A DNA stretch of 50,039 bases, from contig JAFNUD010000025.1 of assembly GCA_017384225.1 (NCBI GenBank), positions 1 to 50,039 on the forward strand. Reading direction: 5' to 3'. Both the position numbers and the translations under genes were made by a program. Numbering within the stretch: position 1 is the first letter of the stretch; the number at the start of each line of letters is the position of its first letter. Source of the DNA: Paludibacteraceae bacterium. Lineage in GTDB: Bacteria > Bacteroidota > Bacteroidia > Bacteroidales > Paludibacteraceae. The notes beneath the pieces are model-generated. The model did not search any database. It was not told where the DNA came from and was given only the letters and a program-made list of their open reading frames with translations. Below, one piece after another: positions 1 through 50,039 of this stretch.

Positions 1-1
1 T

Positions 2-2443
2 CACCCAACCGCTACGGGCGACTATATCTTCACCATCTATGTGGGCGACGGTAAAATGATGGTTAGTCTGGAGTATCCTTTGAGCGTAGGCGATTATCGA
101 CTTGCATACAAAGACAATACAGCGGGTTCGTTCCACCCAAGCCACTATATCAAAAAGCGCAACGAGGGACAAAACGACACCATCAGCTTCTTCGTTCATC
201 ACGACAAGCAACCTCAGATTATTGTTCAACAATGTAGTGCTATTGCCAATGATGGTACAGCCACATGGAAGACCCTCGATATCGGCAATGTCAACCCTGC
301 TGCAGGCCTCACAGAAACAGGTGTGTATAATTTCTACTTACAGCAAATACAAGGACAAACGAATCCTAGATTATTGGCTCAAACGCAGCCATACACTGGC
401 AACTTCTACATCCGTACCGAATCAGCTGATGGAGGATGGAAATTCTTCCGTCAATCCTCTAACCTCATGACCTACAATAGTTATGCCGACAACAACGAGA
501 ACTTCGACCACTATTTCTGTAAGTGGGTAAAAACGGCAGACAGAAATGTAGAATTCGTTGTGGCTAACGACTATAGCTATTGTATTTCAGATACCCTGAC
601 CGCCGATCCTGTGGGAGCCGTACAAATTGCTTCGGCAGAAGGCAAACTGCCCGATGATGCCAATGTGCGTTTCGCATGGGATAGCAAGACCAATGAACTT
701 AGCCGCGCATATATGGCTGGTGCTAACAACGAGACACAAAACACCTTCCTCCATATCATAGAGGCAGAAAGTTTGAAGAATACCGCTGGAGATGTTGTGA
801 CAGATGTGCCGTTTATTGACTTACAAAACTGGATCTATCAAGCAGAGGTCGTAGTAAGCGGATCTACCCTCATCAAACTTGTAGCTGAATACGCTGGCAA
901 GACGCAGTATTTCAAAGGAGGAACTACGGATAAGATTCATTTGATTTCATCTACCGCCAACAGCGAATATAAATTGCGCCTAATCTATAACTTCAAATGC
1001 AATCACCTTGTTGCCGCTGTGGTATTAGAAGGTGATAAGGAAATTACGGAAGACGATGCTCTGGGCGCAGATCTGATGGTCGTTCGCAAAGATCAAGGTC
1101 AGGCTGAGCAACTCACCTTCAACCCGAATGCAAAGAAATGGGACGAAGTGGGTACTGCCTATGCCGTGATGACCTTCACGCGAGGCCATATTACGAATAG
1201 GAGTTTACCTTCTCGCGTGCGTAGTCTATATTGGGTATCCTTCCCATTTGATGTGAAGATTGCGGATGTCTTCGGTTTTGGCGAATACGCGGAACATTGG
1301 ATTATGCAATACTACGACGGCGCAGAGCGTGCTGCAAAGGGATTGTTTATCGACTCTGGCTCCTATTGGAAGTATATCGAGGACAAAAACACTACATTGC
1401 AGGCAGGTGTCGGTTATGTGCTCGCATTGGATTTAGACAAGTTAACCTTCCCGAACAATGTGAATGATGTCAGTCTATACTTCCCCTCAACAGGAGAAAT
1501 AGGAACTATCTCGGGTGTACTACCTACTGCCCATGAGGTGCCTGCACACGAATGTACCATTGATCGAGAGTTCGAAGATGGAGGAAAGACATACAACCAC
1601 AAGTTCACCGACTCGCACTGGAACCTCATTGGCGTACCAGGATATGCGGACATCAACGATTTCGATGTAACAAGTTACCACTTCATGCAAGACGATGCAA
1701 GTTTCTACTACAATTTCTCACTTGCAAATAGTACCTATACAGTAGAATCCAGTGCTACCAATTTCCAAGCCATGTATGCATATATGGTACAATTTGCTGG
1801 TGATATCAATTGGAGGTCAAAAACTGTATCAGCTTTTGCTCCGCCTGCATCTATTGCTGCCCGCCAGAATAGCGATAGCCAACCAGAGAAAATTACACTC
1901 CGTTTAGAACTGGCGCAAGCAGGTGTGAAAGCCGACCAAACCTTTGTGCAGTTGCAACAAGAGGGTGCTACTGATGATTTTGACATGAGCATGGACCTCA
2001 CCAAGATTATCAATAAGGGGAGCAACATCTACACGCTTGTGGGTGCTGACCGTATCCAAGTAGCAGGAAATGCGTTGCCTATGCAAGAGCAAATAGTTCC
2101 AGTAGGAGTGGTAGTACCCGCTGCGGGCGAATACACCTTCCGTATGCCTGATGGAACAGAGGGAATGGTGGTAGAACTTATTGACTACGAAAACAATACA
2201 ACGACCAACCTCTTGCTGAGTGACTATACGGTAACGCTCTCTGCAGGTGAATGTGAGAATCGCTTTATGCTGCATATTCAGCCAGAGAAATCGGGTATCG
2301 CCACCTACCTTGAGCAAATTACGACGAGTGATGTCCATACTAACAGCGTGCAGAAGTACCTCATTGACGGACACCTCTACCTCAAGAAAGACGGCATCCT
2401 CTACGATGCACAAGGTCGCCAAATAATCCTCCGTTCACGTTGA
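2..2443 (+). CDS. Large secreted/surface protein, 5' end outside window
   Basis: The reading frame is open from base 2, so the gene begins upstream; about 813 residues are visible and no signal peptide can be seen. The protein is rich in Thr, Asn, Tyr and aromatic beta-type sequence, without a catalytic motif I recognise. Its last part (an ENRFMLHIQPE-like strand followed by a linker and YLIDGHLYLKKDGILYDAQG, ending in RQIILRSR) looks like the C-terminal module common on Bacteroidales extracellular proteins, which is associated with type IX secretion or surface anchoring. A role as an exported structural or adhesin-like protein is inference. It is followed by 93 bases holding the promoter of the next gene. 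Confidence 0.6.
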   Translation, partial: HPTATGDYIFTIYVGDGKMMVSLEYPLSVGDYRLAYKDNTAGSFHPSHYIKKRNEGQNDTISFFVHHDKQPQIIVQQCSAIANDGTATWKTLDIGNVNPAAGLTETGVYNFYLQQIQGQTNPRLLAQTQPYTGNFYIRTESADGGWKFFRQSSNLMTYNSYADNNENFDHYFCKWVKTADRNVEFVVANDYSYCISDTLTADPVGAVQIASAEGKLPDDANVRFAWDSKTNELSRAYMAGANNETQNTFLHIIEAESLKNTAGDVVTDVPFIDLQNWIYQAEVVVSGSTLIKLVAEYAGKTQYFKGGTTDKIHLISSTANSEYKLRLIYNFKCNHLVAAVVLEGDKEITEDDALGADLMVVRKDQGQAEQLTFNPNAKKWDEVGTAYAVMTFTRGHITNRSLPSRVRSLYWVSFPFDVKIADVFGFGEYAEHWIMQYYDGAERAAKGLFIDSGSYWKYIEDKNTTLQAGVGYVLALDLDKLTFPNNVNDVSLYFPSTGEIGTISGVLPTAHEVPAHECTIDREFEDGGKTYNHKFTDSHWNLIGVPGYADINDFDVTSYHFMQDDASFYYNFSLANSTYTVESSATNFQAMYAYMVQFAGDINWRSKTVSAFAPPASIAARQNSDSQPEKITLRLELAQAGVKADQTFVQLQQEGATDDFDMSMDLTKIINKGSNIYTLVGADRIQVAGNALPMQEQIVPVGVVVPAAGEYTFRMPDGTEGMVVELIDYENNTTTNLLLSDYTVTLSAGECENRFMLHIQPEKSGIATYLEQITTSDVHTNSVQKYLIDGHLYLKKDGILYDAQGRQIILRSR

Positions 2444-2508
2444 GATGATAGGCTCCCTTGGTATCGGTATTAAATTATGTAAAAAATATATCCATTTTAT
2501 TATCAATT

Positions 2509-2539
2509 TTGCATAGTTCGAAAAAATATTGTAATTTTG
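2509..2539 (+). promoter_or_regulatory. Bacteroidota-type promoter for the GT2 gene
   Basis: A TTG element ending at 2511 and TAATTTTG at 2532-2539 are separated by 20 nt. Transcription would start near 2546, only a few bases before the first ATG at 2549. Confidence 0.6.
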
Positions 2540-2548
2540 CAAACAGAA

Positions 2549-3403
2549 ATGGTAATAGCATCACAAATGGTAGATAATTCAACATTCAAAATTAAAAATT
2601 CTTATCTAGCAGATGCTCGAACGATAGACCGCAAATTATCCATCGTCATCCCCCGACGCGGAATCAACGACGACGGTAAGGGTAAAAAGCATGCCCTTTA
2701 TCGCCTTATCTCTGAAGCCCAAACGGAATACGTATGGATGTTGGACGATGATGTCGTATTCAATAGTTTAGAGGACTCCCTATCGGACTATAGTTTAGCG
2801 TTTGATGATGCCGATTTGGTGATATTACCGCTACGCATGGAGTCGGAAAATGAGCACCCATCCCTACTGGAGCGATTGCAAATAGCAGAATACGCTGCTA
2901 TTCAGCAACTCACTATTGAATCAGCACAAAAAGGGAAAGCCATTATGTGCAGTGGAGCAAATCTTATTGTTCGTCGCGAGCGTTGGTTAGAGTCCTATTC
3001 GGACCTTCATCCCGAAATTCCGAGTGGCGACGACATGTTTCTTTTAGAGTCCTTCAAGCGTCGTGGGCTGAAAATTATTGTTCTTGAAGATCCACAATTT
3101 GAGGCGATTGTACATCCACACACCTCATGGCGAGCTTTTTTGCGACAACGCATGCGATGGGCAGGGAAAGCACCTAAATATACGGACAAAGACATCATCC
3201 ATTACGGCTCTATCACATTGATTGCTAATTTATTACAATTGATTTGCCCAGCAATTATACTTATAAAATTCCCAATAGAATATAGGCTTATTAAGAAACG
3301 TGATAAAACAATATCCATATGGTCTGCATTGCTATTGGAGATACTATACCCCATCTATATCCTACTCTCAATCATTGGAGGATTAGCAAGACGCCAATGG
3401 TAA
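2549..3403 (+). CDS. GT2-family glycosyltransferase lacking the usual N-terminal part
   Basis: The protein has a GKGKKHAL segment, a DDD metal-binding motif (MLDDDVVF), a GDDMFLLE motif, QRMRW (the QxxRW type seen in processive GT2 enzymes) and two hydrophobic segments at the C-terminus, so it is probably a membrane-anchored glycosyltransferase. Normal GT2 domains begin with about 50-60 residues that include the nucleotide-binding VVDD strand. Here those residues are absent; the N-terminus is instead coded by ATTCAAA-like heptamers (2577-2604), a repeat seen elsewhere in the window. The promoter lies just before ATG 2549, so this start (or ATG 2567) is preferred to the upstream TTG at 2537, which overlaps the promoter. 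It could be a decayed gene or a working shortened enzyme. Confidence 0.7.
   Translation: MVIASQMVDNSTFKIKNSYLADARTIDRKLSIVIPRRGINDDGKGKKHALYRLISEAQTEYVWMLDDDVVFNSLEDSLSDYSLAFDDADLVILPLRMESENEHPSLLERLQIAEYAAIQQLTIESAQKGKAIMCSGANLIVRRERWLESYSDLHPEIPSGDDMFLLESFKRRGLKIIVLEDPQFEAIVHPHTSWRAFLRQRMRWAGKAPKYTDKDIIHYGSITLIANLLQLICPAIILIKFPIEYRLIKKRDKTISIWSALLLEILYPIYILLSIIGGLARRQW
2577..2604. repeat. ATTCAAA-type heptamer tract inside a CDS
   Basis: Four consecutive 7-nt words read ATTCAAC, ATTCAAA, ATTAAAA and ATTCTTA. They encode part of the unusual N-terminus of the glycosyltransferase. The same heptamer forms an array at 50013-50039. Confidence 0.55.
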
Positions 3404-3436
3404 ATCGTACTTTTTTCAACTTAAAAGAACTATTTA

Positions 3437-3468
3437 TTTGCTTTATTCAAATAAAAGCAGTAACTTTG
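3437..3468 (+). promoter_or_regulatory. Promoter for the YidE/AspT-type transporter gene
   Basis: TTTG at 3437-3440, a 20-nt spacer, and TAACTTTG at 3461-3468, 22 nt before the ATG. Confidence 0.7.
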
Positions 3469-3490
3469 CAGCGTAATTAAAAATACGCGT

Positions 3491-5152
3491 ATGGATTGGT
3501 TTTATAATCTATTCTTTGGTAGTGGAGTACCTCATTCGATTTTTATTTTGACGCTTGCAATAGCATGCGGTATTTATTTGAGTCATCGTCTAAAGTTCAA
3601 AGGCATCACATTGGGTATCACATGGATACTATTTTGTGCCATTGCATTTTCTCATTTTGGCATGCATCTTGACCCAATGGTAGAGACATTTGCCAAAGAT
3701 TTTGGGTTGATTCTTTTTGTATATAGTATAGGTCTGCAAGTAGGTCCTAGTTTCTTTTCTTCTTTTGGAAAAGGTGGAATAAAATTGAATCTATTGGCAG
3801 TTTCAGCCGTGTTGTTGAGTTGCCTTACAGCGTATGTTATTCATCTATTATCGGGAGAAGATATTGCAACCATGACGGGTGTGCTGTTTGGTGCTGTTAC
3901 CAATACGCCAGGATTAGGAGCAGCTCAGCAGGCATTTACAGATATTACAGGGAATACGAATCCCACCATAGCTAGCGGCTATGCTATGGCATATCCTTTG
4001 GGTGTGGTTGGCATCATCACAGTCATTTTAGCCATGCGTTGGATATTCCGTATTAAACTGGAACAAGAGGAGAATCGTATTCAAGCAGAAAGTGAAGTAC
4101 AGAAGGAGATTGAGTATATTGATATCCTATTGGCTAATCCACAAGTGGAAGGCGCACATATCCGCGATTTGAGTCAGTTGTGTCACATGAATCTAATCGT
4201 ATCGCGTTTGGTTCGTCCGAATGGCGAAGATGAGTTGCCAGATGTAGATACGGTATTGCACGTAGGTGATCGTATACGTGTTGTTGTGGACAAAGAGAAT
4301 GAGAAGAGTGTACTTCTACTTGGTATGGAAACCTCTCTCCCTACAGACTACAAGGCGCAAGCGCATTTGGTATCGCGCCATGTGGTGGTAACTAAACCAG
4401 AACTGAATGGCAAACGCATAGGCGATTTGAATGTACGCGCCACCTACCATGTCTCTATCACACGTATTCGCCGTGCAGGTATTGAACTCTTAGCCACCCG
4501 TGATTTGTATTTGCAATTGGGCGACCGCATCACCGTGGTGGGTGAAGAAAGAGCCGTGGATAAAGTAGAGAATTTATTTGGTAATTCTACCAAGCGATTG
4601 GATATACCTAATCTAACGTCTATATTTTTGGGTATTGCCATAGGTGTAGCCTTAGGAATGTTACCCATTATGTTACCTGGTTTGTCACAACCATTCAAGT
4701 TAGGCATAGCAGGAGGTTCGTTGATTGTGGCAATTTTGCTTGGCTGTTTTGGTCCAAAAATGCATATTGTGACCTATACAACCAGTAGTGCCAACCTGAT
4801 GATTCGCGAGATTGGCATTGCCATGTTCTTGGCGGCAGTTGGGTTTGGAGCAGGAAAGACGTTCATTCCTACTTTACTGGATGGAGGATATATTTGGATA
4901 GGTTATGGTGTACTAATCACATTAGTTCCTTTGCTTATAATAGGTATAGTTGGCAGGGGATGGTTAAAGTTGGATTATTTCACGTTAATGGGACTGATAG
5001 CAGGTAGTACCACTGATCCACCTGCCTTAGCATATGCGACTACGCTCTCGTCGTCTAATGATCGTGCAGCAGTAGCCTATTCCACCGTATATCCTCTAAC
5101 GATGTTCTTACGCGTATTGACTGGACAAATGATGATACTTTTCTTTTTGTAA
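3491..5152 (+). CDS. YidE/YbjL/AspT-family transporter with two RCK_C (TrkA-C) domains
   Basis: The 553-residue protein has the architecture of the AspT/YidE antiporter superfamily: about five membrane helices (residues 1-190), two cytosolic TrkA-C-type domains (about 205-285 and 290-375, both with the GDRI/VxVVV pattern), then a second membrane half (about 380-553). The first half contains NTPGLGAAQQA and the second STTDPPALAYA, the duplicated motifs of the family. AspT is an aspartate:alanine exchanger, but most members have no known substrate, so none is assigned. It has its own promoter; the next gene starts 84 bases downstream. Confidence 0.88.
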   Translation: MDWFYNLFFGSGVPHSIFILTLAIACGIYLSHRLKFKGITLGITWILFCAIAFSHFGMHLDPMVETFAKDFGLILFVYSIGLQVGPSFFSSFGKGGIKLNLLAVSAVLLSCLTAYVIHLLSGEDIATMTGVLFGAVTNTPGLGAAQQAFTDITGNTNPTIASGYAMAYPLGVVGIITVILAMRWIFRIKLEQEENRIQAESEVQKEIEYIDILLANPQVEGAHIRDLSQLCHMNLIVSRLVRPNGEDELPDVDTVLHVGDRIRVVVDKENEKSVLLLGMETSLPTDYKAQAHLVSRHVVVTKPELNGKRIGDLNVRATYHVSITRIRRAGIELLATRDLYLQLGDRITVVGEERAVDKVENLFGNSTKRLDIPNLTSIFLGIAIGVALGMLPIMLPGLSQPFKLGIAGGSLIVAILLGCFGPKMHIVTYTTSSANLMIREIGIAMFLAAVGFGAGKTFIPTLLDGGYIWIGYGVLITLVPLLIIGIVGRGWLKLDYFTLMGLIAGSTTDPPALAYATTLSSSNDRAAVAYSTVYPLTMFLRVLTGQMMILFFL

Positions 5153-5236
5153 TAATTAACAATATAAAAGACATATTTTAAGGAGTAAGCCGAAAAGCCA
5201 AGTGAGTAGGCATAATGAATAAAGTTTTAATAAAAC

Positions 5237-7486
5237 ATGAAAAAGATTTTCATTCCATTTTTTATGATTGCATTGGCATTTGCTCAAGTGGGTTGTGACC
5301 TGCTTCCAGACAATCCTGAAAATCCAGAAAAAAAGTGGATAAAAGTTTTGTGCCAAGAGGCAAGTATTGAGAAAAGAGATGCCGATTACATTATCAAAGG
5401 TTCGAACGATGAGTGGATGGCGTCTATTACCTTACTTGATGGTGTACAAGAAGGCGCTGGTAAATACACTCAATATAAGGGTTCTATCACCTCATTGGAA
5501 ACCAACGAAAAAGAAATATTAGCTGTTGAAGAAGCAGCTGCGTTTAAATTGTTAGATGCTAATCATTTCCAAGTAGTAGCTAATATGAGAGGTGAAAAGG
5601 TGTACTACGAAATTACATTAGAAGGTACGATTGAGGAAGATATTAAGGTGAAACCAGAATTGGAATCAGAAGAAATTATCTGCACCAATGCCACTATTGA
5701 CACAATTGGTCAAGATTTGGTATTCAATGCTTCTAATACAGATTGGACTGTATCTATCACTTTGCCAGATGCCGCTACCAATGGTGTGGGAAAATACCCT
5801 GAGTATGATGGTTGCATTACCAACACATTGAACGAGAAAGAGATCTTGAAAGTTGAGGATATGGCAGTATTTAGTTTTGTAAATGATACTACCTTCAAAT
5901 TAGTTGCGGAAATGGAAGGAGCGACCAAAGTGTATGCGATTTCCATAACAGGCATTCAACATAAAAAAGGTTCTTCTAATCAAGACACCGATTCCATAGG
6001 CATACTATTTTCCCCAGATGAGCAAAAGACTCTTTTGGTTGAAGTAGGAGAGCAACTTCTTGCTTCATTCAATCCTGCTGATCAAAAAAAGGCAGTGGAA
6101 TTGGCAGATGATTTGTACTACAAATACAAAAAATACGACTGGGATAATATTGGAGAAGAGTTTGATGAAGAATGGTCTGATATTTATTCTGCAGAGTTTG
6201 AGTCTTTCTTTGGAATGCCTAAACGTGTGATTGATGCTATTAATGGCAAACGAAAAGCATCTTTGCAGGATTTGGAGATTCTACTTACATTGTCTAAGTT
6301 TGGTCGTGAGATTGAATTTGACGACAAAAGCAAAACTGTCAAGATCACCCAAACAAACGAGTCAGCTATTACCGCCAAATTTTCTGACTCTAACAATGTC
6401 GCATGCCAATTAAAAGTATGGGGCGAGGGCAAAGAGATAGAGGGGTCATACACTTACGATGATTATAATGGCAAACGCACCATCCGCGTGAAGGTACCAA
6501 CAATCATCAAGATGTATCTCAAGCATGGTTCTTCTACCTTAGTATCCTATACTTTCACATGGGACTCTAATCTTAGCGATTATGTAAACACCTCCTTAGA
6601 GATGCAAGTCATCAATCTCGGTTTTCAAGAACAAACAAAGGTGAGTGCCACCGAGGCATCTGCAGTATTCTCGTTCACTTGCAACAATAAAAATATCATC
6701 ACGGCGGCTGTAAGTTTGCCTAAATACCAACTATTTCCTTGGGAAGGTGGTAGCGATGTTACCGAAGAAGACGGAATCAACTGGCTTGAAGAATATGAAG
6801 ACAAATACAAATCCTTGCTTGGCAAAGTGGGTACAGGCGAAGTTAAAGTGGATATTCTTGGTAAAGTACAACTCAAAGGTGGTATGACCGATGGTGCTGC
6901 TCTTGTTGACGCCTACTACAATTGGGATAATAAATATAATAATTACAATTGGGAAGACTATAAGCGCACCTACACTTACACATATGTTTATGAGTATTGG
7001 GATTGGTGGTATGATGAATATGGCAATTATCATGATGGATATAAAACAGAATACATTGACCAAGAAAGTTATTATTCCGCATGGTGGGAGGCTCCACGCT
7101 ATACATTAGCTGCGAAACAGGAACAATGCAATTTCTTAAATAAATATGCTTACCTCTCTGTATACTACAACAACACAACTACTGAGCAAGCAAAGCTCTT
7201 GATGGATACGTACGAAGAGAATAGCACCTACGATCCTGTTGAATGGATGCGCTATGACAGTGACTATACAAATCTGCCCAATCCAATTCAATACACATAT
7301 TACGAGATTGAGCCTGTCATGTATTTTCCATATGATGATACACAAATTGCTGTAATGACCTATTTTAACTCTTCTAAATTCTTGGGAATTATAGATTTAG
7401 TAGAAGAATTAGCAAATAGTTACATCGCTCTTGATAAGCACAACCTTGTTTTTGGTGAAGATTTTGAGGTAGAAATTGATTATTAA
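5237..7486 (+). CDS. Putative lipoprotein with two tandem N-terminal repeat domains
   Basis: The N-terminus is a lipoprotein signal peptide (MKKIFIPFFMIALAFAQVGC, lipobox cysteine at residue 20). Two homologous blocks follow, about residues 40-130 and 145-235. Each carries a W-(M/T)-(A/V)-S-I-T-L core, a GKY-x-(Q/E)-Y step and an EKEIL-V-(E/D) step, so the domain was duplicated. The middle (about 250-500) contains a charged alpha-helical stretch and beta-type sequence. A Tyr/Trp-rich stretch (about 555-640) is encoded by AT-rich sequence. No catalytic motif is recognised. Its position directly before a TonB receptor/DUF4249 pair suggests a surface lipoprotein, but the function is unknown. Confidence 0.75.
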   Translation: MKKIFIPFFMIALAFAQVGCDLLPDNPENPEKKWIKVLCQEASIEKRDADYIIKGSNDEWMASITLLDGVQEGAGKYTQYKGSITSLETNEKEILAVEEAAAFKLLDANHFQVVANMRGEKVYYEITLEGTIEEDIKVKPELESEEIICTNATIDTIGQDLVFNASNTDWTVSITLPDAATNGVGKYPEYDGCITNTLNEKEILKVEDMAVFSFVNDTTFKLVAEMEGATKVYAISITGIQHKKGSSNQDTDSIGILFSPDEQKTLLVEVGEQLLASFNPADQKKAVELADDLYYKYKKYDWDNIGEEFDEEWSDIYSAEFESFFGMPKRVIDAINGKRKASLQDLEILLTLSKFGREIEFDDKSKTVKITQTNESAITAKFSDSNNVACQLKVWGEGKEIEGSYTYDDYNGKRTIRVKVPTIIKMYLKHGSSTLVSYTFTWDSNLSDYVNTSLEMQVINLGFQEQTKVSATEASAVFSFTCNNKNIITAAVSLPKYQLFPWEGGSDVTEEDGINWLEEYEDKYKSLLGKVGTGEVKVDILGKVQLKGGMTDGAALVDAYYNWDNKYNNYNWEDYKRTYTYTYVYEYWDWWYDEYGNYHDGYKTEYIDQESYYSAWWEAPRYTLAAKQEQCNFLNKYAYLSVYYNNTTTEQAKLLMDTYEENSTYDPVEWMRYDSDYTNLPNPIQYTYYEIEPVMYFPYDDTQIAVMTYFNSSKFLGIIDLVEELANSYIALDKHNLVFGEDFEVEIDY

Positions 7487-7495
7487 TCTTTTGTA

Positions 7496-9529
7496 GTGAA
7501 AAGATTCAGTTTACTACTCATAGTATTTTTAGGTCACTTGTCTTTAATCGGACAAGTGACCTATGATAGTATCCTGACCTTTAACCGAGAACTCGAGGAA
7601 GTTACTATTGTTCAAAAAAAGACACAATCCATTGTCGAACAACGTGGTAATAAGATGATCGTGGATATGTCTGCAATCAGTCAGATGCCGAAATTTCTAG
7701 GAACAAGCGATCCTATCCGCTATCTACAATCATTAGCAGGTATATCTACTAACAACGAGACCTCCGCAGGGATCCACATTCAGGGATGCGATGATTACCA
7801 AACATTGACCAGTATCAATGGAGCACCTGTCTATTATCCGAATCACCTATTAGGGTTATATTCCACTTTTATTGCGCCACATTTTTCTACAATGACCGTC
7901 GAGCAATCAGAGCATCGTGGAACAATGGAAAATCGTGTAGGCGGATTAATCAATGTAGAAACACAACATCTTCAACCCAAACGATTTCAAATTGAGGGAA
8001 ACATAGGTATTGTCAATAGCGATGCAACTTTGACTATCCCTTGTGGAAAAAAAAGTGCATTATGGTTATCGGGACGAACTTCTTACATCAATTTGCTATA
8101 TAATAAGCTACTAAAGATTGAAGATATCAATGTAGGATATAGTTTTTGGGACACCAATCTCACTTATTCTATCCACCCTACAGAGAAGGACGAGATTGTA
8201 CTAACCGGATTTTTTAGCCGCGATAAGATTGCTGTAGCAGACTCTATCAACTTTGGTGTTGGTGTACAGTGGTATAATATTGTTGGCTCCGCATATTGGA
8301 ATCATCGCTTAACTGGTGGTAATTGGCGCACATCTATCAGCTATTCAGGCTTTGACAACAACATAGTAGTGGACGCTACGACTGCAAAGGTCAATACCAA
8401 GGCAGGTTGGGCTTCGGTAGACATTAAAAATCGGATGAGCAAACGTCTCTATAACAATTTGATGTTTAATCTAAGTGCCGATTACACTCACTATTTCTAT
8501 CAACCGCTACAATTCTCTTCAGAAGGAAGTATCGGTATTCTGCAAATACCTCAGAACAAACCACCACAAGCAGCAGAAGAAGCTTCAATTGGTATTGATA
8601 TCAGTCATACCGTGTGCGAATGGTTTTCCTATTATGCCGGCTTACACGGAAGTTTGTATTATAACCAGCAATTTGCTTTTGGAGCAGATCCGCGCATTAC
8701 CCTACAATTCACACCTGCTGAAAATCATGAGATTAGTTTACACGGAGGATGTTATACACAATACTTCCACAAAGCAGGTTTAATAGGCGGAGGACTACCC
8801 ACTGACTTTTTCATGTTAGCAGATAGTACTCTAAAACCAGAACGTGCGATCGGTAGTAGCGTACGATACACATCCTCTTTCCTGAACAAAAAACTCACAT
8901 TGCAAGTAGAAGGATATTTCAAACAATTGTATGGCGTAGTTGAATCACTCGGAAATATCATACAACTTATCAATCAAGGTTTCGATTATGAGAAACATCT
9001 TATCACAGGTGCTGGACGTAATTATGGTATAAATTTTATGCTGCAAAAAAACAGTGGTATTTTGACAGGTTATATCACATATTCGTTGGGGTGGGCAAAA
9101 CGGCAACTCCCACAACTCGATGGCAGCTACCAATATCTCTATTCGGCCAGTCATGAGCGAAGACATGATCTAAATATTGTACTCAACGCTCGATTCGCAA
9201 AACGATGGACCATCGGCTCACAATTCGTATTGGCAAGTGGTTTGCCATACACCAAGGCAGAAGAAGCATATATATTGAATGGCAATATGATTTGTCGCTA
9301 TTCCACATTTAATGGAGCACACTTGCCTTTATACAATCGCCTTGATTTAAGTTGTTCGTGTGATATTATCAAAACACCAGAACACGAATTAGGCATCAAT
9401 CTATCATTATACAACGTGTATTGCCACAAAAATGCACAATTTGTGGTATATAGAGAAAACCTACGTCCTATTTTAGGCACATCATTGAGTAGTATCATTC
9501 CATCTATCAGTATCTATGGCACATTTTAA
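7496..9529 (+). CDS. TonB-dependent receptor (plug plus beta-barrel)
   Basis: The gene begins with GTG, which gives a clean signal peptide (MKRFSLLLIVFLGHLSLIGQ). A plug domain follows (about residues 45-165: FLGTSDPIRYLQSLAGIST...IHIQGCDDYQTLTSINGAPVYYP...RVGGLINVET), then a barrel of alternating amphipathic strands to the C-terminal Phe (SISIYGTF). At 677 residues it is short for a Bacteroidota receptor and lacks the N-terminal carboxypeptidase-like domain. It would import a ligand across the outer membrane using TonB energy. It starts 9 nt after the preceding lipoprotein gene and overlaps the next gene by 14 nt, so the three are probably co-transcribed. The substrate cannot be predicted. 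Confidence 0.88.
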   Translation: MKRFSLLLIVFLGHLSLIGQVTYDSILTFNRELEEVTIVQKKTQSIVEQRGNKMIVDMSAISQMPKFLGTSDPIRYLQSLAGISTNNETSAGIHIQGCDDYQTLTSINGAPVYYPNHLLGLYSTFIAPHFSTMTVEQSEHRGTMENRVGGLINVETQHLQPKRFQIEGNIGIVNSDATLTIPCGKKSALWLSGRTSYINLLYNKLLKIEDINVGYSFWDTNLTYSIHPTEKDEIVLTGFFSRDKIAVADSINFGVGVQWYNIVGSAYWNHRLTGGNWRTSISYSGFDNNIVVDATTAKVNTKAGWASVDIKNRMSKRLYNNLMFNLSADYTHYFYQPLQFSSEGSIGILQIPQNKPPQAAEEASIGIDISHTVCEWFSYYAGLHGSLYYNQQFAFGADPRITLQFTPAENHEISLHGGCYTQYFHKAGLIGGGLPTDFFMLADSTLKPERAIGSSVRYTSSFLNKKLTLQVEGYFKQLYGVVESLGNIIQLINQGFDYEKHLITGAGRNYGINFMLQKNSGILTGYITYSLGWAKRQLPQLDGSYQYLYSASHERRHDLNIVLNARFAKRWTIGSQFVLASGLPYTKAEEAYILNGNMICRYSTFNGAHLPLYNRLDLSCSCDIIKTPEHELGINLSLYNVYCHKNAQFVVYRENLRPILGTSLSSIIPSISIYGTF

Positions 9530-10388
9530 GCATACATATATATTCATTGTTATTCTTGCCATCTGCTTGCTAAGTGCTTGTGAAAAAGAAACATTAGACC
9601 ATAGTAAATTAGTGGTAGAAGGCTGGATTGACGCAGGAAAACATCCCATTGTGATGCTACACACTAGTTATTCTTTAGACTTTGCAAACGATCCCAAAGA
9701 CACTACGCTGATTGATGTCTTAGCAGATCATTTAGCCCTATTCGGAAAAGTGGTACTCTTTGACGGAAAAGATTCTGTAATTCTAACAGGAAGAATGGAC
9801 ACGAACTACCTTCCACCTTGCATATACACCACCACTAAAATTCGAGGTGAAATAGGAAAAACATACACACTACACGCTTACTACAAAGATGATGTCGCTA
9901 CATCTACCACAGAAATACCTACCATCGCCACGTTTGATTCTATCCGTACGACACAATACAATGCTAAAATGAATGTCATCGGATATGCTAATCATCTTGA
10001 AATAGGTGAGCCCTACATTCTCATGGCAAAAACTACTCAACAAAAGCAATATAAAATTTGTCCTATGGGGGCTTTTCGTGCCACACATAGCCAAATGCCC
10101 ATAACCATCAACAACCCTATAGATTTTACAGGAAAAGGAGTTTTACTACAAACCCTATTCCCTAAAACTGATAGCGTAGGTATAGTCATCAAATTTGCCA
10201 AAGTCGGAGAAGCCGAATTCCAGATGTGGGATAGCTATATCGCTCAAAACATGACACAAGGTATTTTCTTCATGGAAACACATAGCAACATCATTAGCAA
10301 TATCAAAAACGGAAATGGTTATTGGTGTGGCATGGGGGCATCAGAATATACTATTTATTTGAATAAGGATAGTCTGTATATCTACTAA
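9516..10388 (+). CDS. DUF4249-type outer-membrane lipoprotein
   Basis: A lipoprotein signal (ILAICLLSAC, cysteine at about residue 22) is followed by the DUF4249-type opening LVVEGWIDAGKHPIVMLHTSYSL and a beta-rich body. DUF4249 proteins are typically encoded directly after a TonB-dependent receptor, as here, where the start codon lies inside the receptor gene (14-nt overlap). The likely role is as a surface partner of the receptor; this is inferred from context. The operon ends at the hairpin just downstream. Confidence 0.82.
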   Translation: MAHFKHTYIFIVILAICLLSACEKETLDHSKLVVEGWIDAGKHPIVMLHTSYSLDFANDPKDTTLIDVLADHLALFGKVVLFDGKDSVILTGRMDTNYLPPCIYTTTKIRGEIGKTYTLHAYYKDDVATSTTEIPTIATFDSIRTTQYNAKMNVIGYANHLEIGEPYILMAKTTQQKQYKICPMGAFRATHSQMPITINNPIDFTGKGVLLQTLFPKTDSVGIVIKFAKVGEAEFQMWDSYIAQNMTQGIFFMETHSNIISNIKNGNGYWCGMGASEYTIYLNKDSLYIY

Positions 10389-10404
10389 TTATTATTGAGT
10401 AGAA

Positions 10405-10434
10405 ACAAAAAAGTGCATTTTTTGCACTTTTTTT
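10405..10434 (+). terminator. Rho-independent terminator after DUF4249 gene
   Basis: AAAAAAGTGCA, a short T loop and TGCACTTTTTTT form a hairpin with a T tract, 17 nt after the stop codon. Confidence 0.8.
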
Positions 10435-10526
10435 GTTATTTACAATAGCTTATGACAGGTTTTAGCAGTTTAGTGTTGTACCTTTGCCAGCGATTTCGAA
10501 AATATCATGTAATAATGAACCCTAAA

Positions 10527-10558
10527 TTTGCGTATATGCAAAAAATATCGTAACTTTG
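10527..10558 (+). promoter_or_regulatory. recA promoter
   Basis: TTTG ends at 10530 and TAACTTTG lies at 10551-10558 (20-nt spacer). The -33 box is the left arm of TTTGCGTATATGCAAA, a near-palindrome that recurs upstream of other genes here. I saw no E. coli-type LexA box. Confidence 0.75.
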
Positions 10559-10604
10559 CACGCAAAACGAAATATAGAATAATAACCTATAAAATCAGAT
10601 AAAT

Positions 10605-11612
10605 ATGGCAGACGAAAAGAAAATTCCTTCAGCGGAAAAACTAAAAGCCTTACAATTGGCAATGGCGAAGATTGATAAAGAGTTTGGCAAAGGAGCCATC
10701 ATGAAGCTCGGTGATGATAAGATAGAGGATGTACCAGTCATACCATCAGGTTCAGTGGGTCTTAATTTAGCATTGGGTGTCGGAGGTTATCCACGTGGAC
10801 GTGTGATTGAAATCTATGGTCCTGAATCCTCTGGTAAGACCACATTGGCTATTCACGCGATGGCAGAAGTACAAAAGCAAGGTGGTATAGCTGCTATCAT
10901 TGATGCAGAGCATGCTTTTGATCGTTTTTATGCAGAGAAGTTAGGTGTAGATACCAACGAACTTCTTATTGCTCAACCTGATTGTGGTGAGCAGGCGCTT
11001 GACATAGCAGATGAACTCATTCGTAGTGCGGCAGTGGATCTCGTGGTGATTGACTCTGTGGCAGCATTAACTCCTAAAGCTGAAATAGAAGGCGATATGG
11101 GCGATAATCGTGTAGGTCTGCAAGCACGATTGATGTCGCAAGCACTCCGAAAACTGACCGCTACTATCAATAAGACACAGACTACATGTATCTTCATCAA
11201 CCAGTTGCGTGAGAAGATTGGCGTGATGTTTGGTAATCCAGAAACTACTACTGGTGGTAATGCCCTCAAGTTCTATGCTTCAGTACGATTGGATATCCGC
11301 AAGGCAAGCGCTATCAAGGATGGCGACGAGATCATCGGCAACCAAGTACGCGTGAAGGTCATCAAGAATAAGGTAGCACCTCCATTCAAGAAAGCGGAGT
11401 TTGACTTGATGTTCAACGAGGGTATCTCACGTGTTGGCGAACTGATTGATATGGGTGTAGAGCAAGGTATATTGACTAAGTCTGGTTCATGGTATAGCTA
11501 CGAAGGTACCAAACTGGCACAAGGTCGCGATGCAGCGAAAAATATCCTCCGCGACAACCCAGATCTCGCCGACGAGATCGAAAGCAAAGTAATGGAAGCA
11601 CTTAAGAAGTAA
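10605..11612 (+). CDS. recA: Recombinase RecA
   Basis: The 335-residue protein is a full-length RecA: N-terminal helix with [12 protein letters not shown], Walker [10 protein letters not shown] (residues 72-80), the catalytic Glu of DAEHAFD, Walker B ([10 protein letters not shown]), loop L1/L2 region ([30 protein letters not shown]) and a short C-terminal domain typical of Bacteroidota. It performs strand exchange in recombinational repair and activates SOS co-proteolysis in species that have it. It has its own promoter, is apparently monocistronic, and is followed by a repeat-rich spacer. Confidence 0.98.
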
Positions 11613-11648
11613 ACGTTACCTGCCCTTCAGGCGTTATCTTTGTTGTAT

Positions 11649-11733
11649 GTGCATTAGCACGTTTCATGTAAACGTTAACACCTAAAAACGCGAAGCATGT
11701 AACATAACAACGCGAAGCAAATAACGGAACGAA
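11649..11733. repeat. Repeat-rich spacer between recA and the flavoprotein gene
   Basis: The stretch contains the palindrome GTGC-ATTA-GCAC (11649-11660), two copies of ACGCGAAGCA (11688-11697 and 11710-11719), and a third degenerate copy running into the start codon of the next gene (CGGAACGAAGTGAAGCA). It resembles other border repeats in the window. Confidence 0.55.
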
Positions 11734-13323
11734 GTGAAGCAACAAACACTAATATTATCCCCAGAGAAAGCTCACGACATGGAACAAAAGTTTCGTGTCG
11801 TGAAGCGTTCTGTGGATGCCCGCCAGAAGCAGCTCAAGGTTCACCTTACTGTACTTACCGATGAGCATGGTGCACCGCTTCCCAAGGAAGCACCAATCCC
11901 GCTCTACGAGCAACCCTGTTTTCAAGATGTGCACAACGCCGAGCATAGCGTGGCTATTATTGGTGCAGGTCCTGCGGGCTTGTTCGCTGCCCTGACGCTC
12001 ATCGAACACGGCATCCGTCCTATCATCTACGAGCGCGGCAAAGAGGTCGCTGAGCGCAAGAAGGATATCGCCATACTCAACCGCAACCAAGGACTCAACG
12101 CGGATTCTAACTACTGCTTTGGCGAAGGTGGAGCTGGCACATTCTCCGATGGAAAACTCTTCTCGCGCAGCAAGAAACGCGGCAATATGCAGCGCGTGAT
12201 GGAGCTCTTCCACCATTTCGGTGGCGACGACCGCTTGCTCTACGAAGCCCATGCCCATATCGGTAGCGACAAACTGCCCACCATCATCCGCCGCATGCGC
12301 GAGTGCATCCTCGAACACGGTGGCGAGATACATTTCTCTACTTGCGTGGATGAATCTCTCTTCCGCAATCTCATCGCCAATAGCCAATATCCAATAGGCG
12401 GAACGCCGTCCAATAGCCCTTTAGGGCGTCCACTCCTTGGTGTCATCCTCGCCATCGGTCACTCCGCCCACGATACCTACCACATGCTTCATGCCAACGG
12501 TGTTGCCTTGGCTACCAAAGGTTTCGCGATGGGCGTGCGCGCGGAGCACCCACAGGCACTAATCAACAAACTCATGTACCACGACCCATCGCCCGAACTC
12601 ATTCGTTTGGTGGGCAATGCTTCGTATTCGTTGGTGACGCAGGTGCAAGGGCGCGGTGTGTATTCCTTCTGCATGTGCCCAGGTGGACATATCGTTCCAG
12701 CGGGCAGTGCATTGAATAGTTGCGTGGTCAATGGCATGTCTGCCAGCCATCGTAATTCTCCATTTGCCAATTCGGGTATGGTAGTCGAGATCCGTCCCGA
12801 GGATTTGAACAACATTGGAACTTTGAAACAAGCGCCAACGGCGCATGAAACTTTTAATTCTAATCCTCTCGCAGGATTAGAATTCCAGCAGCACCTCGAA
12901 CGCCTCGCGTTCGAACATGGCGGAGAACCATCATTGGCTCCCGCTCAACGATTGAAAGACTTTGTTGAAGGAAGACAGAGCCAAACGCTACCTTCGTGCA
13001 GTTATTTGCCAGGTATGGTGTCTAGCCGTCTTGACCAGTGGTTACCCGAACATATCGGCAAACGCTTGCAACAGGGCTTCCGCGATTTCGACCGCAAGTA
13101 CCGTGGTTTCTTGACCAACGAGGCGGTTATCCTTGGCGTAGAGAGCCGTAGCAGTAGTGCAGTGCGTTTGCCCCGTGATCCTGAAACACTGCAATCTATC
13201 TCCACGCCCCACCTCTATCCTTGTGGCGAAGGTGCAGGCTATGCAGGTGGCATCACTTCCTCTGCCTTGGACGGCATCAATGTCGCCCTCAAAATCGCCG
13301 AGCAACTCCCCTCTACACACTGA
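11734..13323 (+). CDS. FAD-dependent dehydrogenase-like flavoprotein (COG2509)
   Basis: An N-terminal segment ending in VVKRSVDARQKQLKVHL precedes the FAD-binding GAGPAGLFAAL (about residues 76-86). NYCFGEGGAGTFSDGKL, AIGHSAHDTYHML and the C-terminal PCGEGAGYAGGITSSALDG are hallmark segments of the COG2509 'NAD(FAD)-utilizing dehydrogenase' family. The physiological substrate is unknown. The GTG start at 11734 keeps the family's LSPE opening but lies in a repeat tract; ATG 11779 is the alternative. Two internal stretches (about 12375-12432 and 12820-12884) contain palindromes and words like those in intergenic regions and replace or lengthen loops of the family. Confidence 0.85.
   Translation: MKQQTLILSPEKAHDMEQKFRVVKRSVDARQKQLKVHLTVLTDEHGAPLPKEAPIPLYEQPCFQDVHNAEHSVAIIGAGPAGLFAALTLIEHGIRPIIYERGKEVAERKKDIAILNRNQGLNADSNYCFGEGGAGTFSDGKLFSRSKKRGNMQRVMELFHHFGGDDRLLYEAHAHIGSDKLPTIIRRMRECILEHGGEIHFSTCVDESLFRNLIANSQYPIGGTPSNSPLGRPLLGVILAIGHSAHDTYHMLHANGVALATKGFAMGVRAEHPQALINKLMYHDPSPELIRLVGNASYSLVTQVQGRGVYSFCMCPGGHIVPAGSALNSCVVNGMSASHRNSPFANSGMVVEIRPEDLNNIGTLKQAPTAHETFNSNPLAGLEFQQHLERLAFEHGGEPSLAPAQRLKDFVEGRQSQTLPSCSYLPGMVSSRLDQWLPEHIGKRLQQGFRDFDRKYRGFLTNEAVILGVESRSSSAVRLPRDPETLQSISTPHLYPCGEGAGYAGGITSSALDGINVALKIAEQLPSTH
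12375..12432. repeat. In-frame repeat tract in the COG2509 gene (first)
   Basis: Several CCAATAG/CCAATAT words are followed by two palindromes, GGCG-GAA-CGCC (12397-12407) and GCCCTTTAGGGC (12416-12427). The word CAATAGCCAAT recurs inside wbqC at 44829-44858. The reading frame is kept. Confidence 0.55.
12832..12884. repeat. In-frame palindromes in the COG2509 gene (second)
   Basis: GCGCC-AAC-GGCGC lies at 12832-12844. A perfect hairpin follows, with a 12-nt stem AATTCTAATCCT at 12856-12867, loop CTCGC and its complement at 12873-12884. Both lie inside the coding frame. The right part encodes NPLAGLEFQ, which looks native to the family, so only the left part may be acquired. Confidence 0.55.
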
Positions 13324-13379
13324 CTAAACCTGAAAAAGGTTGACTCATCTATTTCTCAACAAGAACCACCCTATCACCC

Positions 13380-13406
13380 TTAAAACTTTTAAAACTCCTA
13401 AAACTT
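13380..13406. repeat. 9-nt tandem repeat, three units
   Basis: TTAAAACTT, TTAAAACTC and CTAAAACTT stand head to tail between the flavoprotein gene and the ncRNA promoter. They resemble the TAAACTYY words at 34012-34043 and 34771-34786. Confidence 0.6.
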
Positions 13407-13420
13407 TTTCTACTCAAAAT

Positions 13421-13451
13421 TTGCACATCCGCAAATTTTGTAGTACCTTTG
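13421..13451 (+). promoter_or_regulatory. Promoter of the structured RNA
   Basis: The TTG element ends at 13423 and TACCTTTG lies at 13444-13451 with a 20-nt spacer. The -33 box is the left arm of TTTGC-ACATCC-GCAAA. Confidence 0.75.
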
Positions 13452-13457
13452 CAGCGC

Positions 13458-13737
13458 GAAGTTGAGCGATTGACTTTGCAGACATATTATAAAAAGCGTT
13501 TATTAGCGCTTGTTTTGGTGTAACGAAATCTGGTAAATTTCACAATCGCCCAAAACAAGAAGGCAGTAAACGCCCTTTGGGATATGGATTATCCCGCCGC
13601 AGAGCGTCCATACGTGGACTGCTCTGTTTGGTGGCTGTTCATATTCGGCGTGGGCGTTGCTTGCTTATTCTTGCGAAAGGGTTTACCAGAGCCTCGTTAC
13701 AGAGAATAAGCAAAGGTAAGGTTCCACGCTTTTTTGT
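13458..13737 (+). ncRNA. Structured noncoding RNA, possibly Bacteroidales 6S RNA
   Basis: No convincing ORF fits this 280-nt stretch, which has its own promoter and a long set of strong helices: 13496-13502 with 13567-13573 (7 bp), 13509-13518 with 13550-13559 (10 bp), 13579-13584 with 13590-13595, 13600-13610 with 13615-13626 (11 bp, TACG loop, one bulged T), 13661-13671 with 13703-13713 (11 bp), and a closing GCGTGG (13648-13653) with CCACGC (13724-13729) followed by six T residues. It is not RNase P RNA or tmRNA by sequence motifs. The combination of promoter, layered stems and terminator fits the 6S-like RNA of Bacteroidales (Rfam Bacteroidales-1), but that identity is from memory of its general look and is unverified. 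Confidence 0.6.
13724..13737 (+). terminator. 3' end of the structured RNA
   Basis: CCACGC pairs with GCGTGG at 13648-13653 and runs into TTTTTT. A second small hairpin (GGGG...CCCC, 13750-13772) lies between this point and the next start codon. Confidence 0.5.
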
Positions 13738-13791
13738 GTTTATACCAACGGGGCGTTTGGAGCCAACTCCCCACAAAAAACATGCACGTTT

Positions 13792-14538
13792 ATGAAAAAG
13801 TTATTCATTTCAGTAGCATTCCTTTTTGCTACACTATTATCTCACGCTCAAATCACATTGGAACACACACTAACCGATTTGCAGGACGGCATAAGTTTAT
13901 ATAATTTTGGAAGTAATGTTGAGGTATTCCCAATAGTTGAACCATTTTATCCTATTGTTATAGGAGAGGACTATCTAATTTTAACAGAGTTAGCAAATGA
14001 TGGTAATGCAGAATGTGATCCGACTGTTTTTACCAATGTGTATAATTTAAACGATTATTTGTTAGAGTTTTCTGTAAATGTAGAACAGACATTTGGACGA
14101 AACACATATGATGGGCCATATCTCATTGCACAAAATGTTTTCACTACAGATTCTAAGTTTATTTATATTTGTAGAACAGTAACCGAAGTTGGTTACTATG
14201 GAGACCCAAGAAAAGGAGAAATTAAGGTCATTTCTCAAGATGGCAATATTCTAGCATCTATGCCTTACACTTGTAACATTAAAGAACATGGTAGTAACCA
14301 ATCATTTTGCTATTTAGTAAAAGTTGGTGGACGATATAAATTAGTCGTAGAGAATAATCAAGATGATGATGGCAGATATGATTATGATATTTATGCTCTC
14401 CCAGGTAATGGCGAAGCTACAGCGATTAACGAAGTTCATGCTCCTCGTCGCAATGCCCGTAAGTATATCCACGATGCTCAAGTGTTAATAGAGAACGAAA
14501 AGAACATTTATACCATCCAAGGTCAAGAAATAAAATAA
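13792..14538 (+). CDS. Small secreted protein with Bacteroidales C-terminal tail
   Basis: A signal peptide (MKKLFISVAFLFATLLSHAQ) is followed by about 190 residues of beta-type sequence and a C-terminal module (ARKYIHDAQVLIENEKNIYTIQGQEIK) like those ending many Bacteroidales secreted proteins, including the first protein of this window. No enzymatic motif is seen and I cannot assign a function. The sequence is AT-richer than its neighbours. No separate promoter was found; transcription may read through from the upstream RNA gene. Confidence 0.7.
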   Translation: MKKLFISVAFLFATLLSHAQITLEHTLTDLQDGISLYNFGSNVEVFPIVEPFYPIVIGEDYLILTELANDGNAECDPTVFTNVYNLNDYLLEFSVNVEQTFGRNTYDGPYLIAQNVFTTDSKFIYICRTVTEVGYYGDPRKGEIKVISQDGNILASMPYTCNIKEHGSNQSFCYLVKVGGRYKLVVENNQDDDGRYDYDIYALPGNGEATAINEVHAPRRNARKYIHDAQVLIENEKNIYTIQGQEIK

Positions 14539-14590
14539 TGCTATAAATAAGTATTCTCAATTTATTTCAATACAGGTAACTGAATCACAT

Positions 14591-14629
14591 TCACCCCGCC
14601 ACTCTCATTTGGTAGCGGGGTGAGTTTTT
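14591..14629 (+). terminator. Terminator after secreted-protein gene
   Basis: CACCCCGC and GCGGGGTG form an 8-bp GC-rich stem followed by GAGTTTTTA. Confidence 0.75.
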
Positions 14630-14731
14630 ATATGTCGTTATTCTTCTCGCTCGTATCAATGCTCGTATTCAATCGCTCCTTCGGCAAAGGTTCGGTATCC
14701 CTTTGAAAACAAAAAATTTACCAGTGAAAAC

Positions 14732-14778
14732 AAAAAAGCCATTGATAAGTTTCTGATAAGATATAGATAGGCTTTTTT
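14732..14778. terminator. Possible second terminator
   Basis: AAAAAAGCC at 14732-14740 is complementary to GGCTTTTTT at 14770-14778, with a long AT-rich loop. It could act on either strand. Confidence 0.4.
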
Positions 14779-14931
14779 GTTCTATGCTCGTGTTTCATCC
14801 TCAGAGTGGGAACTCTTCGGACACATCGCTCGGAGTGCGTTCCGTCGCACTCCTTCAGGTCGCGAAGTGGTCGCCAAGCCCACGGGTAACTTGTGGGCAA
14901 GTAGATTTTCATCCAATCGCCACCCGTGAAC

Positions 14932-14953
14932 ATCAGAGTGGTAAACGAGTGGT
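14932..14953. repeat. 22-nt repeat shared with 33680-33701
   Basis: ATCAGAGTGGTA followed by AACGAGTGGT. The other copy differs at two positions (GT instead of AA). GAGTGGT occurs twice in each copy. Confidence 0.65.
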
Positions 14954-15023
14954 AAGCGAAGATACCGTCAACCGAATTTAGCCTGCAAAAAGTCATCGGA
15001 AATTGTAGTCGCAAACAAAAAGA

Positions 15024-15055
15024 TTTGCATAACTCAAAATAAATCACTATCTTTG
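15024..15055 (+). promoter_or_regulatory. Promoter of the tcdA-like gene
   Basis: TTTG at 15024-15027, a 20-nt spacer, and TATCTTTG at 15048-15055, 20 nt before the ATG. Confidence 0.7.
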
Positions 15056-15075
15056 CAGCGAATTACTAACACACT

Positions 15076-15780
15076 ATGTTTACACGAACGATACAACTCA
15101 TAGGCGAAGAGGGTTTTGCGGCGTTGCAACGCGCGCGCGTAATATTATTTGGTGTAGGTGGCGTGGGCGGTTGGTGCGCAGAGACACTCCTCCGCACTGG
15201 CATTGGACACCTGACCCTTGTAGATTTCGACAAAGTGGACACCACCAATCTCAATCGTCAAGTGGTGGCTACCCACAATAATATCGGACAAAGCAAAGTC
15301 CTTGAGATGCAAAAGCGACTGCTGAGTATCGCTCCTGAAGCAGATGTTCAGGCAATTGACTGCCAATACAACAGCGACACAGCTGGCACTTTCGACCTCT
15401 CGCAATACGACATCGTGATTGATGCCATTGACATGGTAGATTGCAAAGCGCTCTTGCTATATAATGCTACCCAAGCAGGTTGCCGCGTGTATTCGAGTAT
15501 GGGAGCAGGTCGCAAAACCGACCCACAGAAAATTCGCACCGCGGAGTTTTGGAAAGTGCAAGGTTGCCCTCTCGCGCGTGCCTTACGCACGAAAATGAAA
15601 AAGGCAGGACTAAAGCCTGCCTCTAAGATTCAATGTGTCTATTCCGAGGAGATTAGTGGCGAAAAAGGCACCCTTGCGCCTGTGGTCGGCGTCTTCGGCA
15701 TGACCCTCGCCAGCATGGTGATTAATCATGTAGCAGTTTCTCCAAGCAGACCTGCAATGCCTCTGTCCAATGAGGGATAG
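15076..15780 (+). CDS. tcdA: tRNA threonylcarbamoyladenosine dehydratase (TcdA/ThiF-family)
   Basis: The protein has a ThiF-type Rossmann fold with GVGGVGG (residues 26-32), the ATP-site segment LVDFDKVDTTNLNRQ and the DAIDMVDCKALL stretch characteristic of the TcdA/CsdL branch. The reaction is ATP-dependent cyclisation of t6A to ct6A at tRNA position 37. The C-terminal 20 or so residues are encoded over the end of the convergent rfbD gene (59-nt overlap), so the reading frame appears to have run past its usual stop. A 7-bp inverted repeat lies inside the gene at 15602-15622. Confidence 0.88.
   Translation: MFTRTIQLIGEEGFAALQRARVILFGVGGVGGWCAETLLRTGIGHLTLVDFDKVDTTNLNRQVVATHNNIGQSKVLEMQKRLLSIAPEADVQAIDCQYNSDTAGTFDLSQYDIVIDAIDMVDCKALLLYNATQAGCRVYSSMGAGRKTDPQKIRTAEFWKVQGCPLARALRTKMKKAGLKPASKIQCVYSEEISGEKGTLAPVVGVFGMTLASMVINHVAVSPSRPAMPLSNEG
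15602..15622. repeat. Intragenic palindrome in tcdA
   Basis: AGGCAGG, loop ACTAAAG, CCTGCCT. It is in frame and encodes part of a KAGLKPAS stretch in a variable region of the protein. Confidence 0.5.
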
Positions 15781-16600
15781 CGATACCGAATGTTTGTTTG
15801 ATCTTCGACTTATTCAGCACGCTATAGTGTGGGCGTGGCGTTTGGTATTGATACTCGCTGCTGAGGATAGGACGCAGATGGCAAGATGCGATCTTGTCCG
15901 CTGCCTCCCTGTCTAACAAAGATTGTGCGCGGGCGAAGATTTCGTGCGTGAAATCGTACCAAGAACAAACACCCTCGTTCGTGAAGTGATATACACCTGC
16001 ATGCCACTCGGGCGATTCAATGGCTGCAAAAATTGCCACAGCCAAGTCGGCAGCGTAGGTGGGCGAACCTATCTGATCAAAAACTACACCCAGTGCCTCG
16101 CGCTCCTTCCCCAAACACAACATTGTTTTCACAAAATTATTACCAAAAGTGGAATACAACCACGCGGTGCGAATGATGACTGCTTCGGGGCAAATCGCTT
16201 GTAGCAACTCCTCACCTGCCAGTTTCGTGCGACCATAGGCTGTGCGGGGGGCTACACTATCCGTTTCTGTATAAGGAATAAAACCTTCGCCCGAGAATAC
16301 ATAATCGGTACTAATATGAATAACCTTTGCTCCTGAACGGCCCAAATTCTCTGCAGCCGTTGCGTTAATGGCATATGCTAACTCTTCATCACTCTCTGCC
16401 TTATCCACATTGGTATATGCAGCGCAATTGACAATAATATCAATGGCGTTTTCGGTCACAAAATGTTGGACAGCTTCGCGTGAGGTGATATCCAATTCAG
16501 CAACATCGGTAAAGAAATATGTATGTTGCGCATGTTGCGCCGAGAGAATGCGCATCTCGTTGCCTAACTGCCCATTGGCGCCTGTGATGAGAATATTCAT
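15722..16600 (-). CDS. rfbD: dTDP-4-dehydrorhamnose reductase
   Basis: This 292-residue extended short-chain dehydrogenase has the N-terminal NAD(P)-binding TGANGQLG (residues 6-13), STDYVFSG, and the catalytic Tyr122-x3-Lys126 pair (AYGRTK). It catalyses the last step of dTDP-L-rhamnose synthesis, supplying rhamnose for surface polysaccharide. It follows rfbC on the same strand after a 47-nt repeat-bearing spacer, so the two probably form one transcript from the promoter before rfbC. rfbA and rfbB are not in the window. Its 3' end overlaps convergent tcdA by 59 nt. Confidence 0.95.
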   Translation of the reverse strand: MNILITGANGQLGNEMRILSAQHAQHTYFFTDVAELDITSREAVQHFVTENAIDIIVNCAAYTNVDKAESDEELAYAINATAAENLGRSGAKVIHISTDYVFSGEGFIPYTETDSVAPRTAYGRTKLAGEELLQAICPEAVIIRTAWLYSTFGNNFVKTMLCLGKEREALGVVFDQIGSPTYAADLAVAIFAAIESPEWHAGVYHFTNEGVCSWYDFTHEIFARAQSLLDREAADKIASCHLRPILSSEYQYQTPRPHYSVLNKSKIKQTFGIAIPHWTEALQVCLEKLLHD

Positions 16601-16619
16601 GCTGTTTAGTGTTTAGAGG

Positions 16620-16650
16620 ACGGCGCAAAGCGCCTACTGTTTAGCGTTTA
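16620..16650. repeat. Border repeat, copy A (rfbC/rfbD spacer)
   Basis: A palindrome GGCGC-AAA-GCGCC is followed by CTACTGTTTAGCGTTTA. It is similar over its full length to 39125-39155, allowing one indel. TTTAGTGTTTAG words flank it on the other side. The stop codon of rfbC lies inside it. Confidence 0.75.
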
Positions 16651-17196
16651 AAAAGGGTTATCCAATTCTGAAAGTAATGGATGATTTTTGTCTTTCTCGC
16701 TGAGAATCATCTGTTCAGCTGGGATTTGCCAATCAATATTCAGTGCAGGGTCGGTAAGCAGAATACCACCATCTGCTTCTGGGTGATATAGATTGTCACA
16801 CTTGTAGGTAAACACCGCGCGCTCGCTCAATACCGAAAAACCATGTGCAAAACCGCGTGGGATATAGAACTGGCGATGACTCTCTGCATCCAATTCTACA
16901 GCAAAATGCTGACCATAAGTAGGACTATCTTTGCGCAAGTCCACAGCCACGTCCAACACACGACCTTCAGCACAACTGACTAATTTTGCTTGTGTATAAG
17001 GCGGACGCTGAAAGTGCAAACCACGTACTACACCATATGTAGAACAAGATTTATTATCTTGCACAAAAGTAGCATCTACGCCTACTTCTCGATAACGTTC
17101 TTCATTGTATGTTTCTACAAAATAGCCACGTGCATCACGAAAAACCTTAGGCTCAATCACCAAAAGACCTTCTATCGGAGTTTTAAATACTTGCAT
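16648..17196 (-). CDS. rfbC: dTDP-4-dehydrorhamnose 3,5-epimerase
   Basis: The 182-residue protein matches the RmlC cupin family: FRDARGYFVETYN at the N-terminus, GVVRGLHFQ with the catalytic His61, Lys71, YIPRGFAHGF and the catalytic Tyr131. It epimerises dTDP-4-keto-6-deoxyglucose at C3 and C5, the step before rfbD, which lies just downstream. The family length is about 180 residues, so it is complete. A promoter of the usual Bacteroidota form precedes it. Confidence 0.96.
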   Translation of the reverse strand: MQVFKTPIEGLLVIEPKVFRDARGYFVETYNEERYREVGVDATFVQDNKSCSTYGVVRGLHFQRPPYTQAKLVSCAEGRVLDVAVDLRKDSPTYGQHFAVELDAESHRQFYIPRGFAHGFSVLSERAVFTYKCDNLYHPEADGGILLTDPALNIDWQIPAEQMILSEKDKNHPLLSELDNPF

Positions 17197-17217
17197 AATC
17201 TATCACAAATTTTGCTG

Positions 17218-17249
17218 CAAAGTTACAAAAAAAATCTCATTCTTGCAAA
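17218..17249 (-). promoter_or_regulatory. rfbC promoter
   Basis: On the minus strand, TTTTG, a 20-nt spacer and TAACTTTG (17218-17225), 21 nt before the rfbC start. Confidence 0.7.
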
Positions 17250-17283
17250 AAAAACACGTTTTTGTACCATTTTTAGTTTCCAA

Positions 17284-17694
17284 CTACTGTTTCTTTACAG
17301 CCGTAAATGAAAACTCTTTCTGGATTTTATCTTTGAAGAATCCTAATACTATATAGTACACTCCCATCGCACAAAGCGCAATAGTGCCAACAATCTCTTC
17401 ACCTATTACCTGTAGTCCGTTTCCTATCACCACAACTCCCAACATAACTACAAACGGTAATATATACGCCAGTAGTACAGCTTTCCAACCCAATTTCTGC
17501 TGTACCAGAACTTCCGCAGTGTCGCCAACAGCCAATAGTCCATCACCAATAGCTTCGATCTCTTTTTCCTTGCTCTCCGCACTGGCACACATCGCCTTTG
17601 CCTTGCAAGCGGCACAAGCAGAGGTTTGCACTATCTTTACACGCACCGTACCATTCGCATTCACAGCGATGACTATTCCATCATGTTTAATCAT
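17284..17694 (-). CDS. RseC/MucC-family membrane protein
   Basis: The 136-residue protein has the N-terminal RseC pattern: a beta-type segment (GIVIAVNANGTVRVKIV), a cluster of four cysteines (SACAACKAKAMCASAE), then two membrane helices (about residues 70-90 and 98-118). In Bacteroidota, homologues usually stand before the Rnf electron-transport genes and are thought to bind a redox cofactor or metal; here no rnf genes are adjacent, so the context is atypical. It has its own promoter and no visible operon partner. Confidence 0.82.
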   Translation of the reverse strand: MIKHDGIVIAVNANGTVRVKIVQTSACAACKAKAMCASAESKEKEIEAIGDGLLAVGDTAEVLVQQKLGWKAVLLAYILPFVVMLGVVVIGNGLQVIGEEIVGTIALCAMGVYYIVLGFFKDKIQKEFSFTAVKKQ

Positions 17695-17723
17695 CGATAA
17701 TTATAATTTATAAATTGATGCTG

Positions 17724-17754
17724 CAAAAGTACAAAATATTTACGACATAACAAA
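17724..17754 (-). promoter_or_regulatory. Promoter of the RseC-like gene
   Basis: On the minus strand, TTTG, a 19-nt spacer and TACTTTTG (17724-17731). Confidence 0.6.
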
Positions 17755-17782
17755 GCATAAGCTACAATTTCGATAGTTTTTC

Positions 17783-17813
17783 TTGCGCAATTCAGAAAAA
17801 AGCAGTACTTTTG
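17783..17813 (+). promoter_or_regulatory. Promoter of the PIG-L gene
   Basis: TTG at 17783-17785, a 20-nt spacer, and TACTTTTG at 17806-17813, 19 nt before the ATG. Confidence 0.65.
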
Positions 17814-17832
17814 CAGTCAAAATAATATTATC

Positions 17833-18552
17833 ATGAAAACAATCCGATTCTTTCTTTTCTTTATTAGTGTATGTATTTGGTTTCCTTGCCATATGCAAGC
17901 GGGCGAACCATGGTACACAGGTTACAAAAAAGTACTCGTCATTGGTGCTCATCCCGATGATCCTGAAACTATGTGCGGTGGCACAATGATCAAGTTACGC
18001 CAGATGGGTATTGAAGTGGTATCGGTATATTTCACTTCAGGCGAAGCGGGCATTCCTGGTAAAAGTCACGAAGAATCAAGTGCAATCCGCACAGTTGAAG
18101 CTCAAAAAGCATGCGAAATATTGGGAGTACGCCCTGTATTCATGACACAGATTGACGGCAATACCGAGGTCAACAAAGCACGCTATGCCGAGATGAAAGC
18201 CCTCATCGAAACTGAGCAACCAGACATGGTCATCACCCATTGGCCTATAGATTCACACCGAGATCACCGTGTATGCTCTATCCTTGTATATGATGCTTGG
18301 CGCCAAACAGGATATGATTTCGACCTCTACTACGGCGAAGTAATGACAGGGCTTCAAACACAAACGTTTGCCCCCAACCATTGGGTGGATATTACCGAGC
18401 AACACAATCAAAAAGTACAAGCTTACTACTGCCACGAGAGCCAAGATATGCCAATAGTACAAGAATGGCACGATGCTATGGAAATTCTCCGAGGCATGGA
18501 GTGCCACGCCAAATACGGGGAAGCATTCGTCAAACAAACAAGGAAGGAATAG
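17833..18552 (+). CDS. PIG-L (LmbE-like) family deacetylase, exported
   Basis: After a signal peptide (about residues 1-23), the protein shows the metal-binding AHPDDPE (residues 39-45), with Asp42 as likely base, and the third ligand in SHRDH (residues 141-145). These are the zinc site of N-acetylglucosaminyl-type deacetylases. The substrate is probably an acetylated amino sugar in the periplasm, but this is inference. The stop codon abuts a heptamer array (18552-18600), and the next gene is a GntP permease 52 nt on. Confidence 0.88.
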   Translation: MKTIRFFLFFISVCIWFPCHMQAGEPWYTGYKKVLVIGAHPDDPETMCGGTMIKLRQMGIEVVSVYFTSGEAGIPGKSHEESSAIRTVEAQKACEILGVRPVFMTQIDGNTEVNKARYAEMKALIETEQPDMVITHWPIDSHRDHRVCSILVYDAWRQTGYDFDLYYGEVMTGLQTQTFAPNHWVDITEQHNQKVQAYYCHESQDMPIVQEWHDAMEILRGMECHAKYGEAFVKQTRKE

Positions 18553-18600
18553 GTTAAAGGTTAAAGGCTAAAGGTTAGAGGCTAAAGGTTAAAGGCTAGG
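18552..18600. repeat. Tandem heptamer array GGYTARA, seven units
   Basis: Seven consecutive 7-nt units: GGTTAAA, GGTTAAA, GGCTAAA, GGTTAGA, GGCTAAA, GGTTAAA, GGCTAGG. It begins at the last base of the PIG-L stop codon and ends 4 nt before the next start. A GGTTAAAGGCT fragment recurs on the minus strand near 35962-35972. Confidence 0.85.
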
Positions 18601-18604
18601 AAAT

Positions 18605-19861
18605 ATGAATAGTGCATTAGCAGCAGTGATTGGGCTGAGTTTATCAATCGTATTGATTATCAAAAAACTACACCCCGTATTCAGTTTGATGCTCGGAGCC
18701 ATAGTAGGCGGATTATTAGCAGGTTGGGGACTTGAGACATCCGTTAGTCACATGATTAGCGGAGTAAAAGACATTACCCCAGCCATCGTACGCATATTGG
18801 CAGCAGGCGTACTCACTGGCATGCTTGTCAAGACGGGTGCAGCTACCACCATTGCCAAAAGTATCATCCATGCTTTAGGCGAAAAATACGTCTATCTCGC
18901 TTTAGCACTTTCCGCAATGATTCTCACTGCTATGGGTGTGTTTATTGACGTAGCAGTCATCACCATAGCCCCTATTGCTATCATCATGGGCAACAGGCTA
19001 CAACTTTCCCCATTCAAACTGCTATTGGCTATGATAGGTGGCGGTAAATGTGGCAATATCCTTTCGCCCAATCCCAATACCATCATCGCCGCCGAGAACT
19101 TTGATGCTCCTCTCTCATCCGTCATGGCTGCAGGTATCGTACCTGCATTGGTAGGATTGATGATTACCGTATTTGTGATTATACCATTGACACCAGATTA
19201 TTCTACCCACAACTCTTCCTTTAAGGAAAAGGAGAAGAAAGAGGAAGAGGACTTACCTGCATTATGGCGCAGTCTATTTGGTCCTCTTGTGACTATTCTT
19301 CTGTTGGCACTTCGTCCAATAGCAGGTTTAGTGATCGACCCCATGATAGCATTGCCTGTGGGTGGAGTGGTCGGTATACTTGCTACACGTAAATGGCGCG
19401 AGACTGCCACTTGTCTCTCATACGGGTTAGAAAAAATGTCGAGTATTGCCATCTTGCTTGTCGGCACAGGTACATTGGCAGGAATCATCAAAGCCTCTGC
19501 TATTAAAGATGTATTAGTGAGTATGTTGGCCAATTGGAGCAACGGAGGAACCCTCATGGCTCCTATTGCAGGTGCACTAATGTCCGCAGCTACCGCTTCT
19601 ACTACCGCTGGCGCTACTATAGCATCTGCCTCTTTTGCCGAAGCCATTACGGCAGCAGGTGTAGCAGCCGTTTGGGGTGCAGCTATGACCAACGCGGGTG
19701 CCACTACCCTCGACCATCTACCTCATGGTTCGTTTTTCCATGCTACAGGCGGCTCAATGGGCTTCTCTGTAAGCGAACGACTAAAATTAATCCCATACGA
19801 AACACTTGTCGGACTTATCCTCACATTGAGCAGTATAGGTATGTACTTTTTAATCCGTTAA
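18605..19861 (+). CDS. GntP-family permease, probably for glycerate
   Basis: This 418-residue hydrophobic protein has about 12 membrane segments and the GntP-type stretches MLGAIVGGLLAGWG, VGTGTLAGIIKAS, SAATASTTAGATIAS and THxD-type TTLDHLPHGSFFHAT. GntP members move sugar acids by proton symport. The glycerate kinase gene 55 nt downstream suggests glycerate as the substrate, which is inference from the pairing. Length is within the family range. Confidence 0.9.
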   Translation: MNSALAAVIGLSLSIVLIIKKLHPVFSLMLGAIVGGLLAGWGLETSVSHMISGVKDITPAIVRILAAGVLTGMLVKTGAATTIAKSIIHALGEKYVYLALALSAMILTAMGVFIDVAVITIAPIAIIMGNRLQLSPFKLLLAMIGGGKCGNILSPNPNTIIAAENFDAPLSSVMAAGIVPALVGLMITVFVIIPLTPDYSTHNSSFKEKEKKEEEDLPALWRSLFGPLVTILLLALRPIAGLVIDPMIALPVGGVVGILATRKWRETATCLSYGLEKMSSIAILLVGTGTLAGIIKASAIKDVLVSMLANWSNGGTLMAPIAGALMSAATASTTAGATIASASFAEAITAAGVAAVWGAAMTNAGATTLDHLPHGSFFHATGGSMGFSVSERLKLIPYETLVGLILTLSSIGMYFLIR

Positions 19862-19916
19862 CCCTTACACCTCAAAATACTAAATAGTAGTGCAGCGTTC
19901 ACTACCCCTCCCCAAT

Positions 19917-21053
19917 ATGAAAATCGTCATAGCATCCGACTCTTTTAAAGGGTCATTGACTTCCATTGAAGTAGCTGCAGCAGCCGAACGAGGCATTAGG
20001 ACTCTGTATCCTGATTGCGAAATCATCAGCGTGAACGTAGCCGATGGTGGCGAGGGCACTATGGAGGCCATCGTAGAAGCACTCGGAGGCGAAATCATCA
20101 CCACCACTGTGAGCGATCCACTCTTTCGTCCTATCACTGCACACTATGGTATAGCTGGTAACACTGCTATTATAGAGATGGCTGCCGCCAGTGGACTTCC
20201 TCTCCTCCGCCCTGAAGAACGTAATCCATGGTTCACTTCCACCTATGGTACAGGCGAAATGATTATGGATGCCATCCAACGAGGTTGTCGCCATTTTCTT
20301 ATAGGTATAGGAGGCAGTGCTACCAACGATGCTGGCATTGGCATGCTACAAGCTATGGGTTTTCGTTTCTACGATGCTATAAACCAAGAAATTATCCGCT
20401 GCTGTGGCAACAGTATGCAAGATATTGTCCGCATTGATGACAGCCATGTGTGTGAAGAAGTTCGCCAATCACAGTTCATTGTAGCATGCGATGTGGATAC
20501 TCCATTCTGTGGTCCCGAAGGTGCGGCAACAGTGTTTGCTCCACAAAAAGGTGCCAATCCTGAGATGGTGGCTCGCTTAGACGCAGGTATGGCATCACTG
20601 GCAAAAGTCATCGAAAGCAAATACTATATCAACATCATACCTATCGCAGGCGCAGGTGCAGCTGGCGGTATGGGAGGTGGATTTCGAGCATTCCTCAATG
20701 CTAATCTGCAACGCGGCATAGAGATGGTATTAGACGCTATTGATTTCAATAATACGATACGCAATGCCGACCTTATCATCACAGGCGAAGGAAAAATCGA
20801 CTTCCAAACAGCCAAAGGCAAGACTGCTGCAGGCGTACTCAGCAGGGCAAAGCAAAAGGGTATCCCTGTCGTAGCAATCGGAGGATGCGTAGAGCTATGC
20901 GAGAGTGTTGAGCAAATGGGTTTTGCGGGTATCTACCCTATTCTGGAAGAGCAAGTGCCACTCGAAATAGCTATGCAACCTAAATTTGCTGCTGCTAATA
21001 TTGAGAAGACCGTAAAGAAAATACTATCCTTGCCTTTAAACTTTAAACGATAA
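19917..21053 (+). CDS. Glycerate kinase
   Basis: The ATG at 19917 gives the family start MKIVIASDSFKGSLTS; an upstream start at 19890 would add nine residues with no family match. The 378-residue protein has VADGGEGTMEA, GTGEMIMDA, GGSATNDAGIGMLQAMG, GAAGGMGGGFRAFL and ITGEGKIDFQTAKGKT, which mark the GarK/GlxK family that phosphorylates D-glycerate using ATP. Together with the adjacent GntP permease it makes a glycerate uptake and use pair feeding lower glycolysis. Confidence 0.94.
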   Translation: MKIVIASDSFKGSLTSIEVAAAAERGIRTLYPDCEIISVNVADGGEGTMEAIVEALGGEIITTTVSDPLFRPITAHYGIAGNTAIIEMAAASGLPLLRPEERNPWFTSTYGTGEMIMDAIQRGCRHFLIGIGGSATNDAGIGMLQAMGFRFYDAINQEIIRCCGNSMQDIVRIDDSHVCEEVRQSQFIVACDVDTPFCGPEGAATVFAPQKGANPEMVARLDAGMASLAKVIESKYYINIIPIAGAGAAGGMGGGFRAFLNANLQRGIEMVLDAIDFNNTIRNADLIITGEGKIDFQTAKGKTAAGVLSRAKQKGIPVVAIGGCVELCESVEQMGFAGIYPILEEQVPLEIAMQPKFAAANIEKTVKKILSLPLNFKR

Positions 21054-21067
21054 ACTTTCATCTAAAA

Positions 21068-21099
21068 TTTGCATATATCGCAAATTTTCCGTACCTTTG
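21068..21099 (+). promoter_or_regulatory. ftsK promoter
   Basis: TTTG ends at 21071, then a 20-nt spacer and TACCTTTG at 21092-21099. The -33 box is the left arm of the palindrome AAATTTGC...GCAAATTT (21065-21087). Confidence 0.75.
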
Positions 21100-21152
21100 C
21101 AGATTGAAAAGTATTTTCACCCAAAACATTAACTATGATATATGATTAAATT

Positions 21153-23696
21153 ATGGCAAGACGAGTAACAAGACCTACAACGCCCAGCAACTCGGGCAGC
21201 AAAGAAGCAACAACTAACACAAACAAATTAGTATTCAAGGACTACTTTCTCACCACCCGCGATATGGTGATGAGCAATCGTTTTCAATTAGCTATGGGTA
21301 TCATACTCATTGCCGTTACACTGATGCTACTAATCGCATTTATTAGTTTCTTCTTCACAGGCTCGAACGATTATTCCATATTAGAGCAAGCCGATGGTAG
21401 GCGCGCTATGCGTGGAGAAATACAAAATGCATTGGGATTGCCAGGTGCGGTAATTGCTCGTTGGATGATAGATGGTACTTTTGGAATCGTTTCATTATCC
21501 GTGTTAGTAGCTATCGCACTTTATGCCATTCGAATGATAGTTGCCTATCCATTAAAACGTTGGCGTCTGTTCTTTATTACTATTTTTACACTACTCTGGG
21601 GGTCTATTACATTGGGTTTTGCACAACAAATGATAGGTGCCGGTTCCTTCTTCCGTTGGGGTGGTAAATTTGGTACATTCGCTGCTCAAGGGGCAACATC
21701 CTATATACAATGGGTAGGACTATTGCTTACATTAATAGCAGTACTCATCGTCTTCCTTATCGTAGTGGATCAGCATTTCGTGGAGCATTGCCAACAATTT
21801 GGTATGTGGATAAAAAGACTTTTCACCAAACGCAACACAACTGAAGAAATCGAAAACACAGTATCTTCTGCAGAAGAAGATAGTGAGAACGACAATATTA
21901 TTGATATTATTCTTGATGAGCCAGAATACACCGATGAGGAGGAAGAAAACCACCTTGTGGATATACCACAATTAGATATCACTCCTCTTGAAATAGAGCC
22001 ACTATCCACCGAACCAGAACACGAGGAAGAAACTGAAGAGGAAGAAACTGAAGAGGAGGAAGAAACCGATGTAGATATTTCTGTAGAAGCTGTAAAGGAA
22101 GTGGAGCTTTCTGAAGACGATCCTAACTACCTATTTAGCAAGTTAGGTCCATATGACCCACGCAAAGATCTCGAGCACTACACCTTTCCTTCGCTTTCTT
22201 TGTTGAAAGTCTATGACAATGAGACTGCTCCCGTAATCAACCAAGAGGAGCAGCAGGCTAATGCCAACCGCATCGTAACGACCCTGCGCAACTATGGCAT
22301 TGAAATCGAATCTATCAAAGCCACTGTAGGACCTACAGTCACACTATACGAGATTGTCCCTGTAGCAGGCGTGCGCGTGTCGAAGATTCAGAATCTAGAA
22401 AACGACATCATGCTCTCGCTCTCTGCTATGGGTATTCGTATCATAGCCCCAATCCCTGGCAAGGGGACTATCGGTATTGAGGTTCCTAATGAGAATCCAC
22501 AGATAGTATCAATGCATTCTGTTATTGCCAGCAAACGCTTCCAAGAAGAGAAAAAGATGAAGTTGCCTATTGCATATGGTCGTACTATCACCAATGATGT
22601 CTTCATGTTTGACCTAGCTAAGACACCACACTTGCTCGTAGCGGGTGCCACAGGTACAGGTAAATCTGTAGCTATCAACGCCATCATCACCTCCCTACTC
22701 TATAAGAAGCACCCCGCTGAGCTCAAACTCGTCATGGTAGATCCTAAGATGGTTGAGTTTGCGCCATACAAGCCACTTCTCCGCCACTATTTGGCGGCTA
22801 TGCCTGACACGGATCCCGAGCAAGTAGTCATCACCGACTGCGACAAGGTCATCAATACCCTCAACTCCCTCGTCATAGAGATGGAGAATCGCTACAAACT
22901 ACTGATGGATGCGGGTGTACGCAATCTCGAGGACTACAACGATAAGTTTGTATCCCGACGATTGAATCCAGAAAAACTTATTGCCGATTCGCTCCATCAC
23001 CAATACCTGCCATACATCGTGATTATCATTGACGAGTACGGCGACTTTATCATGCAAGCAGGCAAGCAAGTGGAGACCCCTATCGCACGCATCACACAGA
23101 AAGCCCGCGCTGTCGGTATGCACATGATTCTCGCGACACAACGCCCTTCTGTGAACATCGTTACTGGTGTCATCAAGGCCAACATCCCAACACGCATGGC
23201 ATTGCGTACCCAGTCTGTAGTGGATTCGCGTACCGTACTTGACACTAAAGGTGCAGAGCAACTTATCGGTCGTGGCGACTCACTTTATGCAGGCAACGCC
23301 AGCATCACACGTGTACAATGTGCATTTGTGGACACTCCAGAGGTGGATGCCATTGTGGAACATATTGAGAAACAGCAACATTACTTCGAGCCATATCAAT
23401 TGCCTGAGTATATACCAGAGGGAGGCGAAGGCGAGGCTTTAGCTCCTGGTGCAGTTGACCTAAAGCGACTTGACCCAATGTTCGCCGATGTAGCTCGCTA
23501 TGTAGTAACCAAACAAGAGGGATCAACCTCACGCCTACAACGTGCTTTCGAGATTGGCTACAATAGAGCAGGTAAATTATCCGATCAACTTGAGGCTGCA
23601 GGTATTGTAGGGCCAAACAAAGGACCAAAAGGTCGCGATGTACTAATCCAAAGTCTTGACGAATTGGATAAGAAACTTCAAGAACTAGGATGCTGA
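21153..23696 (+). CDS. ftsK: DNA translocase FtsK/SpoIIIE
   Basis: The 847-residue protein has an N-terminal membrane part (about residues 45-215, four helices), a very acidic linker (about 225-315) whose DNA is a GAGGAAGAAACTGAA-type repeat near 22023-22066, a FtsK alpha/beta motor with Walker A GATGTGKS (498-505) and Walker B (IVIIIDEYGDF), and a C-terminal winged-helix gamma domain (about 775-840) that reads orienting sequences. It pumps chromosome DNA at the septum and activates dimer resolution. The following LolA-like gene stands 60 nt on, an arrangement common in Bacteroidota. Confidence 0.96.
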   Translation: MARRVTRPTTPSNSGSKEATTNTNKLVFKDYFLTTRDMVMSNRFQLAMGIILIAVTLMLLIAFISFFFTGSNDYSILEQADGRRAMRGEIQNALGLPGAVIARWMIDGTFGIVSLSVLVAIALYAIRMIVAYPLKRWRLFFITIFTLLWGSITLGFAQQMIGAGSFFRWGGKFGTFAAQGATSYIQWVGLLLTLIAVLIVFLIVVDQHFVEHCQQFGMWIKRLFTKRNTTEEIENTVSSAEEDSENDNIIDIILDEPEYTDEEEENHLVDIPQLDITPLEIEPLSTEPEHEEETEEEETEEEEETDVDISVEAVKEVELSEDDPNYLFSKLGPYDPRKDLEHYTFPSLSLLKVYDNETAPVINQEEQQANANRIVTTLRNYGIEIESIKATVGPTVTLYEIVPVAGVRVSKIQNLENDIMLSLSAMGIRIIAPIPGKGTIGIEVPNENPQIVSMHSVIASKRFQEEKKMKLPIAYGRTITNDVFMFDLAKTPHLLVAGATGTGKSVAINAIITSLLYKKHPAELKLVMVDPKMVEFAPYKPLLRHYLAAMPDTDPEQVVITDCDKVINTLNSLVIEMENRYKLLMDAGVRNLEDYNDKFVSRRLNPEKLIADSLHHQYLPYIVIIIDEYGDFIMQAGKQVETPIARITQKARAVGMHMILATQRPSVNIVTGVIKANIPTRMALRTQSVVDSRTVLDTKGAEQLIGRGDSLYAGNASITRVQCAFVDTPEVDAIVEHIEKQQHYFEPYQLPEYIPEGGEGEALAPGAVDLKRLDPMFADVARYVVTKQEGSTSRLQRAFEIGYNRAGKLSDQLEAAGIVGPNKGPKGRDVLIQSLDELDKKLQELGC

Positions 23697-23756
23697 GAAC
23701 AGTTGATACTTTTGGGCTAAATTTTATATAATTTTGTTTTTTAATTCGTATTTTCC

Positions 23757-24323
23757 GTGCAACTTCTTCTCATCACACTTACCATCCTACAGTCGCTCTT
23801 TGCGACTTTAGAGCACAAAACTCTGCAATCGGATTTCACTATCACTATTGCCGACAGCCAATCACCCATGACCTACTCAGGTGCTCTTGCTATGCATGGT
23901 AAGCGATTTACATTGGAAATGTTCGGTATGGAAGTTGCCTACGATGGCAATACATTGTATATGTATAGCGAGGAGATTGAAGAAATCACGCTTTCTACAC
24001 CTACCGAAGAGGAACTCACACAAACTAACCCGTTTCTCTACGCCCAAGCACTCCTGTCTATCTGCGACTATTCCGAAAAGGTTGTCGGCGACAAGACAAT
24101 AATCACGCTAACGCCCAAGCAACATCTATCCACCGACAATCAATCGCCTATAGCCAAATTTATCTTGCGCGTAATGACTGCCACATTGGTTCCTCTTTCT
24201 GCGGAAATCCACGAATCAGATGGTCATATCACCACCCTTCGACTCAACAACGCACAATACACAGACGCCCAACCTCATTTTGTAATAGAAAAAGAGGGGG
24301 CGTTTGTAAATGATTTACGGTGA
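23757..24323 (+). CDS. LolA-like outer-membrane lipoprotein carrier protein
   Basis: The best start is GTG 23757, which gives a short signal peptide (MQLLLITLTILQSLFA). The body (LQSDFTITIADSQ..., ALAMHGKRFTLEMFGMEVAYDGNTLYMYSEE, then a beta-rich second half) follows the LolA fold pattern of paired strands around a helix. It would shuttle lipoproteins across the periplasm. Position behind ftsK supports the call. Sequence similarity in this family is weak, so the assignment relies on pattern and context. Confidence 0.75.
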   Translation: MQLLLITLTILQSLFATLEHKTLQSDFTITIADSQSPMTYSGALAMHGKRFTLEMFGMEVAYDGNTLYMYSEEIEEITLSTPTEEELTQTNPFLYAQALLSICDYSEKVVGDKTIITLTPKQHLSTDNQSPIAKFILRVMTATLVPLSAEIHESDGHITTLRLNNAQYTDAQPHFVIEKEGAFVNDLR

Positions 24324-24339
24324 AAAATCCTGTTGAGCA

Positions 24340-25080
24340 CTAATTATGTGCCCATCCGAGGGCGAATACACTCACACAGCAACCACGAATAGGTGTGGTC
24401 AAACGCATACACGAAAATAGCGTAGAGCCAGAGGTGATTACATCATCTACCAGAAGCACATGTTTGTTCTTCCACTCTTCTGGGTAAGATATTTTGAATA
24501 TATTCTCCACATTTTCCGCTCGTTTTTCAAAGCGCGAACGCGACTGATGAGCATTGTTCTTCACACGCACCAGATGCTCTGTATCTATTGGGATTTGCAG
24601 TACATCGCTCATACCGCGACATATCCACTCTGCCTGATTAAATCCTCTTGCTCGCAAACGATAGGGATGAAGCGGAACAGGCACCAAAAGATCCACACCA
24701 TCCCATAAATCCGAGTCAATATATTCTTGCGCTGCCAAACGACCTAAAAAATAGAAAACTTGCGGATGCGGATGATTGCCGAACTTTCCTCGTTCAATCA
24801 GCATACGCAAGTTTTTTCCTCGTTCGCGATTATAGTATGCAAAAGCAGCACCACGCTCATAGCGTACTCTGCATTTTCGTTCCTGAAATAGTGCTTGAAA
24901 TAGCATATCCACACCATTGTTTTCTAAAATGGCATGTTCGGTTCGAGGTATGCTGGCAATACAATCCGAGCAAGCTATTTGCTCCGTTTCCAACAATTTC
25001 ACACCACACGCCAAACAGCATTGTGGAAAAAGCACCTCAATTACCGCTCTACAACAAGTGCGGATTAAATCAAGCATCAC
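24340..25080 (-). CDS. ComF-family phosphoribosyltransferase-like protein
   Basis: An N-terminal zinc-ribbon (CC-x2-C at residues 21-25 and C-x2-C at 37-40) is followed by a type I phosphoribosyltransferase domain with GVDLLVPVPLHPYRLRARGFNQAE and the PRPP-binding VLLVDDVITSGST. In naturally competent bacteria ComF helps single-stranded DNA uptake; in Bacteroidota its role is not established. It begins 10 nt after ftsZ ends and is probably on the same transcript. ATG at 25077 is a close alternative start. Confidence 0.9.
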   Translation of the reverse strand: MMLDLIRTCCRAVIEVLFPQCCLACGVKLLETEQIACSDCIASIPRTEHAILENNGVDMLFQALFQERKCRVRYERGAAFAYYNRERGKNLRMLIERGKFGNHPHPQVFYFLGRLAAQEYIDSDLWDGVDLLVPVPLHPYRLRARGFNQAEWICRGMSDVLQIPIDTEHLVRVKNNAHQSRSRFEKRAENVENIFKISYPEEWKNKHVLLVDDVITSGSTLFSCMRLTTPIRGCCVSVFALGWAHN

Positions 25081-25090
25081 TCTGCTAAAT

Positions 25091-26362
25091 TTATCTTCTT
25101 CCCCGCATCCAACCTGGAATCAATCCAGTTCGCTTTGCCTCATTAGGTTGTTGAATAGGAGTAGTATGCCCAACAGTTGGTTTAGGCTCAGGTGCTGGAA
25201 TATCCAAATCTTCCTCCAAATCGATTACTACATCTCCTTCTTGTATCGCTACTATTTGAGGTACAAGATTAGGGTCTTGGTGATCCTCTTCTGCCTCTAC
25301 TGAAGCGGATGCCACTGTCTCCGAAGTATTACTCTCACCATAGAATGAATCAATAGCTTCATCTACTGTTTTCTTACCTACAGCATCATCCAAACCAGGT
25401 ATATCTGACACATCATAGCCCGTAGCAATCAGTGTGACACGCACTTTCTCTCCTAGTGTTTCATCAATGGATACGCCCCATTGTACCTCTACATCTTCTC
25501 CCACCTCATGTACAAATGCATGGATATGATCCATTTCCTGCATCAAGATAGGGTGTTCTGTAGAGCAATATAGTTGCAATAATATTCGTTTAGCCCCCTT
25601 CACATCGCTATTCACCAATGGTGAATGCATAGCTTCGTGGATAGACTGCTCAATACGGTTTTCTCCGCTCGCACTACCTACGCTCATGATTGCCACATTG
25701 CCATTCTTAAGGGTATTATACACATCGGCAAAGTCGGTATTTATATAACCTGGCACGGTGATAATCTCAGCTATTGAGCGGGCTGCATTTGCCACCACAT
25801 CATCGGATTTAGAAAAGGCATTCAAGAAGTTGAAATCAGGATATATCTGGCGTAACTTCTCATTATTGATTACCAAGATAGCATCTACTTGTTCGGCTAG
25901 TTTAGCCACACCTACCATAGCCTTCTTTATCTTTTTAGAGCCTTCGAATGCAAAAGGTATAGTGACAATACCTACAGTAAGGATATCCATTTCCTTCGCC
26001 ACTTCAGCTACTACAGCAGAAGCTCCTGTACCCGTACCTCCTCCCATACCAGCGGTAAGGAAGAGCATTTTTGTGCCATCATTGAGAGCCTCACGAATAC
26101 GATCTTTATTTTGCTCTGCATAGTCGTGTGCTACCTCAGGCTTACCACCCGCGCCCAAGCCAGGACCCAACTGCAGTTTAGCAGGAATGCTTGTTCGGCC
26201 TAAGGCTTGCTTATCGGTATTACACACCAAGAAGGAAACATCCTTGATTCCTTGTGAATACATATAGTTGACTGCATTACATCCGCCGCCACCTACACCC
26301 ATCACCTTGATAATGGTATCTTGGGTAATCTCAAGACCCAAATCGTTAATCACATCGTACAT
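25091..26362 (-). CDS. ftsZ: Cell division protein FtsZ
   Basis: The 423-residue protein has the GTP-binding VGGGGCNAVNYM, the tubulin signature GGGTGTG (residues 107-113), the T7-loop region near NTDFADVYNTLKNGN, a variable linker (about 330-405) and a C-terminal peptide ending IPGWMRGRR that would contact FtsA. It polymerises into the division ring. Gene order murC-ftsQ-ftsA-ftsZ on this strand is the end of the division and cell-wall cluster. Confidence 0.97.
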   Translation of the reverse strand: MYDVINDLGLEITQDTIIKVMGVGGGGCNAVNYMYSQGIKDVSFLVCNTDKQALGRTSIPAKLQLGPGLGAGGKPEVAHDYAEQNKDRIREALNDGTKMLFLTAGMGGGTGTGASAVVAEVAKEMDILTVGIVTIPFAFEGSKKIKKAMVGVAKLAEQVDAILVINNEKLRQIYPDFNFLNAFSKSDDVVANAARSIAEIITVPGYINTDFADVYNTLKNGNVAIMSVGSASGENRIEQSIHEAMHSPLVNSDVKGAKRILLQLYCSTEHPILMQEMDHIHAFVHEVGEDVEVQWGVSIDETLGEKVRVTLIATGYDVSDIPGLDDAVGKKTVDEAIDSFYGESNTSETVASASVEAEEDHQDPNLVPQIVAIQEGDVVIDLEEDLDIPAPEPKPTVGHTTPIQQPNEAKRTGLIPGWMRGRR

Positions 26363-26392
26363 AGTATTGTTGGTTTTATTTGGTTTGACTTA

Positions 26393-27682
26393 TTATATAT
26401 TATCCTGCTCCATAAAAATCTCCAACAGGCTGGTTTGAGCTGTTTTCTTGAATTTCTCCAAATGTTTACGCAGGTCGTGTACAGGTTCTGCATTAGGATG
26501 TGTCTCTCTGTGAAGTGCACCAAGAATCAGCGTACCAACCAACGAACTACAGTTAGGCGCATACATCTCGTCAGGCGTATTATCCGTCAACCAAGGTGCA
26601 TGCGAACCATACATGACGGGAATAGTTGTTAATTGCTGTATGTATTCTAGCATTCCCTGCAACATAGATGCCCCTCCTGTGATGTATAGTACCCTTACCT
26701 GCGATTCATATCGGCGCAAATCTTCTACCAGCGGAGCCATAATCTGCTCCAAGCGAGCAACTATCGCATTGACCATATCGCCCATCCTGATTAGTTGTAC
26801 CCCATCAGGAGTCGAAGGATCTGGAATACGGAAGCAGTTATTGGCATTTGCTGCATCCACCACCGTAGCACCATACTTACATTTGAGCAATTCTGCATAA
26901 CGTTTCTCTATGCCTAACTGCTGAATATCTCGCGTAATATCGTATCCACCTTGCGAAATGACCTTATTCAGTACATACTTGCCATTACTAAAAATCGTAA
27001 GTGTAGTAGTCTGCGCACCCATATCTAAGATAGCACAACCATCACAAAAATCCTCATCTGTAGCCAAGGCACACATCAAAGCATCTGGACGGGCATACAT
27101 ACGCTCCACATGTTTTGGAGTACGAATAAAACTATCCAGCACCTTCTGTTCTAGTTCTTTTGGTCCCACAAAAGCTATATACTTCACCTCTATTTTGGCT
27201 GCTCGCTGATGTGGAGCGGGTGTATCTTCTTGCGCCACACCATCCAAAATGTAACAGAATGGTATCAATGCCACCACCGCTACTTTTGGATTGTGCAACT
27301 CAATTTTCTGTTTACACTCTGCATCCATCGCTTCTAGCATATATTGTGGGATCTCACGTTGATACACCTGATCCCTACGCGAGGACACCTCTACCACTTT
27401 CATCTGCCTACCTCCCAACGACACAAATGTGTTGGTCAGCACGGGAAAATCAATACGGTTTGCCAGTAAGCGCATACTCTCGCTTATACTATAGCTCGCA
27501 TCGCTTGTACTTGTGACCACACCACGCTCCACACAGATATTTCTATTGGACTGCTCGATACCTAAAATACGCAACAATCCATCTGGAGTACGCTCAGCGG
27601 CCATTGAGCGAACACCATTGCTACCCAAATCTATCGCTACCAAGGGGTGTGGTAATCTTGTTTCTATTTTCGTTTTTGCCAT
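26393..27682 (-). CDS. ftsA: Cell division protein FtsA
   Basis: The protein has an actin-like ATPase pattern: N-terminal VAIDLGSNGVRSMAA, the SHS2 region (about residues 85-175), CDGCAILDMGAQTTTLTIFSNG, and LYITGGASMLQGM. The C-terminal amphipathic tail (LRKHLEKFKKTAQTSLLEIFME) would hold it at the membrane. It links FtsZ filaments to the inner membrane. It is 21 nt after ftsQ and 30 nt before ftsZ. Confidence 0.95.
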   Translation of the reverse strand: MAKTKIETRLPHPLVAIDLGSNGVRSMAAERTPDGLLRILGIEQSNRNICVERGVVTSTSDASYSISESMRLLANRIDFPVLTNTFVSLGGRQMKVVEVSSRRDQVYQREIPQYMLEAMDAECKQKIELHNPKVAVVALIPFCYILDGVAQEDTPAPHQRAAKIEVKYIAFVGPKELEQKVLDSFIRTPKHVERMYARPDALMCALATDEDFCDGCAILDMGAQTTTLTIFSNGKYVLNKVISQGGYDITRDIQQLGIEKRYAELLKCKYGATVVDAANANNCFRIPDPSTPDGVQLIRMGDMVNAIVARLEQIMAPLVEDLRRYESQVRVLYITGGASMLQGMLEYIQQLTTIPVMYGSHAPWLTDNTPDEMYAPNCSSLVGTLILGALHRETHPNAEPVHDLRKHLEKFKKTAQTSLLEIFMEQDNI

Positions 27683-27703
27683 AATTCTTTTCTTTACACC
27701 ATC

Positions 27704-28435
27704 CTACTTCCTACCTATCACTTGCCCGTCAAAACGCAAATCGTACTCCTTGTAAGATTTGTAGCCTATTTCTTCAAAGCCATCCACATATAGTTTGCGC
27801 AAACGCGCCATCTTCCGCTCATATCCGTCCAATTCACCGAGGATGATACTCCCCTCTACCTCGCGTTGCGATAGCACTATATATCTTGGACTACGCGCGT
27901 AGATAGTGGTGATACGTCCTTTCCAATAGCGGTTATGCGTCAACCATTGTACAAAATCATAATATTCCTCCGTAGCACTCTGCGAAGTGATCTCGCCTCT
28001 TAGGATCGGCACCTCCACCTGTATAGAACTACGAACAGGCATCACTTTGCGATCCATATCCACAAAATAGCTACCTTCTGCAGTACTCACATATAATATC
28101 GGCACACGCTGTGTGACATCCACTCGAATCTCCCCAGAGGATAGTTTGTAGCATTCTGCTGTACGTAGCATACTATGCTCCAATAATATTTCTTCTATCG
28201 CTTGGCATGAAACATCTTTCATTTTCATGCCAACGGGCGATATTCCATTGCGTTTTAGGGTTCGTTGCAACTCATCCACGCCTACAAACTGATGTGTAGC
28301 ACTATCGCCTATCACGATTCTCATCTCTTGGCACACCATATCATCGGGGACATGCGACGCCCATATGGTCGCCACCAATAGTAGAGCTACCGCGATCATA
28401 GCACCCACAGTGGCAAAAATTGTTTTGATTTTCAT
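27704..28435 (-). CDS. ftsQ: Cell division protein FtsQ (DivIB-like)
   Basis: One N-terminal membrane helix (about residues 8-28) is followed by a POTRA-type segment (QFVGVDELQRTLKRNGISPVGMKMKDVSCQAIEEILLEHSMLRTAECYKLSSGEIRVDVTQRVPILYV) and a FtsQ/DivIB beta domain. It is a bitopic scaffold protein of the divisome. The gene begins 2 nt after murC and precedes ftsA, which is its conserved place. Confidence 0.92.
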   Translation of the reverse strand: MKIKTIFATVGAMIAVALLLVATIWASHVPDDMVCQEMRIVIGDSATHQFVGVDELQRTLKRNGISPVGMKMKDVSCQAIEEILLEHSMLRTAECYKLSSGEIRVDVTQRVPILYVSTAEGSYFVDMDRKVMPVRSSIQVEVPILRGEITSQSATEEYYDFVQWLTHNRYWKGRITTIYARSPRYIVLSQREVEGSIILGELDGYERKMARLRKLYVDGFEEIGYKSYKEYDLRFDGQVIGRK

Positions 28436-28437
28436 AG

Positions 28438-29820
28438 TTAAAGTATTTTGTATGTTAGTTTATTGGTTATTTCTGCTACTTGTCTATCAATGTCGCCAGC
28501 TCCCATCGTAATCACTACCACTTTATTTCCATCAGCCAACCTATTTTTCACACGCTCACGCAAGTATTTAGGCAATATACTAGGTAAAACCAATGCTCGT
28601 TTCGCCTGTATTTTCTCTAGCAACCATTCACTGGTGACACCCGGAATTGGGAGTTCACGCGCTGGATAGATGGGCAATAATGCCACCTCATCTACAAGAT
28701 TCAGCACCTGAGCAAAACCATCCGCAAAGTCATGGGTGCGAGAATATAAGTGCGGTTGGAACACGCCTATCACATATCGGTCGGGAAACAATCGCCTAAC
28801 CGATTCTATGGTAGCCGTCAATTCCTGTGGGTGGTGAGCATAGTCATCAATATAGGTGACTTGCGGAGTATTGATATGTATATTAAACCGTCGATACACG
28901 CCTGAAAAACTCGCTATTCCATGCCGCAATTCCTCTTCAGAGGCACCCACCATGTATGCCACAGCCATAGCAGCCACGCTATTCTCGATATTCACCCATA
29001 CAGGTACACCCAACTGCAAGTCAGTGAGAATACTTTTGGGGGTATGGAAATCAAAATATATCTGTCCGTCCTCCACGCGCACATTATCCGCATAGAAATC
29101 TGCTGGTTCATTTACCGCATAAGTATATACTTTTGCAGATAACCGAGTCCCTATTATCGAAACCCTCTTATGCACCACCAATGCGTTTTCCACCAACGAG
29201 GCATAATGTTCAAAACTCTCGCAATAGGCCTCTTCGGTACCATAGATATCCAGATGGTCGGGATCCATGCTTGTGATGACAGAAATATGAGGTGTGAGTT
29301 GGTGAAACGAACGGTCAAACTCATCCGCCTCTACCACCACATAATCACTATTTGCATCAAGCAAAAGGTTAGTGCCATAGTTATTGGCGATACCGCCGAG
29401 AAAAGCGTTTGTGCCAATATGTGATTGATACAAGATATGCGCCAATATCGTGCTGGTAGTCGTTTTGCCATGTGTGCCAGCCACACAAAGGGCATGCTGC
29501 TGACGGGTAATCAAACCTAACACTTCAGCTCTCTTTAGGATAGTAAAACCGTTATCGCGCAACCATACATATACCGCCATATCTTCAGGCACAGCCGGCG
29601 TGCGCACTACAATAGTTTTGGACACATCCAGTTGCTCCACACTATCCAACCGATCATCATACTGCACCTCAATCCCCTCTGACTCCAGTGTCTGCGTCAG
29701 CGGCGAAGAGGTCCTATCGTAGCCCAAAACACGAAATCCTTTGGCTGCAAAATAGCGAGCCAACGCACTCATACCTATACCACCTATACCTAAAAAGTAA
29801 TATGTATCAATCGCTTGCAT
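28438..29820 (-). CDS. murC: UDP-N-acetylmuramate--L-alanine ligase MurC
   Basis: The ATG at 29820 gives a start at MQAIDTYYFLGIGGIG, one base after the preceding gene's stop; an upstream ATG at 29832 would add four residues. The protein has the UDP-binding GIGGIGMSALA, ATP-binding GTHGKTTTS (residues 115-123), EADEFDRSF, and the C-terminal ligase domain with DDYAHHPQEL and FQPHLYSRT. It adds the first amino acid to the peptidoglycan stem. The usual upstream neighbour murG is absent; a nuclease gene stands there instead. Confidence 0.96.
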   Translation of the reverse strand: MQAIDTYYFLGIGGIGMSALARYFAAKGFRVLGYDRTSSPLTQTLESEGIEVQYDDRLDSVEQLDVSKTIVVRTPAVPEDMAVYVWLRDNGFTILKRAEVLGLITRQQHALCVAGTHGKTTTSTILAHILYQSHIGTNAFLGGIANNYGTNLLLDANSDYVVVEADEFDRSFHQLTPHISVITSMDPDHLDIYGTEEAYCESFEHYASLVENALVVHKRVSIIGTRLSAKVYTYAVNEPADFYADNVRVEDGQIYFDFHTPKSILTDLQLGVPVWVNIENSVAAMAVAYMVGASEEELRHGIASFSGVYRRFNIHINTPQVTYIDDYAHHPQELTATIESVRRLFPDRYVIGVFQPHLYSRTHDFADGFAQVLNLVDEVALLPIYPARELPIPGVTSEWLLEKIQAKRALVLPSILPKYLRERVKNRLADGNKVVVITMGAGDIDRQVAEITNKLTYKIL

Positions 29821-29821
29821 C

Positions 29822-31633
29822 TTATCGTACAACTATTTTACCCACCTTTGCTTCGCTACGCAAAACATATATACCTTGTGGCAATGCATCGCGCGTTACC
29901 GACATTCGCTGTCCTGTCACCGAATAAATATCCATCTGCCCATCTTTCCAATCATGCTCCTCTACCTGCTCCACCGCTGTCTCAGAAGCGGGAATTAGCA
30001 CATTTGTTTGTCCCCATTTCATTTCTGGAGTACCATTGTAGTTCAGCAGTTTACCTGACAGCGACACTTTATCGCCCATCACGACGGGAACGTTGTAATA
30101 GCATTGGAAAGCGTAAAATACGTTTCCGCCATTAGGTGTATCTGCTACCCAAAAAGACTGGCTTTTATACTGCGTACTATATCCTCCGTTGAGCGAAGTG
30201 ACATAGCCTACCACCACATATTCTTCTGTGGACTGACTACCTTTAGCCAAAGCTAAGGCTTTTTCACGCGCCTCTTGGCAAGTAATCGCACCATCTACCG
30301 TACCTTTATCAGGAGGTAGCACCTCACCATCGCAGTCGTAAGGTTTACCTTTCATCGTACCCCATATATACTCCACCAACGATGGCTGTAGCACGAATGG
30401 ATTTTCATTTCCCTGCAAACTAAGTACCTTAGTATTTCGTGCGATTTCCTTTTCCGACACGGGATCTTCTCTGTGCCATTTGAGCATCAGCGTCAAGGCT
30501 GATTGCTTAAAGTTGCTTTCACCGTTGCTATACGTAAAATAGCGATAACCTTTGCCGCCTTGAGTAAAATCTTTATCCATATAGCAGGTCAGCATGTAAA
30601 AGTAGATACGAGCTATATCGCCTTTGTATTCATCCACAGGTTCAAAAGCCGTCTCACCACTCCAATTGGTACTAGTACCCAATTGCGAACCCAGATTATT
30701 GCTCCAACTGGCGGTTTTTACTTCATCATATATCCATGCCGAACGCTTATCATTAGCCATTGCGTCCACGGAGTACACATGATGTAGGTCTGTGTACATA
30801 GGCTCAGAGGTTGAGCCGCCCCACCAAGATTTGGGCAAGATATGCTCGCGATTGTAACATTCACCCTCCACTACATCTATACCCGAACAATAGTCTGACA
30901 AATTGTAGCTATATGCTGAATAAATATCCCATATTTTACCATTCGAACGTACATCTACTTTTGCTCTGTCACCTCGAATCTGGTCATAACTCAACTTTGT
31001 ATGTTGCACAGTAGCCTCATGCAAAGCTGTGCGCAAATCAGATGAAGTCAGTCCCTCTAATGCTTCGTATGGACAATAATTCTCTGGAGAAGTCAATGCC
31101 TCTACCACCACATTCTTCACCTCCCATGTGCCAGCATAACTATCCGTTGATATATACTCAAACATAAATTGCATCGTGTTGGACGCATAAGCGCTCAGGT
31201 CTATTTCACACGTCACAAAATTCCAACGTTTGTTTGGCCATATAGGGATGTTTATTTTTGTCCAATTGCTACCATCCTTGCTCACTTTCACCAAACAATA
31301 ATCCACATCTGATGTGCTATTGCCCGCATAAGTCGTATGGTCGAAGCGTAGAACTACTTGCATATACCCTTTCGTATCCAATACAGGCGATATCAATTTG
31401 CAATCGCTCGCACCCATAGACTGACCTCCTTTGTTTGCGGTCACTTTGGCGTAGCCATAATTGGCATCTATGTACCACATGGACGTGTAAGAACAATTGG
31501 GATACTTCTGTTCATCCAATGTAAACGTTCCCCATGTAGTTGAAAATGGCTCATCTAATAATATTTCAGATTGTGCGTATCCTGCCGAGGATAGCATCAA
31601 AACTGTCAATACGAATAAAAATAACTTTTTCAT
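29822..31633 (-). CDS. Secreted endonuclease I-family nuclease with C-terminal sorting domain
   Basis: A signal peptide (MKKLFLFVLTVLMLSSAGYAQ) is followed by a beta-sandwich region with a choice-of-anchor look (about residues 25-180). The endonuclease I domain comes next (about 195-425), with NREHILPKSWWGG and DLHHVYSVDAMANDKRS, the His-metal site of the family. Then comes an OB-fold-like segment (about 445-560), and a type IX secretion-type C-terminal domain (MDIYSVTGQRMSV...LPQGIYVLRSEAKVGKIVVR). It would degrade extracellular DNA. It sits 1 nt before murC, so both may share its promoter. Confidence 0.9.
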   Translation of the reverse strand: MKKLFLFVLTVLMLSSAGYAQSEILLDEPFSTTWGTFTLDEQKYPNCSYTSMWYIDANYGYAKVTANKGGQSMGASDCKLISPVLDTKGYMQVVLRFDHTTYAGNSTSDVDYCLVKVSKDGSNWTKINIPIWPNKRWNFVTCEIDLSAYASNTMQFMFEYISTDSYAGTWEVKNVVVEALTSPENYCPYEALEGLTSSDLRTALHEATVQHTKLSYDQIRGDRAKVDVRSNGKIWDIYSAYSYNLSDYCSGIDVVEGECYNREHILPKSWWGGSTSEPMYTDLHHVYSVDAMANDKRSAWIYDEVKTASWSNNLGSQLGTSTNWSGETAFEPVDEYKGDIARIYFYMLTCYMDKDFTQGGKGYRYFTYSNGESNFKQSALTLMLKWHREDPVSEKEIARNTKVLSLQGNENPFVLQPSLVEYIWGTMKGKPYDCDGEVLPPDKGTVDGAITCQEAREKALALAKGSQSTEEYVVVGYVTSLNGGYSTQYKSQSFWVADTPNGGNVFYAFQCYYNVPVVMGDKVSLSGKLLNYNGTPEMKWGQTNVLIPASETAVEQVEEHDWKDGQMDIYSVTGQRMSVTRDALPQGIYVLRSEAKVGKIVVR

Positions 31634-31674
31634 AATTTATTTCGTTTTACGTACTATTATCCTAAATTAGCCTG

Positions 31675-31706
31675 CAAAGTTACAACATTTTTCTCAAATA
31701 TGCAAC
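31675..31706 (-). promoter_or_regulatory. Promoter of the endonuclease/murC block
   Basis: On the minus strand, GTTGCATAT, a 20-nt spacer after TTG, and TAACTTTG (31675-31682). Confidence 0.7.
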
Positions 31707-31742
31707 ACTTTTTTATTTTTCTTATAGTTTTCTCTTTTTCCC

Positions 31743-31773
31743 TTGCATATCTGCAAAAAAAACACTACCTTTG
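31743..31773 (+). promoter_or_regulatory. glyS promoter
   Basis: TTG ends at 31745 (CTTGCATAT), then a 20-nt spacer and TACCTTTG at 31766-31773. The leader to the ATG is about 88 nt and contains a palindromic repeat. Confidence 0.7.
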
Positions 31774-31830
31774 CACCGAATTTGGCTTTTTATGCCAATT
31801 ACTAAACAACGCTGAATAATATCAAACAAT

Positions 31831-31857
31831 ACTGAACGCGCCAATTGGCGCACTGAA
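31831..31857. repeat. Self-complementary repeat in the glyS leader
   Basis: ACTGAAC, then the 14-nt palindrome GCGCCAATTGGCGC at 31838-31851, then ACTGAAC again. The same leader holds an ACTAAACAAC word at 31801-31810, seen twice again at 43240-43259. Confidence 0.7.
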
Positions 31858-31867
31858 CTACGCAATT

Positions 31868-33412
31868 ATGGCAACACAAGAAGAAACCTTCAAAAAATTA
31901 GTCGCACACTGCAAGGAGTACGGTTTTGTCTTCCCAAGCAGCGAAATCTACGACGGACTTGGCGCCGTATATGACTATGGTCAAAACGGTGTAGAACTCA
32001 AGAACAACATCAAGAAATATTGGTGGGACGCTATGACCATGCTCCACGAAAATATCGTGGGTATTGATGCCAGTATCTTTATGCACCCAACTACTTGGAA
32101 AGCATCGGGTCACGTGGACGCATTCAATGATCCACTCATCGACAACAAGGATAGCAAGAAGCGCTACCGCGCCGACGTACTCATCGAGGACCAACTCGCC
32201 AAGTACGATGAGAAAATTGAAAAAGAGGTAGCTAAGGCTCGCAAACGTTTTGGTGAGAGCTTCGACGAGGAAATGTTCAAGCAAACCAACGAGCGCGTAA
32301 AAGCCAATGTGGACAAACGCAACGCCCTCCACGAGCGTTTTGCTACTGCGCTGAACGATAGCAACCTTGAGGAACTCAAGCAAATCATCATTGATGAGGA
32401 GATCGTTTGCCCTATCTCTGGCACTCGCAACTGGACTGATGTTCGTCAGTTCAACCTCATGTTCTCTACTGAGATGGGCAGTACCGCTGATGGTGCAATG
32501 AAGATTTATCTGCGTCCAGAGACCGCACAAGGTATCTTCGTAAACTATCTGAACGTGCAAAAGACTGGTCGCATGAAGATTCCTTTCGGTATCGCACAAA
32601 TCGGTAAAGCATTCCGCAACGAGATTGTGGCTCGTCAATTCGTGTTCCGTATGCGCGAGTTCGAGCAAATGGAGATGCAGTTCTTTGTGCGTCCTGGCGA
32701 GGAGATGAAATGGTTTGAGTATTGGAAAGAGTTCCGCCTCAAGTGGCACAAAGCGCTCGGTATGGGAGATGAGAACTACCGCTACCACGACCACGATAAA
32801 CTCGCTCACTATGCTAATGCTGCAACTGATATCGAGTTCCAAATGCCATTCGGATTCAAAGAGGTAGAGGGTATCCACAGCCGTACCGATTTCGATCTCA
32901 GCCAACACGCACAATACAGCGGTAAGAAAATTGAGTACTTCGATCCAGAACTCAACAAGAGCTACACGCCATACGTGATTGAGACCAGTATCGGTGTGGA
33001 CCGTATGTTCCTCTCTGTAATGTGCGGTGCGTACAAAGAAGAGGTGCTCGAAGGTGGCGACACTCGCGTGGTGTTGAACCTCCCTGCAGTACTTGCTCCT
33101 GTTAAGGCTTGTGTGATGCCTCTCGTGAAGAAAGATGGTCTGCCAGAGAAGGCACGCGAAATCGTGGATATGCTCAAGTACGATTTCCACACCAACTACG
33201 ACGAGAAAGATTCTATCGGTAAACGTTATCGCCGTCAAGATGCAGTGGGTACACCATTCTGTATCACAGTAGATCACGACACTTTGAACGACAACTGCGT
33301 AACGATCCGCCACCGCGACACCATGGCTCAAGAGCGCGTGAAGATCGAAGACTTGCATGCCATTTTGAGCAAGGCTTGCAACATGCGCGAGACGTTCAAA
33401 AAACTGAAATAA
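31868..33412 (+). CDS. glyS: Glycyl-tRNA synthetase (class II, homodimeric type)
   Basis: The 514-residue protein has GFVFPSSEIYDGLGAVYDYGQNGVELKNNIKKYWW at the N-terminus, class II motif 2 around FRNEIVARQFVFRMREFEQMEMQFF, motif 3 ending in GVDRMFLSVMC, and a C-terminal anticodon-binding domain (LPAVLAPVKACVMPLVKK... FCITVDHDT). It charges tRNA-Gly. It has its own promoter and a strong terminator and appears monocistronic. Codon use is more GC-rich and regular than nearby genes, as expected for high expression. Confidence 0.97.
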   Translation: MATQEETFKKLVAHCKEYGFVFPSSEIYDGLGAVYDYGQNGVELKNNIKKYWWDAMTMLHENIVGIDASIFMHPTTWKASGHVDAFNDPLIDNKDSKKRYRADVLIEDQLAKYDEKIEKEVAKARKRFGESFDEEMFKQTNERVKANVDKRNALHERFATALNDSNLEELKQIIIDEEIVCPISGTRNWTDVRQFNLMFSTEMGSTADGAMKIYLRPETAQGIFVNYLNVQKTGRMKIPFGIAQIGKAFRNEIVARQFVFRMREFEQMEMQFFVRPGEEMKWFEYWKEFRLKWHKALGMGDENYRYHDHDKLAHYANAATDIEFQMPFGFKEVEGIHSRTDFDLSQHAQYSGKKIEYFDPELNKSYTPYVIETSIGVDRMFLSVMCGAYKEEVLEGGDTRVVLNLPAVLAPVKACVMPLVKKDGLPEKAREIVDMLKYDFHTNYDEKDSIGKRYRRQDAVGTPFCITVDHDTLNDNCVTIRHRDTMAQERVKIEDLHAILSKACNMRETFKKLK

Positions 33413-33434
33413 GCGATAAAGCTATAGGTGTGAA

Positions 33435-33475
33435 TTAACAACAACTGCCAAACTTTCGCTGGCAGTTGTTGTTAA
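33435..33475 (+). terminator. glyS terminator hairpin
   Basis: A perfect 16-bp inverted repeat (TTAACAACAACTGCCA at 33435-33450 and its complement at 33460-33475) with a 9-nt loop. Being symmetric, it may also end transcription arriving from the other strand. Confidence 0.75.
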
Positions 33476-33679
33476 TTATTTGGAAGTACAATGTGCCTAT
33501 GCTACAATTATATCACACCCAATTTTGTCGTGGCTTTGCTTCAAACTAAATTGGGATGTTTCAGGGCTTCCAAAAAGTTCGTGACTTTACCATCTTTTCG
33601 CAGAGATAGGCGAACTGCCAGCGCAACTATGCAAAAAAACAACCAGCGGGAAGCAATTTTCTAACCGCGTGGCGGGGAG

Positions 33680-33701
33680 ATCAGAGTGGTAGTCGAGTGG
33701 T
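33680..33701. repeat. 22-nt repeat shared with 14932-14953
   Basis: ATCAGAGTGGTA followed by GTCGAGTGGT; two mismatches to the other copy. Confidence 0.65.
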
Positions 33702-33735
33702 TTCGAAAGGAGAGAGCCGCCAGAGATCGGGAAAA

Positions 33736-34734
33736 CTACCTGTACTTACCTTCGGAGGTATCGTCCAACATTGACAGATAACTCTCATAGCGAGAAAGAG
33801 CAATACGTCCCTCTACGACTGCCTGATTTACTGCGCAACCAGGTTCGTTCATATGAATACAATCGGAATAACGGCATTCACGACCTATCTCAAATATTTC
33901 GCGGAAATAATGACCTATCTCCTCTTTCTCCATATCCAATATACCGAAGCCTTTAATACCAGGTGTGTCTATAATCCAAGAAGTAGAATGCTCGGTCTCC
34001 TTCTCCTCTCCTGAACTCTTGAACTCCTGAACTTCTAAACTTTTCACGGCATACATCTCGGAGAAAGTTGTAGTATGCATACCTTTGTGGTGGGCAGAAG
34101 AGATAGCACCCGTGCGAGCCACATTCTCACCCAAAATAGCGTTGAGCAAAGTGGATTTACCGACACCCGAATTACCCGAGAGAAGCGTTACTTTTCCTTG
34201 AAAGATAGACGAAAGAGGTGATGAGGCGATAAGGTTATGAGGTGATGAGGTGAGTGTTAATGCAGAAATAGCATAAGTAGGATAACCCAATGACTCGTAA
34301 AGCTGACGAAGAGAAGCAAGTTCTTGCATACCCTCCTCATCCAACAAGTCTATCTTATTGAAAATTAAGCATGCAGGCACACGATATGCTTCGCAAGTAG
34401 CCAAAAAACGGTCGATGAACGTAGTCGATGTCTCGGGCTGACGCACCGTGACAATCAATGCAGCCATATCCACATTAGCTGCCAAAATATGCGAAGCATA
34501 ACTCAAATTCGTAGCACGACGAACAATATAATTCTTGCGGTCATAGAGTTCGGTAATCCAATTCGTTCCATCTTCACCCTGAACAACCTCCACATAGTCG
34601 CCTATGGCAACAGGATTGGTGGAACGAATACCGCGAATACGGAAATTGCCCTTCACATGGCAATCCGCTATTGTACCATCTTCAAAATGCACACCATAAC
34701 TTGTGCCAGTAGATTTGATTACAAGTCCCTTCAT
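33736..34734 (-). CDS. rsgA: Ribosome small-subunit GTPase RsgA with two repeat-derived loops
   Basis: An OB-fold (residues 1-75) is followed by a circularly permuted GTPase with NKID (126-129), GNSGVGKST (187-195), TTTFSEM and DTPG (256-259), and a zinc knuckle (Cys287, Cys292, His294, Cys300). It matures the 30S subunit. Residues about 231-252, between TTTFSEMYAV and WIIDTPG, form an extra stretch of about 20 residues encoded by four 8-nt words (34012-34043). Residues about 159-178, before the P-loop, are encoded by AGGTGATGAGG-type repeats (34216-34250). Key motifs are intact, so it is probably functional. Confidence 0.95.
   Translation of the reverse strand: MKGLVIKSTGTSYGVHFEDGTIADCHVKGNFRIRGIRSTNPVAIGDYVEVVQGEDGTNWITELYDRKNYIVRRATNLSYASHILAANVDMAALIVTVRQPETSTTFIDRFLATCEAYRVPACLIFNKIDLLDEEGMQELASLRQLYESLGYPTYAISALTLTSSPHNLIASSPLSSIFQGKVTLLSGNSGVGKSTLLNAILGENVARTGAISSAHHKGMHTTTFSEMYAVKSLEVQEFKSSGEEKETEHSTSWIIDTPGIKGFGILDMEKEEIGHYFREIFEIGRECRYSDCIHMNEPGCAVNQAVVEGRIALSRYESYLSMLDDTSEGKYR
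34012..34043. repeat. 8-nt tandem repeat inside rsgA
   Basis: Four head-to-tail units on the plus strand: TGAACTCT, TGAACTCC, TGAACTTC, TAAACTTT. The same word type occurs in the rsgA upstream spacer (34771-34786). Confidence 0.8.
34216..34250. repeat. AGGTGATGAGG repeat inside rsgA
   Basis: Two copies of AGGTGATGAGG (34216-34226 and 34240-34250) with a degenerate AAGGTTATGAGG between them, in frame just before the P-loop. Confidence 0.65.
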
Positions 34735-34770
34735 ATTTCGTTGAACTATTTATCCTTAACCCCTTCCATC

Positions 34771-34786
34771 TAAACCTCTAAACTCC
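34771..34786. repeat. 8-nt words at the border of rsgA and the barrel gene
   Basis: TAAACCTC followed by TAAACTCC, ending next to the stop codon of the barrel gene; same family as 34012-34043. Confidence 0.6.
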
Positions 34787-35914
34787 CTAGAACGCCTCTG
34801 TTGCAGTGAGGTAAAAACTATAGGCATTGATATTATCCCAACGAGGATCCACATTACTACGCGCCACATCAAAACGGATATTCACTTTGGCTCTGTTGAT
34901 AGTAGCACGCAGCCCAACACCATAGCCCACTTTAGGAATCGCCCAATGCCAGTTGTGAAAATCATACACATCCCCCACCCCAGCAAATACCGCAGCTCGA
35001 AAAACACTCCATATAGGTATGCGCAATTCCGTTTGAAATGCCATCATAATATCATCGCGAAACATATCGCTATTCACACCGCGTATGCCATCTTGCCCCC
35101 CCAAACGTGGTAACATCGGATATAGTGTAAGATGAGATATCAAATAGGGCGAGAGCATAAACTGTCCCTTGAGTTGCCATGCCAACACGAGATCATGCGG
35201 TAGCGAAATATATTGCCTAAGGTCAGCTGCAAGTACGCCATTGATAGTAGCCTGTTGTCCCTCTGGTATATCCACCTTATTCGTCCATGCTGCAGAGGCA
35301 GATACTTTGCAAAATAGTCCTTTTGTAGGATAAAATACATTGTCGCGTGTATCGTATAATGCCACGATTCCCAATGCCGTTTGCACCAAGGGGCGTTTTG
35401 TAGTATATCGTGCGGATATATCAAAATTCGCCAGCAAAAAATCCAACATCGGTCCCACAGCCCACTCCTTTGATAGGTAGATTGGAGCTTGCATATGTAG
35501 GTATCCGCGTTGCAACTGATAGGGTGTACCTTGGCGCAACATACCTATACCCATATTCCCCTCGTTAGCAAAATGGGGGTCATTATACGTACCATAATAC
35601 GTAGCAGGTCGATCACTATACCCTGCACGAAATTGAAGTTGCCAACCTTCCACAGCCCGAGAACCATCTCCCGAATTCCGATTGCCAAAATACAGATTAC
35701 CCTGCACATTTACGTACCACTGATTCTTCAGCGAGTATGTACCATCCAATTGCACAATAGAACTGCGTCCTTGATTAGGCAACCGAAAATAGCCCTGCGC
35801 AGCGGCACCAAACTCCCATGTAGATTCGGGCGAATAATTCACCACAGGAATACCCATGGCTGGCAAATTAAGCAGGCTATCAAGCGAAATAGCACGAGAC
35901 ATTGGAACAACCAA
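34787..35914 (-). CDS. Omp85-superfamily outer-membrane barrel without POTRA domains
   Basis: The 375-residue sequence is a beta barrel with the Omp85/surface-antigen C-terminal pattern: LGIVALYDTRDNVFYPTKGLFCKV, LPRLGGQDGIRGV (the conserved RGxxG-like loop) and a C-terminal strand ending in Phe (SFYLTATEAF). No POTRA domains precede it, so it is a stand-alone barrel, perhaps a translocation or lipid-export factor. The first candidate start is TTG at 35914, but upstream in-frame codons (to about 35959) encode KLIARRFLIIVIAWALVVP, an evident signal-peptide core, with no ATG, GTG or TTG before a stop codon. The true start is therefore unclear. Confidence 0.75.
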   Translation of the reverse strand: MVVPMSRAISLDSLLNLPAMGIPVVNYSPESTWEFGAAAQGYFRLPNQGRSSIVQLDGTYSLKNQWYVNVQGNLYFGNRNSGDGSRAVEGWQLQFRAGYSDRPATYYGTYNDPHFANEGNMGIGMLRQGTPYQLQRGYLHMQAPIYLSKEWAVGPMLDFLLANFDISARYTTKRPLVQTALGIVALYDTRDNVFYPTKGLFCKVSASAAWTNKVDIPEGQQATINGVLAADLRQYISLPHDLVLAWQLKGQFMLSPYLISHLTLYPMLPRLGGQDGIRGVNSDMFRDDIMMAFQTELRIPIWSVFRAAVFAGVGDVYDFHNWHWAIPKVGYGVGLRATINRAKVNIRFDVARSNVDPRWDNINAYSFYLTATEAF

Positions 35915-35983
35915 TGCCCATGCTATTACTATTATGAGAAATCGCCTTGCGATAAGCTTGAGCCTTTAACCTTTCGCCTGAGG

Positions 35984-36544
35984 TTACACGGTCATGATCT
36001 CTTTCTCTTTCTTTGCGTAGATCTCGTCCACTTGCTTCACATACTTGTCGTGCAATTTCTGAACCTCGTTCTCCGCATCTTTCTCTGCATCCTCAGGCAG
36101 ACCTTCTTTGATTTGTTTTTTCAAGGTATCAATAGCGTCGCGTCGTGCATTACGGATACTTACCTTAGCATTCTCTGCTTCGCCTTTACATTGCTTAGCC
36201 AATTCCTTACGACGCTCCTCTGTCAATGGTGGAATCATCAGACGGATACTCTCACCATTATTGCTTGGTGCAAGACCCACGTTAGAATTGATGATAGCAC
36301 GTTCTATCTCAGCAATCATCTTCTTCTCCCATGGCTGGATCTGAATAGTGCGCGCATCAGGCGTAGTGATGGTAGCCACATTGGCAAGCGGACTCATCTG
36401 ACCATAGTACTCCACGCGTACTACATCCAAAATTCGAGCACTGGCTTTGCCCGCACGAATACGAGCCAAAGCATCATCAAGATACATCACAGCGGATTCC
36501 ATCAATTCTGCTGCATCGTTTTTGATTTGGGATACTTCAATCAT
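35984..36544 (-). CDS. frr: Ribosome recycling factor
   Basis: The 186-residue protein has the usual RRF length and motifs: ALARIRAGKASARILD, VRVEYYGQMSPLANVA, IQPWEKKMIAEIERAI, and a C-terminal helix ending KEKEIMTV. It splits post-termination ribosomes together with EF-G. It follows pyrH by 44 nt, the conserved order in the phylum. Confidence 0.97.
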   Translation of the reverse strand: MIEVSQIKNDAAELMESAVMYLDDALARIRAGKASARILDVVRVEYYGQMSPLANVATITTPDARTIQIQPWEKKMIAEIERAIINSNVGLAPSNNGESIRLMIPPLTEERRKELAKQCKGEAENAKVSIRNARRDAIDTLKKQIKEGLPEDAEKDAENEVQKLHDKYVKQVDEIYAKKEKEIMTV

Positions 36545-36588
36545 AATATAAAAGTTTTAAGTATTTTCTAATATTGTTCGTAATATAT

Positions 36589-37293
36589 TTATGGTTTTAC
36601 CAATGTGCCAATAGGCTCGTCATTGATTACTTTTTCCAGATTACCCACCGTATCCATATCAAAGACATAGATTGGCATCTTATTCTCACGACACATCGTG
36701 ATAGCCGTCAGGTCCATCACACGCAGCTTGCGATCCAACACCTCATCGTAAGTAATCTCGGCAAACTTAGTTGCAGTAGGATCTTTCTCAGGATCAGCCG
36801 TATAGATGCCATCCACACGTGTTCCCTTCATCATCACATCCGCTTTGATTTCGATAGCGCGAAGCACCGAAGCGGTATCTGTAGTGAAGTATGGATTACC
36901 CGTTCCACCAGCAATAATAACCACATTACCCTCGTCCATCAGACGCAATGCTACTGCCGTGGAGTATAGTTCACCAATGGGTTCCATGCGCACACTGGTC
37001 ATCACACGCACTTTTTGACCAATAGCCTCAAGCGCCGAGCAAAGTGCAAGAGAGTTAATCACCGTAGCTAACATACCCATTTGGTCACCTTTTACACGAT
37101 CAAAACCCTTCTGCGAACCACTCAATCCGCGGAAGATGTTTCCACCACCTATCACAATACCAATTTGCACACCTTTTTGCGCAATAGACCATATCTGCTG
37201 AGCATAATCCGCCAAGCGTTTTTCATCAATGCCGTAGCCCTTTTCGCCCATAAGGCTCTCTCCTGAGAGCTTGAGTAATATTCGTTTATACAT
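36589..37293 (-). CDS. pyrH: UMP kinase
   Basis: The ATG at 37293 gives MYKRILLKLSGESLMG, the family start; a longer frame to 37320 overlaps the promoter. The 234-residue protein has GIVIGGGNIFRG, DQMGMLATVINSLAL and the GGTGNPYFTTDTASVLRA segment that binds UMP. It phosphorylates UMP to UDP with ATP. It leads the minus-strand run pyrH-frr-barrel-rsgA. Confidence 0.97.
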   Translation of the reverse strand: MYKRILLKLSGESLMGEKGYGIDEKRLADYAQQIWSIAQKGVQIGIVIGGGNIFRGLSGSQKGFDRVKGDQMGMLATVINSLALCSALEAIGQKVRVMTSVRMEPIGELYSTAVALRLMDEGNVVIIAGGTGNPYFTTDTASVLRAIEIKADVMMKGTRVDGIYTADPEKDPTATKFAEITYDEVLDRKLRVMDLTAITMCRENKMPIYVFDMDTVGNLEKVINDEPIGTLVKP

Positions 37294-37317
37294 ACTATCA
37301 AATTTATTATTCGCCCA

Positions 37318-37349
37318 CAAAGGTACTACAAAATTCGCATATACGCAAG
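37318..37349 (-). promoter_or_regulatory. pyrH promoter
   Basis: On the minus strand, CTTGCGTATATGCGAA, then TACCTTTG (37318-37325), with a 20-nt spacer after TTG. Confidence 0.75.
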
Positions 37350-37386
37350 AATTTGAACGAAAAATTATCTTACACGACTATTTTAC

Positions 37387-37417
37387 TTGCATATATACAT
37401 TTTTTTTTATACCTTTG
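37387..37417 (+). promoter_or_regulatory. Promoter of the HprK-like/PqqD cassette
   Basis: CTTGCATAT with TTG ending at 37389, a 20-nt spacer, and TACCTTTG at 37410-37417. It stands back to back with the pyrH promoter. Confidence 0.7.
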
Positions 37418-37425
37418 CAGCTGAT

Positions 37426-38358
37426 TTGGAAGCAACACGTACATATTACACCGTCGCAGAACATCTATTTGCTATAGAATGTAGCCAACCGTCATTATTA
37501 TCTCAAATGGCAAATTATGAGCCATTCCTGACAAGCACATCTATATCAAATGATAATGATGCCATCTTCCTATTGCACATTGAGCAACACGGACTGCTAT
37601 GCAGCGATGCACGCCTAGCATACCAGCATCTTTTCACAGACAATTCCGAAGAAGACATGCCGCGTATCGAAGTCTATCAAAGCAATCAGGCGACAACGCA
37701 AGAGGCAAGATGGTTGATGCGAGTTGCCATGGTAGCCAACGCACCTATCTGCTGCGAGATAGAGTGCGATGCTGATTTTACCAAAGGCACACTACACATT
37801 GCCAATGATTGCCCCGATATACACTTTTGTATAGACAATGCACTAATGCTGCTATATGCCTTTCGCAGCGCACCTTTGATGACATTAGAGATGCATGCTG
37901 CTGTAGTGGTAAGAGGCGACGAGGCGGAGGCGTACTTATTTTTAGGACATAGCGGCACTGGCAAGTCCACCCATGCAAGACAGTGGCTTCAAGCCTTTCC
38001 CGATGCATGGTTGCTCAATGATGACAACCCCATTGTGCGCGTGATGCATAATGGAGAAGTGCGTGTATATGGTTCGCCATGGAGCGGAAAGACCCCTTAC
38101 TATAAGAATGCGCATGCACGTGTAGGAGGAATAGTCAAGCTGAGCCAAGCACCACACAACCAACTACACCCCCTATCCCTACCACAAGCATATGCATATG
38201 TACTATCATCCGCATCAGGACTAAAAATAGATCAGCAGATGGCAAATCACCTTTACCAGAGTATCAAGCATGTCGTTATGCACGTTCCGTGTTACCATCT
38301 AGAATGCCTCCCCAATACGGATGCCGCAGAGGTATGCTACAAAGGAATAAAGGGATAA
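37426..38358 (+). CDS. HPr-kinase-like serine kinase, first gene of a PqqD cassette
   Basis: The protein has the HprK/PEP-carboxykinase-like P-loop GHSGTGKST (residues about 174-182), preceded by a beta strand with the MHAAVVVRGDEAEAYLF pattern and followed by LLNDDNPIVR (the Asp pair of the family) and GSPWSGKTPYYKN. Such 'HprK-related' kinases occur in peptide-modification clusters and not in sugar regulation. The start is uncertain: the promoter lies at 37387-37417, so the upstream TTG at 37387 is impossible. TTG 37426 keeps the probable N-terminus (TYYTVAEHLFAIE) but makes the mRNA nearly leaderless; the first ATG (37507) would cut conserved sequence. Confidence 0.8.
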   Translation: MEATRTYYTVAEHLFAIECSQPSLLSQMANYEPFLTSTSISNDNDAIFLLHIEQHGLLCSDARLAYQHLFTDNSEEDMPRIEVYQSNQATTQEARWLMRVAMVANAPICCEIECDADFTKGTLHIANDCPDIHFCIDNALMLLYAFRSAPLMTLEMHAAVVVRGDEAEAYLFLGHSGTGKSTHARQWLQAFPDAWLLNDDNPIVRVMHNGEVRVYGSPWSGKTPYYKNAHARVGGIVKLSQAPHNQLHPLSLPQAYAYVLSSASGLKIDQQMANHLYQSIKHVVMHVPCYHLECLPNTDAAEVCYKGIKG

Positions 38359-38418
38359 GGCAAAGTCCACGACCAAATCAATTATGCAAGAAGGATAAGA
38401 TAATACAGAGAAAAGATT

Positions 38419-38865
38419 ATGAAAAAGAGCAACGATATATTATTACCTGAGTTTGAGCGACTCATCAAAGAGGGACATACCGTCGAGTTCACCCCGCAAG
38501 GCGTCAGCATGCGTCCATTTATTGAGGGCGGACGCGACAGTGTGCTACTTCACAAGTGCAAACGACCCAAAGTCGGACACATCGTTTTGGCAAGAATCAA
38601 TGAGCAATTTGTGTTGCATCGTATTGTCAAGATACAAGATGAAAAACTCATCCTGCAAGGCGATGGCAATCTCCGAGGACAAGAGCATTGTACGAAAAAT
38701 GACATTATCGGTCAAGTAGTACGCATCAAGGCAAGAGGCGGACAAGCCAAACGCCTCACTAAAGGCATAGTATGGCGCTATCTGCCTATTTTCATCAAGT
38801 GGTTTGCACTCAAAGTATATCGTAAACACCTACAACTACAAGAACTGTTCGAAAATGAAGACTAA
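38419..38865 (+). CDS. S24/S26-family signal-peptidase-like protease
   Basis: The 148-residue protein has GVSMRPFIEGG with the nucleophile Ser30, then GHIVLARINEQFVLHRIV with His67 at the position where the general base (Lys or His) sits, and ILQGDGN. There is no N-terminal membrane helix; a hydrophobic patch (about residues 123-133) lies near the C-terminus. Small proteases of this type accompany PqqD-like and nucleotidyltransferase genes in Bacteroidota. It might mature a peptide made by the cassette, which is inference. Its end overlaps the PqqD start by 11 nt. Confidence 0.8.
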   Translation: MKKSNDILLPEFERLIKEGHTVEFTPQGVSMRPFIEGGRDSVLLHKCKRPKVGHIVLARINEQFVLHRIVKIQDEKLILQGDGNLRGQEHCTKNDIIGQVVRIKARGGQAKRLTKGIVWRYLPIFIKWFALKVYRKHLQLQELFENED

Positions 38866-39121
38866 AAAAGGATTTCGCCTTCGCGAACTTGGCGGAGACT
38901 ACATTTTGATCGGAGAGAGCGTAGAACTCGTTAATTTTAACAACCTTATCACATTCAACGAAGCCGCCGCCTATCTATGGCAACAAGTAGAAGGCAAAGA
39001 GTTTGATGTGGACACCCTCACGCAACTATTGCTTGACGAGTATGAAGTAACCGAAGACATCGCTCGTGAAGATGCACAAGCTACTATCAACGATTGGAAA
39101 GAGATCGGAATTGTGGTTTAG
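38855..39121 (+). CDS. PqqD-like RiPP-recognition protein
   Basis: The ATG at 38855, 11 nt before the upstream gene's stop, gives an 88-residue PqqD-type protein: LRELGGDYILIGE, VELVNFNNLITFNEAAAYLWQQVEG, FDVDTLTQLLLDEYEVTEDIAREDAQATINDW. The strand-turn-strand and winged helix of this fold bind leader peptides in RiPP pathways. No precursor peptide or radical SAM enzyme is seen next to it. An upstream in-frame ATG (38804) would overlap the protease gene much further and adds no family sequence. Confidence 0.85.
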   Translation: MKTKKGFRLRELGGDYILIGESVELVNFNNLITFNEAAAYLWQQVEGKEFDVDTLTQLLLDEYEVTEDIAREDAQATINDWKEIGIVV

Positions 39122-39124
39122 AGA

Positions 39125-39155
39125 ACGGCGCTTAAGCACCTACAGTTTAGTGTTT
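39125..39155. repeat. Border repeat, copy B (PqqD/nucleotidyltransferase spacer)
   Basis: ACGGCGC-TTAA-GCACC-TACAGTTTAGTGTTT; same family as 16620-16650. It starts 3 nt after the PqqD stop codon. Confidence 0.75.
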
Positions 39156-39183
39156 CGAGGTTAGTATTTAGAAGCAAGAGCTT

Positions 39184-40356
39184 ATGCAGCAAGAGCAAGT
39201 GTTTTTTTCTATATTACGATCAATTTTATGGGGCACTCCATCCACCCCGCCCACAGATACTGATTGGAAAGGCGTGTTGAATCTATCAGCACGACAGAGT
39301 TGTTTGCATGCTTTTAGTCTTTGGATGAAAATCCAGCATATCAATTGTCCTTATACGCTACAACTACAGCCTATGATCTTCCAAACACTGCAACGTCAGG
39401 CTCGCCTCAACCATTTTACTGCACAAGTTATCCGTATTCTACAAGACCTACAAATCCCAGCAACACTCATCAAAGGATATAGTCTTGCTGCGCTATACCC
39501 TGATCCTGACATGCGCCAATTTGGTGATGTGGATATCTATGTCGGCGAAACAAACTACCACAAAGCCGCAGAGGCAGTCACTCAAGCTTTTCCACAAGCA
39601 CATTGGCATTCTGACATTCGAGGAGGAATACATTTCAGTTTGGTAGTAGATGAGAATATCGATCGCGTGGTAGAGCTACACCGAGTGACGATGGAGTTTC
39701 CTAATGCCTACGCTAATCAATTATTCCAAGATTTCACCCACAAGCATTTGGATACGGGCCATACCATCAATATATACGACCAACTTGTGCACGTACCATC
39801 TGTCGCCTACAACGCACTATATGTCTTCATGCACGCATGGCATCATTTTGAGAGCACGGGTGTCGGTTTTCGTCAGTTAGGCGACTGGGCTCTGTGCCTA
39901 TATCATGCACACCAACAATCATCGCCACAAGAATGGCAAACGCTATCCCACGATATAGATAGCATACTCACAGCTCTGCACATGAAAACTGCATGGCAGA
40001 CATTTGGACACATATTGGTAAATCAATTAGGACTTTCTGCTGAGGATTTTCCGCTCTATACTACGCGCTATCAAAGTCGCGCAAAACGACTATTGTGCCA
40101 GATGTTGCGCGATGGACATGGAGGTCGCCCTGCAATGGGACAAAAAATGCCCCAAGATACAGATGCTCAGCTATCCACCCCTATCCTCTTAATGAAGCGA
40201 TTCCCATGGGAACGCCCCGCATCCAACAGATTCTTACAAAAGGGGTACACGTTGTTGAGACTACTTTTTGAGACGATTCAGATGGCCAAACTCTTTCCTA
40301 GTTATGCATGGAACGAATTGATGGCAACCTTTAAGGCTGCCATCAAATCAAAATAG
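39184..40356 (+). CDS. Nucleotidyltransferase-family protein (NTP_transf_5 type)
   Basis: The 390-residue protein has the IPATLIKGYSLAALYPDPDMRQFGDVDIYV segment, in which GDVDIYV (114-120) carries the metal-binding Asp pair of the nucleotidyltransferase fold and the preceding KG (97-98) is family-typical. The rest is mostly helical, with LHRVTMEFPN and VFMHAWHHFESTGVGFRQLGDWAL. This uncharacterised family repeatedly sits beside HprK-like, S24/S26-like and PqqD genes, and some relatives act in lasso-peptide-type clusters. The substrate is unknown. Confidence 0.82.
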   Translation: MQQEQVFFSILRSILWGTPSTPPTDTDWKGVLNLSARQSCLHAFSLWMKIQHINCPYTLQLQPMIFQTLQRQARLNHFTAQVIRILQDLQIPATLIKGYSLAALYPDPDMRQFGDVDIYVGETNYHKAAEAVTQAFPQAHWHSDIRGGIHFSLVVDENIDRVVELHRVTMEFPNAYANQLFQDFTHKHLDTGHTINIYDQLVHVPSVAYNALYVFMHAWHHFESTGVGFRQLGDWALCLYHAHQQSSPQEWQTLSHDIDSILTALHMKTAWQTFGHILVNQLGLSAEDFPLYTTRYQSRAKRLLCQMLRDGHGGRPAMGQKMPQDTDAQLSTPILLMKRFPWERPASNRFLQKGYTLLRLLFETIQMAKLFPSYAWNELMATFKAAIKSK

Positions 40357-40372
40357 TCGATTCAGATTTCTC

Positions 40373-41359
40373 TTACTTTTTCTTCTCACTTATTCCTGCT
40401 GGTTTGCCTATAGCCTCACGCATGGAAGTGTCAGCTTGAATATTTTGCATGCGATAATAATCCATTATTCCCAAATTGCCATTGCGGAACGCTTCCGCCA
40501 TAGCCTGTGGAACAAGTGCCTCTGCCTCAATCACTTTAGCTTTCGCCTCTTGCGCTTTAGCTTTCATCTCTTGCTCTGTCGCAATAGCCATCGCACGACG
40601 CTCCTCAGCCTTAGCTTGAGCGATATTCTTATCCGCTTGAGCCTGATCCATCTGCAATTGCGCACCGATATTCTTACCCACATCTATATCCGCTATATCA
40701 ATACTCAAAATCTCAAATGCAGTTCCAGCGTCCAAACCCTTGCTAAGTACCAATTTAGAAATACTATCAGGATTTTCAAGCACCATCTTATGGCTATCCG
40801 ACGAACCAATCGAGCTTACAATACCCTCGCCTACACGAGCCAAAATAGTATCCTCACCTGCACCACCTACCAATTGCTTGATATTAGCACGTACAGTCAC
40901 ACGAGCCTTAGCAATGAGCTGAATACCATCTTTTGCTACAGCAGTCACAGGAGGAGTATCTATCACGCGAGGATTAACAGACATTTGCACAGCCTCAAAC
41001 ACATCACGACCTGCCAAATCAATCGCAGTAGCCATCTGAAATGATAATTGCATATTAGCTTTGCTGGCACTCACAAGAGCATGTACTACACGCTCAATAT
41101 GTCCACCTGCCAAATAGTGGGCTTCCAAGCCATCACGTTTCACATCTGTAAGCCCTGCTTTGTGAGCCTCAATAAGGCAGTTGACTATACGAGTTGGGGG
41201 TACTTTACGAATACGCATGAGGAATAGTTGCACCAAAGACACATGCACACCACTCACCACGGCGTTTATCCACAACATAAAAGGTACATAGTAGAAGAAT
41301 ACTACCACAACAATGGCGATAATCGCCAAAATGACCGTTTCAAAAATTCCAAAGCTCAT
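40373..41359 (-). CDS. floA: Flotillin-like protein FloA
   Basis: The 328-residue protein begins with a membrane-inserted segment (about residues 5-25, plus a second hydrophobic region to about 50), then a SPFH/PHB domain with [22 protein letters not shown] and a long coiled-coil ([41 protein letters not shown]). It scaffolds ordered membrane patches. It follows an NfeD-like gene on the same strand, the standard pairing. Confidence 0.95.
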
Positions 41360-41393
41360 AATATAATTCTGTTTAAAGTTATTTCAAAATGGG

Positions 41394-41726
41394 TTATTTC
41401 TGGAGTTCCTCCATGCGTTTTCCTGGCGATGGCATATCTATTCCACCTTCTATTTTGGTTTCCAGTGCCATCTTGTCCATCGCTTTGCTTTTGACAAAAA
41501 CATATATGGCAATAATACATAGCAACAAACATGCTGCCAAAGTCACATGCCCCGCCCATGCCCAAAGCATAGTGAGCTTAAGATAGGCTATCACGACTGC
41601 TCCTGCCAAACTAAGAAGCCCAAACACACCTGCCACACCAAAACCTGGCAAAAGAAACATCTCAGCCAACAACAGCCCAATACCAAAAAGAACCAAAATA
41701 ATGGTAAGAATTAGAAATGTAGTCAT
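41394..41726 (-). CDS. Short NfeD-like membrane protein lacking the OB-fold
   Basis: Two or three membrane helices (about residues 3-50 and 55-78, with EMFLLPGFGVAGVFGLLSLAGA) are followed by SKAMDKMALETKIEGGIDMPSPGKRMEELQK and the stop codon. NfeD partners of flotillins in this phylum usually continue with a soluble OB-fold domain to about 150 residues; here the protein ends at 110 residues, before that domain. Position 34 nt upstream of floA supports the assignment. Confidence 0.82.
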   Translation of the reverse strand: MTTFLILTIILVLFGIGLLLAEMFLLPGFGVAGVFGLLSLAGAVVIAYLKLTMLWAWAGHVTLAACLLLCIIAIYVFVKSKAMDKMALETKIEGGIDMPSPGKRMEELQK

Positions 41727-41748
41727 AGTATTATTTTTTTTTTCGCTG

Positions 41749-41780
41749 CAAAGGTACTATTTTTTTTTCACATATGCAAC
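41749..41780 (-). promoter_or_regulatory. Promoter of the nfeD-like/floA operon
   Basis: On the minus strand, GTTGCATAT, a 20-nt spacer after TTG, and TACCTTTG (41749-41756). Confidence 0.75.
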
Positions 41781-41837
41781 CTTTTCAGTTTTTTTCTTTT
41801 AACAACACTTCTCGGACGTGCTATAAATCTTGATATA

Positions 41838-42347
41838 TCATATCAATTCTTTCACAAAATAAAATATCATCAAGCTGCAGCAAAGTATTTTCAGAAAACT
41901 GCCTGTCAGAAAACCAATAAACGAACCTATACCCGCACGAATCGCTTGATTCAATTGCGAACTATTTTCTCTGGCAACCGCATTTGGATATCGGTTAAAA
42001 TAGAGCAGTTCACCAAACACAGCCCCCACAAAAGGTCCCAAGATAATGCCTAATGGTCCCATTAGCACACCCACAACCAAGCCTATCGTACTACCCCAAG
42101 TTCCCCACTTGGAGCCACCAAACTTCTTTGTGCCCAATACAGGTATCACAAAATCAAGCACTTGCACGACAACTGTCACTATACCCCATATCACCAAAAA
42201 CTGCCACGAAAATTGCACCTTATCTGTCCAATGCAATAGCCACAGACCTAAATATGCTAATGGCACACCAGGGAGAACTGGCAATACACACCCCAGCAAT
42301 CCCACCAAAAGAGATATTGCCCCAAGAATAATAAGAAAAATATCCAT
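41838..42347 (-). CDS. DUF456-family membrane protein
   Basis: The ATG at 42347 lies just after the promoter and gives MDIFLIILGAISLLVGLLGCVLPVLPGVPLAY. The 169-residue protein has about four or five membrane segments with the glycine-rich GVLMGPLGIILGPFVGAVFGELL segment typical of DUF456. Function is unknown. The longer open frame to 42434 runs through the promoter and is not used. Confidence 0.88.
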   Translation of the reverse strand: MDIFLIILGAISLLVGLLGCVLPVLPGVPLAYLGLWLLHWTDKVQFSWQFLVIWGIVTVVVQVLDFVIPVLGTKKFGGSKWGTWGSTIGLVVGVLMGPLGIILGPFVGAVFGELLYFNRYPNAVARENSSQLNQAIRAGIGSFIGFLTGSFLKILCCSLMIFYFVKELI

Positions 42348-42369
42348 ACACGTACAATTTATTTTGCTG

Positions 42370-42401
42370 CAAAGGTACATTTTTTTTCTGACATATACAA
42401 A
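42370..42401 (-). promoter_or_regulatory. Promoter of the DUF456 gene
   Basis: On the minus strand, TTTGTATATG, a 20-nt spacer after TTG, and TACCTTTG (42370-42377). Confidence 0.7.
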
Positions 42402-42437
42402 AAAACAGACTGCAAAATACTTTTTAATGCACAATCC

Positions 42438-42468
42438 TTGTGTATATGCTTTTTTTTCTGTAACTTTG
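42438..42468 (+). promoter_or_regulatory. dapB promoter
   Basis: TTG ends at 42440 (CTTGTGTATATGC), then a 20-nt spacer and TAACTTTG at 42461-42468. It is divergent from the DUF456 promoter and probably drives the whole run to mazG. Confidence 0.75.
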
Positions 42469-42516
42469 CAGGCTTTTTTATGTATATGCGCAACTAATCA
42501 TATTCATTGATAAAAA

Positions 42517-43254
42517 ATGAAAATAGCCCTCATTGGATACGGAAAAATGGGACATATCATCGAGTCTATTGCTCTCAGCAGAGGACACCAAGTGGTATGT
42601 ATCATCGACAAAGATAATCGCAATGACTTTGAATCCGAAGCTTTTGCTTCTGCAGATGTGGCAATAGAATTCTCCACCCCACAAACCGCTGAAGCCAATA
42701 TTTGTCGTGCATGGAAAGCCAACATACCTGTGGTATGTGGTACGACAGGATGGGATGTAGAAGAATTTAGGAGTAAGTATCTAGAGCTAAAAACAACTCT
42801 AAATTGCACCAACGGAACTACTGAACAACCGTTCTGCGGTTTAATGTGGTCGTCCAACTATAGTATTGGGGTAAATATCCTATTTGCGCTCAATCAGCAG
42901 CTGGCAAAATTTATGGAGGCATATCCCAATTATACGCCCCATCTGACCGAAGTGCACCATATTCACAAGTTGGATGCGCCCAGCGGAACTGCCAAGACAC
43001 TACAAGCAGCTATTGGCGATCAGCGTTTGGCTGTTAGCAACATTGAGTCAATTCGCGAAGGAGAAGTACCTGGTATTCACACCGTAATATGGGATAGTTC
43101 GGTGGATACCATCAGCATCAGTCACAGTGCTAAATCGCGCGAGGGATTTGCTCTCGGTGCTGTCATAGCAGCCGAATGGATGAAAGGCAAAACAGGTTGG
43201 CACGAATTCTGCGAAGTGTTAGATACAACGCTACACAATACTAAACAACACTAA
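42517..43254 (+). CDS. dapB: 4-hydroxy-tetrahydrodipicolinate reductase with an inserted loop
   Basis: The protein has the N-terminal NAD(P)-binding ALIGYGKMG, DVAIEFSTP, GTTGW, SSNYSIGVN, and the substrate motif EVHHIHKLDAPSGTAKT. It reduces the cyclic precursor of diaminopimelate and lysine. Between GTTGWDVEEF and WSSNYS there are about 18 residues more than usual (about 89-108), encoded by CTAAAAACAACTCTAAA-type and AACGG...CCGTT sequence. The C-terminus (NTKQH) and stop codon are formed by an ACTAAACAAC repeat. Catalytic residues are intact. Confidence 0.94.
   Translation: MKIALIGYGKMGHIIESIALSRGHQVVCIIDKDNRNDFESEAFASADVAIEFSTPQTAEANICRAWKANIPVVCGTTGWDVEEFRSKYLELKTTLNCTNGTTEQPFCGLMWSSNYSIGVNILFALNQQLAKFMEAYPNYTPHLTEVHHIHKLDAPSGTAKTLQAAIGDQRLAVSNIESIREGEVPGIHTVIWDSSVDTISISHSAKSREGFALGAVIAAEWMKGKTGWHEFCEVLDTTLHNTKQH
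42784..42836. repeat. Repeat-like in-frame tract in dapB
   Basis: GAGCTAAAAACAACTCTAAA is followed by an inverted pair AACGG...CCGTT around a CTGAACAAC word. Similar words (ACTGAAC, ACTAAACAAC) occur in spacers at 31801-31857 and 43240-43259. Confidence 0.45.
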
Positions 43255-43259
43255 ACAAC
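43240..43259. repeat. ACTAAACAAC tandem pair at the dapB stop
   Basis: Two exact 10-nt units head to tail that contain the stop codon of dapB. Confidence 0.75.
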
Positions 43260-43267
43260 ATAACGAT

Positions 43268-44623
43268 ATGAAAACTTTTCAAGATAGAATCAAAGAAGTA
43301 ACCACCAAATCTTGGATCACCTGCGGTGTATGGTGCACTATCTACATAGCATTTATCATATGGGTAGCATGGGGTGATTGGAGCAGTTTAGGGTGGCTCG
43401 TCTTGCTACCTATCGTAGCAGATATGTTTACCACCAAGTACATCAATTGGAATTGGTGGAAGAAATATAAGCCCGAGGAGGGTTCCTCACCCAATCCTAT
43501 ATTATACACAATTTTTTCGTGGATAGACGCGATTGTATTTGCATTGGTAGCAGTGTATTTTATCAACGTGTATATCTTCCAAAACTATCAAATCCCTACC
43601 TCTTCTTTGGAGAAGACCTTGCGCGTAGGCGATTTCCTCTGCGTCAACAAGATGTGCTACGGAGCCCGTGTTCCTAACACTCCACTCTCAATGCCATTGG
43701 TACAGCACACCATGCCTACCCTCTTAGGCGGGGGCAAGAGCTATATAGAACAACCACAATGGGAATACAAACGATTGAACGGCTGGGATCAGGTGGAGAA
43801 AGGCGATATTGTTGTCTTTAATTTCCCTACTGGTGACACGGTTTGCACCAAGATGCAGAACCCTGATTATTATACGTTGTGCCACTACTACGGCAAGCGC
43901 ACTGTAGAAAACCGCAAAGATGTCTTTGGCGAAATCGTTGTGCGCCCAGTGGACAGACGTGAGAATTATGTAAAGCGTTGCGTTGCTACAGCAGGCGACA
44001 CATTGCAAATCATTGACAAGGTAGTGTATATTGATGGAGTAGCCGAGCCTAAACATCCATATTTGCAATACAATTACATTATTACTACAGATGGACATGT
44101 ACTGAGCAATAGTTATCTTACCAAATTGGGTATTTCGAAGGAAGACCGCGAGAGCAATGGCAATGGTGTTTATCGTTTGCCTTTGACAGCCGAGATGAAA
44201 GCCGAGTTGGAAAAGAACAGCCATGTACTCAGCATTGAGATTGAGCCAGAAGAGCAAGGAGGCGAAGTCTATCCTTTAGGACACAACACATGGACTCGCG
44301 ACAATTATGGACCTATTTACATCCCCGCAAAGGGCGACACTATCATGATTACAGAGGAGAACTATTGGGTGTACAAGCGTATTGCCGATGCATACGAATT
44401 CAAGCCTATGCAGATAGGTAAGCCATACGTTTTTGAGATGAATTATTTTTGGATGATGGGTGACAATCGCCACAAGTCTGCCGATAGCCGCTATTGGGGC
44501 TTTGTGCCAGAAGATCACATCGTAGGTCGTCCTATGTTCGTATGGCTCAGCATTGAGAAAGACAACCCATGGGGCAAAGGACATATCCGTTGGAATCGAA
44601 TAGGATTGAGCCATTTTGAGTAA
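43268..44623 (+). CDS. lepB: Signal peptidase I
   Basis: The 451-residue protein is larger than most, as in other Bacteroidales. Membrane helices lie at about residues 15-55 and 80-105. The catalytic site shows IPTSSLEKTL with nucleophile Ser113 and NYVKRCVATAGD with base Lys236, then WMMGDNRHKSADSRYWGFV (box E). A long insertion (about 245-385) separates these boxes. It removes signal peptides at the outer face of the inner membrane. It follows dapB by 13 nt. Confidence 0.95.
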   Translation: MKTFQDRIKEVTTKSWITCGVWCTIYIAFIIWVAWGDWSSLGWLVLLPIVADMFTTKYINWNWWKKYKPEEGSSPNPILYTIFSWIDAIVFALVAVYFINVYIFQNYQIPTSSLEKTLRVGDFLCVNKMCYGARVPNTPLSMPLVQHTMPTLLGGGKSYIEQPQWEYKRLNGWDQVEKGDIVVFNFPTGDTVCTKMQNPDYYTLCHYYGKRTVENRKDVFGEIVVRPVDRRENYVKRCVATAGDTLQIIDKVVYIDGVAEPKHPYLQYNYIITTDGHVLSNSYLTKLGISKEDRESNGNGVYRLPLTAEMKAELEKNSHVLSIEIEPEEQGGEVYPLGHNTWTRDNYGPIYIPAKGDTIMITEENYWVYKRIADAYEFKPMQIGKPYVFEMNYFWMMGDNRHKSADSRYWGFVPEDHIVGRPMFVWLSIEKDNPWGKGHIRWNRIGLSHFE

Positions 44624-44675
44624 ATAGCTCGCTACGCTATTAGAAGTTAGACCACTGCGTTGCTATAAGTTAGAA
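44624..44675. repeat. Border repeat between lepB and wbqC-like gene
   Basis: Two related units, ATAGCTCGCTACGCTAT...AAGTTAGA and CACTGCGTTGCTAT...AAGTTAGA. CGCTACGC is the reverse complement of the GCGTAGCG core of palindromes at 49233-49315. Confidence 0.6.
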
Positions 44676-44676
44676 A

Positions 44677-45246
44677 ATGGTATTGCCTACAACATATATG
44701 GGTTCGATGGAATGGTATCGCCGTTTTTTGGCAAACCCATCCGAGGTACAGATTGAGGTCATGGAGAGTTTTCCTAAGCAGACCTATCGTAATAGGTGCA
44801 CCATCTCTGTGCCACACGACTCTTTGCTCAATAGCCAATCAACAACAGCCAATAGCCTCACACTATCAGTGCCTGTGAAGCGAGCTGATAGCAAGCAACT
44901 CACACGCGATGTGGAGATTAGCTATCAGCAACGTTGGCAACACCAGCACTGGATTGCGCTCATGAGTGCCTACAAGCGCACGCCCTATTTTGACTACTAC
45001 GCAGATTTCTTGCGTCCCTTCTACGAGAAAGAAACCAGGTTCTTAATCGATTTCAACGAGGGACTGCACGAAACTATTATTCGCTTGATGGCGAATAATG
45101 TGGCAATTGGCTATGGGCAATTGGCTGTAGCCAAGAATAGGACTTCGGATTGGCAAGGGTTAGATTTAGAGCCATGCTTTGGTAATGGACAAAGTATATT
45201 AGACATGTTATTTGAGTACGGTCCAGAAACCGTAATTAAGATATGA
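44677..45246 (+). CDS. WbqC-family protein
   Basis: The 189-residue protein has the WbqC-type opening (LPTTYMGSMEWYRRFL), VEISYQQRWQHQHWIALMSAYKRTPYFDYYADFLRPFYE and a helical C-terminal half. The family is found in O-antigen loci and is linked to amino-sugar modification, but its chemistry is unclear; placement after lepB is conserved in the phylum. Residues about 51-61 (DSLLNSQSTTANS region) are encoded by CAATAGCCAAT words like those in the COG2509 gene. Its stop overlaps the ilvE start (ATGA, 4 nt). Confidence 0.85.
   Translation: MVLPTTYMGSMEWYRRFLANPSEVQIEVMESFPKQTYRNRCTISVPHDSLLNSQSTTANSLTLSVPVKRADSKQLTRDVEISYQQRWQHQHWIALMSAYKRTPYFDYYADFLRPFYEKETRFLIDFNEGLHETIIRLMANNVAIGYGQLAVAKNRTSDWQGLDLEPCFGNGQSILDMLFEYGPETVIKI
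44829..44858. repeat. CAATAGCC repeat inside wbqC-like gene
   Basis: CAATAGCCAATCAACAACAG is followed by CCAATAGCC. The word CAATAGCCAAT also occurs at 12375-12432. Confidence 0.55.
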
Positions 45247-46334
45247 TAGATTGGAGTAAGTTGACATTTCATTACACAGAGACGGATTTTGTGGTTCGCT
45301 CTGCTTGTTGCAATGGTGTATGGGAAAAACCATACGCTACACGCGACAAGTACATCAAGATACATGCTGCTGCAACTGGCCTACAGTATGGACAAGAGTG
45401 CTTTGAGGGACTCAAAGCTTTTCGCGGTATAGACGGCAATGTGCGCATTTTCCGAATGGAAGAGAATGCTCGTCGTATGCAACGCTCTGCCGAAGGACTA
45501 CTCATGACACCTGTACCCGAGAATATTTTCTGCGAAGCTATTTTATTGGCATTAGAAAAAAACATTGATTTCTTGCCTCCTTACGAGACGGGAGCCACCC
45601 TATACTTCCGTCCCGTACTCATAGCCACAACACCAGAGATCAGTGTCGGACCTGGCAAAGATTGCGAATTTATTGTCATACCCACCCCTATCGGTCCATA
45701 TTTCCCAAATGGTTTCAAAGGCACCCCATTCATTGTCAATCGCCACATAGACCGATCCGCACCGCAAGGTACAGGGCAGTGGAAAGTAGGAGGCAACTAT
45801 GCAGCATCATTCCGAGCCAGCGAAGTGGCACATGCTATGGGCTACGAATGTATGTTCACCGATGCCAAAACACATAAGTATATAGATGAGTGCACGGCTT
45901 CCAATTTCATTGGCATCCGTCAGTATAGCAAACTTCAGGGCTCTGCCCGAACTACAGCAAAGCGATCTACAGTGAGCAACGCGAACGATCTACAGCGAAG
46001 CGATCTAATCTACGAATACCTCACTCCTCGCTCTAGTGCTATCTTGCCCAGCATCACCAACGATTCGCTGATGACACTGGCACGAGAAATGGGACTCAAA
46101 GTCACCCGCCGTCGTATCCGTATCGAAGAGCTTGAAGAGATGAGTGAAGCTGCTGCATGCGGAACAGCATGTGTTATTTCACCTATCACCAAAGTGTTTG
46201 ACCCTGACAAAAATTGCACATACCATTTTGGTAAACCAGGACCGATACTCACACGTCTTTACAACGCACTACAAGATATACAGTATGGTCGTACCGAAGA
46301 CAAGCACGGATGGTGTACCGTGGTTTTGAGTTGA
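45243..46334 (+). CDS. ilvE: Branched-chain amino-acid aminotransferase with a repeat-derived loop
   Basis: The protein is of fold-type IV PLP enzymes: GQECFEGLKAFRG, VGGNYAASFRASEVAHAMGYE with the PLP-binding Lys (QWKVGGNY), and CGTACVISPITKV near the C-terminus. It interconverts branched amino acids and keto acids. Relatives run almost directly from FIGI(R/K) to the Y(L/V)TP(R/K)S motif; here about 30 residues (roughly 230-257) intervene, encoded by repeats of GCGATCTACAG type (45949-46012) that match words in the spacer at 46681-46739. The frame and active site are intact. Confidence 0.95.
   Translation: MIDWSKLTFHYTETDFVVRSACCNGVWEKPYATRDKYIKIHAAATGLQYGQECFEGLKAFRGIDGNVRIFRMEENARRMQRSAEGLLMTPVPENIFCEAILLALEKNIDFLPPYETGATLYFRPVLIATTPEISVGPGKDCEFIVIPTPIGPYFPNGFKGTPFIVNRHIDRSAPQGTGQWKVGGNYAASFRASEVAHAMGYECMFTDAKTHKYIDECTASNFIGIRQYSKLQGSARTTAKRSTVSNANDLQRSDLIYEYLTPRSSAILPSITNDSLMTLAREMGLKVTRRRIRIEELEEMSEAAACGTACVISPITKVFDPDKNCTYHFGKPGPILTRLYNALQDIQYGRTEDKHGWCTVVLS
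45949..46012. repeat. GCGATCTACAG repeats inside ilvE
   Basis: Units such as CTACAGCAAAGCGATCTACA and CTACAGCGAAGCGATCTAA are arranged with a GAGCAACGCGAACGATC segment between. They closely match CTAACAGCGAAGCGGTCTAA in the spacer 46681-46739. Confidence 0.8.
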
Positions 46335-46364
46335 TTTATATTTGATTATCATAACACACTATAT

Positions 46365-46679
46365 ATGAACGAATTTTTAGAATTAGAAGAACAGGTACTC
46401 CGCATGATCAAAACGGTGTATGATCCTGAGATACCTGTCAATATATACGAATTAGGTCTCATCTATCGCATTGATCTTTCCGAAGAGAAAGTCTGTACCA
46501 TTGACATGACCCTTACCGCGCCTAACTGCCCTGCAGCCGATTTTCTTGTCGAGGATGTAAAGCAGAAAGTGGGGTCAGTGGATGGTATCGAAACGGTGAA
46601 TGTAAATATAGTCTTTGAACCCGAATGGAACAAGGACATGATGTCTGAAGAAGCCAAACTCGAGCTTGGATTTCTCTAA
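46365..46679 (+). CDS. MIP18/DUF59 iron-sulfur assembly protein (SufT-like)
   Basis: The 104-residue protein has VYDPEIPVNIYELGLIYRIDL, MTLTAPNCPAADFLVEDV with the conserved Cys, and a C-terminal VFEPEWNKDMMSEEAKLELG. These mark the DUF59 family that assists iron-sulfur cluster delivery in the SUF pathway. It is 30 nt after ilvE. No sufBCD genes are in the window. Confidence 0.92.
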   Translation: MNEFLELEEQVLRMIKTVYDPEIPVNIYELGLIYRIDLSEEKVCTIDMTLTAPNCPAADFLVEDVKQKVGSVDGIETVNVNIVFEPEWNKDMMSEEAKLELGFL

Positions 46680-46680
46680 T

Positions 46681-46739
46681 CTAACAGCGAAGCGGTCTAA
46701 CAATGAATGGTCTAATTTCTAACAGCGAAGCGGTCTAAC
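46681..46739. repeat. Exact direct repeat in the sufT-like/lpxH spacer
   Basis: Two identical 21-nt copies (46681-46701 and 46719-46739; first 20 bases CTAACAGCGAAGCGGTCTAA) flank GGTCTAATTT. They fill the spacer from the stop codon to 4 nt before the next ATG. Confidence 0.85.
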
Positions 46740-46742
46740 GAC

Positions 46743-47528
46743 ATGATTTACTTCTTATCCGACGCTCATCTTGGCTCCCGTGCTATTGACACCCCTCAAG
46801 TCCATCAGCAGAGACTGATTGACATGCTTTGTAGCATGGCAAAGGATGCTACTGCCATCTATCTACTTGGAGATATTTTCGACTTTTGGTGCGAGTATTT
46901 CTGGTACGATAGCAGCAAAGAGCAATATAGTCCTTTCCTGCAAACACTCAAGAAAATTACCAGCAAAGGCATAGCAATTCATTTCTTCATTGGCAATCAC
47001 GATATTTGGACTTTTGGTTGGTTGGAGAAGATTACAGGCGTAGTGGTACATCGCAAACCAGAAAGCATTGAGATTCATGGCAAGCGTATTTTCCTTGCAC
47101 ACGGCGACGGACTAATGCCAAGCGACTACGTGCGACAACTACCTAAGAAGATACAGAAGAAAATCCAACAATTTATTTTCTTGCGTAAGGTATTTCACAA
47201 CCCCATATTGCAATTTCTTTTCCGCCTATTACCTCCTGCATGGGCAAATAATTTCGGCTATGAATGGGCAAAAAATAGCCGCTTGAAAGAGTTATCGCAC
47301 CCATGTTCGTACAAAGGCGAAGACAAAGAGGAATTGGTGCTCTTTGCCAAAGAACAAGAGCAATTAGGTAATCACCATGATTTTTATATTTTTGGTCATC
47401 GCCATATCGAATTAGACTTGATGCTCAGCCGCGAGAGTCGAATCATGATTCTCGGTGATTGTTGGCAACAGTTCACTTATGCCCAAATGGATAATTATGA
47501 ATTAAGAATTAAGAATTTTGAATTATAA
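46743..47528 (+). CDS. lpxH: UDP-2,3-diacylglucosamine diphosphatase (LpxH-like)
   Basis: The metallophosphoesterase motifs appear in order: SDAHLGS, GDIFDFWCEYFW, GNHDIW, AHGDGL and GHRHIELD. The fold and spacing fit LpxH, which makes lipid X in lipid A synthesis; membrane-associated helices (IQQFIFLRKVFHNPILQFLF) fit too. The last residues (NYELRIKNFEL) are encoded by GAATTAA-type heptamers of the 47499-47618 repeat, so the C-terminus seems extended by repeat DNA. Confidence 0.88.
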   Translation: MIYFLSDAHLGSRAIDTPQVHQQRLIDMLCSMAKDATAIYLLGDIFDFWCEYFWYDSSKEQYSPFLQTLKKITSKGIAIHFFIGNHDIWTFGWLEKITGVVVHRKPESIEIHGKRIFLAHGDGLMPSDYVRQLPKKIQKKIQQFIFLRKVFHNPILQFLFRLLPPAWANNFGYEWAKNSRLKELSHPCSYKGEDKEELVLFAKEQEQLGNHHDFYIFGHRHIELDLMLSRESRIMILGDCWQQFTYAQMDNYELRIKNFEL

Positions 47529-47618
47529 AAATCGTTCGAGCCCTTTGGGCAAGATAAGAATTTTGAATTATAAAAATCGTTCGAGCCCTTTGGGCAAGAT
47601 AAGAATTTTGAATTATAA
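47499..47618. repeat. 45-nt tandem repeat covering the lpxH stop codon
   Basis: Four heptamers (GAATTAA, GAATTAA, GAATTTT, GAATTAT, 47499-47526) lead into an exact 45-nt unit repeated at 47511-47555 and 47556-47600, with a third partial copy to 47618. Each full unit contains the palindrome GCCCTTTGGGC. GAATTTTGAAT is the reverse complement of the ATTCAAA array word. Confidence 0.9.
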
Positions 47619-47624
47619 TCAATT

Positions 47625-48419
47625 ATGGCACATACACGAGAACAACAACTTGCGGCTTTCGACCGCCTCTTGACAGTAATGGACGAACTGCGCGAAAAAT
47701 GCCCTTGGGACAAGAAACAGACCTTCGAGAGTCTGCGCCAGAACACCATTGAAGAAACCTACGAATTGGCTACAGCCTTACTGCAAAACGATATGAACGA
47801 GATTGCCAAAGAGCTTGGCGATGTACTGTTGCATGTAATCTTCTATGCCAAGATTGGCAGCGAAATGGGAGCTTTTGATATAGCCGATGTCTGCAATAAG
47901 ATTGCTGACAAGCTCATTTTCCGTCACCCACATGTCTATGGCGAATATGCTGCCAACAATGCCAAAGAGGTATGCGAGATGTGGGAGCAAGTGAAACTCA
48001 AGGAGAAAGGCGGCAACAAAACCGTACTTGCGGGTATTCCAGAAGCATTGCCAGCACTGGTAAAAGCTTATCGTATCCAAGACAAAGTGGCAAATGTAGG
48101 ATTTGATTGGGAAAAACGAGAGGACGTTTGGGATAAAGTAAAAGAAGAGATTGCTGAGTTTGAAGCCGAAGTGGAGAATATGGACGAAGAGAAAGCTACA
48201 GAGGAGATGGGAGATTTGTTCTTTGCATTGGTCAATGCAGCGCGCTTGTACAATGTACGTCCTGATAATGCATTGGAGAAAACCAACACTAAGTTCATTC
48301 GCCGCTTCAACTACATTGAGCAGAAAGCAAAAGAAAAAGGTCAATCTCTCAAAGAGATGACCTTAAGCGAGATGGAAGCACTTTGGCAAGAAGCCAAAAC
48401 ACAAACTAACCATTATTGA
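47625..48419 (+). CDS. mazG: Nucleoside triphosphate pyrophosphohydrolase MazG
   Basis: The 264-residue protein has two MazG domains. The first shows CPWDKKQTFESLRQNTIEETYELATALL and EIAKELGDVLLHVIF. The second shows KEEIAEFEAEVENMDEEKATEEMGDLFFALVNAAR. The EExxE/ExxD metal sites are intact. It hydrolyses NTPs to NMP and pyrophosphate, cleaning non-canonical or signalling nucleotides. It closes the plus-strand run from dapB; its stop overlaps the convergent lipoprotein gene by 7 nt. Confidence 0.95.
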   Translation: MAHTREQQLAAFDRLLTVMDELREKCPWDKKQTFESLRQNTIEETYELATALLQNDMNEIAKELGDVLLHVIFYAKIGSEMGAFDIADVCNKIADKLIFRHPHVYGEYAANNAKEVCEMWEQVKLKEKGGNKTVLAGIPEALPALVKAYRIQDKVANVGFDWEKREDVWDKVKEEIAEFEAEVENMDEEKATEEMGDLFFALVNAARLYNVRPDNALEKTNTKFIRRFNYIEQKAKEKGQSLKEMTLSEMEALWQEAKTQTNHY

Positions 48420-48964
48420 GGGTTAGAGGAAATTGTATCTGCTTTGACAGGAAAATAAAATTTGCAGGACGCGGTTGAATATTCGGAATCTGTCACAACT
48501 GTCAGATTGATATTCATGCCTCTTTGAACTAATGGCGAGAAATATATCGGCATCCAAAATGCATCGATCCCAGAAACGAAATACAAGCGACCTGCTTTAA
48601 TATCCGAATCTGCTGTCAAAAAAGTTACTGTTGAATCATGGAGAGGATACCACAAATTCATATCTGCACTTTCCCAATCAATTTGCACGGAAATCAGATT
48701 ATGTATTACGGCATCAAATACTGGTTGAAACACTATAGTATCTCCCACATAGATAGTATCCATATCATAGGTTCCATTCTCTCTATTATATACTCCACGC
48801 AAGGTATCATCAACACTCACAATGGAATCACCTGCAAACACGGGATTTACAAGGAATTCGTAAGCATATATTCGAGGGCTATGTTGTGGACCTGAGATAT
48901 TAAAGCAACTTGTCAACGAGATGGTCAAAGCGACAAATGAAATCAATAAAAATAACTTACGCAT
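48413..48964 (-). CDS. Small lipoprotein of unknown function
   Basis: The ATG at 48964 gives MRKLFLLISFVALTISLTSC, a lipoprotein signal with the lipobox Cys at residue 20; a longer frame runs into the tRNA gene and is not credible. The 183-residue body is beta-type (IYAYEFLVNPVFAGDSIVSVDDTLRGVYN..., TIYVGDTIVFQPVFDAVIHNLISVQIDWES) with an Ig-like look and no catalytic motif. It probably sits in the periplasm or on the surface. It lies 71 nt downstream of tRNA-Leu. Confidence 0.75.
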   Translation of the reverse strand: MRKLFLLISFVALTISLTSCFNISGPQHSPRIYAYEFLVNPVFAGDSIVSVDDTLRGVYNRENGTYDMDTIYVGDTIVFQPVFDAVIHNLISVQIDWESADMNLWYPLHDSTVTFLTADSDIKAGRLYFVSGIDAFWMPIYFSPLVQRGMNINLTVVTDSEYSTASCKFYFPVKADTISSNPQ

Positions 48965-49035
48965 AATACAGTTAATAATTAATAGTTTGTTATAGTTTGC
49001 ATTTTGATACAAAAAACGGGTCTTGCGACCCGAAG

Positions 49036-49117
49036 TGCGGCATAAAGGACTCGAACCTTCACTCCTCTCGAAACTAGATCCTAAGTCTAGCGCGTCTACC
49101 AATTCCGCCAATGCCGC
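49036..49117 (-). tRNA. tRNA-Leu (anticodon UAG)
   Basis: The minus strand folds as a class II tRNA. The acceptor arms are GCGGCAT/ATGCCGC with discriminator A. The D arm reads GGCGGAATTGGTAGACGC, the anticodon stem CTAGA/TCTAG holds loop CTTAGGA (anticodon TAG), a variable arm follows, and the T arm reads AGGTTCGAGTCCTT. The 3' CCA is not encoded. It reads CUN leucine codons. Confidence 0.96.
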
Positions 49118-49129
49118 AGAAATCGGGTG

Positions 49130-49161
49130 CAAAATTAGTAAAAATATTGCATATACGCAAA
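49130..49161 (-). promoter_or_regulatory. tRNA-Leu promoter
   Basis: On the minus strand, TTTGCGTATATGCAA, a 20-nt spacer after TTTG, and TAATTTTG (49130-49137), 13 nt before the mature tRNA end. Confidence 0.75.
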
Positions 49162-49232
49162 TTTTAGTAGAAAAAAGTTTATTTTATCCTTAAAACAGCA
49201 TCTATACGGCGTATTTATTTAAGATTCAGCGG

Positions 49233-49315
49233 ACTCGCGTAGCGAGTGCTAGCGGTGGTAATAAAATCAGAGTCGGAGAAACAAGATTTATTTAGATTTC
49301 TTGCGCGTAGCGCAA
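49233..49315. repeat. Two palindromes with a shared core before the M16 gene
   Basis: ACTCGC-GTA-GCGAGT (49233-49247) and TTGCGC-GTA-GCGCAA (49301-49315) share the core CGCGTAGCG. They lie in the spacer between tRNA-Leu and the M16 peptidase gene. Confidence 0.75.
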
Positions 49316-49333
49316 AGGAGCTTTAATTATAAT

Positions 49334-50039
49334 ATGAGCGATACTTTTTATCATAATCTACTCAATGGGGTGCAGATTGTGCACCGCAAGACCACTTCGC
49401 CTGTCGTTTATGTAGGTATCATGGTCGGTGCGGGCACGCGCCACGAGTTGCCCAACGAGAACGGCATGGCGCACTATATTGAGCACTGTGTTTTCAAGGG
49501 TACTGAGCACTATACTGCTCGCCAGATCATTAATCATATTGAGGGCATTGGTGGTGAAATCAATGCCTATACCACCAAAGAGGAAACTACATTCTACGCA
49601 GCTACATTGCGCCAGCATTTCCGTACTACGCTACATTTGCTTGCTGACATGGTGTTCCGCCCTACTTTCAACAAGAAAGAGACGAATAAAGAGGTCACGG
49701 TCATTCTTGATGAAATTGAGAGTTACAACGACTCGCCCAGCGAACTCATCTATGATGACTTCGAGAACATGATTTTCGAGGGCAATTCATTGGCGATGCC
49801 TATCCTTGGCACCAAGAAGACGCTACGCCGTATCTCCAAGTCGCCTAACTACCCACTCCAATGGATGGCACAGCACTATCGCCCCGAGCGCATGGTACTC
49901 TTCGTGCTGGGCAACGTCAGCACCCAGCAAGTCCTCTCCGCCGCCGAACGAGAATTTTCAGGTTCCCTAATTTCTCCAACTGATTCGCCTATAATAACTG
50001 ACACCACGATTAATTCAAAATTCAAAATTCAAAATTCAA
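49334..50039 (+). CDS. M16-family metallopeptidase, 3' end outside window
   Basis: About 235 residues are visible from ATG 49334. The sequence has NGVQIVHRKTTSPVVYVGIMVGAGTRHELPNENGMAHYIEHCVFKGTEHY, with the inverse zinc motif HYIEH (HxxEH) and the downstream Glu expected in the ETTFYAATLRQHF/EVTVILDEIESY region. This is the pitrilysin/processing-peptidase family. The visible end reads SPIITDTTINSKFKIQNS, encoded by ATTCAAA heptamers inside the gene, where relatives have a short inter-domain link. The frame stays open to the window edge. Confidence 0.9.
   Translation, partial: MSDTFYHNLLNGVQIVHRKTTSPVVYVGIMVGAGTRHELPNENGMAHYIEHCVFKGTEHYTARQIINHIEGIGGEINAYTTKEETTFYAATLRQHFRTTLHLLADMVFRPTFNKKETNKEVTVILDEIESYNDSPSELIYDDFENMIFEGNSLAMPILGTKKTLRRISKSPNYPLQWMAQHYRPERMVLFVLGNVSTQQVLSAAEREFSGSLISPTDSPIITDTTINSKFKIQNS
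50013..50039. repeat. ATTCAAA heptamer array inside the M16 gene
   Basis: ATTCAAA is repeated three times, then ATTCAA at the window edge; the array may continue. The same word type occurs at 2577-2604 and, inverted, at 47499-47618. Confidence 0.85.

Follow-up and report, generated by a model that had tools for sequence, protein, structure and literature searches.

Cyanobacterial STRR sequences are heptanucleotide repeats, and Rickettsia palindromic elements (RPEs) are longer palindromes of defined consensus families. Yeast mitochondrial GC clusters and organellar palindromic repeats (e.g. those of Volvox) are organellar and mainly non-coding. Harms et al. reportedly described in 2016 short-patch double illegitimate recombination, a rare laboratory event in Acinetobacter in which short segments are replaced by heterologous intragenomic ones. 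TAACTGA heptamer repeats are reported, in the available part of MacGregor 2015 (PMC4679880), from Beggiatoaceae, cyanobacteria and five Bacteroidetes including Paludibacter, and a polymerase footprint has been suggested for the 7-nt preference (Mrazek 2007 as cited in the same part of PMC4679880). The accessible text on RPEs places them in frame in functional protein genes and also in spacers (PMC3733652).

The window is the whole 50,039-nt stretch of DNA that was analysed, the complete contig of one MAG, the named relatives of which are Paludibacteraceae/Bacteroidales MAGs; its host group consists of uncultured gut bacteria. A sequence-only reading of it knew of no equivalent in Bacteroidales, a statement that needs qualifying in view of the TAACTGA repeats just mentioned, Paludibacter being among their carriers.

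Micro-repeats in the window, the genus and the family

Tandem arrays in the window were called with TRF (period 6-16, merged) and set against 20 dinucleotide shuffles. At a score of at least 30 there are 29 arrays against 7.0 ± 2.7 in shuffled sequence (maximum 12), so that chance would account for roughly one in four of the weakest arrays. The counts are 13 against 0.8 (maximum 2) at a score of at least 40 and 7 against 0.1 (maximum 2) at 50 or more, and period-7 arrays alone, at a score of at least 30, number 7 against 0.95 (maximum 3). The motif GCGNAGC occurs 17 times against 9.7 ± 2.9. Five of 32 TRF arrays lie on stop codons, at four stops since an overlapping pair shares one, against 1.0 expected under random placement (P ~ 0.005). 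Perfect mini-hairpins (stem of at least 5, at least 4 GC pairs, loop of 3-5) number 5 in spacers against 0.8 expected, one of them adjoining tRNA-Leu, and show no enrichment within the genes of the window (17 against 14.0). It is confirmed that non-random micro-repeats lie between genes and, in frame, within housekeeping genes, and the sequence-only reading was right that the words are non-random, that they cover stop codons at gene borders and that small palindromes sit at spacers.

On the forward strand, a GGYTARA heptamer array lies over the stop codon of a PIG-L gene (18551..18598), CTTTAAA heptamers cover that of glycerate kinase (21034..21058) and ACTAAACAAC decamers that of DapB (43225..43260). 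The stop codon of the LpxH-like gene has AATTAAG heptamers, after which come 2.4 copies of a 45-bp unit with a GCCC-TTT-GGGC hairpin (47493..47618, forward strand). Spacers carry TCTAACA words in alternation with GCGAAGCG mini-hairpins (46675..46750, forward), a tandem unit of 22 nt, bearing CGCGAAGCA mini-hairpins, in the gap from recA to the COG2509 gene (11683..11725, forward) and, with no strand assigned, a GGCGC-AAA-GCGCC hairpin amid GTTTAG words (16600..16660). Judged by eye, the 15-mers of FtsK (22023-22061) and 21-mers of FloA (40534-40574) resemble the usual repeats of coding sequence; FloA has no homologue among the compared loci.

Two triloop hairpins, ACTCGC-GTA-GCGAGT and TTGCGC-GTA-GCGCAA, lie at 49233..49315 (no strand assigned). 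Triloop hairpins in the window's own genome (G000) number 46 against 24 expected, and C-G-closed ones 31 against 11; the genus sample shows little excess (117 against 94) and other families have 62 against 35. The idea that stable triloops matter is kept as minor, as GAA and GTA loops are not dominant, the genus excess is small and other families show an excess too.

Exact lag-7 runs number 9 against 0.0 in 249 kb of G000 (21 stretches including the window), 37 against 0.0 in 346 kb of genus stretches, where 7 nt is the commonest period, and 44 against 0.0 in 368 kb of named family loci. In the genus and family spectrum harmonics appear at 14 and 21, lags 8 and 11 come next, and lags 5, 6 and 13 reach only 0-2. 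The period is less sharp in G000 (9 at lag 7, 12 at lag 14, 5 each at lags 15, 18 and 21, and 0 at lag 8). AATTNAR triplets, which likewise qualify the statement on Bacteroidales, are present in 82 of 296 genomes drawn from across the phylum, the window's own among them.

The sequence-only reading had proposed a single dispersed family, which did not survive comparison: words differ by site and by species. The same loop carries different words between species in S26 peptidase, IlvE, WbqC, DapB, RsgA and M16, and of the eight genomes with at least nine lag-7 sites, six have almost one word per site (L041 and L054 favour a single word). Identical word pairs make up 33 of 671 within genomes against 191 of 12,996 between them (300 permutations, maximum 3.9%). 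Genome-specific word dialects are accordingly moderate only, within-genome sharing being about 3-fold over that between genomes.

In-frame inserts in protein genes

By our own ORF rules, 76 of 163 lag-7 sites lie inside called genes; L046 and L048, the same genomes as L080 and L079, were dropped from this count and from the phrase search in G007 and G002 described below. Homologue alignments were used for 78 in-ORF arrays (101 minus 17 with too few homologues and 6 repeated contexts), which are distinct contexts rather than independent events, one array for example being common to four species. The mean gap at these arrays is 0.36, against 0.036 in the rest of the same proteins; 48 of the 78 are gapped in at least a quarter of homologues and 19 in most.

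IlvE of the window contains 29 aa in frame (45927..46013, forward strand; TRF 45948-46007) made of TCTACAG-type words with GCGAAGC mini-hairpins, d(GCGAAGC) being known to form a stable hairpin. In each of the 23 matching genomes from other families the alignment runs to about residue 227 and resumes from 258, with a few residues between at most; the insert is real. That of RsgA is real too: AGTTCAGG words account for 18 aa in frame (33985..34038, reverse strand; TRF 34008-34041), where the two nearest relatives have 7 and 0 and the rest 0-14. The COG2509-like FAD protein has an in-frame insert at about aa 207-236 (12352..12441, forward strand) with GCCAATA heptamers and the hairpins GGCG-GAA-CGCC and GCCC-TTTA-GGGC; it is found in one of three relatives read, the other two being shorter by 22-23 residues. 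A second variable site of this gene carries a GCGCCAACGGCGC hairpin (12805..12867, forward strand), and in the relative G014 that site holds a 34-nt copy of a phrase from the first insert, in frame at both. The contig ends inside (AATTCAA)4, in frame in an M16 peptidase loop (50012..50039, forward strand), where both relatives read have other repeats.

In-frame insertion is thereby supported for ilvE, one rsgA site, COG2509 and the M16 loop, and to this extent the earlier claim of in-frame copies in housekeeping genes stood. It is weak for the second RsgA array (GAGGTGAT, 34215..34253, reverse strand; 8 aa here, 0-11 in relatives), for the LpxH tail, as two homologues have tails of similar length, and for DapB, in which the repetitive character of a 12-aa loop is not clear. 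The WbqC-like gene carries a CAATAGC array (44829..44857, forward strand) and encodes 189 aa, against 174-190 aa in the best six matching loci. An AATTCAA-like array opens the GT2 reading frame (2576..2601, forward strand), whose start codon is uncertain and which has no homologue among the compared loci. The affected segments had been suspected of exceeding family norms, and repeat-free homologues do mostly lack these loops.

Block turnover, copying and candidate agents

Two sister species (G085 and G086) align over 111.6 kb at 94.2% identity and differ there by 51 replacement blocks and 24 indels, counts that omit HSPs below 600 nt, below 85% identity or overlapping a better HSP, events that fall within 12 columns of where an HSP ends and a further 32 classed as "other", and in which some indels are not clean unit changes. 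Nine indels are multiples of 7 nt and six of 8 nt (15 of 24), with differences of 7, 8, 14, 16, 21 and 28 nt. Frame is kept, by our own ORF rules, in 31 of 32 coding replacements (11 without length change), 6 of 11 in spacers and 4 of 8 mixed ones. Length changes in 38 of the 51 replacements, and the comparison was confined to these since the others may be ordinary divergent coding stretches; 26 of them carry a tandem repeat or GC hairpin in one allele or both, against 12.4 for random segments (maximum 20 in 200 draws), and 12 carry neither. At one spot hairpin blocks are replaced by heptamer blocks. Flanks of 30 blocks in nine aligned segments are 0.93-0.95 identical within 13-800 nt against 0.956 beyond, so that the majority of swaps seem not to extend beyond the block. 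A clean empty site (L047:6681 against L050) shows by inspection a duplication of at most 2 nt, and as it is the single one read, insertion ends are poorly defined.

An irregular phrase of 44-46 nt stands at no fewer than three sites far apart, one of which is filled in one sister species and not in the other, and in G007 and G002 phrases of 57, 44 and 34 nt recur over distances of 60-140 kb. The element AATTGACGATT...GAGGTACG...AATTGACGATT is present, in part incompletely, at at least six places of G085, a common 3' end of dispersed phrases is CACCCGTGTTTG, and the palindrome CTCCCTAACCCTCCCCACAAGGGAGGGAA lies at two sites of G086. Inspection by eye found no long inverted ends on the dispersed phrases and no consensus common to all blocks. 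A match of at least 16 nt elsewhere in a sixth of the own genome was found for 32 of 100 replaced alleles (0 of 100 shuffled) and in the sister genome for 35 of 100, so that recent intragenomic donors are not singled out. The irregular 34-57-nt phrases at distant sites show copying in addition to slippage.

We give about an even chance to a mechanism in which slippage by 7/8 nt and short-patch copying together drive the turnover of tolerant loops and gene junctions, with no dedicated transposase. The dynamics of turnover come from the comparisons, and the agent of copying we infer. Arrays grow and shrink by 7- or 8-nt units, and blocks of about 10-140 nt are swapped for unrelated, often repeat, blocks with flanks intact and, within genes, in frame, as the compared genomes show. 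Several irregular phrases at distant sites show that blocks are copied between places; this may occur during replication, through template switching or short-patch illegitimate recombination, probably aided by the microhomology and hairpins of the repeats. An insert may also spread between species in a short recombination tract, as indicated once, by ilvE of the window and of G014 (locus L038). Selection would then keep only in-frame, stop-free copies in tolerant loops and may also yield a purine-rich sense-strand bias. A wider claim is tentative and rather unlikely, namely that genus-wide "micro-block exchange", in which replication with a 7-nt step continually creates, copies and overwrites blocks some tens of nt long chromosome-wide, rewrites essential-enzyme loops in frame faster than species diverge, with no transposase; if true, it would amount to transposase-free protein-sequence innovation via copied repeat blocks.

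Local slippage alone, by a polymerase step of about 7 nt, with shared words convergent as AT-rich, stop-free, purine-rich words survive, is in our view unlikely. We know of no test of the suggested polymerase footprint. The many words per genome and the roughly 3-fold sharing fit slippage alone for the perfect arrays. That lengths differ by multiples of 7 and 8 nt bears out the slippage proposed earlier and agrees with this reading, as do a 7-nt period irrespective of word and the rank of heptanucleotides as top class in most genomes (Mrazek 2007 as reported in PMC4679880). Slippage cannot explain irregular phrases common to distant sites, and the swap of hairpin for heptamer blocks at one spot and the palindrome repeated in G086 speak against its acting alone.

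A mobile micro-element, its blocks inserted by a trans-acting enzyme (transposase, recombinase or nuclease) whose gene lies at another place in the genome, also seems improbable. Discrete dispersed phrases with common ends speak for it, and the in-frame palindromes of Rickettsia, as described in the accessible part of PMC3733652, offer a precedent; against it are the lack of a visible block consensus, the single empty site with its minimal duplication and the enzyme searches. These covered Y1 transposase (PF01797) and reverse transcriptase (PF00078), neither of which was matched in G000 (88% complete), G017 (98%) or G006 (84%), the latter two being rich in arrays (14 lag-7 sites each per 100-120 kb). 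Across the genus PF01797 was matched in 22 of 61 genomes (18 above cut-off; none at E ≤ 0.001 in 39) and PF00078 in 15 of 61; array-rich G007 has one weak Y1 match under cut-off, and G002 has a reverse transcriptase. RAYT/Y1 or reverse transcriptase was rejected as a necessary driver, and the trans-acting enzyme of the sequence-only reading is, for these two kinds, not required.

Loss of a single-strand exonuclease was rejected likewise: the XseA large subunit was matched in 35 of 37 genus genomes, in two pieces every time, and RecJ in 58 of 61. RecJ suppresses short-patch illegitimate recombination, and its presence goes against short-patch copying. SbcD is above cut-off in 15 of 61 genomes (6 of 37 in the genus), with a lag-7 density of 0.036/kb where present and 0.094/kb where absent (p = 0.13 one-sided, 6 against 15 genomes, no ancestry correction); this association, picked after seeing the data, is a lead only.

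Allele exchange between species by homologous recombination, the repeats being passengers at multi-allelic sites, is very unlikely, since the flanks of the 30 blocks are only slightly lower in identity and the origin of the differing blocks is left unexplained, although four adjacent 60-nt bins at the ilvE insert are 88-100% identical between the window and L038 against 56-82% in other bins, part of the left flank being well conserved in other relatives too (82-87%).

These natural recent events (unit changes, block swaps and non-local copies), numerous in genomes that are close relatives and many of them in essential genes, make step size and donor choice readable. Repeat DNA can change the loops of housekeeping enzymes time and again while leaving the frame intact, and where MAG proteins from this group differ in a loop, the difference can reflect repeat noise and not function.

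Comparison with known repeat systems

Like STRR and TAACTGA repeats, so far as the available account describes the latter, the arrays have a 7-nt unit far over chance (37 against 0.0 in the genus, 9 against 0.0 in G000), form short arrays at gene borders, some on stop codons or protein ends, and have no evident mobility mechanism. Unlike TAACTGA repeats, with one favoured word and a mostly intergenic position in the same account, there are many words, lying in frame and swapped between sister species, and six of eight array-rich genomes lack one or few fixed words. As with RPEs, small repeats are inserted in frame in conserved protein genes and also lie in spacers; unlike RPEs, they comprise tandem words, mini-hairpins and short palindromes, which replace each other at the same site as unrelated blocks, with no single or long palindromic consensus per family. 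Spacer mini-hairpins and mixed arrays recall REP/BIME sequences, which are moved by RAYT Y1 enzymes, whereas G000 has no Y1 match; it also gave no match to a reverse transcriptase of the kind that drives retroelement repeats. As to MITE features, the one empty site shows a duplication of at most 2 nt, and no long inverted ends were seen by eye on the phrases. With yeast mitochondrial GC clusters and organellar palindromes they have in common tiny gene-less palindromes that become dispersed. As in short-patch double illegitimate recombination, a short block is replaced by a copy from elsewhere; unlike the Acinetobacter events, replacement here would hit the same loops again and again over evolutionary time, accompanied by tandem growth.

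Abundance and placement of the tandem words

The window is a complete contig (G000:C114, 50,039 bases) of an assembly, G000, of 2.17 Mb in 140 contigs that is 88% complete, and those of its relatives that have names are MAGs from rumen and gut assigned to Paludibacteraceae or Bacteroidales. Pfam matches identify recA, ftsK, ftsZ, ftsA, a Mur ligase, rsgA, rrf, a flotillin-like protein, dapB, an S26 signal peptidase, a WbqC-like gene, a class-IV aminotransferase (ilvE), mazG and a metallophosphatase, the gene called lpxH in the sequence-only reading. That reading described degenerate tandem words and small palindromes at gene borders, often covering stop codons, and the tandem words, spacer hairpins and stop-codon arrays of the window all prove to be above expectation. 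Arrays called by TRF with a period of 6-16 number 29 at score 30, against 7.0 ± 2.7 in dinucleotide shuffles (thus about one in four of the weakest arrays would be a chance occurrence), 13 against 0.8 at score 40 and 7 against 0.1 at score 50. Mini-hairpins are enriched in the window spacers (5 against 0.8 expected), with no enrichment within window genes (17 against 14.0), and stop codons, four different ones, are the site of 5 of the 32 arrays, compared with 1.0 under random placement.

The excess over shuffled sequence also holds beyond the window. Exact tandem matches at 7-nt spacing (lag-7 runs) were counted in 249 kb of G000, the window included (9 against 0.0), in the genus (37 against 0.0; 20 stretches, 346 kb) and in other families of the order (8 against 0.3; 20 stretches, 350 kb), five of the last eight coming from one genome. 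The strongest lags in the genus are 7, 14 and 21, followed by 8, 11, 16 and 22 (10-12 each), and lags 5, 6 and 13 occur only 0 to 2 times. The period is looser in G000 (12 runs at lag 14, 9 at lag 7, 5 each at lags 15, 18 and 21, and 0 at lag 8).

Placement was scored across 1.35 Mb, 86% of which is coding by our own gene calls. Of the 163 lag-7 sites with distinct context, called genes hold 76, codirectional spacers 63, divergent spacers 8 and convergent spacers 1, and 15 are unplaced. Arrays are therefore several-fold denser in spacers, yet nearly half are genic. The sense strand is the purine-rich strand at 61 of the 76 coding and 50 of the 63 codirectional-spacer sites, against a background purine fraction near 0.52 and 0.55, respectively.

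Many short spacer-to-spacer matches arise because TTTGCATATAT...TACCTTTGCA, which we take to be promoter-like sequence of the Bacteroidetes type, recurs in window spacers and in the sampled loci L058-L077. After a promoter-like TACCTTTGC motif lies a strongly structured, rod-like stretch of about 300 nt (13455-13760; fold z-score -7.4, 0 of 100 shuffles as stable), without a hit in Rfam at E-values up to 1, which is possibly an undescribed RNA. It is followed by a gene for a 248-aa protein (13792-14538) without a Pfam or PHROGs match; a second copy of the structured stretch in the same genome (L075:7031-7328, 83% identity over 313 nt) precedes instead a 546-aa ORF.

In-frame inserts in conserved proteins

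Related words had also been placed in frame within housekeeping genes, several of them in protein segments that looked longer than family norms, and comparison with homologues bears this out in several cases. IlvE is 363 aa long in the window and includes 29 extra residues (45927-46013) that are missing from all 23 matching genomes among 24 from other families; each matches in two pieces, to about 227 and from about 258, with at most a few residues between, and the solved IlvE that was aligned (3uyy) is without the segment. In RsgA, an 18-aa block (33985-34038) is represented by 7 residues in the nearest relative (91% identical) and by none in the next (85%). The insert of the COG2509-like protein (approximately aa 207-236) is shared with the relative G014 and absent from G002 and G010, which are 22-23 residues shorter. 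At the M16 loop, which carries (AATTCAA)4 (50012-50039), both relatives examined have other repeats. RecJ may hold a further insert of the in-frame kind: in G000 (C122) and G014 (C7) its match is split in two by additional residues.

Homologues were numerous enough to score 78 arrays of distinct context inside ORFs. The gap fraction averages 0.36 over the array and 0.036 over the remainder of the same proteins. The majority of homologues have a gap at 19 of these arrays, and a quarter or more do so at 48; the 30 gapped in less than a quarter count against insertion, although at some of these the gap share is low because homologues carry something else there.

The same site holds different words in different species. 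The S26 peptidase loop, which has no repeat in the window, carries (AAAGTCG)n, (AGTTGAG)n, (AAATTAA)n, (GGACAAT)n or (TCAGCYR)n, and in other species short palindromes or a few residues. The IlvE loop carries TCAGCTG, AAAGTCG, TGTACAA, GARTCGG or GGTTAAA, palindromes of the CCCTCCCTAAAGGGAAGGGAG kind, or nothing. One stop/start junction has a different array or variant in each of five loci (L042, L052, L043, L054 and L047) and is empty in a sixth (L050). Palindromes of the CCCCGACCCTCCCCTCAAGGGAGGGAG type are seen at many loci (e.g. L052:10209, L144:1872 and L156:4684), in frame in some genes, where they encode LTPTLSSREG-like peptides; similar peptides are found in many unrelated bacterial annotations.

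Turnover and non-local copying

In the alignment of the close species pair G085 and G086 (111.6 kb, 94.2% identity) we counted 51 replacement blocks and 24 indels, together with 32 small events of other kinds. Unit steps of 7 and 8 nt can be seen directly: the length differences of nine indels are multiples of 7 and of six are multiples of 8, and there are four 15-nt indels, three of them coding. Among the replacements are exchanges between a palindrome and a heptamer array, or between one word and another, within matching flanks. Since flank identity is only slightly lower near blocks, the majority of swaps seem to be confined to the block. Frame is kept in 31 of 32 coding replacements (11 without length change), 6 of 11 in spacers and 4 of 8 mixed ones. 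A tandem repeat or GC hairpin is present in at least one allele of 26 of the 38 length-changing replacements, against 12.4 for random segments, and 12 have neither.

Non-local copying occurs beside slippage. The irregular 44-46-nt phrase ATTGACGATTGGACGATTGACGAGGTACGATTGATTGACGATTG is found at three distant sites in this comparison; both species have it at one of them, and at another it is confined to G085, with a different array in G086; shorter exact pieces lie in at least three further places of G085. Phrases of 57 nt (95%) and 34 nt (97%, inside two called genes) recur in G007, and one of 44 nt (98%) in G002, at sites 60-140 kb apart. In the COG2509 gene of G014, a second site carries, in frame, a 34-nt phrase of the first insert; the window differs in sequence there. 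Of 100 replaced alleles searched against a sampled sixth of their own genome and the sister sample, 32 match at least 16 nt elsewhere in the former and 35 in the latter, compared with 0 when shuffled; the vocabulary is common to both, and a recent same-genome donor is not singled out. Another dispersed element of G085 is about 64 nt long and has AATTGACGATT close to each end, a GAGGTACG core and an internal variable stretch of about 5 nt; L139, L141, L143, L183, L187 and L189 are among the matches listed, some of the copies being covered only in part.

Sequence comparison indicates that inserts also move between species through recombination. The ilvE insert of the window lies within a tract of about 240 nt in which 60-nt bins reach 88-100% identity to the relative locus L038, against 56-82% in other bins of the gene and about 72% otherwise in the region; part of its left flank is conserved in further relatives too.

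Possible mechanism and relation to known repeats

Y1 transposase and reverse transcriptase gave no match, at the thresholds used, in three array-bearing genomes (G000, G017, 98% complete, and G006, 84%), so neither seems to be required. We favour template switching or short-patch illegitimate recombination in the course of replication as the process that would generate the copies, with selection retaining those that are in frame, stop-free and purine-rich in tolerant loops. Among 37 genus genomes, SbcD passes the cut-off in 6 and falls below it in 31; array density is higher in the latter, but the difference is not significant. For the exonuclease VII large subunit, 35 of the 37 give a match, which is always split in two by a gap of roughly 35-70 profile positions.

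Raw material for such arrays is widespread: in a phylum-wide sample of 296 genomes, 82 have AATTNAR triplets, G000 among them, and several of these 82 also match the reversed control. Our search of open-licence literature found no description of in-frame, word-swapping heptamer arrays in Bacteroidales. The nearest known systems are the heptamer repeats reported in Beggiatoaceae and cyanobacteria, some of which overlap ORF ends and for which five Bacteroidetes including Paludibacter are listed (PMC4679880), and the in-frame palindromes of Rickettsia (PMC3733652).
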